This document shows, piece by piece, positions 1-64,000 of a DNA stretch of 64,000 nucleotides. Below the pieces are notes generated by a model that was not told where the DNA came from, ran no database searches, and saw only the letters and a program-made list of their open reading frames with translations. The position numbers and the translations under genes were made by a program. Every line of letters starts with the position of its first letter. Positions within the stretch are counted from its first letter, which is position 1. Source of the stretch: Lolium rigidum (taxonomy: Eukaryota > Streptophyta > Magnoliopsida > Poales > Poaceae); the NCBI RefSeq assembly GCF_022539505.1, contig NC_061508.1:29630256-29694255 (forward strand), in the 5' to 3' direction.

Positions 1-73
1 GTAGCAAAATAAACACATGGGTTATCTCCCAAGAAGTGCTTTCTTTATAGCCATTAAGATGGGCTCAGCAGTT

Positions 74-1441
74 TTAATGATGCACTCGCAAGAAATAAGA
101 GTTGAAGCAAAAGAGGGCATCAAAAAGCAAATTCAAAACACATTTAAGTCTAACCCACTTCCTATGCATAGGAATCTTGTACACAAATAAATTCATGAAG
201 AATAAGGTGACAAGCATAGAAAGATAAAACAAGAGTAGCTTCAAAATTTTCAGCATGTAGAGAGGTGTTTTAGTACCATGTAAATTTCTACAACCATATT
301 TTCCTCTCTCATAATAATTTTCAGTAGATTCATGAACAAACTCAACAATATAACCATCACATAAAGAATGTTTTTCATGATCCATAAACACATAATTTTT
401 ATCAAGCTCAAAAACAGTGGGATTAAAATTTTCAAACTCACTTTTAACAATAATATAACAAGATGATTGATCAATCTCAAGAGATATGGGACTCATAGAT
501 AAAGTCAAGAACTCTCCAATCCCATTTTCATTAGTAGTACAATTAATAGTATCAAGTAATATAGGACCATCATCTAGAGCTTTATCATAAACATTTGCCA
601 AGCAAAATTCTTTAGTACCATGTATTTCGACATCAGGCACAAACAAAGCATTATCATAAGATTTATCAAAGTAGCATGGATTATCATAGATAACAGTAGC
701 ATAATTATTCTCACAAGTTTTACTCATAGGTGGTATTTCAAGAGAATCCACAGGAACATAACATTCAACCTCTTTTGGTAAGCATGGAGGACAATCAAAT
801 AGTGTAAGAGATAAAGAGTTACTCTCATTAGAAGGTTGGCATGGGTAGCTAATCCATTCTTCCTCCTTTTGTTCATCACTCGCCTCTTCTTTTTCATCCA
901 ATGAGCTTTCAGGTTCATCAATTTCCTCCTCTTTTTCATCCAATGAGCTTTCAGGTTCATCAATTTCTTCTTCCACAGGTTTCTGCAAATTGTGAGTGCA
1001 TTCTTGTGCATTAATGAGTCTCTCTTTATAGTCAATGATATAAGGATTATCACTATAACTTTCATTGCAAAAATTAAGGATAGAAGAGACATAATCTTTA
1101 AGGTCCTTACAAACAACACAAGTTTCATAATTCTTAACCATGAAGGATTCGATCTCAGAGGCTCCCATAAATATGACAAATTGTTCTACCTCTTCGAACC
1201 CAAGATGAATATAGTTATTCCAATTATAGTTCTTAATTAAAAATTCTTCACTAAAGCCACATTGAAATTTCAGATGTTTAGTATCCTCTTTAGAGCAACA
1301 ATTTATATCATGGCGTTTAAGCAAAATTTTAGCAATTGTATTCAATTTTTCTATCATAGCACTCATTACTTTACCTGTTCTTGATTCTCTATAATTATTA
1401 TAATATTCTATAAGCTCCAAGTAGGTTATAGGTTCTCCCAT
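74..1441 (-). CDS. Orphan 455-aa ORF of a non-autonomous Gypsy element (unit A)
   Basis: I do not recognise the family and assign no function. The ATG lies about 220 bases downstream of the primer-binding site, where gag would normally start. The protein has no zinc knuckle, protease or polymerase motif. It has about 20 cysteines, including CVVC near residue 108 and CPPC near 217. A perfect double repeat of a 14-residue acidic unit (EEEIDEPESSLDEK) spans about residues 157-184. A hydrophobic stretch at about 397-421 looks like a single membrane span, and a short basic tail follows. A full-length copy is intact at 12100-13467 and a broken one lies at 5271-6637. The few amino-acid differences, with length and repeat kept, suggest the ORF was translated while the family was active. 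Confidence 0.75.
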   Translation of the reverse strand: MGEPITYLELIEYYNNYRESRTGKVMSAMIEKLNTIAKILLKRHDINCCSKEDTKHLKFQCGFSEEFLIKNYNWNNYIHLGFEEVEQFVIFMGASEIESFMVKNYETCVVCKDLKDYVSSILNFCNESYSDNPYIIDYKERLINAQECTHNLQKPVEEEIDEPESSLDEKEEEIDEPESSLDEKEEASDEQKEEEWISYPCQPSNESNSLSLTLFDCPPCLPKEVECYVPVDSLEIPPMSKTCENNYATVIYDNPCYFDKSYDNALFVPDVEIHGTKEFCLANVYDKALDDGPILLDTINCTTNENGIGEFLTLSMSPISLEIDQSSCYIIVKSEFENFNPTVFELDKNYVFMDHEKHSLCDGYIVEFVHESTENYYERGKYGCRNLHGTKTPLYMLKILKLLLFYLSMLVTLFFMNLFVYKIPMHRKWVRLKCVLNLLFDALFCFNSYFLRVHH

Positions 1442-1664
1442 AATAGCAGTTTTTAATTTTTCAATTTTTCAATTTTTTATGGATTTTCAGGTATATGAGG
1501 AAAATAAAACAAAACAAAAATAAGCTAGACAAAAATAAACTAAGCAAAATAGTACTAGGCAGAAATAAACTAAGCACAAGTAAACTAAGCAAAATAAAAT
1601 AAAACAAAAACAGAGAGAGAGGTAGAGTGTACTCCCCAGGTGAACTTATGAGTAGAGCTATGCC

Positions 1665-1682
1665 TCCCCGGCAACGGCGCCA
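1665..1682 (-). promoter_or_regulatory. Primer-binding site, tRNA-Asp (unit A)
   Basis: The minus strand reads TGGCGCCGTTGCCGGGGA, an 18-nt perfect complement of the 3' end of plant tRNA-Asp including CCA. It lies 11 bases inside the LTR edge. Athila-type elements use this primer. Confidence 0.9.
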
Positions 1683-1693
1683 GAAAACTGTCT

Positions 1694-3226
1694 TGATAAC
1701 CCACAAGTATAGGGGATCGTGGCAGTCTTCGAGGGAAGTAAAACCCAAATTTATTGATTCGACACAAGGGGAGGTAAAGAATACTTATAAGCCTTAACAA
1801 CTGAGTTGTCAATTCAGCTGCACCTGGAAAAGCACTAGTAACAGGGGTGATGTGAAAGTAGCAGTAATATGAGAGCAATAGTAACAGTAACACAGCAGCG
1901 GTAGCAATAACACAGAGGCGATGGCACCAGAAAATAGTTGATACTACTTCCAATGACATATAGAACGAGTATATGATGATGAGAGATGGACCGGGGTTCC
2001 CAGCGATCTACACTAGTGGTAACTCTCCAATAAGTGACAAGTGTTGGGTGAACAAATTACAGTTGGGCAATTGATAGGATTCAAAGCATTAAGATAGAGC
2101 ATCAAGATTATTAATTATGTAGGCATGTTTTCCATATATAGTCATACGTGCTCGCAATGAGAAACTTGTACAACATCTTTTGTCCTACCAGCCGGTGGCA
2201 GCCGGGCCTCTAGGGAATCTACTGGATATTAAGGTACTCCTTTTAATGGAGCACCGGAGCAAAGCATTAACACTTGGTGAAAACATGTGATCCTCATACC
2301 TACACCTTTCCCTCCAGTTGTCCCAATTTCTGTCACTTTGGGGCCTTTGGTTCCGGACATAGACATGTGCATACAACTTGTAGATATAATCTAAGCAATA
2401 ATTATAGAGCTTAAATCTAAGATCATGCCACTCGGGCCCTAGTGACAAGCATTAAGCATAACAAGATTGCAGCAACAATAACTTCACAAACTTTATAGAT
2501 AGACTAATCATAATGTATCATCCATCGGATCCCAACAAACACAACACCGATTACATCAGATGGATCTCAATCATGTAAGGCAGCTCATGAGATCATTGTA
2601 TTGAAGTACATGGGAGAGAGAGAGTACCAACTAGCTACTGCTAGAACCCGTAGTCCATGGGGGAACTACTCACGGAGCATGATGGAGGCGGTGGCGTTGA
2701 TGGAGATGGCGTCCGGGGGCACTTCCCCGTCCCGGCAGGGTGCCGAAACAGAGACTTCTGTCCCCCGAATTGGAGTTTCGCGATGGCGGCGGCGCCCCTG
2801 GAGTCTTTCTGGAGTTTCGTCAATTGGTATCGCGTTTTTAGGTCGAAAGGGCTTATATAGGCGAAGAGACGGAGTCAGAGGGTGCCTGGGCCCCCCTCAC
2901 AGTAGGCCGGCGCGGCCAGGCCTGGGGCCGCGCCGCCTTGTTGTGTGGTGGCCCCCTGGCCCCTCTCCGACTCTCCTTCGGTGTTCTGGATGCTTCCGGG
3001 AAAATAAGATGTTTGGCGTTGACTTCATCCAATTCCGAGAATATTGCCGAACATCCTTTCTGGAACCAAAAACAGCAGAAAACAGGAACTAGCACTGTGG
3101 CATCTTGTTAATAGGTTAGTTCCGGAAAACGCATAAAAACATTATAAAGTGCAAGCAAAACATGTAAGTATTGTCATAAAACAAGCATGGAACATCAGAA
3201 ATTATGGATACGTTGGAGACGTATCA
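1694..3226 (-). repeat. LTR, subfamily 2, copy L1 (1533 bp)
   Basis: The plus strand runs from TGATAACCCACAAG to GATACGTTGGAGACGTATCA, so on the element strand the LTR starts TGATACGTCTCC and ends TGGGTTATCA. A TATATAAG box on the minus strand (about 2851-2860) is the likely LTR promoter. Near-identical copies lie at 6904-8414 and, interrupted, at 13734-14654 plus 28532-29090. The base after it (3227) enters internal sequence that lacks the usual polypurine tract, so this edge is a recombination joint and not a normal element end. Confidence 0.85.
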
Positions 3227-3485
3227 TCGACACAAGTGTTTGCTTCTAAGATGGAAGGAAGTAGGTAAACTGACTCAACATAAAGTAAAAGAAAGGCCCT
3301 ACGCGGAGGGAAGCGGGGATTAAATCTTGTGATAGAGCTTTTCAAGTTTTGAAATCATATAGAGAGCATAAAAGTAAAGTTTTGAGAGGTGTTTGTTGTT
3401 GTCAACGAATGGTAGTGGGCACTCTAACCCCCTTGCCAAACAGACCTTCAAAGAGCGGCTCCCATGATTATTTTTATTTTTGGGT

Positions 3486-3690
3486 GACACTCCTTCCAAC
3501 CTTTCCTTTCACAAACCATGGCTAACCGAATCCTCGGGTGCCTTCCAACAATCACATACCATGAAGGAGTGTCTATTTATTTTAGTTTTTTTAGAGATGA
3601 CACTCCTCCCCACCTTTGCTTTCTCAAGCCATGGCTAACCGAATCCTCGGGTGCCTTCCAACAATCACATACCATGGAGGAGTGTCTATT
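3486..3690. repeat. 113-bp tandem duplication in the 3' noncoding region (unit B)
   Basis: Two tandem copies at a 113-bp offset both contain CCATGGCTAACCGAATCC and end near AGGAGTGTCTATT. Short inverted motifs (GACACTCCT and AGGAGTGTC) flank each copy and could form a hairpin. The same duplication is in unit C at 10315-10519, so it predates the array. Confidence 0.8.
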
Positions 3691-5270
3691 AAGGTTAATT
3701 AATTTGGGGCTGGGAACCCCATTGCCAGCTCTTTTTGCAAATTATTGGATAAGCGGATGAAGCCACTAGTCCATTGGTGAAAGGTGCCCAACAAGATTGA
3801 AAGATAAAACACCACATACTTCCTCATGAGCTATAAAACATTGACACAAATAAGGAATGATAAATTTTGAATTGTTTAAAGGTAGCACACGAAGTATTTA
3901 CTTGGAATGGCAGAAAATACCACATAGTAGGTAGGTATGGTGGACACACATGGCATAGGTTTTGGCTCAAGGTTTTGGATGCACGAGAAGCATTCCCTCT
4001 CAGTACAAGGCTTTGGCTAGCAAGGTTATTTGAAGCAAACACAAGTATGAACCGGTACAACAAAACTCACATAAGAACATATTGCAAGCATTATAATACT
4101 CTACACTGTCTTCCTTGTTGCTCAAACACTTTTACCAGAAAATATCTAGACCTTAGAGAGACCAATCATGCAAACCAATTTCAACAAGCTCTACGGTAGT
4201 TCTCCACTAATAGGTTCAAAATACATGATGCAAGAGCTTAAACTTGATCTACTTGAGAGCTCAAAACAATTGCCAAGTATCAAATTATCCAAGACAATAT
4301 GAGGCATTTTCTGCTTCCAACCAAATAGCAATAAATGCAACAGCTTCCAACTTTTGTCATTGAACATTAAAAGTAAAATGAAGAACAAGTGTTCATAGGA
4401 AAAAGCGGAGCGTGTCTCTCTCCCAAACAAGGATTGCTAGGATCCGAATTTATTCAAACAAAAACAAAAATAAAAACACACAGACGCTCCAAGTAAAGCA
4501 CATAAGATGTGACCGAATAAAAATATAGTTTCAATAGAAGAAACCTGATAAATTGTTGATGAGGAAGGGGATGCCTTGGGCATCCCCAAGCTTAGACGCT
4601 TGAGTCTTCTTGAAATATGCAGGGATGAACCACGGGGGCATCCCCAAGCTTAGACTTTTCACTCTTCTTGATCATATATCATCCTCCTCTCTTGACCCTT
4701 GAAAACTTCCTTCACACCAAACTTCTCATAAACTTCATTAGAGGGGTTAGTACTCAAAAAACTTTAATCCACCTTGGTCCTGTAGTGACACATTGCAAGA
4801 CCTCAATAAAACATTAGCTACAGCTCTCCAAGTCTAGAAAGCCTTGCTTAAAGTCCACAAGAGACAATGCAAAAAAACAGAGACAAAATCTGTCAAAACA
4901 GAACAACCAGTAAAGACGAATTCTTAAGAGGTACTTCCGTTGCTCAAATCAGAAAACTCAAAACTAATGAAAGTTGCGTACATATCTGAGGAACACGCAC
5001 GTAAATTGGCAGATTTTTCTGAGTTACCTGCAGAGAACCCTTCCCAAATTCGTGACAGATAGAAATCTGCTTCTGCACAGAAATCCAAATCTAGTATCAA
5101 CCTTCTATTAGAGACTTCACTTGGCACAACAATGCAAGAAAATAAAGATTAGAAGAGGTTGCTACAGTAGTAACAACTTCCAAGACACAACAAAACAGTA
5201 GCAAAATAAAGACATGGGTTATCTCCCAAGAAGTGCTTTCTTTATAGCCATTAAGATGGGCTCAACAATT

Positions 5271-6637
5271 TTAATGATGCACTCGCAAGAAATAAGAGTT
5301 GAAGCAAAAGAGAGCATCAAAAAGCAAATTCAAAACACATTTAAGTCTAACCCACTTCCTATGCATAGGAATCTTGTACACAAATAAATTCATGAATAAC
5401 AAAGTGACAAGCATAAGAAGATAAAACAAGAGTAACTTCAAAATTTTAGGCATATAGAGAGGTGTTTTAGTACCATGAAAATTACTGCAACCATATTTTC
5501 CTCTCTCATAATAATTTTCAGGAGCTTCATGAACAAACTCAACAATATAACTATCACATAAAGCATGTCTTTCATGATCCATAAACACATAATTTTTATC
5601 AAGCTCAAAAATAATGGGATTAAAACTTCCAAATCCACTTTTATCAATAATATAACAAGATGATTGATCATTCTCAAGAGATATGGGACTCCTAGATAAA
5701 GTCAAGACTTTTCCAATCCCATTTTCATTAGTAGTACAATTAATATTATCAAGTAACATAGGACCATCATCTAGAGATTATGATAAACATTTGCTACACA
5801 AAACTCTTTTGTACCATGCATTTCGACATCAGGCACAAACAAAGCATTATCATAAGATTTATCAAAATAGCATGGATTATCATAGATAACATTAGCATAA
5901 TTATTCTCACAAGTTTTACTCATAGGGAATATTTCAAGAGAATCCACAGGAACATAACATTCAACCACCTTTGGTAAGCATGGAGGACAATCAAATAGTG
6001 TAAGGGATAAAGAGTTACTCTCATTAGAAGGTTGGCATGGGTAGCTAATCCATTCTTCCTCCTTTTGTTCATCACTCTCCTCTTCTTTTTCATCCAATGA
6101 GCTTTCAGGTTCATCAATTTCCTCCTCTTTTTCATCCAATGAGCTTTCGGGTTCATCAATTTCTTCTTCCACGAGTTCCTGGAAATTGTGAGTGCATTCT
6201 TGTGCATTAATGAGTCTCTCTTTATAATCAATGATATAAGGATTATCGCTGTAACTTTCTATGCAAAAATTAAGGATAGAAGAGACATAATCTTTAAGGT
6301 CCTTACAAACAACACAAGTTTCATAATTTTTAGATATGAAGGATTCTATCTCAGAGGCTCCCATAAATAAGACAAATTGTTCTACCTCTTCGAACCCAAA
6401 ATGAATATAGTTATTCCAATTATAGTTCTTAATTAAAACTTCTTCACTAAAGCCACATTGGAATTTAAAATGCTTAGTATCCTGTTGAGAGCAACAGTTT
6501 AAATCATGGCGTTTAAGCAAAATTTTAGCAATTGTATTCAATTTTTCTATCACAGCACTCGTTACTTTACCCGTTCTTGATTCTCTATAATTATTATAAT
6601 ATTCTATAAGCTCCAAATAGGTTGTAGGTTCTCCCAT
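5271..6637 (-). pseudogene. Orphan ORF copy, frameshifted (unit B)
   Basis: This is the same ORF as 74-1441 and 12100-13467. It reads from the ATG at 6637 to about 5771. A one-base loss in the ATCTAGAGATTATGATAA region shifts the frame there, where unit C has one more T. The rest is readable in another frame from about 5759 to 5271. The acidic double repeat, the cysteine pairs and the C-terminal hydrophobic segment are all still present. It is a single recent lesion in otherwise conserved sequence. Confidence 0.8.
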
Positions 6638-6874
6638 AACAACAGTTTTTAATTTTTAGGGTTTTCAAATTTTTATGGATTTTTGGGTATATGAGAAAAG
6701 TAAAACAAGACAAAAACAAACTAGACAAAAGTAAACTAAGCAAAATAATACTAGACAGAAATAAACTAAGCACAAATAAACTAGACAAAAGTAAACTAAG
6801 CAAAACAAAATAAAATAAAAACAAGAGAGAGGTAGAGTGTACTCCCCAGGTGAACTTATGAGTAGAGCTATGCC

Positions 6875-6892
6875 TCCCCGGCAACGGCGCTA
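6875..6892 (-). promoter_or_regulatory. Primer-binding site, tRNA-Asp, one mismatch (unit B)
   Basis: This is the same site as in unit A but with one substitution near the CCA end (plus strand GCGCTAG against GCGCCAG). Unit C carries the same change at 13705-13722. Confidence 0.85.
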
Positions 6893-6903
6893 GAAAATAG
6901 TCT

Positions 6904-8414
6904 TGATAACCCACAAGTATAGGGGATCGCAACAGTCTTCGAGGGAAGTAAAACCCAAATTTATTGATTCGACACAAGGGGAGGTAAAGAATACTTATAA
7001 GCCTTAACAACTGAGTTGTCAATTCAGCTGCACCTGGAAAAGCACTAGTAACAGGGGTGATGTGAAAGCAGCAGTAATATGAGAGCAATAGTAACAGTAA
7101 CACAGCAGCAATATCAGTAACACAGGAGCAATGGCACCAGAAAATAGTTGATACTACTTCCAATGACATATAGAACGAGTATATGATGATGAGAGATGGA
7201 CCGGGGTTCCCAACGATCTACACTAGTGGTAACTCTCCAATAACAAGTGATAAGTGTTGGGTGAACAAATTACAGTTGGGCAATTGATAGGATTGAAATA
7301 GCATTAAGAAAGAACATCAAGATTATTAATCATGTAGGCATGTTTTCCATATATAGTCGTACGTGCTCGCAATGAGAAACTTGCACAACATCTTTTGTCC
7401 TACCAGCCGGTGGCAGCCGGGCCTCAAGGGAATCTACTGGCTATTAAGGTACTCCTTTTAATAGAGCACCGGAGCAAAGCATTAACACTTGGTGAAAACA
7501 TGTGATCCTCATATCACATCCTTCCCCTCCGGTTGTCCCAATTTCTGTCACCTTGGGGCCTCGGGTTCCGGACAGCAATATGTGCAAACAACTTGTAGAT
7601 ACAATCTAAGCAATAATTATAGAGCTTAAATCTAAGATCATGCCACTCGGGCCCTAGTGACAAGCATTAAGCATAACAAGATTGCAGCAACAATAACTTC
7701 ACAAACTTTATAGATAGACTAATCATAATGTATCGTCCATCGGATCCCAACAAACACAACACCGACAGATGGATCTCAATCATGTAAGGCAGCTCATGAG
7801 ATCATTGTATTGAAGTACATGGGAGAGAGAGTACCAACTAGCTACTGCTAGAACCCGTAGTCCATGGGGGAACTACTCACGGAGCATGATGGAGGCGGTG
7901 GCGTCGATGGAGATGGCTTCCGGGGGCACTTCCCCGTCCCGGCAGGGTGCCGGAACAGAGACTTCTGTCCCCCGAATTGGAGTTTCGCGATGGCGGCGGC
8001 GCCCCTGGAGTCTTTCTGGAGTTTCGTCAATTTGTTTTACATTTTTAGGTCGAAAGGGCTTATATAGGCAAAGAGGCGACGCAGGAGGGGCACCAGGGCG
8101 CCCTCCCCATAGGCCGGCGCGGCCAGGGGCCTGCCCGCGCGACCCTATGGTGTGGGGGCCCCAGGCCTCCCCTCTGACTCCCCTTCGGTGTCCTGGTCCG
8201 TCTCGGTGAATTATGATGGTTGGTCTTCGTTTCGTCGAATTCCGAGAATATTGCCCGAACAACCTTTCTGGAACCAAAAACAGCAGAAAACAGGAACTGG
8301 CACTTCGGCATCTTGTTAATAGGTTAGTCCCGGAAAACGCATAAAAACATTATAAAGTATGAGCAAAACATGTAGGTATTGTCATAAAACAAGCATGGAA
8401 CATCAGAAATTATA
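6904..8414 (-). repeat. LTR, subfamily 2, copy L2, fused to another LTR
   Basis: It starts TGATAACCCACAAG like L1 and L3. At about 8414, just before the expected terminal GATACGTTGGAGACGTATCA, it switches into a subfamily 1 LTR. The terminal 15 or so bases are missing, so this is a recombination joint. Confidence 0.8.
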
Positions 8415-9657
8415 GATAAGATATAGCAGTTCACTAGTGGTGTCTCTCCGATAAGATATAGCATGTTGGGTGAACAAATTACAGTTGGGCAATTGACAAA
8501 TAAAGATGGCATGACAATGCACATACATATTATGATGAGTAGTGTGAAATTCAATTGGGCATTATGACAAAGTACATAGACCGCTATCCAGCATGCATCT
8601 ATGCCTAAAAAGTCCACCTTCAGGTTATCATCCGAACCCCTTCCAGTATTAAGTTGCAAACAATAGACAATTGCATTAAGTATGGTGCGTAATGTAATCA
8701 ACACATACATCCTTAGACATAGCATTGATGTTTTATCCCTAGTGGCAACAACACATCCACAACCTTAGAACTTTCTGTCACTGTCCCAGATTTAATGGAG
8801 GCATGAACCCACTATCGAGCATAAATACTCCCTCTTGGAGTTACAAGTAATGACTTGGCTAGAGCCTCTACTAATAACGGAGAGCATGCAAGATCATAAA
8901 CAACACATAGATGATAGATTGATAATCAACATAACATAGCATTCAATATTCATCGGATCCCAACAAACGCAACATGTAGCATTACAAATAGATGATCTTG
9001 ATCATGTTAGGCAGCTCACAAGATCCGACAATGATAGCACAATGAGGAGAAGACGACCATCTAGCTACTTGCTATGGACCCATAGTCCAGGGGTGAACTA
9101 CTCACACATCACTCCGGAGGCGACCATGGCGGTGAAGAGTCCTCCGGGAGATGATTTCCCTCTCCGGCAGGGTGCCGGAGGCGATCTCCCTGAATCCCCG
9201 AGATGGGATTGGCGGCGGCGGCGTCTCTGGAAGGTTTTCCGTATCGTGGCTCTCGGTACTGGAGTTATTATCGACGAAGGCTTATCTAGGCGGAAGGGTA
9301 GGTCAGGGGGCGCCACGAGGGCCCCACACGCCAGGGCCGCGCGGCCCTAGGCCTGGCCGCGCCGCCCTGTTGTGTGGGCGCCTCGTCGCCCCACTTCGTT
9401 TCCCTTTCGGACTTCTGGAAGCTTCGTGGAAAAATAAGACCCTGGGCGTTGATTTCGTCCAGTTCCGAGAATATTTCCTTACTAGGATTTCTGAAACCAA
9501 AAACAACAGAAAACAACAACTGGCTCTTCGGCATCTTGTTAGTAGGTTAGTGCCGGAAAATGCATAAATATGACATAAAGTATGTATAAAACATGTACGT
9601 ATTGTCATAAAACAAGCATGGACCATAAGAAATTATCGATACGTTGGAGACGTATCA
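8415..9657 (-). repeat. Truncated LTR, subfamily 1 (3' LTR side of unit C)
   Basis: This is the reverse complement of most of the LTR at 30287-31881 and ends in GATACGTTGGAGACGTATCA at 9657. Its inner end (minus-strand 3' end) is missing about 350 bp. It is followed by a polypurine tract (9658-9673), so it is placed as a true 3' LTR of the internal region to its right. The 5' LTR of that region (L3) is of the other subfamily, so the unit is a mosaic. Confidence 0.8.
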
Positions 9658-9673
9658 GCATCCCCAAGCTTAG
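9658..9673 (-). promoter_or_regulatory. Polypurine tract next to the 3' LTR (unit C)
   Basis: The minus strand reads CTAAGCTTGGGGATGC directly before the LTR start TGATACG. The identical arrangement is found at 36954-36969 in the Athila-like element. Two more copies lie inside the noncoding region, at 11409-11424 and 11467-11482. Confidence 0.8.
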
Positions 9674-12099
9674 TTCCTACTCGCCCTCGAGTAGGTAAAT
9701 GATAAAAAAGAATAATTTCTGTAGTGACATGCTACTTACATAACCTTGATCATACTATTGTAAAGCATATGAGATGAATGAAGTGACTCAAGACAATGAT
9801 CTATAGTTGCTAACAAATAGATAACATATAGCAAAACTTTTCATGAATAATACTTTCAAGACAAGCATCAAAAGTCTTGCACAAGAGTTAACTCATAAAG
9901 CAATAAATTCAAAGTAAAGGCATCGAAGCAACACAAAGGAAGATTAAGTTTCAGCAGTCGCTTTCAACTTCCAACATGCATATCTCATGGATAATTGTCA
10001 ACACAAAGTAATAAAATAAGTGGAAATAAGCAAGTATGTAAGAATCAATGCACAGTTGACACAAGTGTTTGCTTCTAAGATGGAAGGAAGTAGGTAAACT
10101 GACTCAACATAAAGTAAAAGAAAGGCCCTTCGCGGAGGGAAGTAGGGATTAAATCATGTGGTAGAGCTTTTCAAGTTTTGAAATCATATAGAGAGCATAA
10201 AAGTAAAGTTTTGAGAGGTGTTTGTTGTTGTCAACGAATGGTAGTGGGCACTCTAACCCCCTTGGCAAACAGACCTTCAAAGAGCGTCTCCCATGATTAT
10301 TTTTATTTTTGGGTGACACTCCTTCCAACCTTTCCTTTCACAAACCATGGCTAACCGAATCCTCGGGTGCCTTCCAACAATCACATACCATGAAGGAGTG
10401 TCTATTTATTTTAGTTTTTTTAGAGATGACACTCCTCCCCACCTTTGCTTTCTCAAGCCATGGCTAACCGAATCCTCGGGTGCCTTCCAACAATCACATA
10501 CCATGGAGGAGTGTCTATTAAGGTTAATTAATTTGGGGTCGGGAACCCCATTGCCAGCTCTTTTTGCAAATTATTGGATAAGCGGATGAAGCCACTAGTC
10601 CATTGGTGAAAGGTGCCCAACAAGATTGAAAGATAAAACACCACATACTTCCTCATGAGCTATAAAACATTGACACAAATAAGGAATGATAAATTTTGAA
10701 TTGTTTAAAGGTAGCACACGAAGTATTTACTTGGAATGGCAGAAAATACCACATAGTAGGTAGGTATGGTGGACACACATGGCATAGGTTTTGGCTCAAG
10801 GTTTTGGATGCACGAGAAACATTCCCTCTCAGTACAAGGCTTTGGCTAGCAAGGTTATTTGAAGCAAACACAAGTATGAACCGGTACAGCAAAACTCACA
10901 TAAGAACATATTGCAAGCATTATAATACTCTACACTGTCTTCCTTGTTGCTCAAACACTTTTACCAGAAAATATCTAGACCTTAGAGAGACCAATCATGC
11001 AAACCAATTTCAACAAGCTCTACGGTAGTTCTCCACTAATAGGTTCAAACTACATGATGCAAGAGCTTAAACTTGATCTACTTGAGAGCTCAAAACAATT
11101 GCCAAGTATCAAATTATCCAAGACAATATGAGGCATTTTCTGTTTCCAACGAAATAGCAATAAATGCAACAGCTTCCAACTTTTGTCATTGAACATTAAA
11201 AGTAAAACGAAGAACAAGTGTTCATAGGAAAAAGCGGAGCGTGTCTCTCTCCCAAACAAGGATTGCTAGGATCCGAATTTATTCAAACAAAAACAAAAAT
11301 AAAAACACACAGACGCTCCAAGTAAAGCACATAAGATGTGACCGAATAAAAATATAGTTTCAATAGAAGAAACCTGATAAATTGTTGATGAAGAAGGGGA
11401 TGCCTTGGGCATCCCCAAGCTTAGACGCTTGAGTCTTCTTGAAATATGCGAGGATGAACCACGGGGGCATCCCCAAGCTTAGACTTTTCACTCTTCTTGA
11501 TCATATATCATCCTCCTCTCTTGACCCTTGAAAACTTCATTCACACCAAACTTCTCATAAACTTCATTAGAGGGGTTAGTACTCAAAAAACTTTAATCCA
11601 CCTTGGTCCTGTAGTGACACATTGCAAGACCTCAATAAAACATTAGCTACAGCTCTCCAAGTCTAGAAAGCCTTGCTTAAAGTCCACAAGAGACAATGCA
11701 AAAAAACAGTGACAGAATCTGTCAAAACAGAACAGCCAGTAAAGACGGATTTTTAAGAGGTACTTCCGTTGCTCAAATCAGAAAACTCTAAACTAATGAA
11801 AGTTGCGTACATATCTGAGGAACACGCACGTAAATTGGCAGATTTTTCTGAGTTACCAACAGAGAACCCTGCCCAAATTCGTGACAGATAGAAATCTGTT
11901 TCTGCGCAGAAATCCAAATCTAGTATCAACCTTCTATTAGAGACTTCACTTGGAACAACAATGCAATAAAATAAAGATAAGAAGAGGTTGCTATAGTAGT
12001 AACAACTTCCAAGACACAACAAAACAGTAGCAAAATAAAGACATGGATTATCTCCCAAGAAGTGCTTTCTTTATAGCCATTAAGATGGGCTCAGCAATT

Positions 12100-13467
12100 T
12101 TAATGATGCACTCGCAAGAAATAAGAGTTGAAGCAAAAGAGAGCATCAAAAAGCAAATTCAAAACACATTTAAGTCTAACCCACTTCCTATGCATAGGAA
12201 TCTTGTACACAAATAAATTCATGAAGAACAAAGCGACAAGCATAAGAAGATAAAACAAGAGTAACTTCAAAATTTTAAGCATATAGAGAGGTGTTTTAGT
12301 ACCATGAAAATTACTGCAACCATATTTTCCTCTCTCATAATAATTTTCATTAGCTTCATGAACAAACTCAACAATATAACTATCACATAAAGCATGTCTT
12401 TCATGATCCATAAACACATAATTTTTATCAAGCTCAAAAATAATGGGATTAAAACTTCCAAATCCACTTTTATCAATAATATAACAAGATGATTGATCAT
12501 TCTCAAGAGATATGGGACTCCTAGATAAAGTCAAGACTTTTCCAATCCCATTTTCATTAGTAGTACAATTAACGTTATCAAGTAACATAGGACCATCATC
12601 TAGAGATTTATGATAAACATTTGCTACGCAAAACTCTTTTGTACCATGCATTTCGACATCAGGCACAAACAAAGCATTATCATAAGATTTATCAAAATAG
12701 CATGGATTATCATAGATAACAGTAGCATAATTATTCTCACAAGTTTTACTCATAGGGAATATTTCAAGAGAATCCACAGGAACATAACATTCAACCTCCT
12801 TTGGTAAGCATGGAGGACAATCAAATAGTGTAAGAGATAAAGAGTTACTCTCATTAGAAGGTTGGCATGGGTAGCTAATCCATTCTTCCTCCTTTTGTTC
12901 ATCACTCTCCTCTTCTTTTTCATCCAATGAGCTTTCAGGTTCATCAATTTCCTCCTCTTTTTCATCCAATGAGCTTTCAGGTTCATCAATTTCTTCTTCC
13001 TCAATTTCCTGCAAATTGTGAGTGCATTCTTGTGCATTAATGAGTCTCTCTTTATAATCAATGATATAAGGATTATCGCTGTAACTTTCTATGCAAAAAT
13101 TAAGGATAGAAGAGACATAATCCTTAAGGTCCTTACAAACCACACAAGTTTCATAATTTTTAGATATGAAGGATTCTATCTCAGAGGCTCCCATAAATAA
13201 GACAAATTGTTCTACCTCTTCGAACCCAAAATGAATATAGTTATTCCAATTATAGTTCTTAATTAAAACTTCTTCACTAAAGCCACATTGGAATTTAAAA
13301 TGCTTAGTATGCTGTTGAGAGCAGCAGTTTATATCATGGCGTTTAAGCAAAATTTTAGCAATTGTATTCAATTTTTCTATCACAGCACTCATTACTTTAC
13401 CCGTTCTTGATTCTCTATAATTATTATAATATTCTATAAGCTCCAAATAGGTTGTAGGTTCTCCCAT
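12100..13467 (-). CDS. Orphan 455-aa ORF of a non-autonomous Gypsy element (unit C)
   Basis: This intact copy has the same length as the one at 74-1441. It starts at an ATG about 240 bases downstream of the primer-binding site. It keeps the tandem acidic repeat (residues about 157-184), the CVVC and CPPC pairs and the C-terminal hydrophobic segment (about 397-421) with its basic tail. Differences from unit A are scattered single substitutions, for example around residues 153-156 and 285-310. No known catalytic or nucleic-acid-binding motif is visible. It could be a gag replacement, a membrane-associated accessory protein, or an ORF retained by chance in a young family. Confidence 0.75.
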   Translation of the reverse strand: MGEPTTYLELIEYYNNYRESRTGKVMSAVIEKLNTIAKILLKRHDINCCSQQHTKHFKFQCGFSEEVLIKNYNWNNYIHFGFEEVEQFVLFMGASEIESFISKNYETCVVCKDLKDYVSSILNFCIESYSDNPYIIDYKERLINAQECTHNLQEIEEEEIDEPESSLDEKEEEIDEPESSLDEKEEESDEQKEEEWISYPCQPSNESNSLSLTLFDCPPCLPKEVECYVPVDSLEIFPMSKTCENNYATVIYDNPCYFDKSYDNALFVPDVEMHGTKEFCVANVYHKSLDDGPMLLDNVNCTTNENGIGKVLTLSRSPISLENDQSSCYIIDKSGFGSFNPIIFELDKNYVFMDHERHALCDSYIVEFVHEANENYYERGKYGCSNFHGTKTPLYMLKILKLLLFYLLMLVALFFMNLFVYKIPMHRKWVRLKCVLNLLFDALFCFNSYFLRVHH

Positions 13468-13704
13468 AACAACAGTTTTTAATTTTTAGGTTTTTCAAAT
13501 TTTTATGAATTTTTGGGTATATGAGAAAAGTAAAACAAGACAAAAACAAACTAGACAAAAGTAAAATAAGCAAAATAATACTAGACAGAAATAAACTAAG
13601 CACAAATAAACTAGACAAAAGTAAACTAAGCAAAACAAAATAAAATAAAAACAAGAGAGAGGTAGAGTGTACTCCCCATGTGAACTTATGAGTAGAGCTA
13701 TGCC

Positions 13705-13722
13705 TCCCCGGCAACGGCGCTA
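13705..13722 (-). promoter_or_regulatory. Primer-binding site, tRNA-Asp, one mismatch (unit C)
   Basis: The complement of the tRNA-Asp 3' end has one substitution near CCA, as in unit B. It lies 11 bases from the LTR edge at 13734. Confidence 0.85.
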
Positions 13723-13733
13723 GAAAATAGTCT

Positions 13734-14654
13734 TGATAACCCACAAATATAGGGGATCGCAACAGTTTTCGAGGGAAGTAAAACCCAAATTTATTGATTC
13801 GACACAAGGGGAGGTAAAGAATACTTATAAGCCTTAACAACTGAGTTGTCAATTCAGCTGCACCTGGAAAAGCACTAGTAACATGGGTGATGTGAAAGCA
13901 GCAGTAATATGAGAGCAATAGTAACAGTAACACGGCAGCAATATCAGTAACACAGGAGCAATGGCACCAGAAAATAGTTGATACTACTTCCAATGACATA
14001 TAGAACGAGTATATGATGATGAGAGATGGACCGGGGTTCCCAGCGATCTACACTAGTGGTAACTCTCCAATAACAAGTGATAAGTGTTGGGTGAACAAAT
14101 TACAGTTGGGCAATTGATAGGATTGAAATAGCATTAAGAAAGAACATCAAGATTATTAATCATGTAGGCATGTTTTCCATATATAGTCGTACGTGCTCGC
14201 AATGAGAAACTTGCACAACATCTTTTGTCCTACCAGCCGGTGGCAGCTGGGCCTCAAGGAAATCTACTGGCTATTAAGGTACTCCTTTTAATAGAGCACC
14301 GGAGCAAAGCATTAACATTTGGTGAAAACATGTGATCCTCATATCACAGCCTTCCCCTCCGGTTGTCCCAATTTCTGTCACTTTGGGGCCTCGGATTCTG
14401 GACAACAATATGTGCAAACAACTTGTAGATACAATCTAAGCAATAATTATAGAGCTTAAATCTAAGATCATGCCACTCGGGCCCTAGTGACAAGCATTAA
14501 GCATAACAAGATTGCAGCAACAATAACTTCACAAACTTTATAGATAGACTAATCATAATGTATCATCCATCGAATCCCAACAAACACAACACTGATTACA
14601 TCAGATGGATCTCAATCATGTAAGGCAGCTCATGAGATCATTGTATTGAAGTAC
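13734..14654 (-). repeat. LTR L3, subfamily 2, left part
   Basis: It starts TGATAACCCACAAATATAGG and matches L1 and L2 until 14654. There the Tat element begins, after its duplicated target AGTAC (14650-14654). The LTR resumes at 28532. Confidence 0.9.
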
Positions 14655-15809
14655 TGTTGCCTGCCAAAACCCACCGGCGAGCAGCGACGAGCAACACGAA
14701 GAGCCGGGAGGCTCCCAGAACTGCTGGTGGGCCCTGGTCCCTCGGGCAACGGCCCGCAAAACTCCGGCACACGTCCTAGTTGGTGCGAGGGCGTGCCACC
14801 TGACCTATACCTGGTCAGGAAGGTAATGGATTTCTTCGATTAATTTCCTGCATGGCAGACACATAAACATTAAATTCGAGCCTCGATCGGCTCTCAGGTT
14901 ATCCTGTGAATCGGCTCAAGGAGCCGATCCACCCATGATTCGTATTGGATCTACGATAACATGGTGGTCCTGCTTGATCAACACTAAGTTGAAACGATCT
15001 ACGACGATCTAGGGTTTTCACCACATAACCGGAACGTCCTACATGTAGTTGAGCCTAGCAGATACGAAAGTTAACAGAAAAACCAGCCCTAGCAAAGGCC
15101 TAAAAACCAACATAGAGTTGATTCCCGGAACATCTCCTCTAGGATCAGCAAACCGTACCTTACGCACTACTGGATCATTCAACCCGTTTGCAAGGCCTAA
15201 CCATATGGATATCAAACTAATCCTTGAAGAACAAGGAACAACCATAACAGATCGAATCTACTAAATAAAGACTAAGCAAGATGCCGCCCTTACACCTAAG
15301 ATAGGTGCAAGGGCAGCTAGATATCCAAGGGCAGCATAACTAAGCAAATATACTAGAGAAGTACCGATGCTAGCCCTAACACATCTATGATAATGGTGTT
15401 ACTCGCCATCAACAAGGCTTCAGTACGAGCAACACAAACAACGAATAAACAAGATGCTGCTCAGATCGCTAGATGCGATCTGGGCAGCATGGCGCTTACC
15501 CGGAAGAAACCCTCGAAACAAGGGGTGGCGATGCGCCTAGATTGGTTTGTTGTGAACGTGATCGTCCTCCTTTCTCAATAACCCTAGGTACATATTTATA
15601 GTCCGCGGACTTTCTACTTTCGGGATAAAACCTAACTCCGTACGAACTAAACTCTATCTCTTAATTCTAATACCATAATGTACAGATACACGGGCAATCT
15701 AGCCCAAACTCTCGTAAAAGGCCGATTCAGAAATATTTTACGTGCATATCCTCTAAGCCCATCTCAATCGCGGCCCACCTCCTGACTTGGTTAAAATCTG
15801 GCGATAACA
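14655..15809 (-). repeat. 3' LTR of the Tat element (left copy)
   Basis: It pairs with 27373-28531 and differs by scattered substitutions and one small indel. A strong hairpin lies at 15454-15490: 16-bp arms ATGCTGCTCAGATCGC and GCGATCTGGGCAGCAT with a 5-base loop and one G-T pair. A TATAAATATG-like box on the minus strand (about 15590-15600) marks the promoter position, weaker here than the TATAAATATATA of the right copy. Confidence 0.93.
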
Positions 15810-15824
15810 CATGCCCCCCTGGTT
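15810..15824 (-). promoter_or_regulatory. Polypurine tract of the Tat element
   Basis: The minus strand reads AACCAGGGGGGCATG immediately before the 3' LTR start TGTTATCGCC. Position and composition fit a plus-strand primer. Confidence 0.75.
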
Positions 15825-16090
15825 TTGGCAATAATAATTCCAAAACCACTCTGTTTTTTCTTCGTCGGGTCACGTCGTGGCAGAGCAGAACCGCCGCAGT
15901 ATCCTTTCATCATGATGCCTTGCCTTCTCAACTTCTCTGCACGATTTGACAGTTTTGGCACCACATCCTCGGAAACCGCCGCAACATTGAATCATCTCCA
16001 CTATATCCCCTTTATTTAACCGCATCGAGCAGTTCGCTTCCTCATCCTCTCGCCCCGCACAAGCAAAAAAAAAACCCTTCCTCTGCAACA

Positions 16091-16591
16091 ATGGCCTCCT
16101 CCTCCTCCTCAGCCCCCTCGGGCCTTTCCTTCCAGTCCTCTTCCTCCAGCGAGCCGATGCCGGAGTACGACCCGATAGCGGCGTACGAGGCCCGCGCTCC
16201 CGAGTGGTGGGACGAGAGGGACTGGGACTTCACCGTCAGGAGAGACGACGCGCCCCTGACCGCCGTCGGGTCAGACGACGACGAACCCCTGACCGACGGG
16301 GAGGACGACCTCCGGTTCCTCGTCGACGGGGAGTTGGAGGCGGAGAGCAACGACGACCTCTTCTCCTGGGGTGACTTCACCTCCTCCAACGAGGAGGAGG
16401 AAGAGGAGGATGACACCTCCGACGAGTACCCGCCGGCGAAGCGCTTCCGCGCCGGGTCGGAGGACGACGACGACGACGAGGAGGAAGAAGAAGCTCCTGC
16501 CGATGGCTTCGACAGCAGCGACGAGGACTTCGCCGGCAGCAGCGCCGACGGCAGCTACGACGACGACGACGAGGGCAGCGACGGCCCTTAG
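16091..16591 (+). CDS. Antisense accessory gene 1: acidic Ser/Asp/Glu-rich protein (166 aa)
   Basis: A single exon starts at an ATG in a strong plant context (AACAATGGC) and ends in TAG at 16589-16591. The protein opens with a serine-rich run, then a conserved-looking core (PEYDPIAAYEARAPEWWDE, about residues 23-41). Its second half is a long acidic tail with poly-Glu and poly-Asp runs and one basic patch (PAKRFRAG, about residue 116). The composition suggests a nuclear or chromatin-associated acidic protein, but no enzymatic motif is visible. CTATATCCCC and TTTATTTAAC 70-90 bases upstream are candidate promoter elements. It lies antisense to the retroelement, just inside the 3' LTR, and transcribes toward the PMD gene. 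The ORF is undamaged, unlike the rest of this element. Confidence 0.7.
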   Translation: MASSSSSAPSGLSFQSSSSSEPMPEYDPIAAYEARAPEWWDERDWDFTVRRDDAPLTAVGSDDDEPLTDGEDDLRFLVDGELEAESNDDLFSWGDFTSSNEEEEEEDDTSDEYPPAKRFRAGSEDDDDDEEEEEAPADGFDSSDEDFAGSSADGSYDDDDEGSDGP

Positions 16592-16944
16592 ATTAGCATC
16601 TACTAGAATAGGACTAGTAGTAGTAGATTAAGTAGTAGATCCTTCTTTTGTTCTTCCTTTTGTGAGCAATCGGCTCTTCTTTGTAAAAAACCCTCTTTAT
16701 CAACGAAGAAAGTTTCCATGTCAATTTTTGCCGATTGTCAAAGTAAGTCAACGCGCAAAGAGCCGATGGCAACGCATCGGTCCTTTACCATAAAACGCCA
16801 ACAAGGCCAGACTTCAAACGGTAACCTGCGACCCTCATCCAAAAGAGCCAACTCAGATCCCCAATTTTCCATCGAACAGATTCACGTCGCGGCAACGCGA
16901 ATCCCAGATCCCAATCGTGCAGATTCAACTCCGCAGCGAATCAG

Positions 16945-19900
16945 ATGGCGGAATCGTCCAACGCCAACGCAACAGTCTCTGGCCTGAAGGTAATCCTCAA
17001 CCGCTCCTCGCCATCCGAGCATAGTGTTAGAATTAACATCAAACATCTGAATTAATGTCTCATTCCATCATTAATTTTAGGTATCAGACATTCTGCTGCC
17101 ACATCCTTCTCTCCCAAATTCTCTTTGTCTTGGCCCCCGTTCTACCGAGAGCCCTGCCCATTTGATTTCTTGCGAGGCCAATAGGATTCCCTTCGTGAAC
17201 CAAAACTTAGATCCAACTTCTTGGGCCGACTGCTTACGAGCCTGGCCTAACCCTCCTGAAGATTGGGTGTCATGGTACGATGAGAGTATCCAAGACTCAC
17301 CAAGCCAAATGGGAAACCACAGGAATAGCCGATGCTTTAGCTTTATCACTGTCTCCCCTTGAGAAGCATGAAAACCTTCTGAAAACCATCGGCTACTTTT
17401 GGTCTGATGCTCTGAACTGTTTCATGTTTGGCCACGGCCCCATGACACCAACTTTGCTAGATGTGGCCATGATCACTAGTCTAGACATTTCATCCCCCAG
17501 CCCCTCTGCTTTTATGCTGCCAATGGTCCCTTTCAAACTCTCCTCCAAAACAGAGTGCACAAACTGGGGTGCCTACCTTAGACGCCACATGAAAAACAAA
17601 GGCCCTGTAACAGAGAAAGAACACATGGCCTTCTTGAATTTCTGGTTGGAACACTTCATATTCTATGGCCCTTCACTTGCTCCAACCAAGAACTACCTTT
17701 CCTTGGCCTATGAACTTGCCAGAGGTACCCAGCTTGGCATCGGCAAACTGTTCCTAGGAGAGGTCTATCAATATCTCCAACTGATGTCTGTCAATCTGTT
17801 TTCCCAAAAGACAGTCAAAACAGGAGGTCCCTGGTGGTTTATTCAGCTATGGGCTCAGCTGTATTTCCAGAACTACATCCCAAACTTCCCACCTTTGGCC
17901 ACCTGCACCTTTCCAGATACCAATGGGAAGCAAATCCGATGCACTAGCTACGACCAAGCTTTATATAGCCTTCCAGGTAGTAAACTGATCCCCAAGGAAG
18001 CATCAGAGTGGTTCAGAATTTTCTTCCAAGGCCTGGACAATCCTCTGTTCTTTCCTTACACTGAATCTGGAAATTTTGAAAATCCAGTGTCCTTCAAGCT
18101 AGACAGCTTTGCCGATGACCCCAGCACCCGACACTTGTATTCCATCATGATCCGTCCTTGCTTCCTTCCAGTTGGCATGAGCACCTCAAACAGGATCATC
18201 AAACCTGGTTATGAGTGTTATCAGCCGGTCGTAGCAGCCCGGCAGTTTGGTCTTGGGCAGGTGTCTCCACACTTCTTCCTCCACCACTTGACAGAAAGCA
18301 GAGCTGATTTGCCCGATGTCCTCACCGGTTAGAGATGTTACTCCTTCTTTGATGCTCTGGCCATCCCAGTCCCTCACAACCTCTCTTTCACTTCATCAAC
18401 TGATGGTTTTGAGAGCTGGTGGCCAATGTGGAAGACCCATGCCTTCAGGAGAGCTCTGGGACCGTTGCTGAAACAACTTGATGCTGAATATGACATCCCT
18501 GCAGAACAGGTACCACCACTCACAAATTTTCTTACAGTGGCTTACAATGATTTTTATAACCTTGCTCTGTCTCCTTGCAGCAACAAGATGGTCCAGAACC
18601 TGTACATGATGACGGCTCCCCCTTCAAATTCCTCCCACCAGCTCCGGTGGTCCTCTTCTACGAAAGCTCACCACCCTTGAAAAAGGTTGTGATGCAGAGC
18701 CAGCCGATTTCACCAAAATCGGCTTCCAAGAGCAAAGTGTCTTCCGGGCCAGCTGCCCCCCGAGCCTCAACCAAGGCGAGAACAGCAGTGAGGAAAGTAG
18801 CTGCCAGGAAGACCTTGAAGCGCCAAAACCCTACCCCAACTCAAGAAAGTCTGCACGTAAGCTGATCCATGCCTTGACTGATTTATCTACCCTTATGGGC
18901 TTTTGTAAATATGCTGGGGCTTACTAACTCTTCTTTTACAGGCCTCCACTGAAGACAACTCCAGCGAGGAAACCCAATCCGGTCGAGGGAATTCGAGTTC
19001 GGGCAACTCTGTGAAAATCACCATGCAGAGCCAGCCAGATTTGCCACCATCGGCTTCCAAGAAAAGGTCAGTTCCTGAACCTGCTGCCTCCCAAGCTCCA
19101 ATCAAAGCAGGGCAGGGCGGCCTACGCACGAAGAGCCGATGCATCAAGAGAGCTCGCAAGGAACCGCAAGCCCCTTCATTAAACCAAGAGACTTCAAATG
19201 TAATTACCCTCCATGCTCTCCTCGGCTCATATTTCATGCTAACCCATTGCTACTCACATCAGCTAACTACCTCCTTTGCAGACTGATGACACTTCGAGTG
19301 GGGAAGTTGAGGAAGTACTGATGCCCTCCACAGACCTGGATGTAGCAACCTCCAAAGGTGTCGTTGACAAGGTTGCCAACTTGGCCAAGCCCCAAACAGA
19401 AACACAAGAGCCGATCATCTCATCATCGACTGTCCCTCTGGTCTTAGGAGAGGTATACTCCTTTCCCTTGGCTCTACCCTTCTCTTTTGCTGCATACTGA
19501 CGCTGTTCTTGTTGTTTGTCAGGGTTATGACCTCTCAGGCTTGCTAACGTTCGACCCTGAATCCATCGAACCAGCTTCTTCTAGGGCAAGCGAAGAACCA
19601 GGACCCAGCGCTATCCGTGGTCAACTCCAGCGTCTCAAGGCCGTGATCTCCTCCTCAATCGAGACATTGGTTGAAGGTCCCGAGGAAGTGAAGAGCGTTC
19701 TTGAAGAAATCCAGCCTCATCTCCCGGTAACGTTGCAGGTGAAACTCTGGCCAGTTGTGACTCTGTCTGCCTACAGGTCAAGGGTGAAGTTGGCTCGTTA
19801 GAGAATCGACCTAGGCCACACCCAACTTCCGCTGAAAGCCGATATTGCAGACAAATGTCTGCGGCTCAATGAGAAAAAGGCGGCCTTGGACGCCAAAACT

Positions 19901-20191
19901 GACACCTCTGTCAGCAGCGCCGAACTTGAGACCCTGCGCAGGGAACTGGAGGACCTTGAAGAGAGGGTCCGGGTAACCAAACAGCTTATCCAAAATAAGG
20001 AAGCTCTTATTGCCCGCTCTCGAGAGGAAGCAGAAGGCCTCAAGGCTCAACTGAAGACTGATCTGGCAGAAATACGTGCCCTGAATAAACAGCTGGTGAC
20101 GGGCAAGGATGAAGATGATGAGGCCGAGATCGCCGAGGTGGATCGTGTCCGTGCTGACACCCTCCATGCCCTCGAGGCATTCCTTCAGTAG
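16945..20191 (+). pseudogene. Antisense accessory gene 2: six-exon plant mobile domain (PMD) and coiled-coil protein, three lesions
   Basis: Exons I infer: 16945-16989, 17081-18509, 18581-18856, 18942-19199, 19282-19452 and 19523-20191. All introns are GT-AG and phase 0, and every exon is a multiple of three except exon 2, which has one extra base. The encoded length is about 948 codons. Exon 2 carries the plant mobile (aminotransferase-like) domain: a tryptophan-rich start (WADCLRAWPNPPEDWVSWYD), then FMFGHGPMTPTLLDVAMITS, typical of PMD. Exons 3 and 4 are basic and Ser/Pro-rich and share the motif MQSQP-x5-SASK, which suggests exon duplication. The last exon ends in a heptad-rich coiled coil (about 19880-20190). 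Lesions are a one-base insertion near 17280, TAG at 18330-18332 and TAG at 19799-19801. PMD proteins are known both as host silencing factors (MAIN/MAIL1) and in transposons. Confidence 0.8.
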
Positions 20192-20240
20192 AGCATCTCT
20201 ATGTAATCTGATAACTGCTCAATTTAGCTTGTACCTCTAG

Positions 20241-20416
20241 AGTCGATGTCTGTGCATCGGCTTTTAGACTGAAGTCGATGTCTGCGCATCGGCTGTACTT
20301 TGCGTCCCGTCGCTTTGTCTATTTTTCTAAAGTCGATGTTTGTGCATCGGCTATGATTTGTATGTATATTTTATGTATATTTTGTTTTTTTTACTGGCCG
20401 ATTTCATGCATCGGCC
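20241..20416. repeat. Four short hairpin repeats between convergent gene ends
   Basis: AGTCGATGTCTGTGCATCGG and close variants occur at 20241-20262, 20273-20294 and 20331-20352. A related unit, GGCCGATTTCATGCATCGGCC, lies at 20396-20416. Each is an imperfect palindrome (CGATG...CATCG). They fill the gap between the stop of the PMD gene (20191, plus) and the stop of integrase (20425, minus), where both transcripts must end. Confidence 0.75.
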
Positions 20417-20424
20417 CCCATATT

Positions 20425-23400
20425 TCACTGTCCGTCATCCCACATGCTTGGGAAATACTTCTTAAGATGCTGACCATTGACAGCTACTGGGAATTTCACA
20501 CCGTTGAGCTCCTCGAGCTTGTACGCGTTACCCTTTAAAACTTGATCGACTCTGTACGGCCCATGCCAATTAGGAGACCATTTACCATACATCTTATCCT
20601 TAGTCCCTAATGGCAATACAGCTTCCCATACTAGATCGCCAACATGGAACTCCTTAGGTTTCACCTTCTTATTATACGCGCGAGCTACCTTGGCTTTGTT
20701 CTCTTTAATTTTCTCCAGCGACCAAAGTCTGAGTTCCGTTAGATCCTCAATGCTATCACTCATCAGGGCTGCATATTCTTCAGTTGTTAGATCATTCTGG
20801 AACGTAACACGCCTTGACCCAGCCGTAATTTCCCAGGGTAATACGGCTTCTTGTCCATAGACCAGATGGTATGGCGAGGTTTTTATCGCTCCATGACATG
20901 ACATGCGATAAGCCCACAAAGCCTCTGACAATACCTCATGCCAACGTCTAGGGTGCTCGTCGACTTTCCTCTTAATCAGCTTGATAAGGCTCTGGTTGGA
21001 CGCTTCAGCTTGCCCATTTGCTTGAGCATAGTATGGAGACGATCGGATCAACTTAGTTCCCATGTCGTTGCAGAACTTTCTAAACTCTTTAGAAATGAAG
21101 ACCGAACCTCCATCGGTCGTGATAGTCCTGGGAATCCCGAATCTATGAATGACACGTTCTTTCACGAAATTAATAACATCTTTCGACGCCACTGACTTCA
21201 TAGGGACGGCCTCCACCCATTTAGTGAAATAATCTGTAATGGCCAAAATCCATTCATAGCCTTTGCTCGATGGAGGATTGATTTTGCCGATCATATCCAT
21301 GCCCCAACCTCGAAATGGCCAAGGCTTGATGATGGGGTTCATTGCCGATGCGGGTACCATCTGAATTTTCCCAAACCTCTGACACGCTTGACACCCTTTA
21401 TAGTACTTAAAACAATCCTCAAGCATGGTAGGCCAATAAAACCCCGATCACCTGATCAGCCATTTCATCTTATGAGCCGATTGGTGAGTTCCACAGGCGC
21501 CTTCGTGTACCTCGTGTAAGAGCCGATTCGAGTCGGCTGGTCCCAGGCATTTGAGAAGTAACCCTTCCAAAGTCCTGTAGAACATGTCATCTCCTATAAG
21601 GACATATTTCATGGCCTTGTATCTTATCCGTTTAGGTGCCCCCCGAGCCGGATCTTTCAAGTAATTGAAGATATCGGCTCTCCAGTCATCCGGTTCCAGG
21701 AACTGTACCTGAACATCGGCTCCTTCTGCTACGTCCTTGTAGCCTGACGCCATTTGTGCGAGATCGTTTGCCTCGGTATTTTGCGACCTCGGGATCCAAT
21801 TGAAGTTTATGTACCTAAATTGTGCCATCAACTCACGGCATTGCATCCATAATGGGAAGAGCGACTCACTCTCGCACTTGTATTCCTCCGTGAGTTGGGA
21901 AATCACCAATTTTGAGTCTCCAAAAAGTTCCACTGCTTCTGCCCCGGCTTCCAATAGCAACTCCATTCCCTTGCGTATTGCTTCATACTCAGCGACATTG
22001 TTGGTGCAAGGGGTAGATAGCCTGATGGAGAAGGAATATGTTGCCCCCCGGGGCGACACGAGTAGAATGCCGATGCCGCAACCGTCATCACAAACCGATC
22101 CATCGAAAAACATGGCCCATGCACGTACCGACAAGTCGCTGCTATATCAGTGTTAATCCGTTCAGCAATAAGATCGGCCAACGCTTGTCCCTTGACTGCC
22201 TTCGCAGGCTGATACCAGAGATCAAATTCCGATAATGCAAACATCCAATTACCAAGTTGGCCTTTCAGCACAGGAGCCGACAGCATATGTTTGACGACGT
22301 CTGACTTGCATATGATGACAATTTCTGCTGACAGCAAGACGTGACGAAGCTTGGTGCAGGTAAAGAACAGGCAGAGGCACAACTTCTCGATCTCAGGGTA
22401 CCGAGTTTCTGCATCCAACATCCTTCTGCTGAGGTAGAAAACAACTCTTTCCAGACCATCGTAAAGTTGCACCACCACTGAGGCGATGGAAGTGTCAGCT
22501 ACTGATAAGTAAATATAGAATGGCATGTCTTGCTGGGGTGGAACCAACACAGGTGGCTTCGTCAGATATTCTTTAATTTCATCAAACGCTCGCTGTTGCT
22601 CTGCCCCCCAGCGAAACTCGTCATCAGATTTAATCTTTACCAGTCCCATGAACGGCTCGATTCATCCTGACAGATTGGAGATGAATCTTCTGACGAAGTT
22701 GATTTTGCCGATGAGAGACTGGAGTTCTTTCTTCGTGGTAGGCGGCTGCATTGTTTGCACTGCCTCCTGACTTTTCAGGCCGATCTCAATTCCGCGTTCA
22801 TGAACCAAGAAACCCAGGAATTGACCGGCCGTTACACCAAAAGCACACTTCTTTGGATTCATTCTTAGTCCGAATTTTCTAGTTTGGTCCAGGATGCATC
22901 GCAAGTCCTCCAAGTGTCCTTCTAGTGAAACAGACTTCACTACCATGTCATCGATGTATATCTCCACCAACTTGCCGATCAGATCATGAAAGATGTAATT
23001 CATGGCCCGTTGGTATGTTGCGCCGGCATTTTTCAGTCCAAATGTCATGACTACATATTCAAACAAGCCAACTGAACCTGGCACTCTGAATGCAGTCTTG
23101 TGTATATCTTCTGGAGCCATAAAAATTTGGTTGTAGCCGGCATTGCCATCCATGAAAACTTAAAACCTTATGACCAGCGGCTGCATTGATCAATGTCTCT
23201 GCTACCGGCATGGGATATTCATCCTTTGGAGTGGCTCTATTGAGATCCCGAAAATCTATGGCGACGCGCCATCGGCCATCCTTTTTCTGCACAGGTACGA
23301 TACTACAAATCCACTCAGCATACCTGCATGGCCTGATGAACCCGGCGGTCAACATTTTCTCGATCTCTTTCTTGACTTCTTCTAAAATGTCGGCCTTCAT

Positions 23401-23823
23401 CTGTCGTGCTCGCTGCTGGAACGACCGAAATCCTTTCTTGAGAGGGAGCCGATGCTCAATGATGCTCCTGTCTAACCCGGGCATCTCTGTGTAATCCCAT
23501 GCAAAGCAATCTGGGTATTCTTTCAACGGAGCTATCATCAGTCCCCTCAGATGTGGATCTAACTTTTTGCTGATAAAAGTTGGTCGTGGCTTATCCCCAG
23601 GACCAATGTCAATTTCTTCTAGCTCATCGGCCGATGTAAACCCATACCCTAGCTTGCCGTCGCCTGCTAGGTCGATGCTGAACACAGGCAAAACGTATGG
23701 TAAGGATAATTTGGGCAGATTGCTGGAATCGGCCCCCCTTTTGATTGCATTGCTCAATGAAGGTTTACACCCTATTTGTGCTCTACTACGGGAGGGAATC
23801 TCCCTACTATAACTACGTGACAT
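20425..23823 (-). pseudogene. pol: Tat pol: RT, RNase H, archaeal-type RNase H, integrase (broken)
   Basis: Order on the minus strand: a linker, then reverse transcriptase (about 23400-22660; active-site YIDD at 22958-22947), RNase H (about 22650-22140), archaeal-type RNase H (about 22134-21700; starts FFDGS and contains NNVAEYEA), then integrase (about 21700-20425). The integrase has an HHCC finger (HEVHEGACGTHQSAH, then CQACQ) and a catalytic core with D (GWGMDMIG), D (TTDGG) and E (NGQAEASNQS). Two RNase H domains place it in the Tat lineage. Breaks are a frameshift near 23155, TGA at 22662-22664, a frameshift near 22135 and TGA at 21448-21450. Both TGA codons are explained by CGA to TGA, a CpG deamination. 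It is in a different frame from gag. Confidence 0.92.
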
Positions 23824-24800
23824 GCTTGAGGTAGGATCATTGCTTTTTATTTTTTGGGGCCGGTCGCAGGGATCGGCCTTGCCACGTACGTCGGTTGACT
23901 TTGCACCTGCTACTCTGTCAGGCCGGTGGATAAGACCAGCCTCACCCCGTTTTTTGTAGCTTCGATGCGCTCACAGCCGTCCAAACTGACTCCATAGAGC
24001 GGCCCTTGGTCTTCCGCGTCCCAAATATTCATGCCAGCTATTGAGATCTCAATCGAGTCATCTGCATAAACAACCTCCACTTCATCTCCATCCCACTGTA
24101 TCAGGCATTGGTGCATTGTGGATGGAATGCAGCAGTTGGCGTGAATCCAATCCCTCCCTAGCAGGACAGCGTAGGTGCTTTTGCTGTCGACGATGAAAAA
24201 CGATGTGGGGATGGTTTTTCGGCCTATGGTTAGATCCACGTTCAGAACGCCCTGCGTTTCTGATGCTTGGCCGTTGAAGTCGCTTAGTGTGACATTGGTT
24301 TTGATCAGATCTTCTTTAGAGCGTCCCAAACGCCGTAGCATGGAGTACGGCATTATATTGACTGCTGCTCCGGTGTCAACCAACATCTTGCTGATAGGCT
24401 GCCCATTGATATAACCTCTTAGATACAGGGCCTTCAAATGTTTGTAGCTCTTCTCCTGTGGCTTCTCAAAGATAACTGGCCGCGGGCCACAGTCGAACTG
24501 TGCTACCGACGCTTCTTCGGTTCTTGGAGCACAAAACTCCGACGGAAGGATGAACACCATATTTGTGCCAGCCGATGTCTTCTCATCGGCTTTCATTTGT
24601 TTGGGGCGCCATTCTTTCTTCTGTGGATGACTCTCTGCGTCCAAAGTTTGCTGAATTTTCACGGCCAAATCGGGCCGCGCTTTCCTCAACGTGTGCAGGT
24701 ATTGCCTCTCGGCTTCTTCCAAGCTACGTAGCCGCTGCACCCTGCGCTTTTGGGAGTGACTGAGTCCATCAGGGCACCACCTTGTCCGGTGGTATCTATC

Positions 24801-24854
24801 TTCTTCTTCTTCTTCTTCTTCTTCTTCTTCTTCTTCTTCTTCTTCTTCTTCTTC
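24801..24854. repeat. (TTC)18 microsatellite encoding poly-Glu in gag
   Basis: Eighteen TTC units are followed by a few ATC units. On the coding strand they give a run of Glu preceded by Asp. The tract is in frame and unbroken. Confidence 0.95.
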
Positions 24855-25265
24855 ATCATCATCATCTTCTGACTCCTCGAGATCTTCCACCCTAGATGAC
24901 TCAGCTCGCCTGCTCTGCGATGGGAGAGGTCCTAGACGTTTGAACACTGACACATCACCTGTGTCCTCCTTCTTCTGTCTACACTCCGGGCAGTTGTCGA
25001 TTGTAGGCAATCGGTTCATTCCTGAATCCCAGCAGTGCTTAAAGAAAGGACAATCCCAGTGTCTGTCCATGTCTTCCTGCTCTCTTGACTTTCCCTTAGC
25101 GCGGCGCTCATATCCTTCGTCGTCTCTATCATACCGACGATGTTTTTTGTTGTCTACGTCAGACCGACGATATCTTCCGTCATCCATGCCGTACCACCGG
25201 CGTCGGTCGTACTGGCGCTCATATTTGTTGAGGAGATGCTCGGAGAGCGATCGTTGATACCGCAC

Positions 25266-25499
25266 GTTTCTCACTTGTTCCTCGGTGACGTACCGTCTGT
25301 CATCATATCGGGGCCGGTCGCGTGGGCCGGCCTCCTCCTTTTCCTTGCCACGAGAACGACTGCTTTCTTCTTTATCCCGCATGTTTCTCACTTGTTCCTC
25401 GGTGACGTACCGTCTGTCATCATATCGGGGCCGGTCGCGTGGGCCGGCCTCCTCCTTTTCCTTGCCACGAGAACGACTGCTTTCTTCTTTATCCCTGCC
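25266..25499 (-). repeat. 117-bp in-frame tandem duplication in gag
   Basis: Two nearly identical 117-bp units (39 codons) encode RPRYDDRRYVTEEQVRN and a KEESSRSRGKEKEEAGP segment twice. The units differ by very few bases, so the duplication is recent. It keeps the reading frame. Confidence 0.93.
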
Positions 25500-27349
25500 A
25501 GGGTGGTATACAGGCCCTGCCATGTTAATATCGAACGAGAAATCTGGCTGACGCCTCGTGGAGTGACTGAGTTCCACCATGTTGACGCCAGGAAACGGTT
25601 GCGTGTCCACTTTCATGGCAAACTGTCCAAAGATCAGACGGCCTTGTTCTATCGCCAATTGGATCTGCCGACGCAACTCTTTGCAGTCATTGGTGATATG
25701 GGTGAACGAGTGATGCCACTTGCAGTATGGTCTTCCGTTCATCTCTTGCACCGTAGGGATTTTATGGCCTTCGGGTAACTTCAGCTGTTTCTCCTTGAGC
25801 AGTAAATCGAATATTTGCTCAGCTTTGCCTACATCGAAATCAAACCCTTTTGCAGGCCCTTGTGGTTTCACCCATTTGCAGGACACGGGATTTGCCCCCC
25901 GAGCCCATTCAGCCACGGCTACCTCCTGGTCTTCTGCAGAGTCCCCAACTTCTTCTGTCTCGACCAGGCCTATCGGGCGTTTAAACTTGTCTTGGTACAA
26001 CTCTGGGTGACGCTGCTCATACAATGTTAATTTCTGGGCCATGTGCGCCAGTGAGTTGTATTCCGCTTGGAAAGCCAGATCCTTGATCGGCGCAGCGAGG
26101 CCCAGCACTGCCAGTTCAACTGCTTCTTTCTCATTCAAACGAGCCGAATAACATCGGTTCTTGACAGTCCTGAAACGCTGAATGTATTCTGACACCGTTT
26201 CTCCACGCCTCTGCCGCACCTGCGCCAGATTGGCAATGCCAGCCTCGGTAGCTTCTGAGTGATATTGAATATGAAACTGCTCTTCCAGCTGCTTCCATGT
26301 TCGGACTGAATCTGGTAGCAACGAGGTGTACCACCCAAAAGCTGGTCCCGTGAGAGACTGCGCAAAAAACCTCACACGTAACGGGTCTGATGCTGAAATC
26401 ATGCCCAACTGTGCCAAATATCGGCTCACATGCTCAATTGAACTAGATCCTTCTGATCCATTGAACTTTGAGAACTCAGGGAGCCGATACTTGGGTGGCA
26501 GTGGAATCAAATCATATTCGTTGGGTTACGGCTTGGAATAGCTGATTGTTCTCCTCTTTGGCACTATGCCGAACTGGTCTCTCAAGATTGTACTGATTTG
26601 ATCCACTGTATGAGCTGCAGGGGCTGAGCTTTCATGACTCGTTGCGGTGGCATATTTAGCTAGCCACGCCTGTTTATCGGCGTCCACTCCAGAAACCCCT
26701 CCTGCTGCTCCAGAAATCCCTCCTGCTGCAATCTGGTTCGTGCGCGCCAAGTTATTGCAGTCCGGCACGTACGTGCACATGTATCCATGCGGGATTTCTT
26801 TAGGCGGTTCATGCAGGAACTGGTAATCACCAGGATCGCCTCCAATCTTGTAGACGACGTATGCCGGTGAACCCGGCGGCTCTGGAGCTGCAAGCGAGAA
26901 TGGCAGCTGTGGTCTAGTCTGGAACGGTATTTCTCCCTGGTGAGTCCCTAGGGAAGGTCCTGACGGATAGTACTGATGCTTCATGATTTCCTGAACCACA
27001 CGAACCGCAACGCGCTCGAAAGCGTTCACCAAGCTCTCAGAATGACGGTGTAAAGAATGAGCCACCATGTAATTAACTTCCTGGCGCAGAGCTCTGGTGC
27101 GTTCCTCCGAAGGGAGAGACAGATCTACCTCATCGAGGGCGCCTTCGGGTGAGAACCCCTTCCACCTAATGCCATGTGTACGGGTCCTCTCGAAAGAGCC
27201 GATGAGATCGGCTTCGAAGAGAGCTTTAAGCTCATCATACTTCTTCTTGTGATCCTCAGGCAGCGTTTCGTATGTGATTGGTGCTTCCGCCATCTCAGCT
27301 GCAGATGCTGACGCAGTTGCTGTAGATGTTGACGTAGTTGATGTAGAAT

Positions 27350-27367
27350 GTCCCACCGGGCGTGCCA
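27350..27367 (-). promoter_or_regulatory. Primer-binding site of the Tat element
   Basis: The minus strand reads TGGCACGCCCGGTGGGAC, five bases inside the 5' LTR. It begins with the expected TGG (complement of CCA). I cannot assign the tRNA with certainty. Confidence 0.75.
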
Positions 27368-27372
27368 GAATG

Positions 27373-28531
27373 TGTTGCCTGCCAAAACCCACCGGCGAGC
27401 AGCGACGAGCAACACGAAGAGCCGGGAGGCTCCCAGAACTGCTGGTGGGCCCTGGTCCCTCGGGCAACGGCCCGCAAAACTTCGGCACACGTCCTAGCTG
27501 GTGCGAGGGCGTGCCACCTAACCTATACCTGGCCAGGAAGATGATGGATTGCTTCGATTAATTTCCTGCATGGCAGACACGTAAACATTAAATTCGAGCC
27601 TCGATCGGCTCTCAGGTTATCCTGTGAATCGGCTCAAGGAGCCGATCCACCCATGATTCGTATTGGATCTACGATAACATGGTGGTCCTGCTTGATCAAC
27701 ACTAAGTTGAAACGATCTACGACGATCTAGGGTTTTCACCACATAACCGGAACGTCCTAAACGTAGTTGAGCCTGGCAGATACGAAAGATAACAGAAAAA
27801 CCAGCCCTAGCAAAGGCCTAAAAACCAACATAGAGTTGATTCCCGGAACATCTCCTCTAGGATCAGCAAACCGTACCTTACGCACTACTGGATCATTCAA
27901 CCCGTTTGCAAGGCCTAACCATATGGATATCAAACTAATCTTTGAAGAACAAGGAACAACCATAACAGATCGAATCTACTAAATAAAGACTAAGCAAGAT
28001 GCCACCCTTACACCTAAGATAGGTGCAAGGGCAGCTAGATATCCAAGGGCAGCATAACTAAGCAAATATACTAGAGAAGTACCGATGCTAGCCCTAACAC
28101 ATCTATGATAATGGTGTTATTCGCCATCAACAAGGCTTCAGTACGAGCAACACAAACAACGAATAAACAAGATGCTCGCTCGGATCGCTAGATGCGATCT
28201 GGGCAGCATGGCGCTTACCCGGAAGAAACCCTCGAAACAAGGGGTGGCGATGCGCCTAGATTGGTTTGTTGTGAACGTGATCGTCCTCCTTTCTCAATAA
28301 CCCTAGGTATATATTTATAGTCCGTGGACTTTCTACTTTCGGGATAAAACCTAACTCCGTACGAACTAAACTCTATCTCTTAATTCTAAATCTACCATAA
28401 TGTACAGATACACGGGCAATCTAGCCCAAACTCTCGTAAAAGGCCGATTCAGAAATATTTTACGTGCATATCCTCTAAGCCCATCTCAATCGCGGCCCAC
28501 CTCCTGACTTAGTTAAAATCTGGCGATAACA
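27373..28531 (-). repeat. 5' LTR of the Tat element (right copy)
   Basis: It pairs with 14655-15809. A TATAAATATATA box lies on the minus strand at about 28308-28319. The hairpin seen in the left LTR is altered here: CTG became CTCG (28175-28178) and CAG became CGG (28181-28183). Confidence 0.93.
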
Positions 28532-29090
28532 AGTACATGGGAGAGAGAGTACCAACTAGCTACTGCTAGAACCCGTAGTCCATGGGGGAACTACTCACAG
28601 AGCATGATGGAGGCGGTGGCGTCGATGGAGATGGCTTCCGGGGGCACTTCCCCGTCCCGGCAGGGTGCCGGAACAGAGACTTCTGTCCCCCGAATTGGAG
28701 TTTCGCGATGGCGGCGACGCCCCTGGAGTCTTTCTGGAGTTTCGTCAATTCGTGTCGCGTTTTTAGGTCGAAAGGGCTTATATAGGCGTAGAGGCGGCGC
28801 AGGAGGTGTGGGGGCCCCAGGCCTCCCCTCTGACTCCCCTTCGGTGTCCTGGTCCGTCTCGGTGAATTATGATGTTTGGTCTTCGTTTCGTCGAATTCAG
28901 AGAATATTGCCCGAACAGCCTTTCTGGAACCAAAAACAGCAGAAAACAGGAACTGACACTTCGGCATCTTGTTAATAGGTTAGTCCCGGAAAACGCATAA
29001 AAATATTATAAAGTGTGAGCAAAACATGTAGGTATTGTCATAAAACAAGCATGGAACATCAGAAATTATTGATACGTTGGAGTCGTATCA
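28532..29090 (-). repeat. LTR L3, subfamily 2, right part
   Basis: It resumes after the Tat insertion with the duplicated AGTAC (28532-28536). It runs through the TATATAAG box (about 28778-28786, minus) and ends in GATACGTTGGAGTCGTATCA at 29090. Compared with L1 and L2 it lacks a GC-rich block near 28805. Confidence 0.9.
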
Positions 29091-29661
29091 GTCCGGCCCA
29101 GAGGCCGGTCCAACCGGGCCAGAGACCGGCCAGGGACAAACTGCCCAGTTTTGTCTCGTTTTGCCTCGTTTTGCCCCTATTCTTTGTGTAAATGTGTATG
29201 AATGCTCAAATGATGACATGTACATATAGATAGATAGATGATGATGAGATGAGCATAGACATGGGGTTGGAAACGCAAAGTTCTCTAGGCATACCCATTG
29301 GAGAGAAAATCCAAACAAGATGTAAATAGCAACAATGGGCATGATTCGAAATATATATCAAGAATCATAAGTCATTTTGAAATGATTTTTTTTGCAATAA
29401 GATCATTTGGCCTTATATAGTCAAATCAAGTTGTAATGAAGGCTCAATGAGGGGCGGGGGATTACTCCCCCTATGTGAAAGCGCAAATGTCATGAGACCT
29501 CGAAGAGACATGCTTGGGTCGATATAATGACATTGGGTCTATTTATGTTGCACACATAGGTATGCATCATACCAAGACATGGTAGGATGACTATCCCCAT
29601 ATGTGATATGCCTCTAAGCTAGATAGCAAGATAAATGCAAGAATATAGTGCAAGAAGTTAA
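29091..29661 (-). other. 3' noncoding part of the SIRE/Maximus-like element
   Basis: No gene is seen. At 29091-29135 there are GCCGGTCC/AACCGG-type repeats resembling those in the element's own LTR (53455-53660). The rest is unique-looking and A/T-rich, up to the pol stop at 29662. I find no LTR start here. Confidence 0.55.
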
Positions 29662-30286
29662 TCAATCCAAGTTTTTAGGATCAAGAATACCAAGTTCTCC
29701 TCTCAAGTTAACAAAACGGGCTTCATCCAAAGGCTTAGTGAAAATATCCGCCAATTGGTAGGTTGTTCCCACATGAGTGAGATCAATATCCTTATTGGCA
29801 ACATGATCACGTAGGAAGTGATGGCAAATGTCAATATGTTTGGTGTGACAATGTTGAACCGGGTTGTTGGCGATCTTAATTGCACTTTCATTGTCACAAA
29901 GAAGAGGCACCGTACCAAGAGACACACCATAGTCTTTCAAGGTTTACTTCATCCATAACAATTGAGTGCAACAAGATGCCGCGGATATGTATTCGGCTTC
30001 GGCGGTGGATAGAGCGGTGGAGTTTTGTTTCTTGGATGACCAACTCACCAATGACCGGCCAATAAATTGGCAAGCCCCGGAGGTAGACTTCCGGTCAATC
30101 TTATCACTGGCCCAATCGGAATCCGAATAGCCAATGAGTTCAAAGGTTGACCCCTTTGGATACCATAGCCCGAGAGTAGAAGTGAGAACAAGGTATCTTA
30201 GAATCCGTTTGACCACCATTAAATGGCTCTCCTTAGGAGCGGATTGAAAACGAGCACACATCCCTACACTTAGCATGATATCCGGC
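29662..30286 (-). pseudogene. pol: Copia RNase H and C-terminus of pol (segment of the interrupted element)
   Basis: The segment continues the RT read at 38570-39074 across the inserted Athila-like element. The codons for ASRPD rejoin exactly at the CCGGC duplication. Ty1/Copia RNase H motifs are clear: GYSDSDWASD, KSTSGACQFIG, SWSSKKQ and STAEAEYI. Downstream are CDNESAIKIANN, HTKHIDICHHFLRD and LADIFTKPL. A TAA at about 29944-29946 interrupts the frame and is explained by CAA to TAA. The reading frame stops at 29662. Confidence 0.92.
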
Positions 30287-31881
30287 TGATACGTCTCCGA
30301 CGTATCGATAATTTCTTATGTTCCATGCCACATTATTGATGTTATCTACATGTTTTATGCACACTTTATGTCATATTCGTGTATTTTCTGGAACTAACCT
30401 ATTAACAAGATGCCGAAGTGCCGCTTGCTCGTTTTCCGCTGTTTTTGGTTTCAGAAATCCTAGTAAGGAAATATTCTCGGAATTGGACGAAATCAAAGCC
30501 CAGGGGCCTATTTTCTCACGAAGCTTCCGAAGTCCGAAGGAGAGACGAAGAGGGGCCACGGAGGGGCCACACCCTAGGGCGGCGCGGCCCCCCTTGGCCG
30601 CGCGGCCCCGTGGTGTGGGGCCCCCGTGCCGCCTCTTGACCTGCCCTTCCGCCTATAAAAAGTCTCCGTGACGAACCCCCCAGTACGGAGAGCCACGATA
30701 CGGAAAACCTTCCAGAGACGCCGCCAACGCCGATCCCATCTCGGGGGATCCAGGAGATCGCCTCCGGCACCCTGCCGGAGAGGGGAATCATCTCCCGGAG
30801 GACTCTACGCCGCCATGGTCGCCTCCGGTGTGATGTGTGAGTAGTCTACCCCTGGACTATGGGTCCATAGCAGTAGCTAGATGGTTGTCTTCTCCCCATT
30901 GTGCTATCATTGTCGGATCTTGTGAGCTGCCTAACATGATCAAGATCATCTATCTGTAATTCTATATGTTGCGTTTGTTGGGATCCGATGAATAGAGAAT
31001 ACTTGTTATGTTGATTATCAAAGTTATATCTATGTGTTGTTTATGATCTTGCATGCTCTCCGTTACTAGTAGATACTCTGGCCAAGTTTTTGCTATTAAC
31101 TCCAAGAGGGAGTACTTATGCTCGATAGTGGGTTCATGCCTGCATTGACACCGGGACAAGTGACGAAAGTTCTAAGGTTGTGTTGTGCTCGTTGCCACTA
31201 GGGATAAAACATTAGTGCTATGTTCAAGGATGTAGACACTAGTTACATTACGCACCATACTTAATGCAATTGTCTCGTTGTTTGCAACTTAATACCGGAG
31301 GGGGTTCGGATGATAACCTCGAAGGTGGACTTTTTAGGCATAGATGCGATTGGATGACGGTCTATGTACTTTGTCGTAATGCCCAATTAAATCTCACTAT
31401 ACTCATCATGATATGTATGTGCATGGTCATGCTCTCTTTATTTGTCAATTGCCCAACTCGTAATTTGTTCACCCAACATGCTCGTTCGTCTTATGGGAGA
31501 GACACCTCTAGTGAACTGTGGACCCCGGTCCAATTCTCTTTACCGAAATACAATCTACCGCAATACTTGTTCTACTCGTTTTCCGCAAACAATCATCTTC
31601 CACACAATACGGTTAACTCTTTGTTACAGCAAGCCGGTGAGATTGACAACCTCACTGTTTCGTTGGGGCAAAGTACTTTGGTTGTGTTGTGCAGGTTCCA
31701 CGTTGGCGCCGGAATCACCGGTGTTGCGCCGCACTACATCTCGCCGCCATCAACCTTCAACGTGCTTCTTGACTCCTACTGGTCCGATTAAACCTTGGTT
31801 TCTTACTGAGGGAAACTTGCCGCTGTGCGCATCACACCTTCCTCTTGGGGTTCCCAACGGACGTGCCAACCACACGCATCA
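30287..31881 (+). repeat. 5' LTR of the Athila-like element, subfamily 1
   Basis: It starts TGATACGTCTCCGACGTATC and ends CACACGCATCA. A TATAAAA box lies at 30654-30660. The first 20 bases contain an inverted repeat (GATACGTC and GACGTATC). Confidence 0.95.
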
Positions 31882-31891
31882 AGCAAATTTC

Positions 31892-31983
31892 TGGCGCCGT
31901 TGCCGGTGAACAAAGAAAAGTTACACCATAAAGATTTTCAACTCCCACGTCAACAGCTAAATTTCTGGCGCCGTTGCCGGGGA
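31892..31983 (+). promoter_or_regulatory. Duplicated tRNA-Asp primer-binding site
   Basis: TGGCGCCGTTGCCGG at 31892-31906 matches tRNA-Asp over 15 nt. TGGCGCCGTTGCCGGGGA at 31966-31983 matches over 18 nt. Both are preceded by AAATTTC, and the two copies are 74 bp apart. The first is at the normal distance from the LTR (10 bases); the second matches the tRNA better. Confidence 0.85.
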
Positions 31984-32209
31984 GATCAAGACACGCTGCA
32001 AGGGGAGTCTCCACTTCTCAATCTCTTTACTTTGTTTTTGTCTTGCTTAGTTTTATTTACTACTTTGTTTGCTGCACTAAATCAAAATACAAAAAAATTA
32101 GTTGCTAGTTTTACTTTATTTGCTATCTTGTTTGCTATATCTAAAACACAAAAAAAATTAGTTTACTTGCATTTACTTTATCTAGTTTGTTTTATTTACT
32201 GTTGCTAAA

Positions 32210-34361
32210 ATGGCCAACGCCGAAAACACTAAGTTGTGTGACTTCACAACCACAAATAATAATGATTTCTTATGCACACCTATTGCTCCACCTGCTACTA
32301 CAGCAGAATTCTTTGAAATTAAACCTGCTTTACTTAATCTTGTTATGCGAGAGCAATTTTCTGGTGTTAGTTCCGATGATGCTCGCTGCCCATCTTAATA
32401 ATTTTGTTGAATTATGTGAAATGCAAAAATATAAAGATGTAGATGGTGATATTATTAAACTAAAATTGTTCCCTTTCTCATTAAGAGGAAGAGCTAAAGA
32501 TTGGTTGCTATCTCTCGCCTAAGAATAGTATTGATTCATGGACTAAATGCAAGGATGCTTTTATTGGTAGATATTATCCCCCTGCTAAAATTATATCTTT
32601 GAGGAGTAGCATAATGAATTTTAAACAATTAGATACTGAACATGTTGCTCAAGCTTGGGAAAGAATGAAATCTTTGGTTAAAAATTGCCCAACCCATGGA
32701 CTGACTACTTGGATGATCATCCAAACCTTCTATGCAGGACTAAATTTTTCTTCGCGGAATTTATTGGATTCAGCTGCTGGAGGTACCTTTATGTCCATCA
32801 CTCTTGGTGAAGCAACAAAGCTTCTTGATAATATGATGACCAACTACTCTGAATGGCACACGGAAAGAGCTCCACAAGGTAAGAAGGTAAATTCTGTCGA
32901 AGAAACCTCTTCCTTGAGTGATAAGATTGATGCTATTATGTCTATGCTTGTGAATGGTAGGCCTAATGTTAATTCTAATAATGTTCCGCTAGCGTCATTA
33001 GTTGCTCAAAAAGAATATGTTGATGTGAATTTCATTAAAAATAACAATCACAATGATTCTAGGCCATACCCTGCTAATGGTAATTTTTATGGTAGATATG
33101 CTTCATCTAATGAAGAAAAGATGCTAGAAATTGAAAGATCCACCAAGAGCTTTATGCAATCACAATATGAGCAAAATAAATTGTTTACTAAAACTATGAA
33201 TGAGCAATCTACCTTGTTGAAGAATATAGGGAATCAACTTGAAAATCTGAATAGGGAGATCTCGGGGTTGCAAACTAAACTTGCTAGTGCTGAAACCCGA
33301 ATCTCATATATGTCTGCATCACAATCTTCTTTAATTAATAAAATGGCTGCTAAACCTGAGGATTTAGATGATAAAATTACTACTACAGCAAATGCCATTC
33401 AAGTTAGAATTAATGAGAATATAAGATTAATGGCTGAACTGCGTGCTAGGTGGGATAGAGAAGAAAATGAAAAACTAGCTAAAGAAAAGAATATAGCTAA
33501 AGTTTGGACTATTACCACCACTAGTAATGCTAATGCTACACATGTTGCTGCACCTCCTACTCATACTAATAAAAGAATTGGTGTTAGGAATGTTTCCACT
33601 TCTAATGCAAAGCGCGAAAAACTGCCTGAAACTGCTAAAACTGCTGAAACTGCCTTTGATAAAGCTGCTGAAATTTTTTCCAACATTGGGGATGATGATC
33701 CCATTGCTTTAGATTATAATGGTTTGAATTTTGATGATTGCCACATCTCTGAAGTTATAAAGTTCTTGCAAAAACTTGCTAAAAGTCCTAATGCTAGTGC
33801 TATAAATTTGGCTTTTACACATCATATTACAAATGCTCTTATAAAAGCTAGAGAAGAGAAACTAGAGCGTGAAGCCTCTATTCCTAAAAAGCTAGAGGAT
33901 GATTGGGAGCCCATCATTAAGATGAAGGTTAAAGATTTTGATTGTAATGCTTTATGTGATCTTGGTGCAAGTATTTCTGTTATGCCTAAGAAAATTTATA
34001 ATATGCTTGACTTGCCACCGCTGAAAAATTGTTATTTGGATGTTAATCTTGCTGATCATTCTACAAAGAAACCTTTGGGTAAAGTTGATAATGTTCGCAT
34101 TACCGTTAACAATAACCTTGTTCCCGTTGATTTTGTTGTCTTGGATATTGAATGCAATGCATCTTGTCCCATTATATTGGGAAGACCTTTTCTTCGAACT
34201 CGTTGGTGCTCGTTATTGATATGAAGGAAGGTAATATAAAATATCAATTTCCTCTCAAGAAAGGTATGGAACACTTCCCTAGAAAGAGAATGAAGGTACC
34301 TTTTGATTCCATTATGAGAACAAATTATGATGTTGACACTTCGTCTCTTGATAATACTTGA
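32210..34361 (+). pseudogene. gag: Gag-protease of the Athila-like element, interrupted by CTG-to-CTCG changes
   Basis: The start ATG is at 32210. The gag core (KLKLFPFSLRGRAKDWLLS, near 32460-32515) is followed by a helical, Asn/Lys-rich region (about 33100-33480) and an aspartic protease with LCDLGASISVMP (about 33950-33985) and PIILGRPFLRT (about 34170). The stop is at 34359-34361. The frame breaks at 32382-32385, at 32514-32517 and twice near the end (34199-34202 and 34209-34212). Each break is an extra C that turns CTG into CTCG. Removing these four bases in thought would leave one frame, so the gene may be intact in the real genome. Confidence 0.85.
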
Positions 34362-36969
34362 TACACACTTTCTGCGCCTAGCTGAAAGGCGTTAAAGAAA
34401 AGCGCTTATGGGAGACAACCCATGTTTTTACCTACAGTACTTTGTTTTTATTTTGTGTCTTGGAAGTTGTTTACTACTGTAGCAACCCCTTCTTATCTTA
34501 GTTTTGTGTTTTGTTGTGCCAAGTTAAGCCGTTGATAGAAAAGTAAGTACTAGATTTGGATTACTGCACAGTTCCAGATTTCTTTGCTGTCACGAATCTG
34601 AGTCCACCTCCCTGTAGGTAGCTCAGAAAATTAAGCCAATTTACGTGCATGATCCTCAGATATGTACGCAACTTTCATTCAATTTGAGCATTTTCATTTG
34701 AGCAAGTCTGGTGCCATTTTAAAATTCGTCAATACGAACTGTTCTGTTTTGACAGATTCTGCCTTTTATTTCGCATTGCCTCTTTCGCTATGTTGGATGA
34801 ATTTCTTTGATCCATTAATGTCCAGTAGCATTATGCAATGTCCAGAAGTGTTAAGAATGATTGTGTCACCTCTGAATATGTCAATTTATATTGTGCACTA
34901 ACCCTCTAATGAGTTGTTTCGAGTTTGGTGTGGAGGAAGTTTTCAAGGATCAAGAGAGGAGTATGATGCAACATGATCAAGGAGAGTGAAAGCTCTAAGC
35001 TTGGGGATGCACCCGGTGGTTCACCCCTGCATATATCAAGAAGACTCAAGCGTCTAAGCTTGGGGATGCCCAAGGCATCCCCTTCTTCATCGACAACATT
35101 ATCAGGTTCCTCCCCTGAAACTATATTTTTATTCCATCACATCTTATGTGCTTTTTCTTGGAGCATCGGTTTGTTTTTGTTTTTGTTTTGTTTGAATAAA
35201 ATGGATCCTAGCATTCACATTGTATGGGAGAGAGACACGCTCCGCTGTAGCATATGGACAAGTATGTCCTTGGTTTCTACTCATAGTATTCATGGCGAAG
35301 TTTCTCCTTCGTTAAATTGTTATATGGTTGGAATTGGAAAATGATACATGTAGTAATTGCTATAAATGTCTTGGGTAATGTGATACTTGGCAATTGTTGT
35401 GCTCATGATTAAGCTCTTGCATCATATGCTTTGCACCTATTAATGAAGAAATACATAGAGCATGCTAAAATTTGGTTTGCATATTTGGTTTCTCTAAGGT
35501 CTAGATAATTTCTAGTATTGAGTTTGAACAACAAGGAAGACGGTGTAGAGTCTTATAATGTTTTCAATATGTCTTTTATGTGAGTTTTGCTGCACCGGTT
35601 CATCCTTGTGTTTGTTTCAAATAAACCTTGCTAGCCTAAACCTTGTATCGAGAGGGAATACTTCTCATGCATCCAAAATACTTGAGCCAACCACTATGCC
35701 ATTTGTGTCCACCATACCTACCTACTACATGGTATTTTCCGCCATTCCAAAGTAAATTGCTTGAGTGCTACCTTTAAAATTCCATCATTCACCTTTGCAA
35801 TATATAGCTCATGGGACAAATAGCTTAAAAACTATTGTGGTATTGAATATGTAATTATGCACTTTATCTCTTATTAAGTTGCTTGTTGTGCGATAACCAT
35901 GTTTACCGGGGACGCCATCAACTTTTCATTGTTGAATTTCATGTGAGTTGCTATGCATGTTCGTCTTGTCCGAAGTAAGGGCGATCTACACCGAGTTGAA
36001 TGGTTTGAGCATGCATATTGTTAGAGAAGAACATTGGGCCGCTAACTAAAGCCATGATCCATGGTGGAAGTTTCAGTTTTGGACAAACATCCTCAAATCT
36101 CTAATGAGAAAAGAATTAATTGTTGTTGAATGCTTAAAGCATTAAAAAAGGAGTCCATTATCTGTTGTCTATGTTGTCCCGGTATGGATGTCTAAGTTGA
36201 GAATAATCAAAAGCGAGAAATCCAAATGCGAGCTTTCTCCTTAGACCTTTGTACAGGCGGCATAGAGGTACCCCTTTGTGATACTTGGTTAAAGCATATG
36301 TATTGCGGTGATAATCCAGGTAGTCCAAGCTAATTAGGACAAGGTGCGGGCACTATTAGTACACTATGCATGAGGCTTGCAACTTATAAGATATAATTTA
36401 CATGATGCATATGCTTTATTACTACCGTTGACAAAATTGTTTCATGTTTTCAAAATCAAAGCTCTAGCACAAATATAGCAATCGATGCTTTTCCTCTATG
36501 GAGGACCATTCTTTTACTTTCAATGTTGAGTCAGTTCACCTATTTCTCTCCACCTCAAGAAGCAAACACTTGTGTGAACTGTGCATTGATTCCTACATAC
36601 TTGCTTATTGCACTTATTATATTACTCTATGTTGACAATATCCATGAGATATACATGTTACAAGTTGAAAGCAACCGCTGAAACTTAATCTTCTTTTGTG
36701 TTGCTTCAATGCCTTTACTTTGAATTATTGCTTTATGAGTTAACTCTTATGCAAGACTTATTGATGCTTGTCTTGAAGTGCTATTCATGAAAAGTCTTTG
36801 CTATATGATTCACTTGTTTACTCATGTCATATACATTGTTTTGATCGCTGCATTCACTACATATGCTTTACAAATAGTATGATCAAGATTATGATGGCAT
36901 GTCACTCCGTAAATTATCCGTGTTATCGTTTTACCTGCTCGGGACGAGCAGAACTAAGCTTGGGGATGC
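34362..36969 (+). other. 3' noncoding region of the Athila-like element with polypurine tract
   Basis: No convincing gene is seen. The region is related, in reverse orientation, to 3227-5270 and 9674-12099 of the array. The motif CTAAGCTTGGGGATGC occurs three times: 34995-35010, 35054-35069 and 36954-36969. The last is directly before the 3' LTR and is the polypurine tract. Confidence 0.8.
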
Positions 36970-38564
36970 TGATACGTCTCCGACGTATCGATAATTTCTT
37001 ATGTTCCATGCCACATTATTGATGTTATCTACATGTTTTATGCACACTTTATGTCATATTCGTGTATTTTCTGGAACTAACCTATTAACAAGATGCCGAA
37101 GTGCCGATTGCTCGTTTTCTCGCTGTTTTTGGTTTCAGAAATCCTAGTAAGGAAATATTCTCGGAATTGGACGAAATCAAAGCCCGGGGGCCTATTTTCT
37201 CACGAAGCTTCCGGAAGTCCGAAGGAGAGACGAAGAGGGGCCACGGAGGGGCCACACCCTAGGGCGGCGCGGCCCCCCCCTTGGCCGCGCGGCCCTGTGG
37301 TGTGGGGCCCCCGTGCCGCCTCTTGACCTGCCCTTCCGCCTATAAAAAGTCTCCGTGACGAAACCCCCAGTACGGAGAGCCACGATACGGAAAACCTTCC
37401 AGAGACGCCGCCAACGCCGATCCCATCTCGGGGGATCCAGGAGATCGCCTCCGGCACCCTGCCGGAGAGGGGAATCATCTCCCGGAGGACTCTACGCCGC
37501 CATGGTCGCCTCCGGTGTGATGTGTGAGTAGTCTACCCCTGGACTATGGGTCCATAGCAGTAGCTAGATGGTTGTCTTCTCCCCATTGTGCTATCATTGT
37601 CGGATCTTGTGAGCTGCCTAACATGATCAAGATCATCTATCCGTAATTCTATATGTTGCGTTTGTTGGGATCCGATGAATAGAGAATACTTGTTATGTTG
37701 ATTATCAAAGTTATATCTATGTGTTGTTTATGATCTTGCATGCTCTCCGTTACTAGTAGATACTCTGGCCAAGTTTTTGCTATTAACTCCAAGAGGGAGT
37801 ACTTATGCTCGATAGTGGGTTCATGCCTGCATTGACACCTGGGACAGTGACAGAAAGTTCTAAGGTTGTGTTGTGCTGTTGCCACTAGGGATAAAACATT
37901 AGTGCTATGTTCAAGGATGTAGACACTAGTTACATTACGCACCATACTTAATGCAATTGTCTGTTGTTTGCAACTTAATACCGGAGGGGGTTCGGATGAT
38001 AACCTGAAGGTGGACTTTTTAGGCATAGATGCAGTTGGATGACGGTCTATGTACTTTGTCGTAATGCCCAATTAAATCTCACTATACTCATCATGATATG
38101 TATGTGCATGGTCATGCTCTCTTTATTTGTCAATTGCCCAACTGTAATTTGTTCACCCAACATGCTGTTCGTCTTATGGGAGAGACACCTCTAGTGAACT
38201 ATGGACCCCGGTCCAATTCTCTTTACTGAAATACAATCTACTGCAATACTTGTTCTACTGTTTTCTGCAAACAATCATCTTCCACACAATACGGTTAACT
38301 CTTTGTTACAGCAAGCCGGTGAGATTGACAACCTCACTCGTTTCGTTGGGGCAAAGTACTTTGGTTGTGTTGTGCAGGTTCCACGTTGGCGCCGGAATCA
38401 CCGGTGTTGCGCCGCACTACATCTCGCCGCCATCAACCTTCAACGTGCTTCTTGACTCCTACTGGTCCGATTAAACCTTGGTTTCTTACTAAGGGAAACT
38501 TGCCGCTGTGCGCATCACACCTTCCTCTTGGGGTTCCCAACGGACGTGCCAACCACATGCATCA
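36970..38564 (+). repeat. 3' LTR of the Athila-like element, subfamily 1
   Basis: It has the same length as the 5' LTR (1595 bp) and a TATAAAA box at 37341-37347. It keeps CTG or CAG at most places where the 5' LTR has CTCG, CG or CCG. One site is the other way round: CTCG at 38337-38340 against CTG at 31655-31657. Confidence 0.95.
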
Positions 38565-38569
38565 CCGGC

Positions 38570-39074
38570 CTAGAGGCACAAAGGTAGAGCAAGGATCCTA
38601 TCATGGAGCGGTATACCTTTATGTACACATCCTTCTCACCGTCACATGAGCCAAGTTGCCCCTTTACGGGCATGGGTGTCTTCATTGGGCTTGCATTGGT
38701 CATGTTGAATTTCTTGAGCATGTCCTTCACATACTTTTCTTGAGAGATGAAGGTGCCTTTTGCAAGTTGCCTCACTTGGAAGCCTAGGAAGAACTTCAAC
38801 TCTCCCATCATGGACATCTCAAATTTCCTAGTCATCAATAGCTCAAAAGCTTTGTTATGATTGGGGTTAGTTCCACCAAAGATAATATCATCAACATATA
38901 TTTGACATATAAATAGGCCACCCCCTTTAACCCGCTTGGTGAAAAGGGTGGAATCGACCGTACCCATGCAAAACCCAACATGTAGTAAGAAATCCCTAAG
39001 GAACTCATACCAAGCACGTGGAGCTTGCTTGAGACCGTAGAGTGCCTTATGGAGTAAATACACGTGGTTGGGTC
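38570..39074 (-). pseudogene. pol: Copia reverse transcriptase core (segment of the interrupted element)
   Basis: The segment contains KALYGLKQAPRAWYEFLRDF, the active-site motif YVDDIIFGGTN and SLLYLCASRP, typical of the SIRE/Maximus lineage. It is open throughout. Its left end (minus-strand downstream) rejoins 30286 across the Athila-like insertion. Its right end rejoins 47827 across the BARE1/Angela-like insertion. Confidence 0.92.
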
Positions 39075-40848
39075 TGTTGGAGATATGCCCAAGAGGCAAT
39101 AATAAAAGCGGTTATTATATATCTTTATGTTTATGATAAATGTTTATATACCATGCTATAATTGTATTAACCGAAACATTGATACATGTGTGATATGTAA
39201 ACAACAAAGAGTCCCTAGTACGCCTCTTAACTAGCTTGTTGATTAATGGATGATTAGTTTCATAATCATGAACATTGGATGTTATTAATAACAAGGTTAT
39301 ATCTTTATATGAATGATGTAATGGACACACTCAATTAAGCGTAGCATAAGATCACGTCATTAAGTTAATTGCTATAAGCTTTCGATACATAGTTACCTAG
39401 TCTTTATGACCATGAGATCATGTAAATCACTTATACAGGAAAGGTACTTTGATTACATCAAATGCCACTGCGTAAATGGGTGGTTATAAAGGTGGGATTA
39501 AGTATCCGGAAAGTATGAGTTGAGGCATATGGATCAACAGTGGGATTTGTCCATCCCGATGACGGATAGATATACTCCGGGCCCTCTCGGTGGAATGTCG
39601 TCTATTGTCTTGCAAGCATATGAATAAGTTCATAAGAGACCACATACCATGGTACGAGTAAAGAGTACTTGTCGGAGACGAGGTTGAACAAGGTATAGAG
39701 TGATACCGATGATCAAACCTCGGACAAGTAAAATATCGCGTGACAAAGGGAATTGGTATCGTATGTGAATGGTTCATTCGATCACTAAGTCATCGTTGAA
39801 TATGTGGGAGCCATTATGGATTTCCAGATCCCGCTATTGGTTATTGGTCAGAGAGAGTTCTCACCCATGTCCACATAGTTCGCGAACCGTAGGGTGACAC
39901 ACTTAAGGTTTGATGTTGAAATGGTAGAACTTGAATATGGAATGGAGTTCGAAGTATTGTTCGAAGTCTCGGATGGGATCCCGGACATCACGAGGAGTTC
40001 CGGAATGGTCCGGAGAATAAGATTCATATATAGGAAGTCATTTTACAAGTTTGAAAATGATCCGGTGATTTTACGGAAGGTTCTAGAAGGTTCTAGAAAA
40101 TTCCGGAAGGAATCACTAAGGAAGGAGGAGTCCCGGAGGGACTCCACCTCCCCATGGCCGGCCAACCCTAGAGGGGGGAGTCCAAGGTGGACTCCACGCT
40201 AAGGGGGCCGGCCACCCCCCCACATGGAAGGGGGGAATCCCACTTGAGGTGGGAGTCCCACCATGGGTAGGTTTCCCTACTACATGGAAGGTTCTTGTGT
40301 TGGGGTCTTATTCGAAGACTTGTAGTCCAACACTTGGGGATCCACCTATATAATGAGGGGCATAGGGGAGGGGGCCGGCCACCACAAAGCCACAAGCTGG
40401 CTGCACCCCTTGAGGCCGGCCACCCCCTCTCCCAAACCCTAGCCGCCCCCTCTCCTCCACCTCTCCCGTACACTTAGCGAAGCTCCGCCGGAGTTCTCCA
40501 TCGCCACCGCCACCACGCCGTCGTGCTGCCGGATTCAAGGAGGAGCTACTACTTCCGCTGCCCGCTGGAACGGGGAGAAGGACGCCGTCTTCATCAACAC
40601 CGAACGTGTGACCGAGTACGGAGGTGCTGCCCGATCGTGGCACCGTGATCAAGATCTTCTACGCGCTTTTGCAAGCGGCAAGTGATCGTCTACCGCAGCA
40701 ACAAGAGCCTCATCTTGTAGGCTTTGGAAATCTTCAAGGGTGAGTCTCGATCATTTCCTCGTTGCTCCCGTCTTCTAGATTGCATCTTGGCTTGGATTGC
40801 GTTCTCGCGGTAGGAAATTTTTTGTTTTCTATGCAACGAATCCCTACA
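39075..40848 (+). repeat. 5' LTR of the BARE1/Angela-like element
   Basis: TG...CA termini; TATATAAT at 40347-40354. Differences from the 3' LTR are mostly C/T transitions, plus a few CAG-type changes (for example CGG against CAGG near 39674). Confidence 0.95.
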
Positions 40849-40850
40849 AG

Positions 40851-40862
40851 TGGTATCGAGCC
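40851..40862 (+). promoter_or_regulatory. Primer-binding site, initiator tRNA-Met, with a missing base
   Basis: The sequence reads TGGTATCGAGCC where Copia elements normally have TGGTATCAGAGCC. One base of CAG is missing (CG at 40857-40858). This is another CAG-to-CG anomaly and may not be real. Confidence 0.8.
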
Positions 40863-42049
40863 GTGTACTGTGCATAGATGGTTGCACGAGTAGAACACAA
40901 TGGTTTTGTGGGCGTTGATGCTCTTGTTGTCTTTAGTTTGAGTACTTTGCATCTTTGTGGCATAGTGGGATGAAGCGGCTCGGACTAACTTTACATGACC
41001 GCGTTCATGAGACTTGTTCCTCGTTCGACATGCAACTTGTATTGCATAAGAGGCTTTGCGGGTGTCTGTCTCTCCTACTATAGTGAATATTTAATTTACT
41101 CTTCTATTGACAACACTAGTATCATCGTTGTGGTTCATGTTCGTAGGTAGATTAGATCTCTCTCGAAAACCCTAAACCACGTAAAATATGCAAACCAAAT
41201 TAGAGACGTCTAACTTGTTTTTGCAGGGTTTGGTGATGTGATATGGCCATAATGTGATGATGAATATGTATGAGATGATCATTATTGTATTGTGGCAACC
41301 GGCGGGAGCCTTATGGTTGTCTTTAAATTTCATGTTGAGTAGTATTTCAAAGTAGTTGTAATAGTTGCTACATGAGGTGAACAACCATGAAGACGGCACC
41401 ATGGACCTTGACGCTACGCCGACGATGATGGAGATCATGCCCGAAGATGATGGAGATCTTGTCCGTGCTTTGGAGATGAAGATCAAAGGCGCAAAGACAA
41501 AAGGGCCATATCATATCACATATGAACTGCATGTGATGTTAATCCTTTTATGCATCTTATTTTGCTTAGATCGCGATGGTAGCATTATAAGATGATCCCT
41601 CACTAAAATATCAAGATAATAAAGTGTTCATCCTTAGTAGCACCGTTGCCAAGACTTGTCGTTTCGAAGCATCTCGTGATGATCGGGTGTGATATAATCA
41701 ACAAGTGCATACAACGGGTGCAAGCCAGTTTTGCACATGCGGATACTAAGGTGGCCTTGACGAGCCTAGCATGTACAGACATGGTCTCGGAACACGTGAT
41801 ACCGAAAGGTAGAGCATGAATCATATGATTGATATGATGGACACTTTGAGTGTTCGCCATTGAAATTACATCTTGTCTCGTGATGATCGGACTTAGGTGT
41901 GGTGGATTTGGTTCGTGTGATCACTAAGACAATGCGAGGGATATTGTTTTGAGTGGGAGTTCACCTAGATTTTTAATTATGTTGAATTAAAATTTGAACT
42001 CAATTTGTCATAAACTTAGTCTAAACTATTGCAAATATATGTTGTAGAT
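40863..42049 (+). other. Untranslated leader of the BARE1/Angela-like element
   Basis: A leader of about 1.2 kb without a convincing coding region. A short open stretch (41365-41595) is present but lacks protein features. Long leaders of this kind are normal for the BARE1/Angela family. Confidence 0.7.
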
Positions 42050-42906
42050 ATGGCGTCCCCAATCAATTTTAACCAGTTCCTAGAGAAAGAAAAGCTTAAG
42101 AGCAATGGTAGCAACTTCACCGACTGGTTCCGTCATGTGAGGATCTTCCTCGCTGGCGGAAATCTGCAATATGTGCTTGATGCACCGCTAGGTGACCCTC
42201 CCGCGAAACTGAAACCGATGAAGTAAAGAATGTTTACGCAACTCGGAAAGCTCGGTACTCTCAAGTTCGGTGTGCCATCCCGTGCGGTCCGGAAGCCGAT
42301 CTTCAAAAACGTTTTGAGCACCACGATCCTCATGAGTTGGTCAATGAGCTGAAAGCTATATTTGAAACTCATGCGGCCGTGGAATGCTATGAAGCATCGA
42401 AACACTTCTTCGACTGCATGATGGAAGAAGGCAGCTCCGTTAGTGAGCACATGCTCGTTATGACCGGGCATGCGAAGAAACTCGGTGACTTGGGAATAGT
42501 GATTCCTAACAGACTGGGGATTAATCGTGTCCTTCAATCACTGCCACCTAGTTACAAGAACTTTGTGATGAACTACAATATGCAGAACATGAACAAAGAG
42601 TTACCTGAACTCTTTGGCACGCTAAAAACTGCTGAGATTGAGATCAAGAAAGAGCACCAAGTGTTGATGGTCAACAAGACCACCAGTTTCAAGAAACAGG
42701 GCAAGTCTAAGGGAAAATTCAAGAAGGGTGGAAAGAAAGCTGCCACGCCTCCTATGAAACCTAAGAACGGCCCTAAGCCTGATGCTGAGTGCTATTACTG
42801 CAAGGAGAAGGGACACTGGAAGCGTAATTGCTCCAAGTATCTGGCTGATCGAAGAGCGGCCTTGTCAAGAAGAAGAAAGAAGGTATATCCGATATACATG
42901 TTATAG
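42050..42906 (+). pseudogene. gag: Gag of the BARE1/Angela-like element, frame interrupted
   Basis: It starts MASPINFNQFLEKEKLKSNG, followed by the FTDWF motif of Copia gag (UBN2-type). After a frame break near 42214 the gag core continues (from 42337: NELKAIFETHAAVECYEASK). The CCHC zinc knuckle is CYYCKEKGHWKRNC (about 42790-42831). The break at 42214-42215 is explained by CAG read as CG. A second at 42850-42851 (CTG read as CG) throws the C-terminus out of frame. Gag and pol form one reading frame in this family. Confidence 0.88.
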
Positions 42907-45900
42907 ATGTTTATCTCACTCGGTTCTCGTACTAGTACCGGGTATTTGATACTGGTTCGGTTGCTCATATTTGTAACTCGAAACAGGAACTAAAGAATAA
43001 ACGAAGACTACTGAAAGATGAAGTGACGATGCGCGTTGGAAACGGATCCAAAGTCGATGTGATCGCTGTTGGCACACTTCCTCTACATCTACCTTCGGGA
43101 TTAGTTTTAAGCCTAAATAATTGTTATTTTGTACCCGTGTTGAGCATGAACATTATATCTGGATCTTGTTTAATGCAAGACGGTTATTCATTCAAGTCCG
43201 AGAATAATGGTTGTTCTATTTTTATGAATAATATCTTTTATGGTCGAGCACCTGAAAAGAATGGCTTATTTCTGTTAGATCTCGATAGTAGTGATACACA
43301 TATACATAACATTGATGCTAAGAGAATTAAATTGAATGATAATTCCACTTATATGTGGCACTGTCGTCTTGGTCATATTGGAGTGAAAGGCAAGAAGAAA
43401 CTCCATACCGATGGATTACTTGAATCACTTGACTTTGAGTCACTTGATAGATGTGAAGCATGTCTGATGGGAAAAATGACTAAGACTCCATTCTCTAGTA
43501 TGATGGAGCGAGCTACTGACTTATTGGAAATCATACATACCGATGTGTGCGGACCAATGAGTGTAGCATCGCGCGGTGGTTATCGTTATGTTCTAACCTT
43601 CACAGATGATCTGAGTAGATATGGGTATATCTATTTCATGAAACATAAATCCGAAACTTTCGAGAAGTTTAAGGAATTCCAAAGTGAAGTAGAAAATCAA
43701 TGTAACAAGAAGATTAAATTTCGACGATCTGATCGCGGAGGTGAATATCTGAGTTATGAGTTTGGCATGCATTTAAAGAAATGCGGAATACTTTCACAAT
43801 TGACACCGCCGGGAACACCTCAACGAAACGGTGTGTCCGAACGTTGTAATCGAACTCTCTTAGATATGGTTTGTTCTATGATGTCTCTTACTGATTTGCC
43901 GTTATCGTTTTGGAGTTATGCATTAGAGACAGCCGCATTCACTTTAAATAGAGCACCATCAAAATCCGTAGAAACGACACTGTATGAATTATGGTTTAAT
44001 AAGAAACCTAAGCTGTCATTCCTTAAAGTTTGGGGTTGCGAAGCCTATGTAAAGAAGTTACAACCGGACAAGCTAGAACCCAAAGCGGAGAAATGCGTCT
44101 TCATAGGATACCCTAAGGAAACTATAGGGTACACTTTCTATCACAGATCCGAAGGCAAAATCTTTGTTGCTAAGAACGGAACCTTTCTTGAGAAAGAATT
44201 TCTCACTAAAGAAGTGACTGGAAGAAAAGTAGAACTCGATGAGATTGATGATCTTTACTCGTTGATCAGAGTAGCGCAGTACCGGAAGCTGTTCCTGTGC
44301 CGCCTACACCAGCAACAGAGGAAGCTAATGATAATGATCATGAAACTTCGAACGAGAAAGCTACTGAACCTCGCAGATCGACAAGGGAACATACCACTCC
44401 TGATTGGTATGATCCTTGTCTAAATGTCATGATTGTGGACAACAATGATGAAGACCCTGTGACGTATGAAGAAGCAATGATGAGCCCAGATTCCAACAAA
44501 TGGCAAGAAGCCATGAAATCCGAAATGGGATCCATGTATGATAACAAAGTGTGGACTTTGGTAGACTTACCTGATAGCCGCAAGGCTGTTGAGAATAAAT
44601 GGATCCTCAAGAGAAAAACAGATGCCGATGGTAATATTACTGTCTATAAAGCTCGACTTGTCGCAAAGGGTTTCCGACAAATTCAAGGTGTTGACTACGA
44701 TGAGACTTTCTCACCTGTAGCGAAGCTAAAATCTGTGAGGATTTTGTTAGCAATAGCTGCATTTTTCGATTATGAGATTTGGCAGATGGATGTCAAAACG
44801 GCGTTCCTTAATGGAGACATTGAGGAAGAGTTGTATATGGTACAACCCAAAGGTTTTGTCGATCCTAAAAATACTAACAAAGTATGCAAACTTCAGCGTT
44901 CAATTTATGGACTAAAGCAAGCATCGAGAAGTTGGAACCGACGTTTTGATAAGGTGATCAAAGACTTCGGGTTTATACAGTGTCATGGAGAGGCCTGTAT
45001 TTACAAGAAAGTGAGTGGGAGCTCTGTAGCATTCCCGATATTATATGTAGATGACATATTATTGATTGGGAATGATATAGAACTATTAAGCAGTGTAAAA
45101 GGTTATTTGAATAATAGTTTTTCAATGAAAGACCTTGGTGAAGCATCGTATATATTAGGCACCAAGATTTATAGAGATAGATCAAGACGCCTAATAGGGC
45201 TATCACAGAGTACATGCCTGGACAAGATTCTAAAGAAGTTTAGAATGGACGAAAGTAAGAAAGGGTACTTACCTATGTTACCAGGCAAGGTCTTGAGTAA
45301 GACTCAAGGACCGGCTACGGCAGAAGAAAGAGAAAGGATGAGTCAGATCCCCTATGCCTCGGCAGTAGGCTCTATCATGTATGCCATGCTATGTACTAGA
45401 CCGGATATAGCACATGTTGTTAGTTTGACTAGCAGATATCAAAGTGATCCAGGAATGGAACACTGGACAGTGGTCAAGAATATCCCGAAGTACTTGAAAA
45501 GAACTAAGGATATGTTTCTTTGTTATGGAGGTGACCAAGAGCTCGTTGTAACAAGTTACACCGATGCAAGTTGGAACACCGATCCCGATGACTCTAAGTC
45601 ACGATCCGGGTACGTGTTTATATTGAATGGTGCTGCAGTAAGCTGGGCAAGCTCGAAGCAGGTGCACGGTGGCGAAGTCTTAAACATAATCGAGTACATA
45701 GCGGCTTCGCAGGCTTCATCGAAGCGGTATGGATGAAGAGGTTCATTGTAGAGCTCGGTGTGGTTCCTAGTGCATTGGACCCACTAGTCATCTACTGTGA
45801 CAACATGGGAGCCATCGCCAATGCACAAGAACCAAGGTCACACAAGAGGCTGAAGCATATCAAGCTGCGTTATCACTCGAAGATGGAGAAGTAAAGATTT

Positions 45901-46011
45901 GCAAAGTACACACTGATCTGAATGTAGCAGATCCGTTGACTAAAGCTCTCCCTAGGGCAAAGCATGACCAACACCAGAATGCCATGGGTGTTAGGTACAT
46001 TACAATGTAAT
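42907..46011 (+). pseudogene. pol: Pol of the BARE1/Angela-like element: protease, integrase, RT, RNase H
   Basis: The protease motif is around DTGSVAHICNS (about 42948-42980). GAG-pre-integrase with the HHCC finger (HCRLGHIG, then CEACLMGK) is at about 43360-43475. The integrase core has D (HTDVCGP), D (SDRGGEY) and E (NGVSERCNR) at about 43540-43850. RT with YVDDILLIGND is at about 45046, and RNase H with SYTDASWNTD at about 45560. HTDLNVADPLTKALPRAKHD follows, with the stop TAA at 46009-46011. Breaks lie at 42919-42922 (CTCG), 42939-42940 (CG), 44260-44261 (CG) and 45720-45721 (CG), all CTG-type sites. A short in-frame segment near 45875 also seems to be missing. Confidence 0.9.
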
Positions 46012-46043
46012 CTAGATTATTGACTCTAGTGCAAGTGGGATAC

Positions 46044-47821
46044 TGTTGGAGATATGCCCAAGAGGCAATAATAAAAGTGGTTATTATATATCTTTATGTT
46101 TATGATAAATGTTTATATACCATGCTATAATTGTATTAACCGAAACATTGATACATGTGTGATATGTAAACAACAAAGAGTCCCTAGTATGCCTCTTAAC
46201 TAGCTTGTTGATTAATGGATGATTAGTTTCATAATCATGAACATTGGATGTTATTAATAACAAGGTTATATCATTATATGAATGATGTAATGGACACACC
46301 CAATTAAGCGTAGCATAAGATCACGTCATTAAGTTAATTGCTACAAGCTTTCGATACATAGTTACCTAGTCCTTATGACCATGAGATCATGTAAATCACT
46401 TATACCGGAAAGGTACTTTGATTACATCAAACGCCACTGCGTAAATGGGTGGTTATAAAGGTGGGATTAAGTATCCGGAAAGTATGAGTTGAGGCATATG
46501 GATCAACAGTGGGATTTCTCCATCCCGATGACGGATAGATATACTCTGGGCCCTCTCGGTGGAATGTCGTCTATTGTCTTGCAAGCATATGAATAAGTTC
46601 ATAAGAGACCACATACCACGGTACGAGTAAAGAGTACTTGTCAGGAGACGAGGTTGAACAAGGTATAGAGTGATACCGATGATCAAACCTCGGACAAGTA
46701 AAATATCGCCTGACAAAGGGAATTGGTATCGTATGTGAATGGTTCATTCGATCACTAAGTCATCGTTGAATATGTGGGAGCCATTATGGATCTCCAGATC
46801 CCGCTATTGGTTATTGGGTCGGAGAGAGTTCTCACTCATGTCCACATAGTTCGCGAACCGTAGGGTGACACACTTAAGGTTTGATGTTGAAATGGTAGAA
46901 CTTGAATATGGAATGGAGTTCGAAGTATTGTTCGAAGTCTCATATGGGATCCCGGACATCACGAGGAGTTCCGGAATGGTCCGGAGAATAAGATTCATAT
47001 ATAGGAAGTCATTTTATAAGTTTGAAAATGATCCGGCGATTTTACGGAAGGTTCTAGAAGGTTCTAGAAAAGTCCGGAAGGAATCACTAAGGAAGGAGGA
47101 GTCCCGGAGGGACTCCACCTCCCCATGGTCGGCCGACCCTAGAGGGGGGAGTCCAAGGTGGACTCCACCTAAGTGGGCCGGCCACCCCTCCCCCACATGG
47201 AAGGGGGGAATCCCACTTGAGGTGGGAGTCCCACCTTGGGTAGGTTTCCCTACTACATGGAAGGTTCTTGTGTTGGGGTCTTATTTGAAGACTTGTAGTC
47301 CAACACTTGGGGATCCACCTATATAATGAGGGGCATAGGGAAGGGGGCCGGCCACCACAAAGCCACAAGCTGGCCGCACCCCTTGAGGCTAGCCACCCCC
47401 TCTCCCAAACCCTAGCCGCCCCCTCTCCTCCACCTCTCCCGCACGCTTAGCGAAGCTCCGCCGGAGTTCTGCATCGCCACCGCCACCACGCCGTCGTGCT
47501 GCCGGATTCAAGGAGGAGCTACTACTTCCGCTGCCCGCTGAAACGGGGAGAAGGACGTCGTCTTCATCAACACCGAACGTGTGACTGAGTACGGAGGTGC
47601 TTCCCGATCGTGGCACCGTGATCAAGATCTTCTACGCACTTTTGCAAGCGGCAAGTGATCGTCTACCGCAGCAACAAGAGCCTCACCTTGTAGGCTTTGG
47701 AAATCTTCAAGGGTGAGTCTCGATCATCTCCTGGTTGCTCCCGTCTTCTAGATTGCATCTTGGATTGGATTGCGTTCTCGCGGTAGGAAATTTTTTGTTT
47801 TCTATGCAACAAATCCCTACA
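46044..47821 (+). repeat. 3' LTR of the BARE1/Angela-like element
   Basis: It starts TGTTGGAGATATGCCC directly after the purine-rich GCAAGTGGGATAC. TATATAAT at 47320-47327. It ends CCCTACA before GGGTC. Confidence 0.95.
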
Positions 47822-47826
47822 GGGTC

Positions 47827-50022
47827 GGCATGGGTCTTCGAAACCCGGGGGTTGAGCCACATATGCGGTTTCTTTTAGGGGACCATTCAAAAATGCACTT
47901 TTCACATCCATTTGATATAGTTTGAAATTGTGGAAAGATGCAAATGCAAGCAAAAGACGAATAGCTTCAAGACGGGCTACCGGCGCAAAGGTATCCTCAA
48001 AATCCATACCTTCTATTTAGGCAAACCCTTGCGCCACTAACCTTGCTTTGTTTCGTATGACAATGCCATTCTCATCTTGCTTGTTCTTGAATACCCATTT
48101 GGTCCCAATAACATTGATGCGATGATCCTTGGGTCTCTCAACTAGAGACCATACTTCATTATGAGTGAACCACTCCAATTCTTCTTGCATGGCAATTACC
48201 CGATCCGGATCAACCAAGGCTTCATGTACCTTGAGTGGTTCAAAACTAGACACAAAAGCATGATGTTGGCAATAAGTGATAAGTAATGCATGGTGTCTAT
48301 GAGTTACCACTCCTCTTGAGATGCTACCAAGGACTTGATCTACTTTCATGTCACTTGCCCTTGTAGCGGCCTTGATCTTCCGAATGGTTCCTTCATGATC
48401 AATGAATTCATCTCTTGCTAGTGCTTGATCATGAGGGATCACTTGAGCCTGATCATGAGTTGAGGATGTTTCTTGATCATCATCATGGTCTTGCTCCGTG
48501 GAATGAGGGTTTTCTTCTTGTTCTTCGGAACGTGACTCATATTGAGTAGAGGATGGTTCTTGAGTTGCACTTGATGGTTCGGCTTGAGTTGAGCTAGGCT
48601 CCACTTGAGCCGTGCTTGATACATCTACTCCATCATCTTGATCATCATTATGAACTTCCATGGGCCGGATGTGTCCAATGCCCATATGCTTGATGGCACT
48701 AGATGGATCATCATCATTACCTGCAACACATGGAACAACTTGCTCCACTTGGGAGCCATTATCCTCCAAGAACACCACGTCACAAGATACTTCAATAGTC
48801 CCAGTGGACCGGTTGTAGTATCTATAGGTGTGAGAGTTCTCCGCATATCTAACAAATATACCCTCTATGGTTCTAGTTTCAAATTTACCGAGCTTTCCTT
48901 TGTTGTTCTTAACAAGACATTTGCATCCAAAGACACGAATGTACATGACATTAGGCTTGTTACCGGTAAGAAGCTCGCATGGAGTTTTGTTGTGGAGGGG
49001 ACGGAGGAAGAGCCGGTTGGAGTAGTGGACGGCCGTAAAGATGGCTTCTCCCCAAAAGTTGTGGGGTGAGTTAAATTCACTCAACATGGTTCTTGCCATC
49101 TCAATGATAGTCCGGTTCTTCCTTTCAACAACACCATTTTGTTGAGGGGTGTATGGCGCCGAAAACTCATGCTTGATGCCCTCATCATCAACAAACTCTT
49201 GCATGGTATAGTTCTTGAATTCGGTGCCATTGTCGATCCTAATCGCCTTGATCTCGGATTCATACATACGTTGAGCTTTCTTGGCGAAGGTGATGAACTC
49301 TCTATGGGTCTCGTCCTTAGACTTAAGGAGAAAGACCCAAGAGTATCTTGAGTAATCATCAACAATGACAAGTCCATACTTGCTCCCACCAAGAGTATCA
49401 TAATGTGATGGCCCAAAGAGATCCAAATGAAGGAGCTCCAAAGGCCTAGATGTGGTAACAATACTCTTGATAGGATGTTTCTTCTTGAGTTGCTTTCTGG
49501 GCTACACATGCACTCGCAAACACGATCTTTCTCAAAAGAAATGCCGGTTAGTCCCACAATGTGCTCACCCTTTAGGAGTTGTTTAAGATTTCTCATGTTA
49601 ACATGGCCAAGGCGGCGATGCCACAACCAACCTTCGTCATGCTTGGCCGCCATTAGACATGTGGAGGGAGAGGAGCTCTCTTTCGAGAGGTCAACCACGT
49701 AAAGGTTGTTCTCCACATATCCAACAAGGTCCAATTTGAGATTGTCACTCCTAAAGACTTTCACACAATAATTAGTGAAATATGAATTGTAACCGGCATC
49801 GGCAAGATGATATATAGAAAGTAAGTTATAGCCAAGGGATTCAACAAGCATAACCGTCTCAAGGAACAAGTCCTTAGAGATTGCCACCTTGCCATACCCA
49901 AGTACCTTTCCCTTTGAGTTGTCACCAAAGGTGATGCTTGACTTCTTGTTGTTATCTTCAATGAATTGATCAAGCACACCTCTTCCTCCGGTCATATGAT
50001 TGGTGCATCCACTATCACACAC
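47827..50022 (-). pseudogene. pol: SIRE/Maximus-like pol, N-terminal part: protease, integrase, RT start
   Basis: The protease signature CDSGCTNHMTG is at about 50018-49986. GAG-pre-integrase (LWHRRLGHVNMRNL) is at about 49620. The integrase has D (LHLDLFGPSHY), D (RIDNGTEF) and E (QQNGVVERKNR) at about 49430-49100. A Ser/Gln/Glu-rich linker (about 48680-48420) precedes the RT start ([32 protein letters not shown]). Two or more frame changes lie near 49480-49510. A TAA at 48017-48019 is explained by CAA to TAA. The RT continues in 39074-38570. Confidence 0.9.
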
Positions 50023-50057
50023 CCGTTTTGGACCACCGGAGGAATATCCCTACAAAA

Positions 50058-52670
50058 TTAAGTAGAGGATTTAGGAACCCATCGATTAATGGGTTCCTTT
50101 GCAATGGCAACAATATCTTTTGGTACCCAAATTGAGTACTCTCTATAAGCATAGTCATTAGGAGGGCCAACATAGTTAGCATAGACATCACCATAATAAT
50201 CAACAAATAATGCATAGTGATCGTTTGGCCCAGTGTGGTCACCACTAGTGGCTTTGCCCTTTGAGGCTTTGCCATTATTAGTGACCTTCTTGTTCTTATC
50301 TTGAGCGGGTTTCTCCTTCTTGTAGTTGTTCTTCTTGTGAGACTTGGGAACATATCCAAGTCCAAACTTTTGATTGTTTGACCTTTGCTTACTCAAGAGG
50401 TCATCCAATCCCATCTTGTTCTTGGCGGTGGTGAACTTTGCAAGTTCCTTTGTTAACCTAACATTTTCCTCAAGAATAGATGCTTGCTCACAAGAAGATT
50501 CATTAGGATGATAGTCGAGACCATATTTGGTCACCAAGGATTCAAGATATGCATTGGTCTCAACATGCAAAGAGAGTTCCTCTTGTAAACGAACATGTTC
50601 CTCAACAAGTTTAGCATGCTCACTAGTAAAGGAAGTGGAGGAATAAGCAAGTTTTTCAACAACAATGGGATCCTTCATTGATCCAAGAGCCTTTTTGTAT
50701 GTTTCTTGGAGTAGGTCATGGTTCTCTCCAATTTTCTTGAGCTCATCCTTAACAAGCTTGTTAGCCTTTTCAAGGTGGTCCAGATCCCTAGTGAGAGAAG
50801 CATGAGCAACTTCAAGCTCCTCCTTTGAAGCATTGAGCTCTTGAGTCAATGATTGAGCCCTATCAATAGTTTCTAGGTCCTTAACTTTATCAAGTTCATA
50901 AGTTTCAATTTGTTGCTTAAGGCCTTGAGATATGCACCTTTCGGTTTTTAGCTCTTGTCTTAGGAGATTGAATCTCCGTTCCTTCTCATTCAAATGATAT
51001 TCTAATTCCTCAATGGACTCATCCTTTTCCTTGAGTGAGTCCATCAAGAAATCAAACTTGAGAAGAGCTTCACCACGAAGGGTGCATCTAACATCATAGA
51101 GCTCCTTAAGCACAATTAATTCTTCTTGATTTTCGTTTTCATCATCAAGAACACTAGATAGGGAAGGTGGAGGTTCCATTACCTTGGTTTCCCTTGCCAT
51201 AAGACAAGAGCCAACGATTGTAGAGGAGGGAGAGTCATCGGAGTCATCATCTTGAGTTGTTCTTGCCATGAAGGAAGATCCAACATCATTCTCCGTGGAG
51301 TAGTCCTTGGAGTAGTCATATGTGAAGAGTGACTCGGGCTTAGAGAAAGCTAAACCGGCCACCCCGGCCTCCTTCTCCTCATCTTCCTCTTCATCATCGG
51401 ACAAGTACTCGGCTCCAACAAAGGCTCTTCCCTTGTTCTTCTTGTATCGATCGTTGATTGGGTTTGGCTTCAATCTTGGCTTGACCCCTTTGATGAACTT
51501 TGGCTTGTCTACCCTTTTCTCATAAGGGCACTCATTTGCAAAGTGGCTATCTTCATCACAATTGTAGCAAGTTCTCTTCTTCTTCTTGTCATTGAGGAGC
51601 ATTGGGAACTTTGCCTTGTACTTCTTGGCAAAGAAAGCAAAGTCGGTAGCAATGTCACTAGTTGAAGTCATCTCTTCATCTTCTTCAATTTCATAGTATT
51701 CTTTGCTTCCATGATCGGCCCTAGCTTTGAGAGCAAGGTTGTGTGGCGCTTCATGGTTGTGTGAGGCTTCATCAACACGGTTCATTGCCATGAGCCTCTT
51801 TCCCGCTTTGGCCATGTTTTCATTGGCGACCACATAGGAGACTAGATCATCGGAGTTGAGATCGACACTCTTGGTCATGATTTGCAAGTTGAGTGCAAGG
51901 TTGGTGTCTTCTTGATTGACGACAATCATAGCAATGACCTTGGACTTTATGAATGCTTCATTCATCCCGAAGCCGTCATTGTACTTCTCAACTCCAAGTC
52001 CCTTGACCCTCACTCTAAGAGCACCTAGCCTTGCATAAGCATCGGCCACGGATTCTCCTTCTCGAATCATGAACTGATGGGCCTCTTGCTTTGCGGTCTC
52101 ATAAAGAGCTGATTGGATCAAATCGGTTCCCTCTTGGAGTACTATGATTCGATCCCACAACTCTTTAGCGGAGTCTATGTCATTGACTTGATCAAGGAGC
52201 TTGCGGTTGATGCCACTCCTAATCTTGTCACGTGTGGAGGCATTGAGTTGACGGTTGTAGAATTCGGTGGAGGTCAACCGAATGGAATCTTGTGGCTCCC
52301 GGTATCCATGAACAATGATCTCCCATAACTCCAAACTGCAGCTGCGAATATGAGATTCCATAGAAGATTTCCAAAAAGGAAAGTGAGTTCCATCAAAATG
52401 GGGAACATTCCCACTATGGTTTATATGAGGCATGGGCGAAGTGTTTTTGGGATAGTCATGGTTGACTGTATGAAAGCTCCCTAGCGAGGCCGAAGCCGTA
52501 CTAGGACGCCCACTAGTCAAGTTCTTAAGCATGGCAGACATCTCTGCCATTTGGCTTTGTAGTTCATCCTCCTTTTTCTTCTTCTCGGCGTCATATGCCA
52601 AGAATCTAGATTTCATCTCTTTAACCGAAAGGTTAGAGTCTTCATCTAGACCCTCGAATAGTTTATCCAT
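50058..52670 (-). CDS. gag: SIRE/Maximus-like Gag (870 aa), intact
   Basis: An uninterrupted frame runs from the ATG at 52670, 40 bases downstream of the primer site, to the stop at 50058. The N-terminus is a short coiled segment. The UBN2-type gag core follows at about residues 95-290, with the zinc knuckle CYNCDEDSHFANEC at about residues 365-378 (about 51578-51537). Acidic segments come next, then a very long coiled coil (about residues 490-760) and a basic C-terminus rich in Lys and Asn. The large gag is typical of SIRE/Maximus elements. Its neighbour pol is in another frame or follows a stop, also as in that lineage. It is the only full-length gag in the window. Confidence 0.9.
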   Translation of the reverse strand: MDKLFEGLDEDSNLSVKEMKSRFLAYDAEKKKKEDELQSQMAEMSAMLKNLTSGRPSTASASLGSFHTVNHDYPKNTSPMPHINHSGNVPHFDGTHFPFWKSSMESHIRSCSLELWEIIVHGYREPQDSIRLTSTEFYNRQLNASTRDKIRSGINRKLLDQVNDIDSAKELWDRIIVLQEGTDLIQSALYETAKQEAHQFMIREGESVADAYARLGALRVRVKGLGVEKYNDGFGMNEAFIKSKVIAMIVVNQEDTNLALNLQIMTKSVDLNSDDLVSYVVANENMAKAGKRLMAMNRVDEASHNHEAPHNLALKARADHGSKEYYEIEEDEEMTSTSDIATDFAFFAKKYKAKFPMLLNDKKKKRTCYNCDEDSHFANECPYEKRVDKPKFIKGVKPRLKPNPINDRYKKNKGRAFVGAEYLSDDEEEDEEKEAGVAGLAFSKPESLFTYDYSKDYSTENDVGSSFMARTTQDDDSDDSPSSTIVGSCLMARETKVMEPPPSLSSVLDDENENQEELIVLKELYDVRCTLRGEALLKFDFLMDSLKEKDESIEELEYHLNEKERRFNLLRQELKTERCISQGLKQQIETYELDKVKDLETIDRAQSLTQELNASKEELEVAHASLTRDLDHLEKANKLVKDELKKIGENHDLLQETYKKALGSMKDPIVVEKLAYSSTSFTSEHAKLVEEHVRLQEELSLHVETNAYLESLVTKYGLDYHPNESSCEQASILEENVRLTKELAKFTTAKNKMGLDDLLSKQRSNNQKFGLGYVPKSHKKNNYKKEKPAQDKNKKVTNNGKASKGKATSGDHTGPNDHYALFVDYYGDVYANYVGPPNDYAYREYSIWVPKDIVAIAKEPINRWVPKSST

Positions 52671-52709
52671 CTCACTCTTAAGGCGGTGAAGCCCTTAATA
52701 AGAGTCTAG

Positions 52710-52721
52710 GCTCTGATACCA
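52710..52721 (-). promoter_or_regulatory. Primer-binding site, initiator tRNA-Met
   Basis: The minus strand reads TGGTATCAGAGC, the standard Copia primer site, two bases inside the LTR. Confidence 0.92.
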
Positions 52722-52723
52722 AT

Positions 52724-53857
52724 TGAAAGTATAGAGATGGTAAACCTAGAGGGGGGGTGAATAGGTTTCTACAGATTTTAATTCTTTCTTTGCAATATTA
52801 GGCTTTGCGTAATATAAAGGTGAGCCTAAATGCAAACTAGGTGAAGCAACCTATATGAGGATAAAACTAACTCGAGCACGAAGGCTCTCACAGGAAGTTA
52901 AATCACAAGTAAGGAGTTCGGTTAGAGATAACCGATAGCACGCGGAGACGAGGATGTATTCCCGTGTTCCCTTCCTTTGCAAGAAGGTACGTCACGTTTG
53001 GAGGGGTGGAGGTCCCACAAAGGATTCCCCACGCCACGAAGGCTCACCCTATTCTCCGGAGCCTATCCCACGAAGGAATAGCTCACTCACTTGTGGTAGA
53101 CTTTGAGGTGGCCTCCAAACCTTCACAATCTTGCCCGGAGCAAATCCACAGCCCGGATGCTTTCGGACTCCTCTTGCCCACCTAGGGTTTCCAAGGAACC
53201 CTAGGAAGCAAGCTTCTCGATGAATACAAGGGGGAATGAGATTTGGCTTGGTAGAACAGTAGATCGGGTCCTCCTCTAACGTTTCCCCGGAGGGATTTGA
53301 GTTTGGGTGGAGGAGGAGGGAGATCTGAGGCTTTTGGTGTTTCTAGCAATGGAGTAAGAGAGAGAGCTCAAGAACAGCTTGGTAGGAGAAGGACTATTTA
53401 TAGTGTTCTAATATGGCCGTTGGTCACTTGCCACCTCAGCTTTTCTCCCGACAAACCCGGTCAACCGGACCACAGACCGGATTGTCCGGTGCAGATGCCG
53501 GTCGGACCGGACCAGGGACCGGACCTGCCGGTCCAGACCGGACGGTAGACCGGACCCAGACCGGGGACACTTTGCGACGTCCAGGAGCTCCTCCGGTTGG
53601 CGCCCAGTTGGCGCCCGGTTGACCGGACTGGCCGGTTGTGATGCCGGCTGACCGGGCGGCAAACCGGATTTCTGTTGTAGACCCCTTTTTGATTGTTGTT
53701 GAAGTGGGGGTCTCCTTTAGCCTTCTTGTTCCTTTGATACACCATTTATGCCTCTTTGCCTAATACCTGAGATTATCCTTATAAACGTATTAGGTCAAAT
53801 ACTCTAGCACGGTGTCATTGTTACCAAAATAATGGATAAGGGTAAAATACCCTTACA
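52724..53857 (-). repeat. 5' LTR of the SIRE/Maximus-like element (1134 bp)
   Basis: On the minus strand it starts TGTAAGGGTATTTTACCC and ends TATACTTTCA. The first bases form a perfect hairpin (AAGGGTA and TACCCTT). A TATAAATA box lies on the minus strand at 53395-53402. A cluster of degenerate CCGGTC/GACCGG repeats spans 53455-53660. The flank 53858-53862 (GGCAC) should be the target duplication. Confidence 0.88.
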
Positions 53858-56800
53858 GGCACCCTCTTTGTCATGAATTTTCTGAAGGGATCTTCTCCAC
53901 ACCATTAGATCTTCAATGTTGCCTCATGCTCTCGATGGCAGGGGATTGAATTTTTACTTGATTCTCCGAAGATGTTCTTGGGGAGATGGTACTAAACCTT
54001 GGGTTGATTTGTGTACATGCATGCTAACATATGATATGTTTGGGTTGGAAATGGTTTCCCAAACGAATTCAAACCACATAATTCATTTGTTGTCCTAGTT
54101 TGGTTCAGTTATGGACATTGTTGTTAGGATTGGTGTGGTTTGATACCATGTACTAGATCCATATGGTTTGTTTTATTTTGGATGTAGTTTGGTTTTCTGC
54201 CCATTAGCGGAGCTATTCAACACCTATGGCTAAGTATTAAAAATTATATTAATACAAAAGAAAAAAAGACATTGGACCATGACTTAGTATTGTCTTAAGA
54301 ATGCAAGAGATAAGAACCTTTAATATGTACATATACGTTTCCATCCTTTTAGTCTTGTAACTAGCAAATTAAAATAATTCGGTAATCCTATATCTAGAAT
54401 GATGTATAAAACTATTATTCTAGTACATTTATTTTATTAGTTTGGTGTGGAAAATTATTAACAACCAAAATATATCTTACAGAGTGATGAAATTCAGTTT
54501 AAATAAAAAAGTAAGTTTGGTTTTGCTATGTTATTTTTATTAATATGGTAAGACATCTTGGTTATAGTAGATTATGCTTTTGAATATTATTTCACTATAA
54601 TAAACTGGGTTAAGCTTCACACATCAATATTCAAAAAATATAGAAGCAGATAAGACAAAAGGGAAGGAGAAAGAAAAGGAAAGTGAATCATGGTGGGAAT
54701 GTAGGATAGGTGGAGTGCTGCTATAGCCACTCATTGACAAGCTCCCTATTCCCTTCCTTGCTTCCTCTTGCTCCCCTGACTTTTTTATGTCATTGTAACC
54801 TTGTCCAATCCACCTTATATGCTTACATGTTGTTTAGGATGAGGCTATAGTTGCCGACAAGCTATCCTTACTCACTGTCATTGTCATGTGTGTCATGTAT
54901 ATGTAAGGAGGTGCTATAAAAAGCATAGAGGAGAGCATTGAGATGCCTATCATGCGGTTACTAACTATAAGATAATAACACAATGATAAATCTATTGTTT
55001 GATGTATGTGAGTCTACGATTAAGTTTGGAGTCAAAGGGTGATTTGGGACTTTAATAGGTGTTCGGTGGGCTATGGACGGCGTGCATGCTTTGTGGCATT
55101 TTGTTCTACCGACTTGTGATCATAATATAATTGGATCAATCGATTTAGTTTTGGAGGATCCGCACAAATCGATATTGACGAAGCTAATTATATTTCAAAC
55201 AAATGGTAATTGAATATGACTGAAATGTCACCTAACTACTAGTATTACTTTTTGGGGTGTAGTTTCAGATTCACTAATAGAATTATGGATTACTTTCCTA
55301 CCCTAGTGCAACTTCTTAACATTATTAACACATTACCTTTGAAGAAGGCATTTTTTTGATGTTGGGGCAGGGCCCCAAAAACTTGAAGCCATCTTTGAAC
55401 CATCAATTTTATTTCTTGAACAGTTAATATACTGACTATGCAACAACTTTTACGGACGACATTGTGTTTTTAACACACGGTAGAAAATCATAAAGACAAA
55501 GTCCTATTCGCACGTGCCTGGTCTTCTCGTATACACGTGAAGGCGAGAATTACCATGCCATTTCACTATGAAATGAAAACGGCGTGTATATGCGCTTGGA
55601 GGTACTTCCTCCATCATCTTGAAAACAACAAGGCGAAGTGGTATCTTGACATCTTTTTGGTCATGCCTACCATTGTCGCCACGCTCCACTTGAGAAATCA
55701 GAACTCGGAGTGGTATCCTCCTCCCAACTTGCCGGCATAAACAATTCTCACGATCTTCACTTGTACTATCATATCCTTGTGATCATGCCCAACAGGTCCA
55801 TAAAAGATCCAAGAAACATGATGCTATATATGGTCATTGCAGATCGATGCCCACACATCCAACATTTAATATGAAGTCCACATGATGATAATTGATAAGA
55901 AGAAAGAAAACCAAAATCGCAAGCTCTGCCAATGCATGCATGCATCGTTACGCTTCCTGAGTGTATCATTGCGGCCGGCAATTGGATCGATCATGTGGCG
56001 AAGATTCCGATTATGGACATGTTATTTTGTCCAGCAGTTGGACCAAACCAGATCGACCCACGTTGTCGTAAGTGTGGGGTTGTCTGACTGAAAGCTCCAC
56101 TGCACCAACCTACCATGCATGTATGTACATCTGATCTTCTTTTGTCGTACAGTGTACAAAACGACGTATAGTTTGGTCAGAGTGGCGAACGTAAGGATGC
56201 AAGTTGAATCAGGCCAAAATCACACTTACACTTTATTTCAATATTTCTAATTTAAACTGAATTGAACTAGAAATCTCCAAATTAACTACAAGTACAGATT
56301 TTAGCGGGATTCCGCTTGGCACCTTAGGCGAACACTCAAAAGCTACATACTCGTAGTTCGATCCGGACCTCGACGCTTGTCATGCGTGTCATGAGTATAC
56401 ATAGTAAAAACATGTGAAAAACGAAGAACCACAAGCCACGCTTAGCCAGGAACGCCAGGAACGCAACCGAACCTATGAGGTTATGATTGGTCATCGGTGG
56501 AGTGAGGGACAAGCATCAACTTTCTCGCGTCAAAAGAAGAACAAACTTCAACTTTTGAAATCAAAAGAACTCCAAAAATATTGGGAGCTCGGGACACCCA
56601 TCGGCCGAACTGTCCTCCTTTCAACGTTCTTAATTATCCGGATCACACCTGCAATCGCCACCAAATTCAGTCCACTTTATTCGCTAAATCACTAATAATT
56701 ATATTGCCACCATGGCACCATCGATCATGTTAGCTAATTATTAGGAAGAAGCAACAACCATAAGTGAGGCAGCATGCAACACACCTGCGTGATTAGCGAG

Positions 56801-57680
56801 CTGCTGATGCGGGCTGACGATGCCACTTCTTTTCATTGTACTCCGTATAAAACTTCAGTGTATCTTCGTGAAACTCAGTATACGCCAGCTTAATTAGAAC
56901 GCTTGGGATCAGCTAGCTGCAGTACCGTCAGCTTCACGTACTATCCTTCGCGAATCGATGCCCATGATCTGATGATCGATCGACATCATTGCGTGCGCCC
57001 ACTCTCGCATGTCATAACGAAAATACTAGAACAGCTCATTCTTAAGTTTTGCGTGGCTCACACTTGCTGAAAAAATATATAGATATATAAAAGACATTCG
57101 ATGGATTATAAAACTAAACACTCCATGCAGTCAAATCGAATTCCTTCTCAACGTCGATCTACAGTTGAATTGATTATTGCTCAAAATGTTTACCCAGATC
57201 AATATATGTCCTTCCTCGACTGGAACGTGGACAGAGGTCGCACGATCGATCGAGTCAAAGATAAACGAGATGATGATACTGGGATTTGATTCCGAGATGT
57301 TGGGCAACGTGGCCATCACTCGATCGCTCGAGCTGAAACTGTGTCCGTCCTGTTTTCTTTAAACACAGTACAAACATTCACAAATACGTACTTACCCCTA
57401 TGACCATAGGGTGTGCTCCGGCGTCCCCGCCGGCGAACGACGTTCAGGTGGGATACCCGTTCGAGAAGGTGGGGCCGTATTAGTGGCGTATAATTATACT
57501 CCACGTCATTTTTCACATAGATGATCGGTTGCCACGTAGATATGGTACGTATCCTTGGTGATGACGGTTTCCGCCGGCCCCATGGCATTAGAATCAGAGT
57601 TGGACCAAAAAACTACGTCGATCACGTGGATTTGATGCCGACGATGGGCGGTGGTTACGGGGAAATTATTTGAATCCTTG
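53858..57680. other. Region without a recognised gene
   Basis: The left half (to about 55500) is A/T-rich and has only short open frames. I recognise no LTR, no conserved coding domain and no clear terminal inverted repeats. The ORFs here are under about 95 codons and have random-looking composition. It is the flank of the Copia element and probably old intergenic DNA. Small MITEs cannot be excluded by eye. Confidence 0.6.
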
Positions 57681-57906
57681 CGTGTGCGCCATTGCTGGTC
57701 CTCCTTAGGGTTTGGAAGGTTCTGTCCATCGGGAGGGAGACGGCAGGGACGACGACATTGGGACGGCAAGGCGTAGCGCAGGGCGGTTTCGTTCGTGTGC
57801 GCCATTGCTGGTCCTCCTTAGGGTTTGGAAGGTTTTGTCCATCGGGAGGGAGACGGCAGGGACGACGACGTTGGGACGGCAAGGCGTAGCGCAGGGCGGT
57901 TTCATC
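57681..57906. repeat. 113-bp tandem duplication upstream of the MULE transposase
   Basis: Two near-identical units (57681-57793 and 57794-57906) start CGTGTGCGCCATTGCTGG and end near GCAGGGCGGTTTC. A second, 27-bp tandem repeat (GCAAGGTCGGACGCGGAGGA core) follows at 57966-58019. Both lie in the G/C-rich leader region. Confidence 0.93.
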
Positions 57907-58195
57907 CCGAGAGCTGAGCCGGGTATCGTGGAGGCGGGAGGCGGATCCGACGACGAGGAGGCTGGGCAAGGTCGGACGCGGAGGAGGATCCGGCAAGGTC
58001 GGACGCGGAGGAGGATCGCACGCGGGTTGTTCCTGCTGGTACAGGCGGCGTTAGGGTTTGGCGGATCGTTGTTGGTTGTGGGAGGTAACTGATTCTAAAA
58101 ACTAATTGCATGTTCATGATTTGGTTGATGTTAGGGTTTGGGTTTGGAGCTCCTTTTTTGAGATGTACTTATTTGGTTGTTACTTTGGACAGGCG

Positions 58196-61100
58196 ATGGA
58201 CGTTTCAGATTTGAGTGCAAGTTCAATGGAGTACGACAGCGGAAATACAGATGAAGAGGAATTCAATATTTCGTCTGCCAACGAGAATGCACCTCCTGAA
58301 GATGAACAAACTTCTGGAGACGATGATGTCGACGAAAGTGTGAGTGAAACGGAACTACTAGTTTTATTTAGTACTTGCATGTAAGTAGTTAAATACTGAT
58401 TGTGCTTATTTTTGCTAATAGATGGATGCAGATGGTATTGATCTAGAAGATGATAATGTAGAGCAAGAAGAAGATGTTGACACTGATAATGTGAGTTTGT
58501 AGTAATAAATGTCTGATTGCATAAAAATATGGAATTGATGTTGACATGGTTTAAAATGCATTAGATTCAGAGTGATGTTGTGGAGGAGCCAACTCGATGA
58601 CGAGAGATTGGACTCTGGTTTTGTTGACGAGGTATGCATTTTAATTTTATTAGGTCATATGTATGTTTAATTTATATTTAATAACTGAACAATGCATTTT
58701 ATGTCGTCGTGACATGACCGTTAATCTTTCTTGTTTGCTCATGTCTTAGTTAGCGATAATTCTTCTTACGACTATTACGGTGATTCAGATTTGGAGACTA
58801 TAGAAGAACCTGTTAGAAGAAGACATGTAAGTTTTTTGAATTTATTCGTTGTATGACTCGCGGACATGGCGTTCAAAAAAATTTATGTTTTCAATGTTAT
58901 CAAATTGTGCATGCAGGTGAAATCAGTTGGTAAGAAAAAGAATGGATCGAGAGGATGAAGATGAGAGTGATACGGAAGATAAGAGAAAGTTTTACTCGGG
59001 AGGTAATGGAGAAGACATTTGTGTCTGAGGCAGCTGCTTATACTTTTTATAATGGATATGCTCGACAAGAGGGATTCAGTGTAAGAAAGTTCAAGTTCAA
59101 AGAGACTAAGGGTGCTAACAAAATAGTTCGCAGAAAGCGTTTTGTGTGTTCACGGGAAGGAAAACGTAACAGCAAGTTTCTGACTATGGACAACCGCACC
59201 CGTAGGTTGAGACCTTTGTCACGTTGCAATTGTAAAGCGGAGTTGGATGTGAAGCTTGATAGAGGTTCGGGGCTTTGGCGAGTTGCAAAATTTGTTTACA
59301 AGCACAGTCATAAGTGTGCAGAACCGACCGAGAGCCCATTTTTATGGTCACATAGGAGGATAAAAGATTTCCAGAAAGCGGAGATATTAGCATTGGCAGC
59401 AGCTGGGGTTAGGAAGCATGTGATCATGGATACCTTCCTCAGCAAGTATGGTCGGTACACCACTGTTGGGTTTACGAGGAAGGACTTGTACAACATGTGC
59501 TGCAGGGAGAAGAGAAAGTTACTTGCAGGTGGTGATGCTAGCTCAGCCATTGCCATGATGGAGAACCGGAGGAAGAAGTTTGCTGACTTTTTTTTTAGTA
59601 CGACGTTGATAGTAAAGGTCGTTTGAAAAGCTTGTTCTGGTGTGATGCTCAGTCCCGGGACTATTACAATGATTATGGAGACGTACTCGTGTTCGACAGC
59701 ACATATAAGATGAACCGATATGGTATGCCATTTGTTCCGTTTGTTGGAATTAACAATCACTGGAGGACGACAGTTTTTGCGTGTGCCATCTTATCAGATG
59801 AGAAGGAACGCACATATGTATGGCATATGTATGGCTACTGAAGTCTTTTTTGAAAGCTATGTTGCAGCAGAAACCCAAGTCAATAATCACCGATGCCGAT
59901 AGTGCGATGATTAGAGCTATTCGAAGTGTGTTTCCGGAGCAGTCACACCGTATTTGTTCATGGCACATTGAAAAGAACATGGCTCGGCACCTAAGTTTCA
60001 AGTCGTTGAGTGAGTTTCGGGCTCTCTTGTATTACACGACCACACCAGATATATTCGAGGAAAGATGGCACGCTTTTATCTAGAAATGGCAGACGGAGAA
60101 AACACAAACTTGGCTGAAAAGAATGTACAAGAAGAGGAGATTATGGGCAGCGGCGTACCTATCTGAGGGGTTCTGGCTTGGTATGAAAAGCAATCAGCGA
60201 AGTGAAAGTCTTAACTCATGTCTTCACCTACACCTAGACTACGGTATGACACTAGTGGATTTGATTTTGCACTACGAGAATGCTATAGTGCGCATTCGAG
60301 AGACGGAGGCAAAAGATGACCGCATCGGTTCACGGACATCACCTGTACCAAGTAACCAATTTGAGGAGAATTGAGAGAGCTGTTGCAAAGGTATTCACTC
60401 TGGCAAACTTTTATATATTGCAGCAAGAGATATATAAAATAGAAGGAATTGAGGTTATAGATCAGTATAAGGGAACAGAAGGTGAGATGCAGTTTGTTGT
60501 TGCTTGGAAAAAGAGAAAGCATGCAAAGTTTTATGTTGATTATAAATCGGCCAACTCGGATAAACTTGTAGAGTGCAGCTGTCGAAGGATGATCCGGAGG
60601 GGACTTCCTTGCAAGCATATTCTCCATGTACTTGATGTGCTGGATTTGGATGAAATATCGGATTGTTTAGTTCTGCTCCGATTCTCTAAACAAGCTAGGG
60701 GTGGCTTGCCAGCGAGGCGCACGAGCGATCTATATGGTTGGGGTTTTCCCGTAGCGGAGGAGCGACAAAGATTTACCGAGCTGAATGTGTTACAATCTGA
60801 AGCATTGCAAGTTGCATGCAAAGATCCGGCCACCGTTATTCGAGCGGACCAAGGCATTTTATGCTGACATTATTTCAAACAAGATGGAGTATGATAATGT
60901 ACCCAACCGTCCCACAAACTCGCAGAATACTAATGTTAATGAATTGGGTGGCCCTGCTCAAGTTGCTGCTCGAGGTGCGCCTAAGAAACGAAAGCGTAGA
61001 TATGATGGAGAAGGACCCGTGACAATGAATGGAAGGCCATTATCGTATGACGAGCGGGGTAGGGGGATTCGATGTAGCAGATGCAAAAAGGCTGGACACA

Positions 61101-61264
61101 CCAAACGTAGCTTGAAATGTGAGCTGAATCCGAGGTGATTATTAATTTTTGTTGGCGATCAATAAATTTATGCATCCTTTTAAACTTTAGTTATTTACTT
61201 TATCATCTGTTTTTTGAATTGCAGGCATGTTGCGCATATGTTTGTAGGTCGGGATGATGAATGA
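58196..61264 (+). pseudogene. FAR1/MULE-type transposase, multi-exon, apparent frameshifts
   Basis: A 5' leader intron (58085-58192) precedes the ATG at 58196. Exons: 58196-58339, 58422-58490, 58565-58631, 58750-58826, then 58917-61135 and probably 61225-61264. The first four encode an acidic N-terminus. The long exon has a FAR1 DNA-binding domain (from about 59020), the MULE transposase core with D (59695-59697), D (59892-59894), CSWH and E (60204-60206), a SWIM finger CSCRRMIRRGLPCKH (about 60573-60617) and a C-terminal knuckle (CSRCKKAGH). Breaks are at 58593, 58754, 58949, 58995, a nine-T run at 59588-59596, an 11-bp duplication (59814-59835), TAG at 60081-60083, 60349 and near 60800-60850. 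Most are CTG/CAG anomalies, so this gene may be less broken than it looks. Confidence 0.85.
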
Positions 61265-62066
61265 CTTATTTTGAAGGACGAAATTGCCACGACATTATGA
61301 AGCTTGAGTTGGCATGCCGATATGTGTTATGTAGTCATTGGCTATATGAAGCTGTAGTCATTGATCATTATGTGCTATATTTGTAAAAATTTGATGGTAC
61401 TGGTATTTTGATGGTGCTATTACTACATTGATGCTGATGATATTTCAGAATTTTGATGCATACAAATTGTTGGTACAAACCATGGTTTTAATCCCATTCT
61501 TACCTTCTATATCGATAGACTTGCTAAGTGATTCATGGTAGGATAATTTGTATAAGTCAGTGGTTTATATGCACGACATGATACTTGCTAAAATAACATC
61601 GCCTGTTATGTGAAGCCTGATCATCCACTGATTGACCTGAAATGAGCTTCATCTAAGTACATCACATATTATCATCCATACATTTCAAACACTAATAGCG
61701 CAGTTGCACTATTGGGTAACCTATGCCTGGTCCACTTAATTTTTTTTTGCCCGGTCTGCTTGTATTAGTAACTTGTTTGTTTTATCTTAGTGTATTTTTG
61801 TTTATACTTATCAGGTTTTGCTTATCATTAGCATTGATTTCTGTGGACATTGGTTGCCTACACTTTACAATACCCCTTGGTAAAAAATGCTTCGCACAAT
61901 CACTCAAGTTGCTTCATAGATAGATGAATACTTAAAATCACACAATCACACTAGTTGCCAATCTTACGTAACTGTCATACATAGAGATTCACACAAGCTT
62001 AGATTCACACAAGCTGGGAAACCTTCTACGGGACTAAAACCCAACCTATGATCACTCCTGCTTTAT
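61265..62066. other. Gap between the convergent transposase and Ulp1 genes
   Basis: About 800 bp of A/T-rich sequence holding the 3' ends of both genes. No coding feature, repeat or RNA gene is recognised. Confidence 0.6.
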
Positions 62067-64000
62067 CTAATTACTGAATCTCTTGGAGATCCGGACAACC
62101 TTGGCTTTCACCGTCTCTAAGAGATTTGAAGTTGCTAAAACTATCCGTGCGTTAATGAGGTTCCTTGATGCATTTATCATCTCCTGCAAACAATAGGCAT
62201 CGGTTAATCATTTTATGTAGCATGGAACAAAGGTGCTTGTTCAGCATGTAGAAACCAGTACCTGTGATATTTCTTTAGTCCATTTATCTCCATCCCAATG
62301 TTCCATGCATTGCAGAACAAATAAGCCACATGAATTGCTGCAACAGTAATTGAGTTCATTCAGTTAGTTAATGCAATACAAGTGTAATATGTATTTAATT
62401 GTAGTTTGCATGTACTGACCTATCTGTTTGCTGCGGCATATCGTACGATTTTATATTCCAGGTGCACACATCAGGGAAAAATCCAGATGTAGATTTGTTG
62501 TACTACCGTATGTCACCTGATATTTGTTGTCTCTATACAAATATAGATAATTAGATGTTTGTGGACGCATGCAAATTGAAGACAATATGTAGTAGAAGAA
62601 ACAGTACTAGAGCCCTGACAGTGTCTATTGTCATGGTTAATGGATATAATGAGTCAAGAACTTGGAATTCTTCCTTCGGTATGTGCATAATCACGCTTAT
62701 CTAGTGATTGTTCGATATGTTAACCGGAAAATATGCCTGTGTAAAAGTAAAATTGGTCATTGCAATATAAATTAGTATTCGTACTAACCGTCGTCATAAT
62801 GATGAAATATTTTACCTTGTCCCGCTTAAAATATTCATCAATAACTCGTTGAATGGTTCCAGTTCTTACAGCTAAGTGATCATCGTTGTTGCTACTTTTT
62901 TCGTTTTGTGGCCTTGGCGGTGTTTTTCTAGCAGGAATGATGACCTCCATGCTGAACATAAGTACCGATCATCCGCAACACGAAGAGACAAACCTCCAAT
63001 GTAAGCATCGATAACCTGAAAAACATCAACAAGTATGTGCAATAATTCAAACATCAACAAGTATGTGCATAATTGCATCATCGGGTATTTACTTACATCA
63101 TCGGTACACCATTTGTGGTCTAGAACCACTTTAAGGCGTTGTGATGTCAATGTGACGCCTTTATCATTTTTGTACACACATTTTTTCCCCATTTTCCTCT
63201 GTCTTGCAGCAGAGTTGAACAAAAATCTGGGCTGCTGCAATGTGTTCCGCTGTTAAAGCAGTTGAGTCTCCCGGAATTTCAATACCATTGTTGGACACAG
63301 TAGCTGTACATAGAAAAGGCATTGTGCTCAGTATCATATTAGTACTCAAAAAGTTAACCAAAAAAAGTCCATTGCGTACCTATTGCGGGAGTTTGTTTTT
63401 TTCGAGGTTGACGTTTCGTTCGATTCTCAATGATATAAGGATACTGCAGTTTAAGAGGGAGCTTTCGCTTCCTCTTTCCATTTACATCATCATTCTTGCC
63501 GGTTGCACTATTGATGCTTTTTGATCCTTCCGAGGCAGCCCCTTTATGTTCGTCCTCTTTGTTCATCTTTTGGAGCGCAGGTTCAAATATATTTGATGGC
63601 ACCTCCGATGAAGAGGCATCATTCATACCTGCAGGAAGTTGCCAAGGATTGTCTGGCGTGCCATCCCCTATGAAGTCACATTTGGTCCTTGCAGGTGTGA
63701 TGTAATCGGCCTCTTTATGGTCCTTTTTGGACACCTACGGAAAGGAAACATACAAGCACATGACGCAGGTCAAATACCGAAACTACTAGACACAGTGTAC
63801 ATTGTAAGCAGCAGATAATCTGCATTAATGTTGTAGAACTAACCTTGTCAACATCTTCCTTAGTTAATGACACACTGCGGGTGTCACTCTTTTTGTCGTA
63901 AACAAATTCTTTCCGTTCAGCTGCTCCGTTGAGGTAAGATCCGCAACCTTCGTCATAACAGTACTGATCTGAAAGTGTTTCCACGAATGCCTTGTACCTG
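62067..64000 (-). pseudogene. Ulp1-like (C48) cysteine protease gene, 5' end outside window, four lesions
   Basis: Exons inferred on the minus strand: over 64000-63844, 63734-63380, 63303-63097, 63015-62816, 62736-62608, 62532-62420, 62337-62262 and 62183-62067 (stop TAG). All boundaries are GT-AG and the phases fit. The C48 protease part begins near DHKWCTDD/VIDAYIGG. The catalytic His (62704-62706), Asp (62653-62655, in VLDS) and Cys (62328-62330, in SCGLFVLQC) are all visible. Lesions are one extra base in 63097-63303, one missing base in 62816-63015 (probably in the A-run near 62900), TAG at 62701-62703 just after the catalytic His, and TAG at 62503-62505. The upstream exons are Lys/Arg-rich and lack known motifs. 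The family removes SUMO-like modifiers or resembles such enzymes; activity is unlikely here. Confidence 0.82.

Follow-up and report, generated by a model that had tools for sequence, protein, structure and literature searches.

Roughly nine chances in ten, by our estimate, favour nanopore consensus errors, and not mutations, as the source of the CTG and CAG anomalies in the 64,000-nucleotide stretch of Lolium rigidum DNA analysed here (the window), methylated CWG (CTG/CAG) having been written as CpG and the errors having survived in repeats. The anomalies are specific to this motif, mostly create CpG, are hardly inherited, recur in a second repeat family and are patchy, in an assembly built from nanopore reads. 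Consensus errors at methylated cytosines in a long-read assembly were also the original prediction, which our motif tests and the use of native-DNA nanopore data support; the cytosines at the affected sites are presumably methylated.

Altered trinucleotides in the window

All 32 coordinates at which anomalies had been predicted carry the described strings. Twenty of these sites were compared with an LTR mate or other copies (11 in an LTR pair, four in gag, three in a copia internal stretch and two in a Tat-like LTR, both of the latter with the mate only); 40857, 42214, 44260, 45720 and eight MULE sites lie outside the copy comparison.

Features of the window that bear on the CTG/CAG anomalies
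Feature	Positions	Strand	Remarks
Tat-like LTR	28175..28185	+	CTCG for CTG and CGG for CAG relative to the mate at 15458-15463
5' LTR, Athila-like element (name from the original prediction)	30285..31881	+	
3' LTR mate, same Athila-like element	36968..38564	+	
Athila-like gag region, four cited CTCG sites	32382..34213	+	copy comparison
copia gag-pol, shifted open frames	42020..45891	+	Retrotran_gag_2, zf-CCHC, Pol_BBD, gag_pre-integrs, rve, SH3, RVT_2
copia internal stretch (BARE/Angela-like in the original prediction)	42700..43000	+	24 other copies
FAR1/MULE/SWIM gene region, eight cited sites	58593..60353	+	
11-bp tandem duplication in MULE	59814..59835	+	non-CWG event; the domain's frame changes there

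The two LTRs of the Athila-like element align at 98.2% identity with 17 mismatches and 11 gaps. Relative to its mate, the 5' LTR has six CTCG-for-CTG insertions, as well as CG, CAAG, CG and CGA forms; the single reverse case, on the 3' side, lies at 38339. The 5' LTR has a CpG-containing form at 17 of 40 tallied CWG loci, most of them bunched between about 31152 and 31584, and the 3' LTR at 8 of 40. Mate differences affect 14/255 sites within CWG surroundings vs 3/1336 outside, and divergence is 1.07% overall vs 0.22% away from CWG. At 30436, absent from the earlier list, the LTRs read CCG and CTCG, and CTG with the same flanks occurs in 14/33 copies.

At three of the gag sites the window's CTCG is present in none of the 7–8 other copies, and at the fourth in 2/8. 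The original prediction held that such anomalies explain most frameshifts. This fits the stretch 32157-34201, where three of the four short indels that separate the window from at least 70% of other copies fall at CWG, and it fits copia gag-pol, where five of six cited sites, including 42214, 44260 and 45720, lie within overlaps of open frames. It fits less well in the Athila internal region as a whole (3 of 10 such indels at CWG), and the MULE has one frame change that is a non-CWG event. The further suggestion that the ‘pseudogenes’ may be intact is not supported by these data; in the MULE the tandem duplication is another break.

In the copia internal stretch, the three cited CWG sites are variable among the 24 other copies, taken from 39 non-window matches. 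The CTCG that the window carries at 42919 is shared by most of them (14/24), so that copy counts alone cannot separate error from truth. Over the 25 copies including the window's, minor alleles number 86 in 95 near-CWG columns vs 26 in 213 columns elsewhere; the CTG/CAG pattern thus recurs in a second family. Between the window's two copia LTRs there is one gap of the CAG/CG type, at 39673, but no C insertion; the window's 4.6-kb duplication has neither. In a blindly chosen 40-kb stretch (contig C5), the one LTR-like pair differed by 17 mismatches and was free of gaps. The effect is uneven, being strong in the Athila-like family and one copia stretch and patchy within copies.

Motif specificity and inheritance in LTR pairs

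The Athila-like LTR set comprised 33 copies with at least 94% identity and more than 1500 aligned columns, from the window and 20 loci drawn best first from 43 matches (L001-L008 were left out of the alignments). All 12 LTR pairs of this family were used to count gaps and substitutions per trinucleotide class and to repeat the concordance test. The first concordance tests, divergence, the tally of alternative forms and the counts of insertions at CTG and at other TG or CT motifs used ten pairs; L017 and L027 were dropped because their LTRs were not among each other's three nearest copies. Dropping them favours concordance at ordinary sites.

In the 12 pairs, CTG/CAG trinucleotides were interrupted by gaps in 62/627 cases (9.9%) and substituted in 23.4%, whereas none of the remaining 31 classes, tallied outside CWG, exceeded 3.5% for gaps or 4.3% for substitutions; the anomalies thus lie far above chance. 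The original prediction had named an equal rate at non-CHG trinucleotides as the result that would count against it; none was seen. C insertion occurred at 30/518 CTG in the ten pairs, vs 0/3818 [AGT]TG and 3/2994 CT[ACT], and T to C at 59/518 vs 20/3818 and 4/2994. The signal was weak in ten repeat pairs from outside this family (C insertion at CTG 4/414 vs 0/3025 and 0/2995 at near-identical motifs), which counts against a uniform artefact, though in both sets the changes concentrate on the methylation motif and spare its near-identical neighbours. The context proposed was CHG; the demonstration covers CWG and not all of CHG, since CCG has a CpG of its own.

A single CTG site may read CTG, CTCG, CTTG, CCG or CG in different members of the 33-copy set. 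The idea that a C is inserted holds at CTG, but can be sharpened: 112/146 alternative forms contain CpG, which is what one would expect of a basecaller that, knowing 5mC chiefly from CpG, puts a CpG where CWG is methylated. No single class is larger than CTG/CCG (59/146); the 34 CpG-free alternatives include CTTG (9/146), CAAG and others, with TTG at 3/146 and CTA at 4/146. Across the 40 CWG loci, copies carry 4–22 CpG-containing forms each, and neighbouring forms cluster (174 vs 137.5, sd 6.3, in shuffles). Some CWG contexts, AGCTGCC for example, are unaffected, which requires either an effect that depends on pore context or individual sites that lack methylation.

Agreement between mates distinguishes these forms from ordinary variants. 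At 46 ordinary variable columns outside indel blocks, mates in the ten pairs agreed at 0.97 vs 0.60 for non-mates, and at nine non-CWG indel blocks (at most four columns, second allele in at least three copies) at 76/90 (0.844) vs 0.513; at 18 CWG blocks defined in the same way they agreed at only 78/180 (0.433) vs 0.322. With all 12 pairs the mate figures were 533/552, 91/108 and 87/216, respectively. CWG forms are thus hardly inherited, because mates agree little more than do LTRs of different elements, and the sharing of one allele by both LTRs that marks an inherited family variant was not the rule at these blocks. The excess of 0.433 over 0.322 nevertheless means that some CWG variants are inherited, so that a small inherited share remains. 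Twelve columns with other CpG transitions also showed low mate concordance (80/118), made up of 50/88 at nine columns near CWG and 30/30 at three away from it. Three of 17 CTG/CCG columns looked inherited, mates agreeing in 8, 8 and 10 of 10 pairs; CTG/CCG differences are therefore partly true inherited variants, and part of this class is ordinary deamination.

Sequencing chemistry and alternative explanations

The window belongs to the Lolium rigidum assembly of Paril 2022, whose methods section describes LSK109 libraries, R9.4.1 flow cells (FLO-MIN106D and FLO-PRO002), basecalling by guppy 5.1 with the general model dna_r9.4.1_450bps_sup, and assembly by Flye followed by three rounds of Racon and three of Polca (short-read polishing); its public Illumina reads are under PRJNA799061. 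Because LSK109 is a ligation kit, the reads were presumably made from native DNA, and the assembly can be treated as native-DNA nanopore sequence called with a general model. In silenced repeats of native plant DNA the outer C of CWG would be 5-methylated on both strands, and a general R9.4.1 model that presumably learned 5mC mainly in CpG would take the modified signal for CpG. The forms written would be CTCG, CCG, CG or TCG and, on the other strand, CGAG, CGG, CG or CGA. Such errors would persist in patches because Racon, reusing the same reads, would be unable to remove them, and because short reads that could not be placed in repeats would probably leave them uncorrected.

In-plant hypermutation at methylated CWG after element insertion, either inserting C or changing T to C, would produce an identical pattern in the sequence, and a link from methylation to mutation is established, CWG being a methylation motif. 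Known mutation of 5mC, however, runs C to T, whereas TTG and CTA together make up only 7/146 alternatives, and C to T change leaves the insertions and deletions unexplained. Several different outcomes also recur per site in many copies, the differences between the window's LTR mates crowd into CWG surroundings, and the nanopore method is the simpler cause, so that true mutation seems extremely unlikely. No more credit can be given to an unknown process in grasses that changes or inserts cytosine at methylated CWG of young retrotransposons and so turns CWG into CpG in the living cell, repeatedly, independently at the same sites and after insertion. Exchange of old family variants between copies, through recombination or gene conversion, would account for several alleles per site and for the slight excess of mate concordance at CWG, but variants away from CWG are concordant in 473/478 comparisons, whereas CWG blocks lose nearly all concordance. 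Since the other variants in the same LTRs are concordant, conversion has not shuffled them, and this origin too has almost no probability.

Ordinary CpG deamination, from ancestral CCG or CGG to CTG or CAG, fits the size of the CTG/CCG class and its inherited-like columns, and is a minor contributor to that class. As a general cause it is very unlikely, being unable to produce CTCG or CG and failing for indels; moreover, T/C differences at CTG far exceed those in other TG contexts, which share CpG deamination. Only a little less improbable is general nanopore noise or homopolymer error independent of methylation: some indel blocks do lie in C or G runs, but the context is CWG, not runs, and other TG and CT trinucleotides are nearly free of C insertion. 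None of these four (inheritance, gene conversion, plain deamination, homopolymer noise) is accordingly accepted as a main cause.

Consequences and known systems

The proposed misreading of methylated CWG matters because it concerns the chromosome-scale reference published for a major weed. Base accuracy in the examined repeats seems well below the QV of 39.28 given for it (Paril 2022). What is derived from the assembly is affected, from counts of frameshifts and ‘pseudogene’ labels to statistics on CpG and the insertion ages of LTRs; in the ten LTR pairs, divergence is 224/15889 (1.41%) overall vs 70/13584 (0.52%) away from CWG. Because the anomalies look like reading errors, gene damage and element ages there need care. 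If the mechanism is true, this pattern may also occur in other native-DNA R9 plant assemblies made with general models, and such errors could act as a crude per-element record of CWG methylation.

Ferguson et al. 2022 (PMC9749173) likewise found general basecallers less accurate on native plant DNA and named plant methylation as a likely cause; the main text of that paper has no word starting ‘CHG’, ‘CAG’ or ‘CTG’. As described in PMC10687267, a modification unfamiliar to the model led to systematic consensus errors, as we propose here, although in Listeria genomes, where whole-genome amplification removed the errors. A close parallel is Dcm (CCWGG) methylation, a cause of errors when bacterial genomes are assembled from nanopore reads (Wick et al. 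2019, PMC6591954); in a passage that names a ‘... pneumoniae’, a human-trained model is described as having erred there as well. As in that case, ryegrass would combine a CWG core that carries 5mC with mistakes by default models and their survival into the consensus; it differs in being a grass genome, with CWG in many flanks and a non-uniform effect. Mostly CpG-creating outcomes are a feature of ryegrass, the Dcm outcome spectrum lying outside this comparison with PMC6591954. The kind of error is thus already known from Dcm sites, and CWG in ryegrass repeats adds a new case.

Agreement between LTR mates

The strings described in the original prediction were present at all 32 cited coordinates of the window, and the CTG/CAG differences it listed between the two LTRs of the Athila-like element were found where it had placed them, in an alignment with 17 mismatches and 11 gaps. 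The names Athila, Tat and BARE/Angela are likewise its assignments from sequence; a Pfam search confirmed the domains of the window's copia and MULE elements.

The two LTRs of one element (mates) are identical at insertion, so that inherited variants must match between mates. Among 33 Athila-like LTR copies (≥94% identity) from the window and 20 other places, the reading of a given CTG site differed from copy to copy; position 31190, for instance, held CTG in 12 copies, CTTG in eight and CTCG in six, plus others. In a set of ten mate pairs (12 less L017 and L027, whose mates are not among each other's three nearest copies), mates agreed at 0.97 for 46 variable columns outside indel blocks (non-mates 0.60), in 76/90 comparisons for nine indel blocks not at CTG/CAG (hereafter CWG) (0.844; non-mates 0.513), and in 78/180 for 18 CWG indel blocks (0.433; non-mates 0.322). 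The corresponding values for all 12 pairs were 533/552, 91/108 and 87/216.

Substitutions at CTG/CCG or CAG/CGG columns behave like CWG indels between mates. Agreement was 103/168 at 17 such columns (non-mates 0.542) and 694/754 at 76 other substitution columns (non-mates 0.596), the latter comprising 473/478 away from CWG and 221/276 near it. Inheritance seems likely for three of these 17, at which mates agreed in 8, 8 and 10 of 10 pairs. Twelve other CpG-transition columns gave 80/118, made up of 30/30 at three columns away from CWG and 50/88 at nine near it. We read the CWG differences as consensus errors of a nanopore assembly at CWG sites that are probably methylated, not as mutations.

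Sequence requirement and altered forms

Over the 12 mate pairs, 9.9% of CTG/CAG cases (n = 627) contained a gap and 23.4% a substitution, and no other trinucleotide, counted away from CWG, exceeded 3.5% and 4.3%, respectively. In the ten-pair set, a C was inserted before the last base in 30/518 CTG vs 0/3818 [AGT]TG and 3/2994 CT[ACT], and T was changed to C in 59/518, 20/3818 and 4/2994, respectively. Both the preceding C and the following G are thus required, as in CHG; an equal rate at non-CHG trinucleotides, which the original prediction had named as evidence against itself, was absent.

The alternatives to CTG with unchanged flanks (n = 146, excluding 32 additional cases with altered flanks) were CCG (59), CTCG (30), CG (10), TCG (9), CTTG (9), CTA (4), ACTG (4), CAG (4), TTG (3) and rarer forms, with CpG present in 112 and absent in 34. 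These CpG-rich alternatives point to a basecaller model that would take the 5mC signal at CWG as evidence for CpG, so that one cause would cover insertion, deletion and substitution.

Spread among copies and families

All 33 copies carried CpG-containing forms, from 4 to 22 over 40 CWG loci (mean 12.8), counts that include true CCG variants. The forms were clustered in runs, with 174 adjacent pairs where shuffling gave 137.5 (sd 6.3); polishing that worked in some patches only would produce such runs. They averaged a frequency of 0.45 where T precedes the site, against 0.13 where G does; none occurred at AGCTGCC in either family (Athila-like LTRs, copia stretch). CWG loci without any CpG form were columns 161, 370 and 659 of the Athila-like LTR alignment and columns 40 and 86 of the copia alignment; such sites are either unmethylated or correctly read in such a context.

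In the copia internal stretch 42700-43000 (window and 24 other copies), scored at columns with base differences, minor alleles numbered 86 over the 95 columns close to CWG and 26 over the 213 away from it. At 42919 the window reads CTCG, as do 14/24 other copies, which makes this the commoner form; a majority among copies is therefore no guide to the truth. The effect was small in ten other repeat pairs, with C insertion at 4/414 CTG vs 0/3025 [AGT]TG and 0/2995 CT[ACT], and T to C at 21/414 vs 36/3025 and 24/2995. In contrast to the Athila-like LTR pair, the 4.6-kb duplication of the window had no CTCG signature, neither of its gaps being of the CTG/CAG kind. Comparison of the window's copia LTRs gave one CAG/CG-type gap and no CTCG; these LTRs are poor in CTG/CAG, perhaps because CHG sites have been lost over the long term. 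Our guess is that family differences are due to copy number and age, which decide short-read placement.

Features in the window and at other fetched loci, with coordinates
Feature	Coordinates	Observation
11-bp tandem duplication	59814-59835	MULE transposase region, at frame change; non-CWG event
MULE transposase domain	59802-59838	Split across two frames
Run of CpG-containing forms	~31152 to 31584	Window 5' LTR
Athila-like LTRs	30285-31881, 36968-38564	23 and 32 CTG/CAG per 1.6 kb
copia LTRs	39074-40848, 46043-47821	CTG/CAG-poor, ~13 per 1.78 kb
Direct duplication, 4.6 kb	3229-7818 / 10058-14654	98.2% identical, 78 mismatches, 2 gaps
Two-copy tandem duplication	25254-25495	~125 bases, 97.6% identical
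Two-copy tandem duplication	57681-57903	~110 bases, 98.2% identical
Array, fetched locus L010	1-698	~56-base period, beside one Athila-like copy
Tandem array, contig C5 stretch L029-L032	~8253-11317	Diverged copies ~135 bases apart

Reading frames, LTR ages and the assembly

Five of the six cited sites in copia gag-pol lie within overlaps of open frames. The proposal that CWG anomalies explain most frameshifts did not extend to the Athila internal region, where 3/10 window-specific short indels are at CWG, or to the MULE break. At the four cited Athila-like gag sites, the window form was seen in 0 of 7-8 other copies at three and in 2/8 at one. Because the MULE frame change falls at the 11-bp duplication, independent of CWG, the suggestion that the apparent pseudogenes may be intact is without support for this gene.

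Leaving out CWG surroundings, which also drops true CHG deamination, lowered LTR divergence from 224/15889 to 70/13584 sites in the ten pairs and from 17/1591 to 3/1336 in the window pair, implying LTR ages inflated 2.7-fold and 4.8-fold, respectively.

The window occupies 29630256-29694255 of contig C1. The paper on the Lolium rigidum assembly (PMC9664059) describes nanopore sequencing on R9.4.1 flow cells with the LSK109 ligation kit, basecalling with guppy 5.1 (dna_r9.4.1_450bps_sup), assembly with Flye and polishing with Racon (three rounds) and Polca (three rounds, Illumina reads), giving 2.44 Gb in 1,764 scaffolds with an N50 of 361.79 Mb and a reported QV of 39.28. Errors of this general kind are already known; no description of CpG-creating CWG errors in a plant nanopore assembly was found in the literature searched, which covered subscription journals thinly. 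A published analogue is the failure of default ONT models, and of a human-trained model, at Dcm CCWGG sites (PMC6591954); these sites contain the mCWG core that is proposed here for Lolium rigidum.
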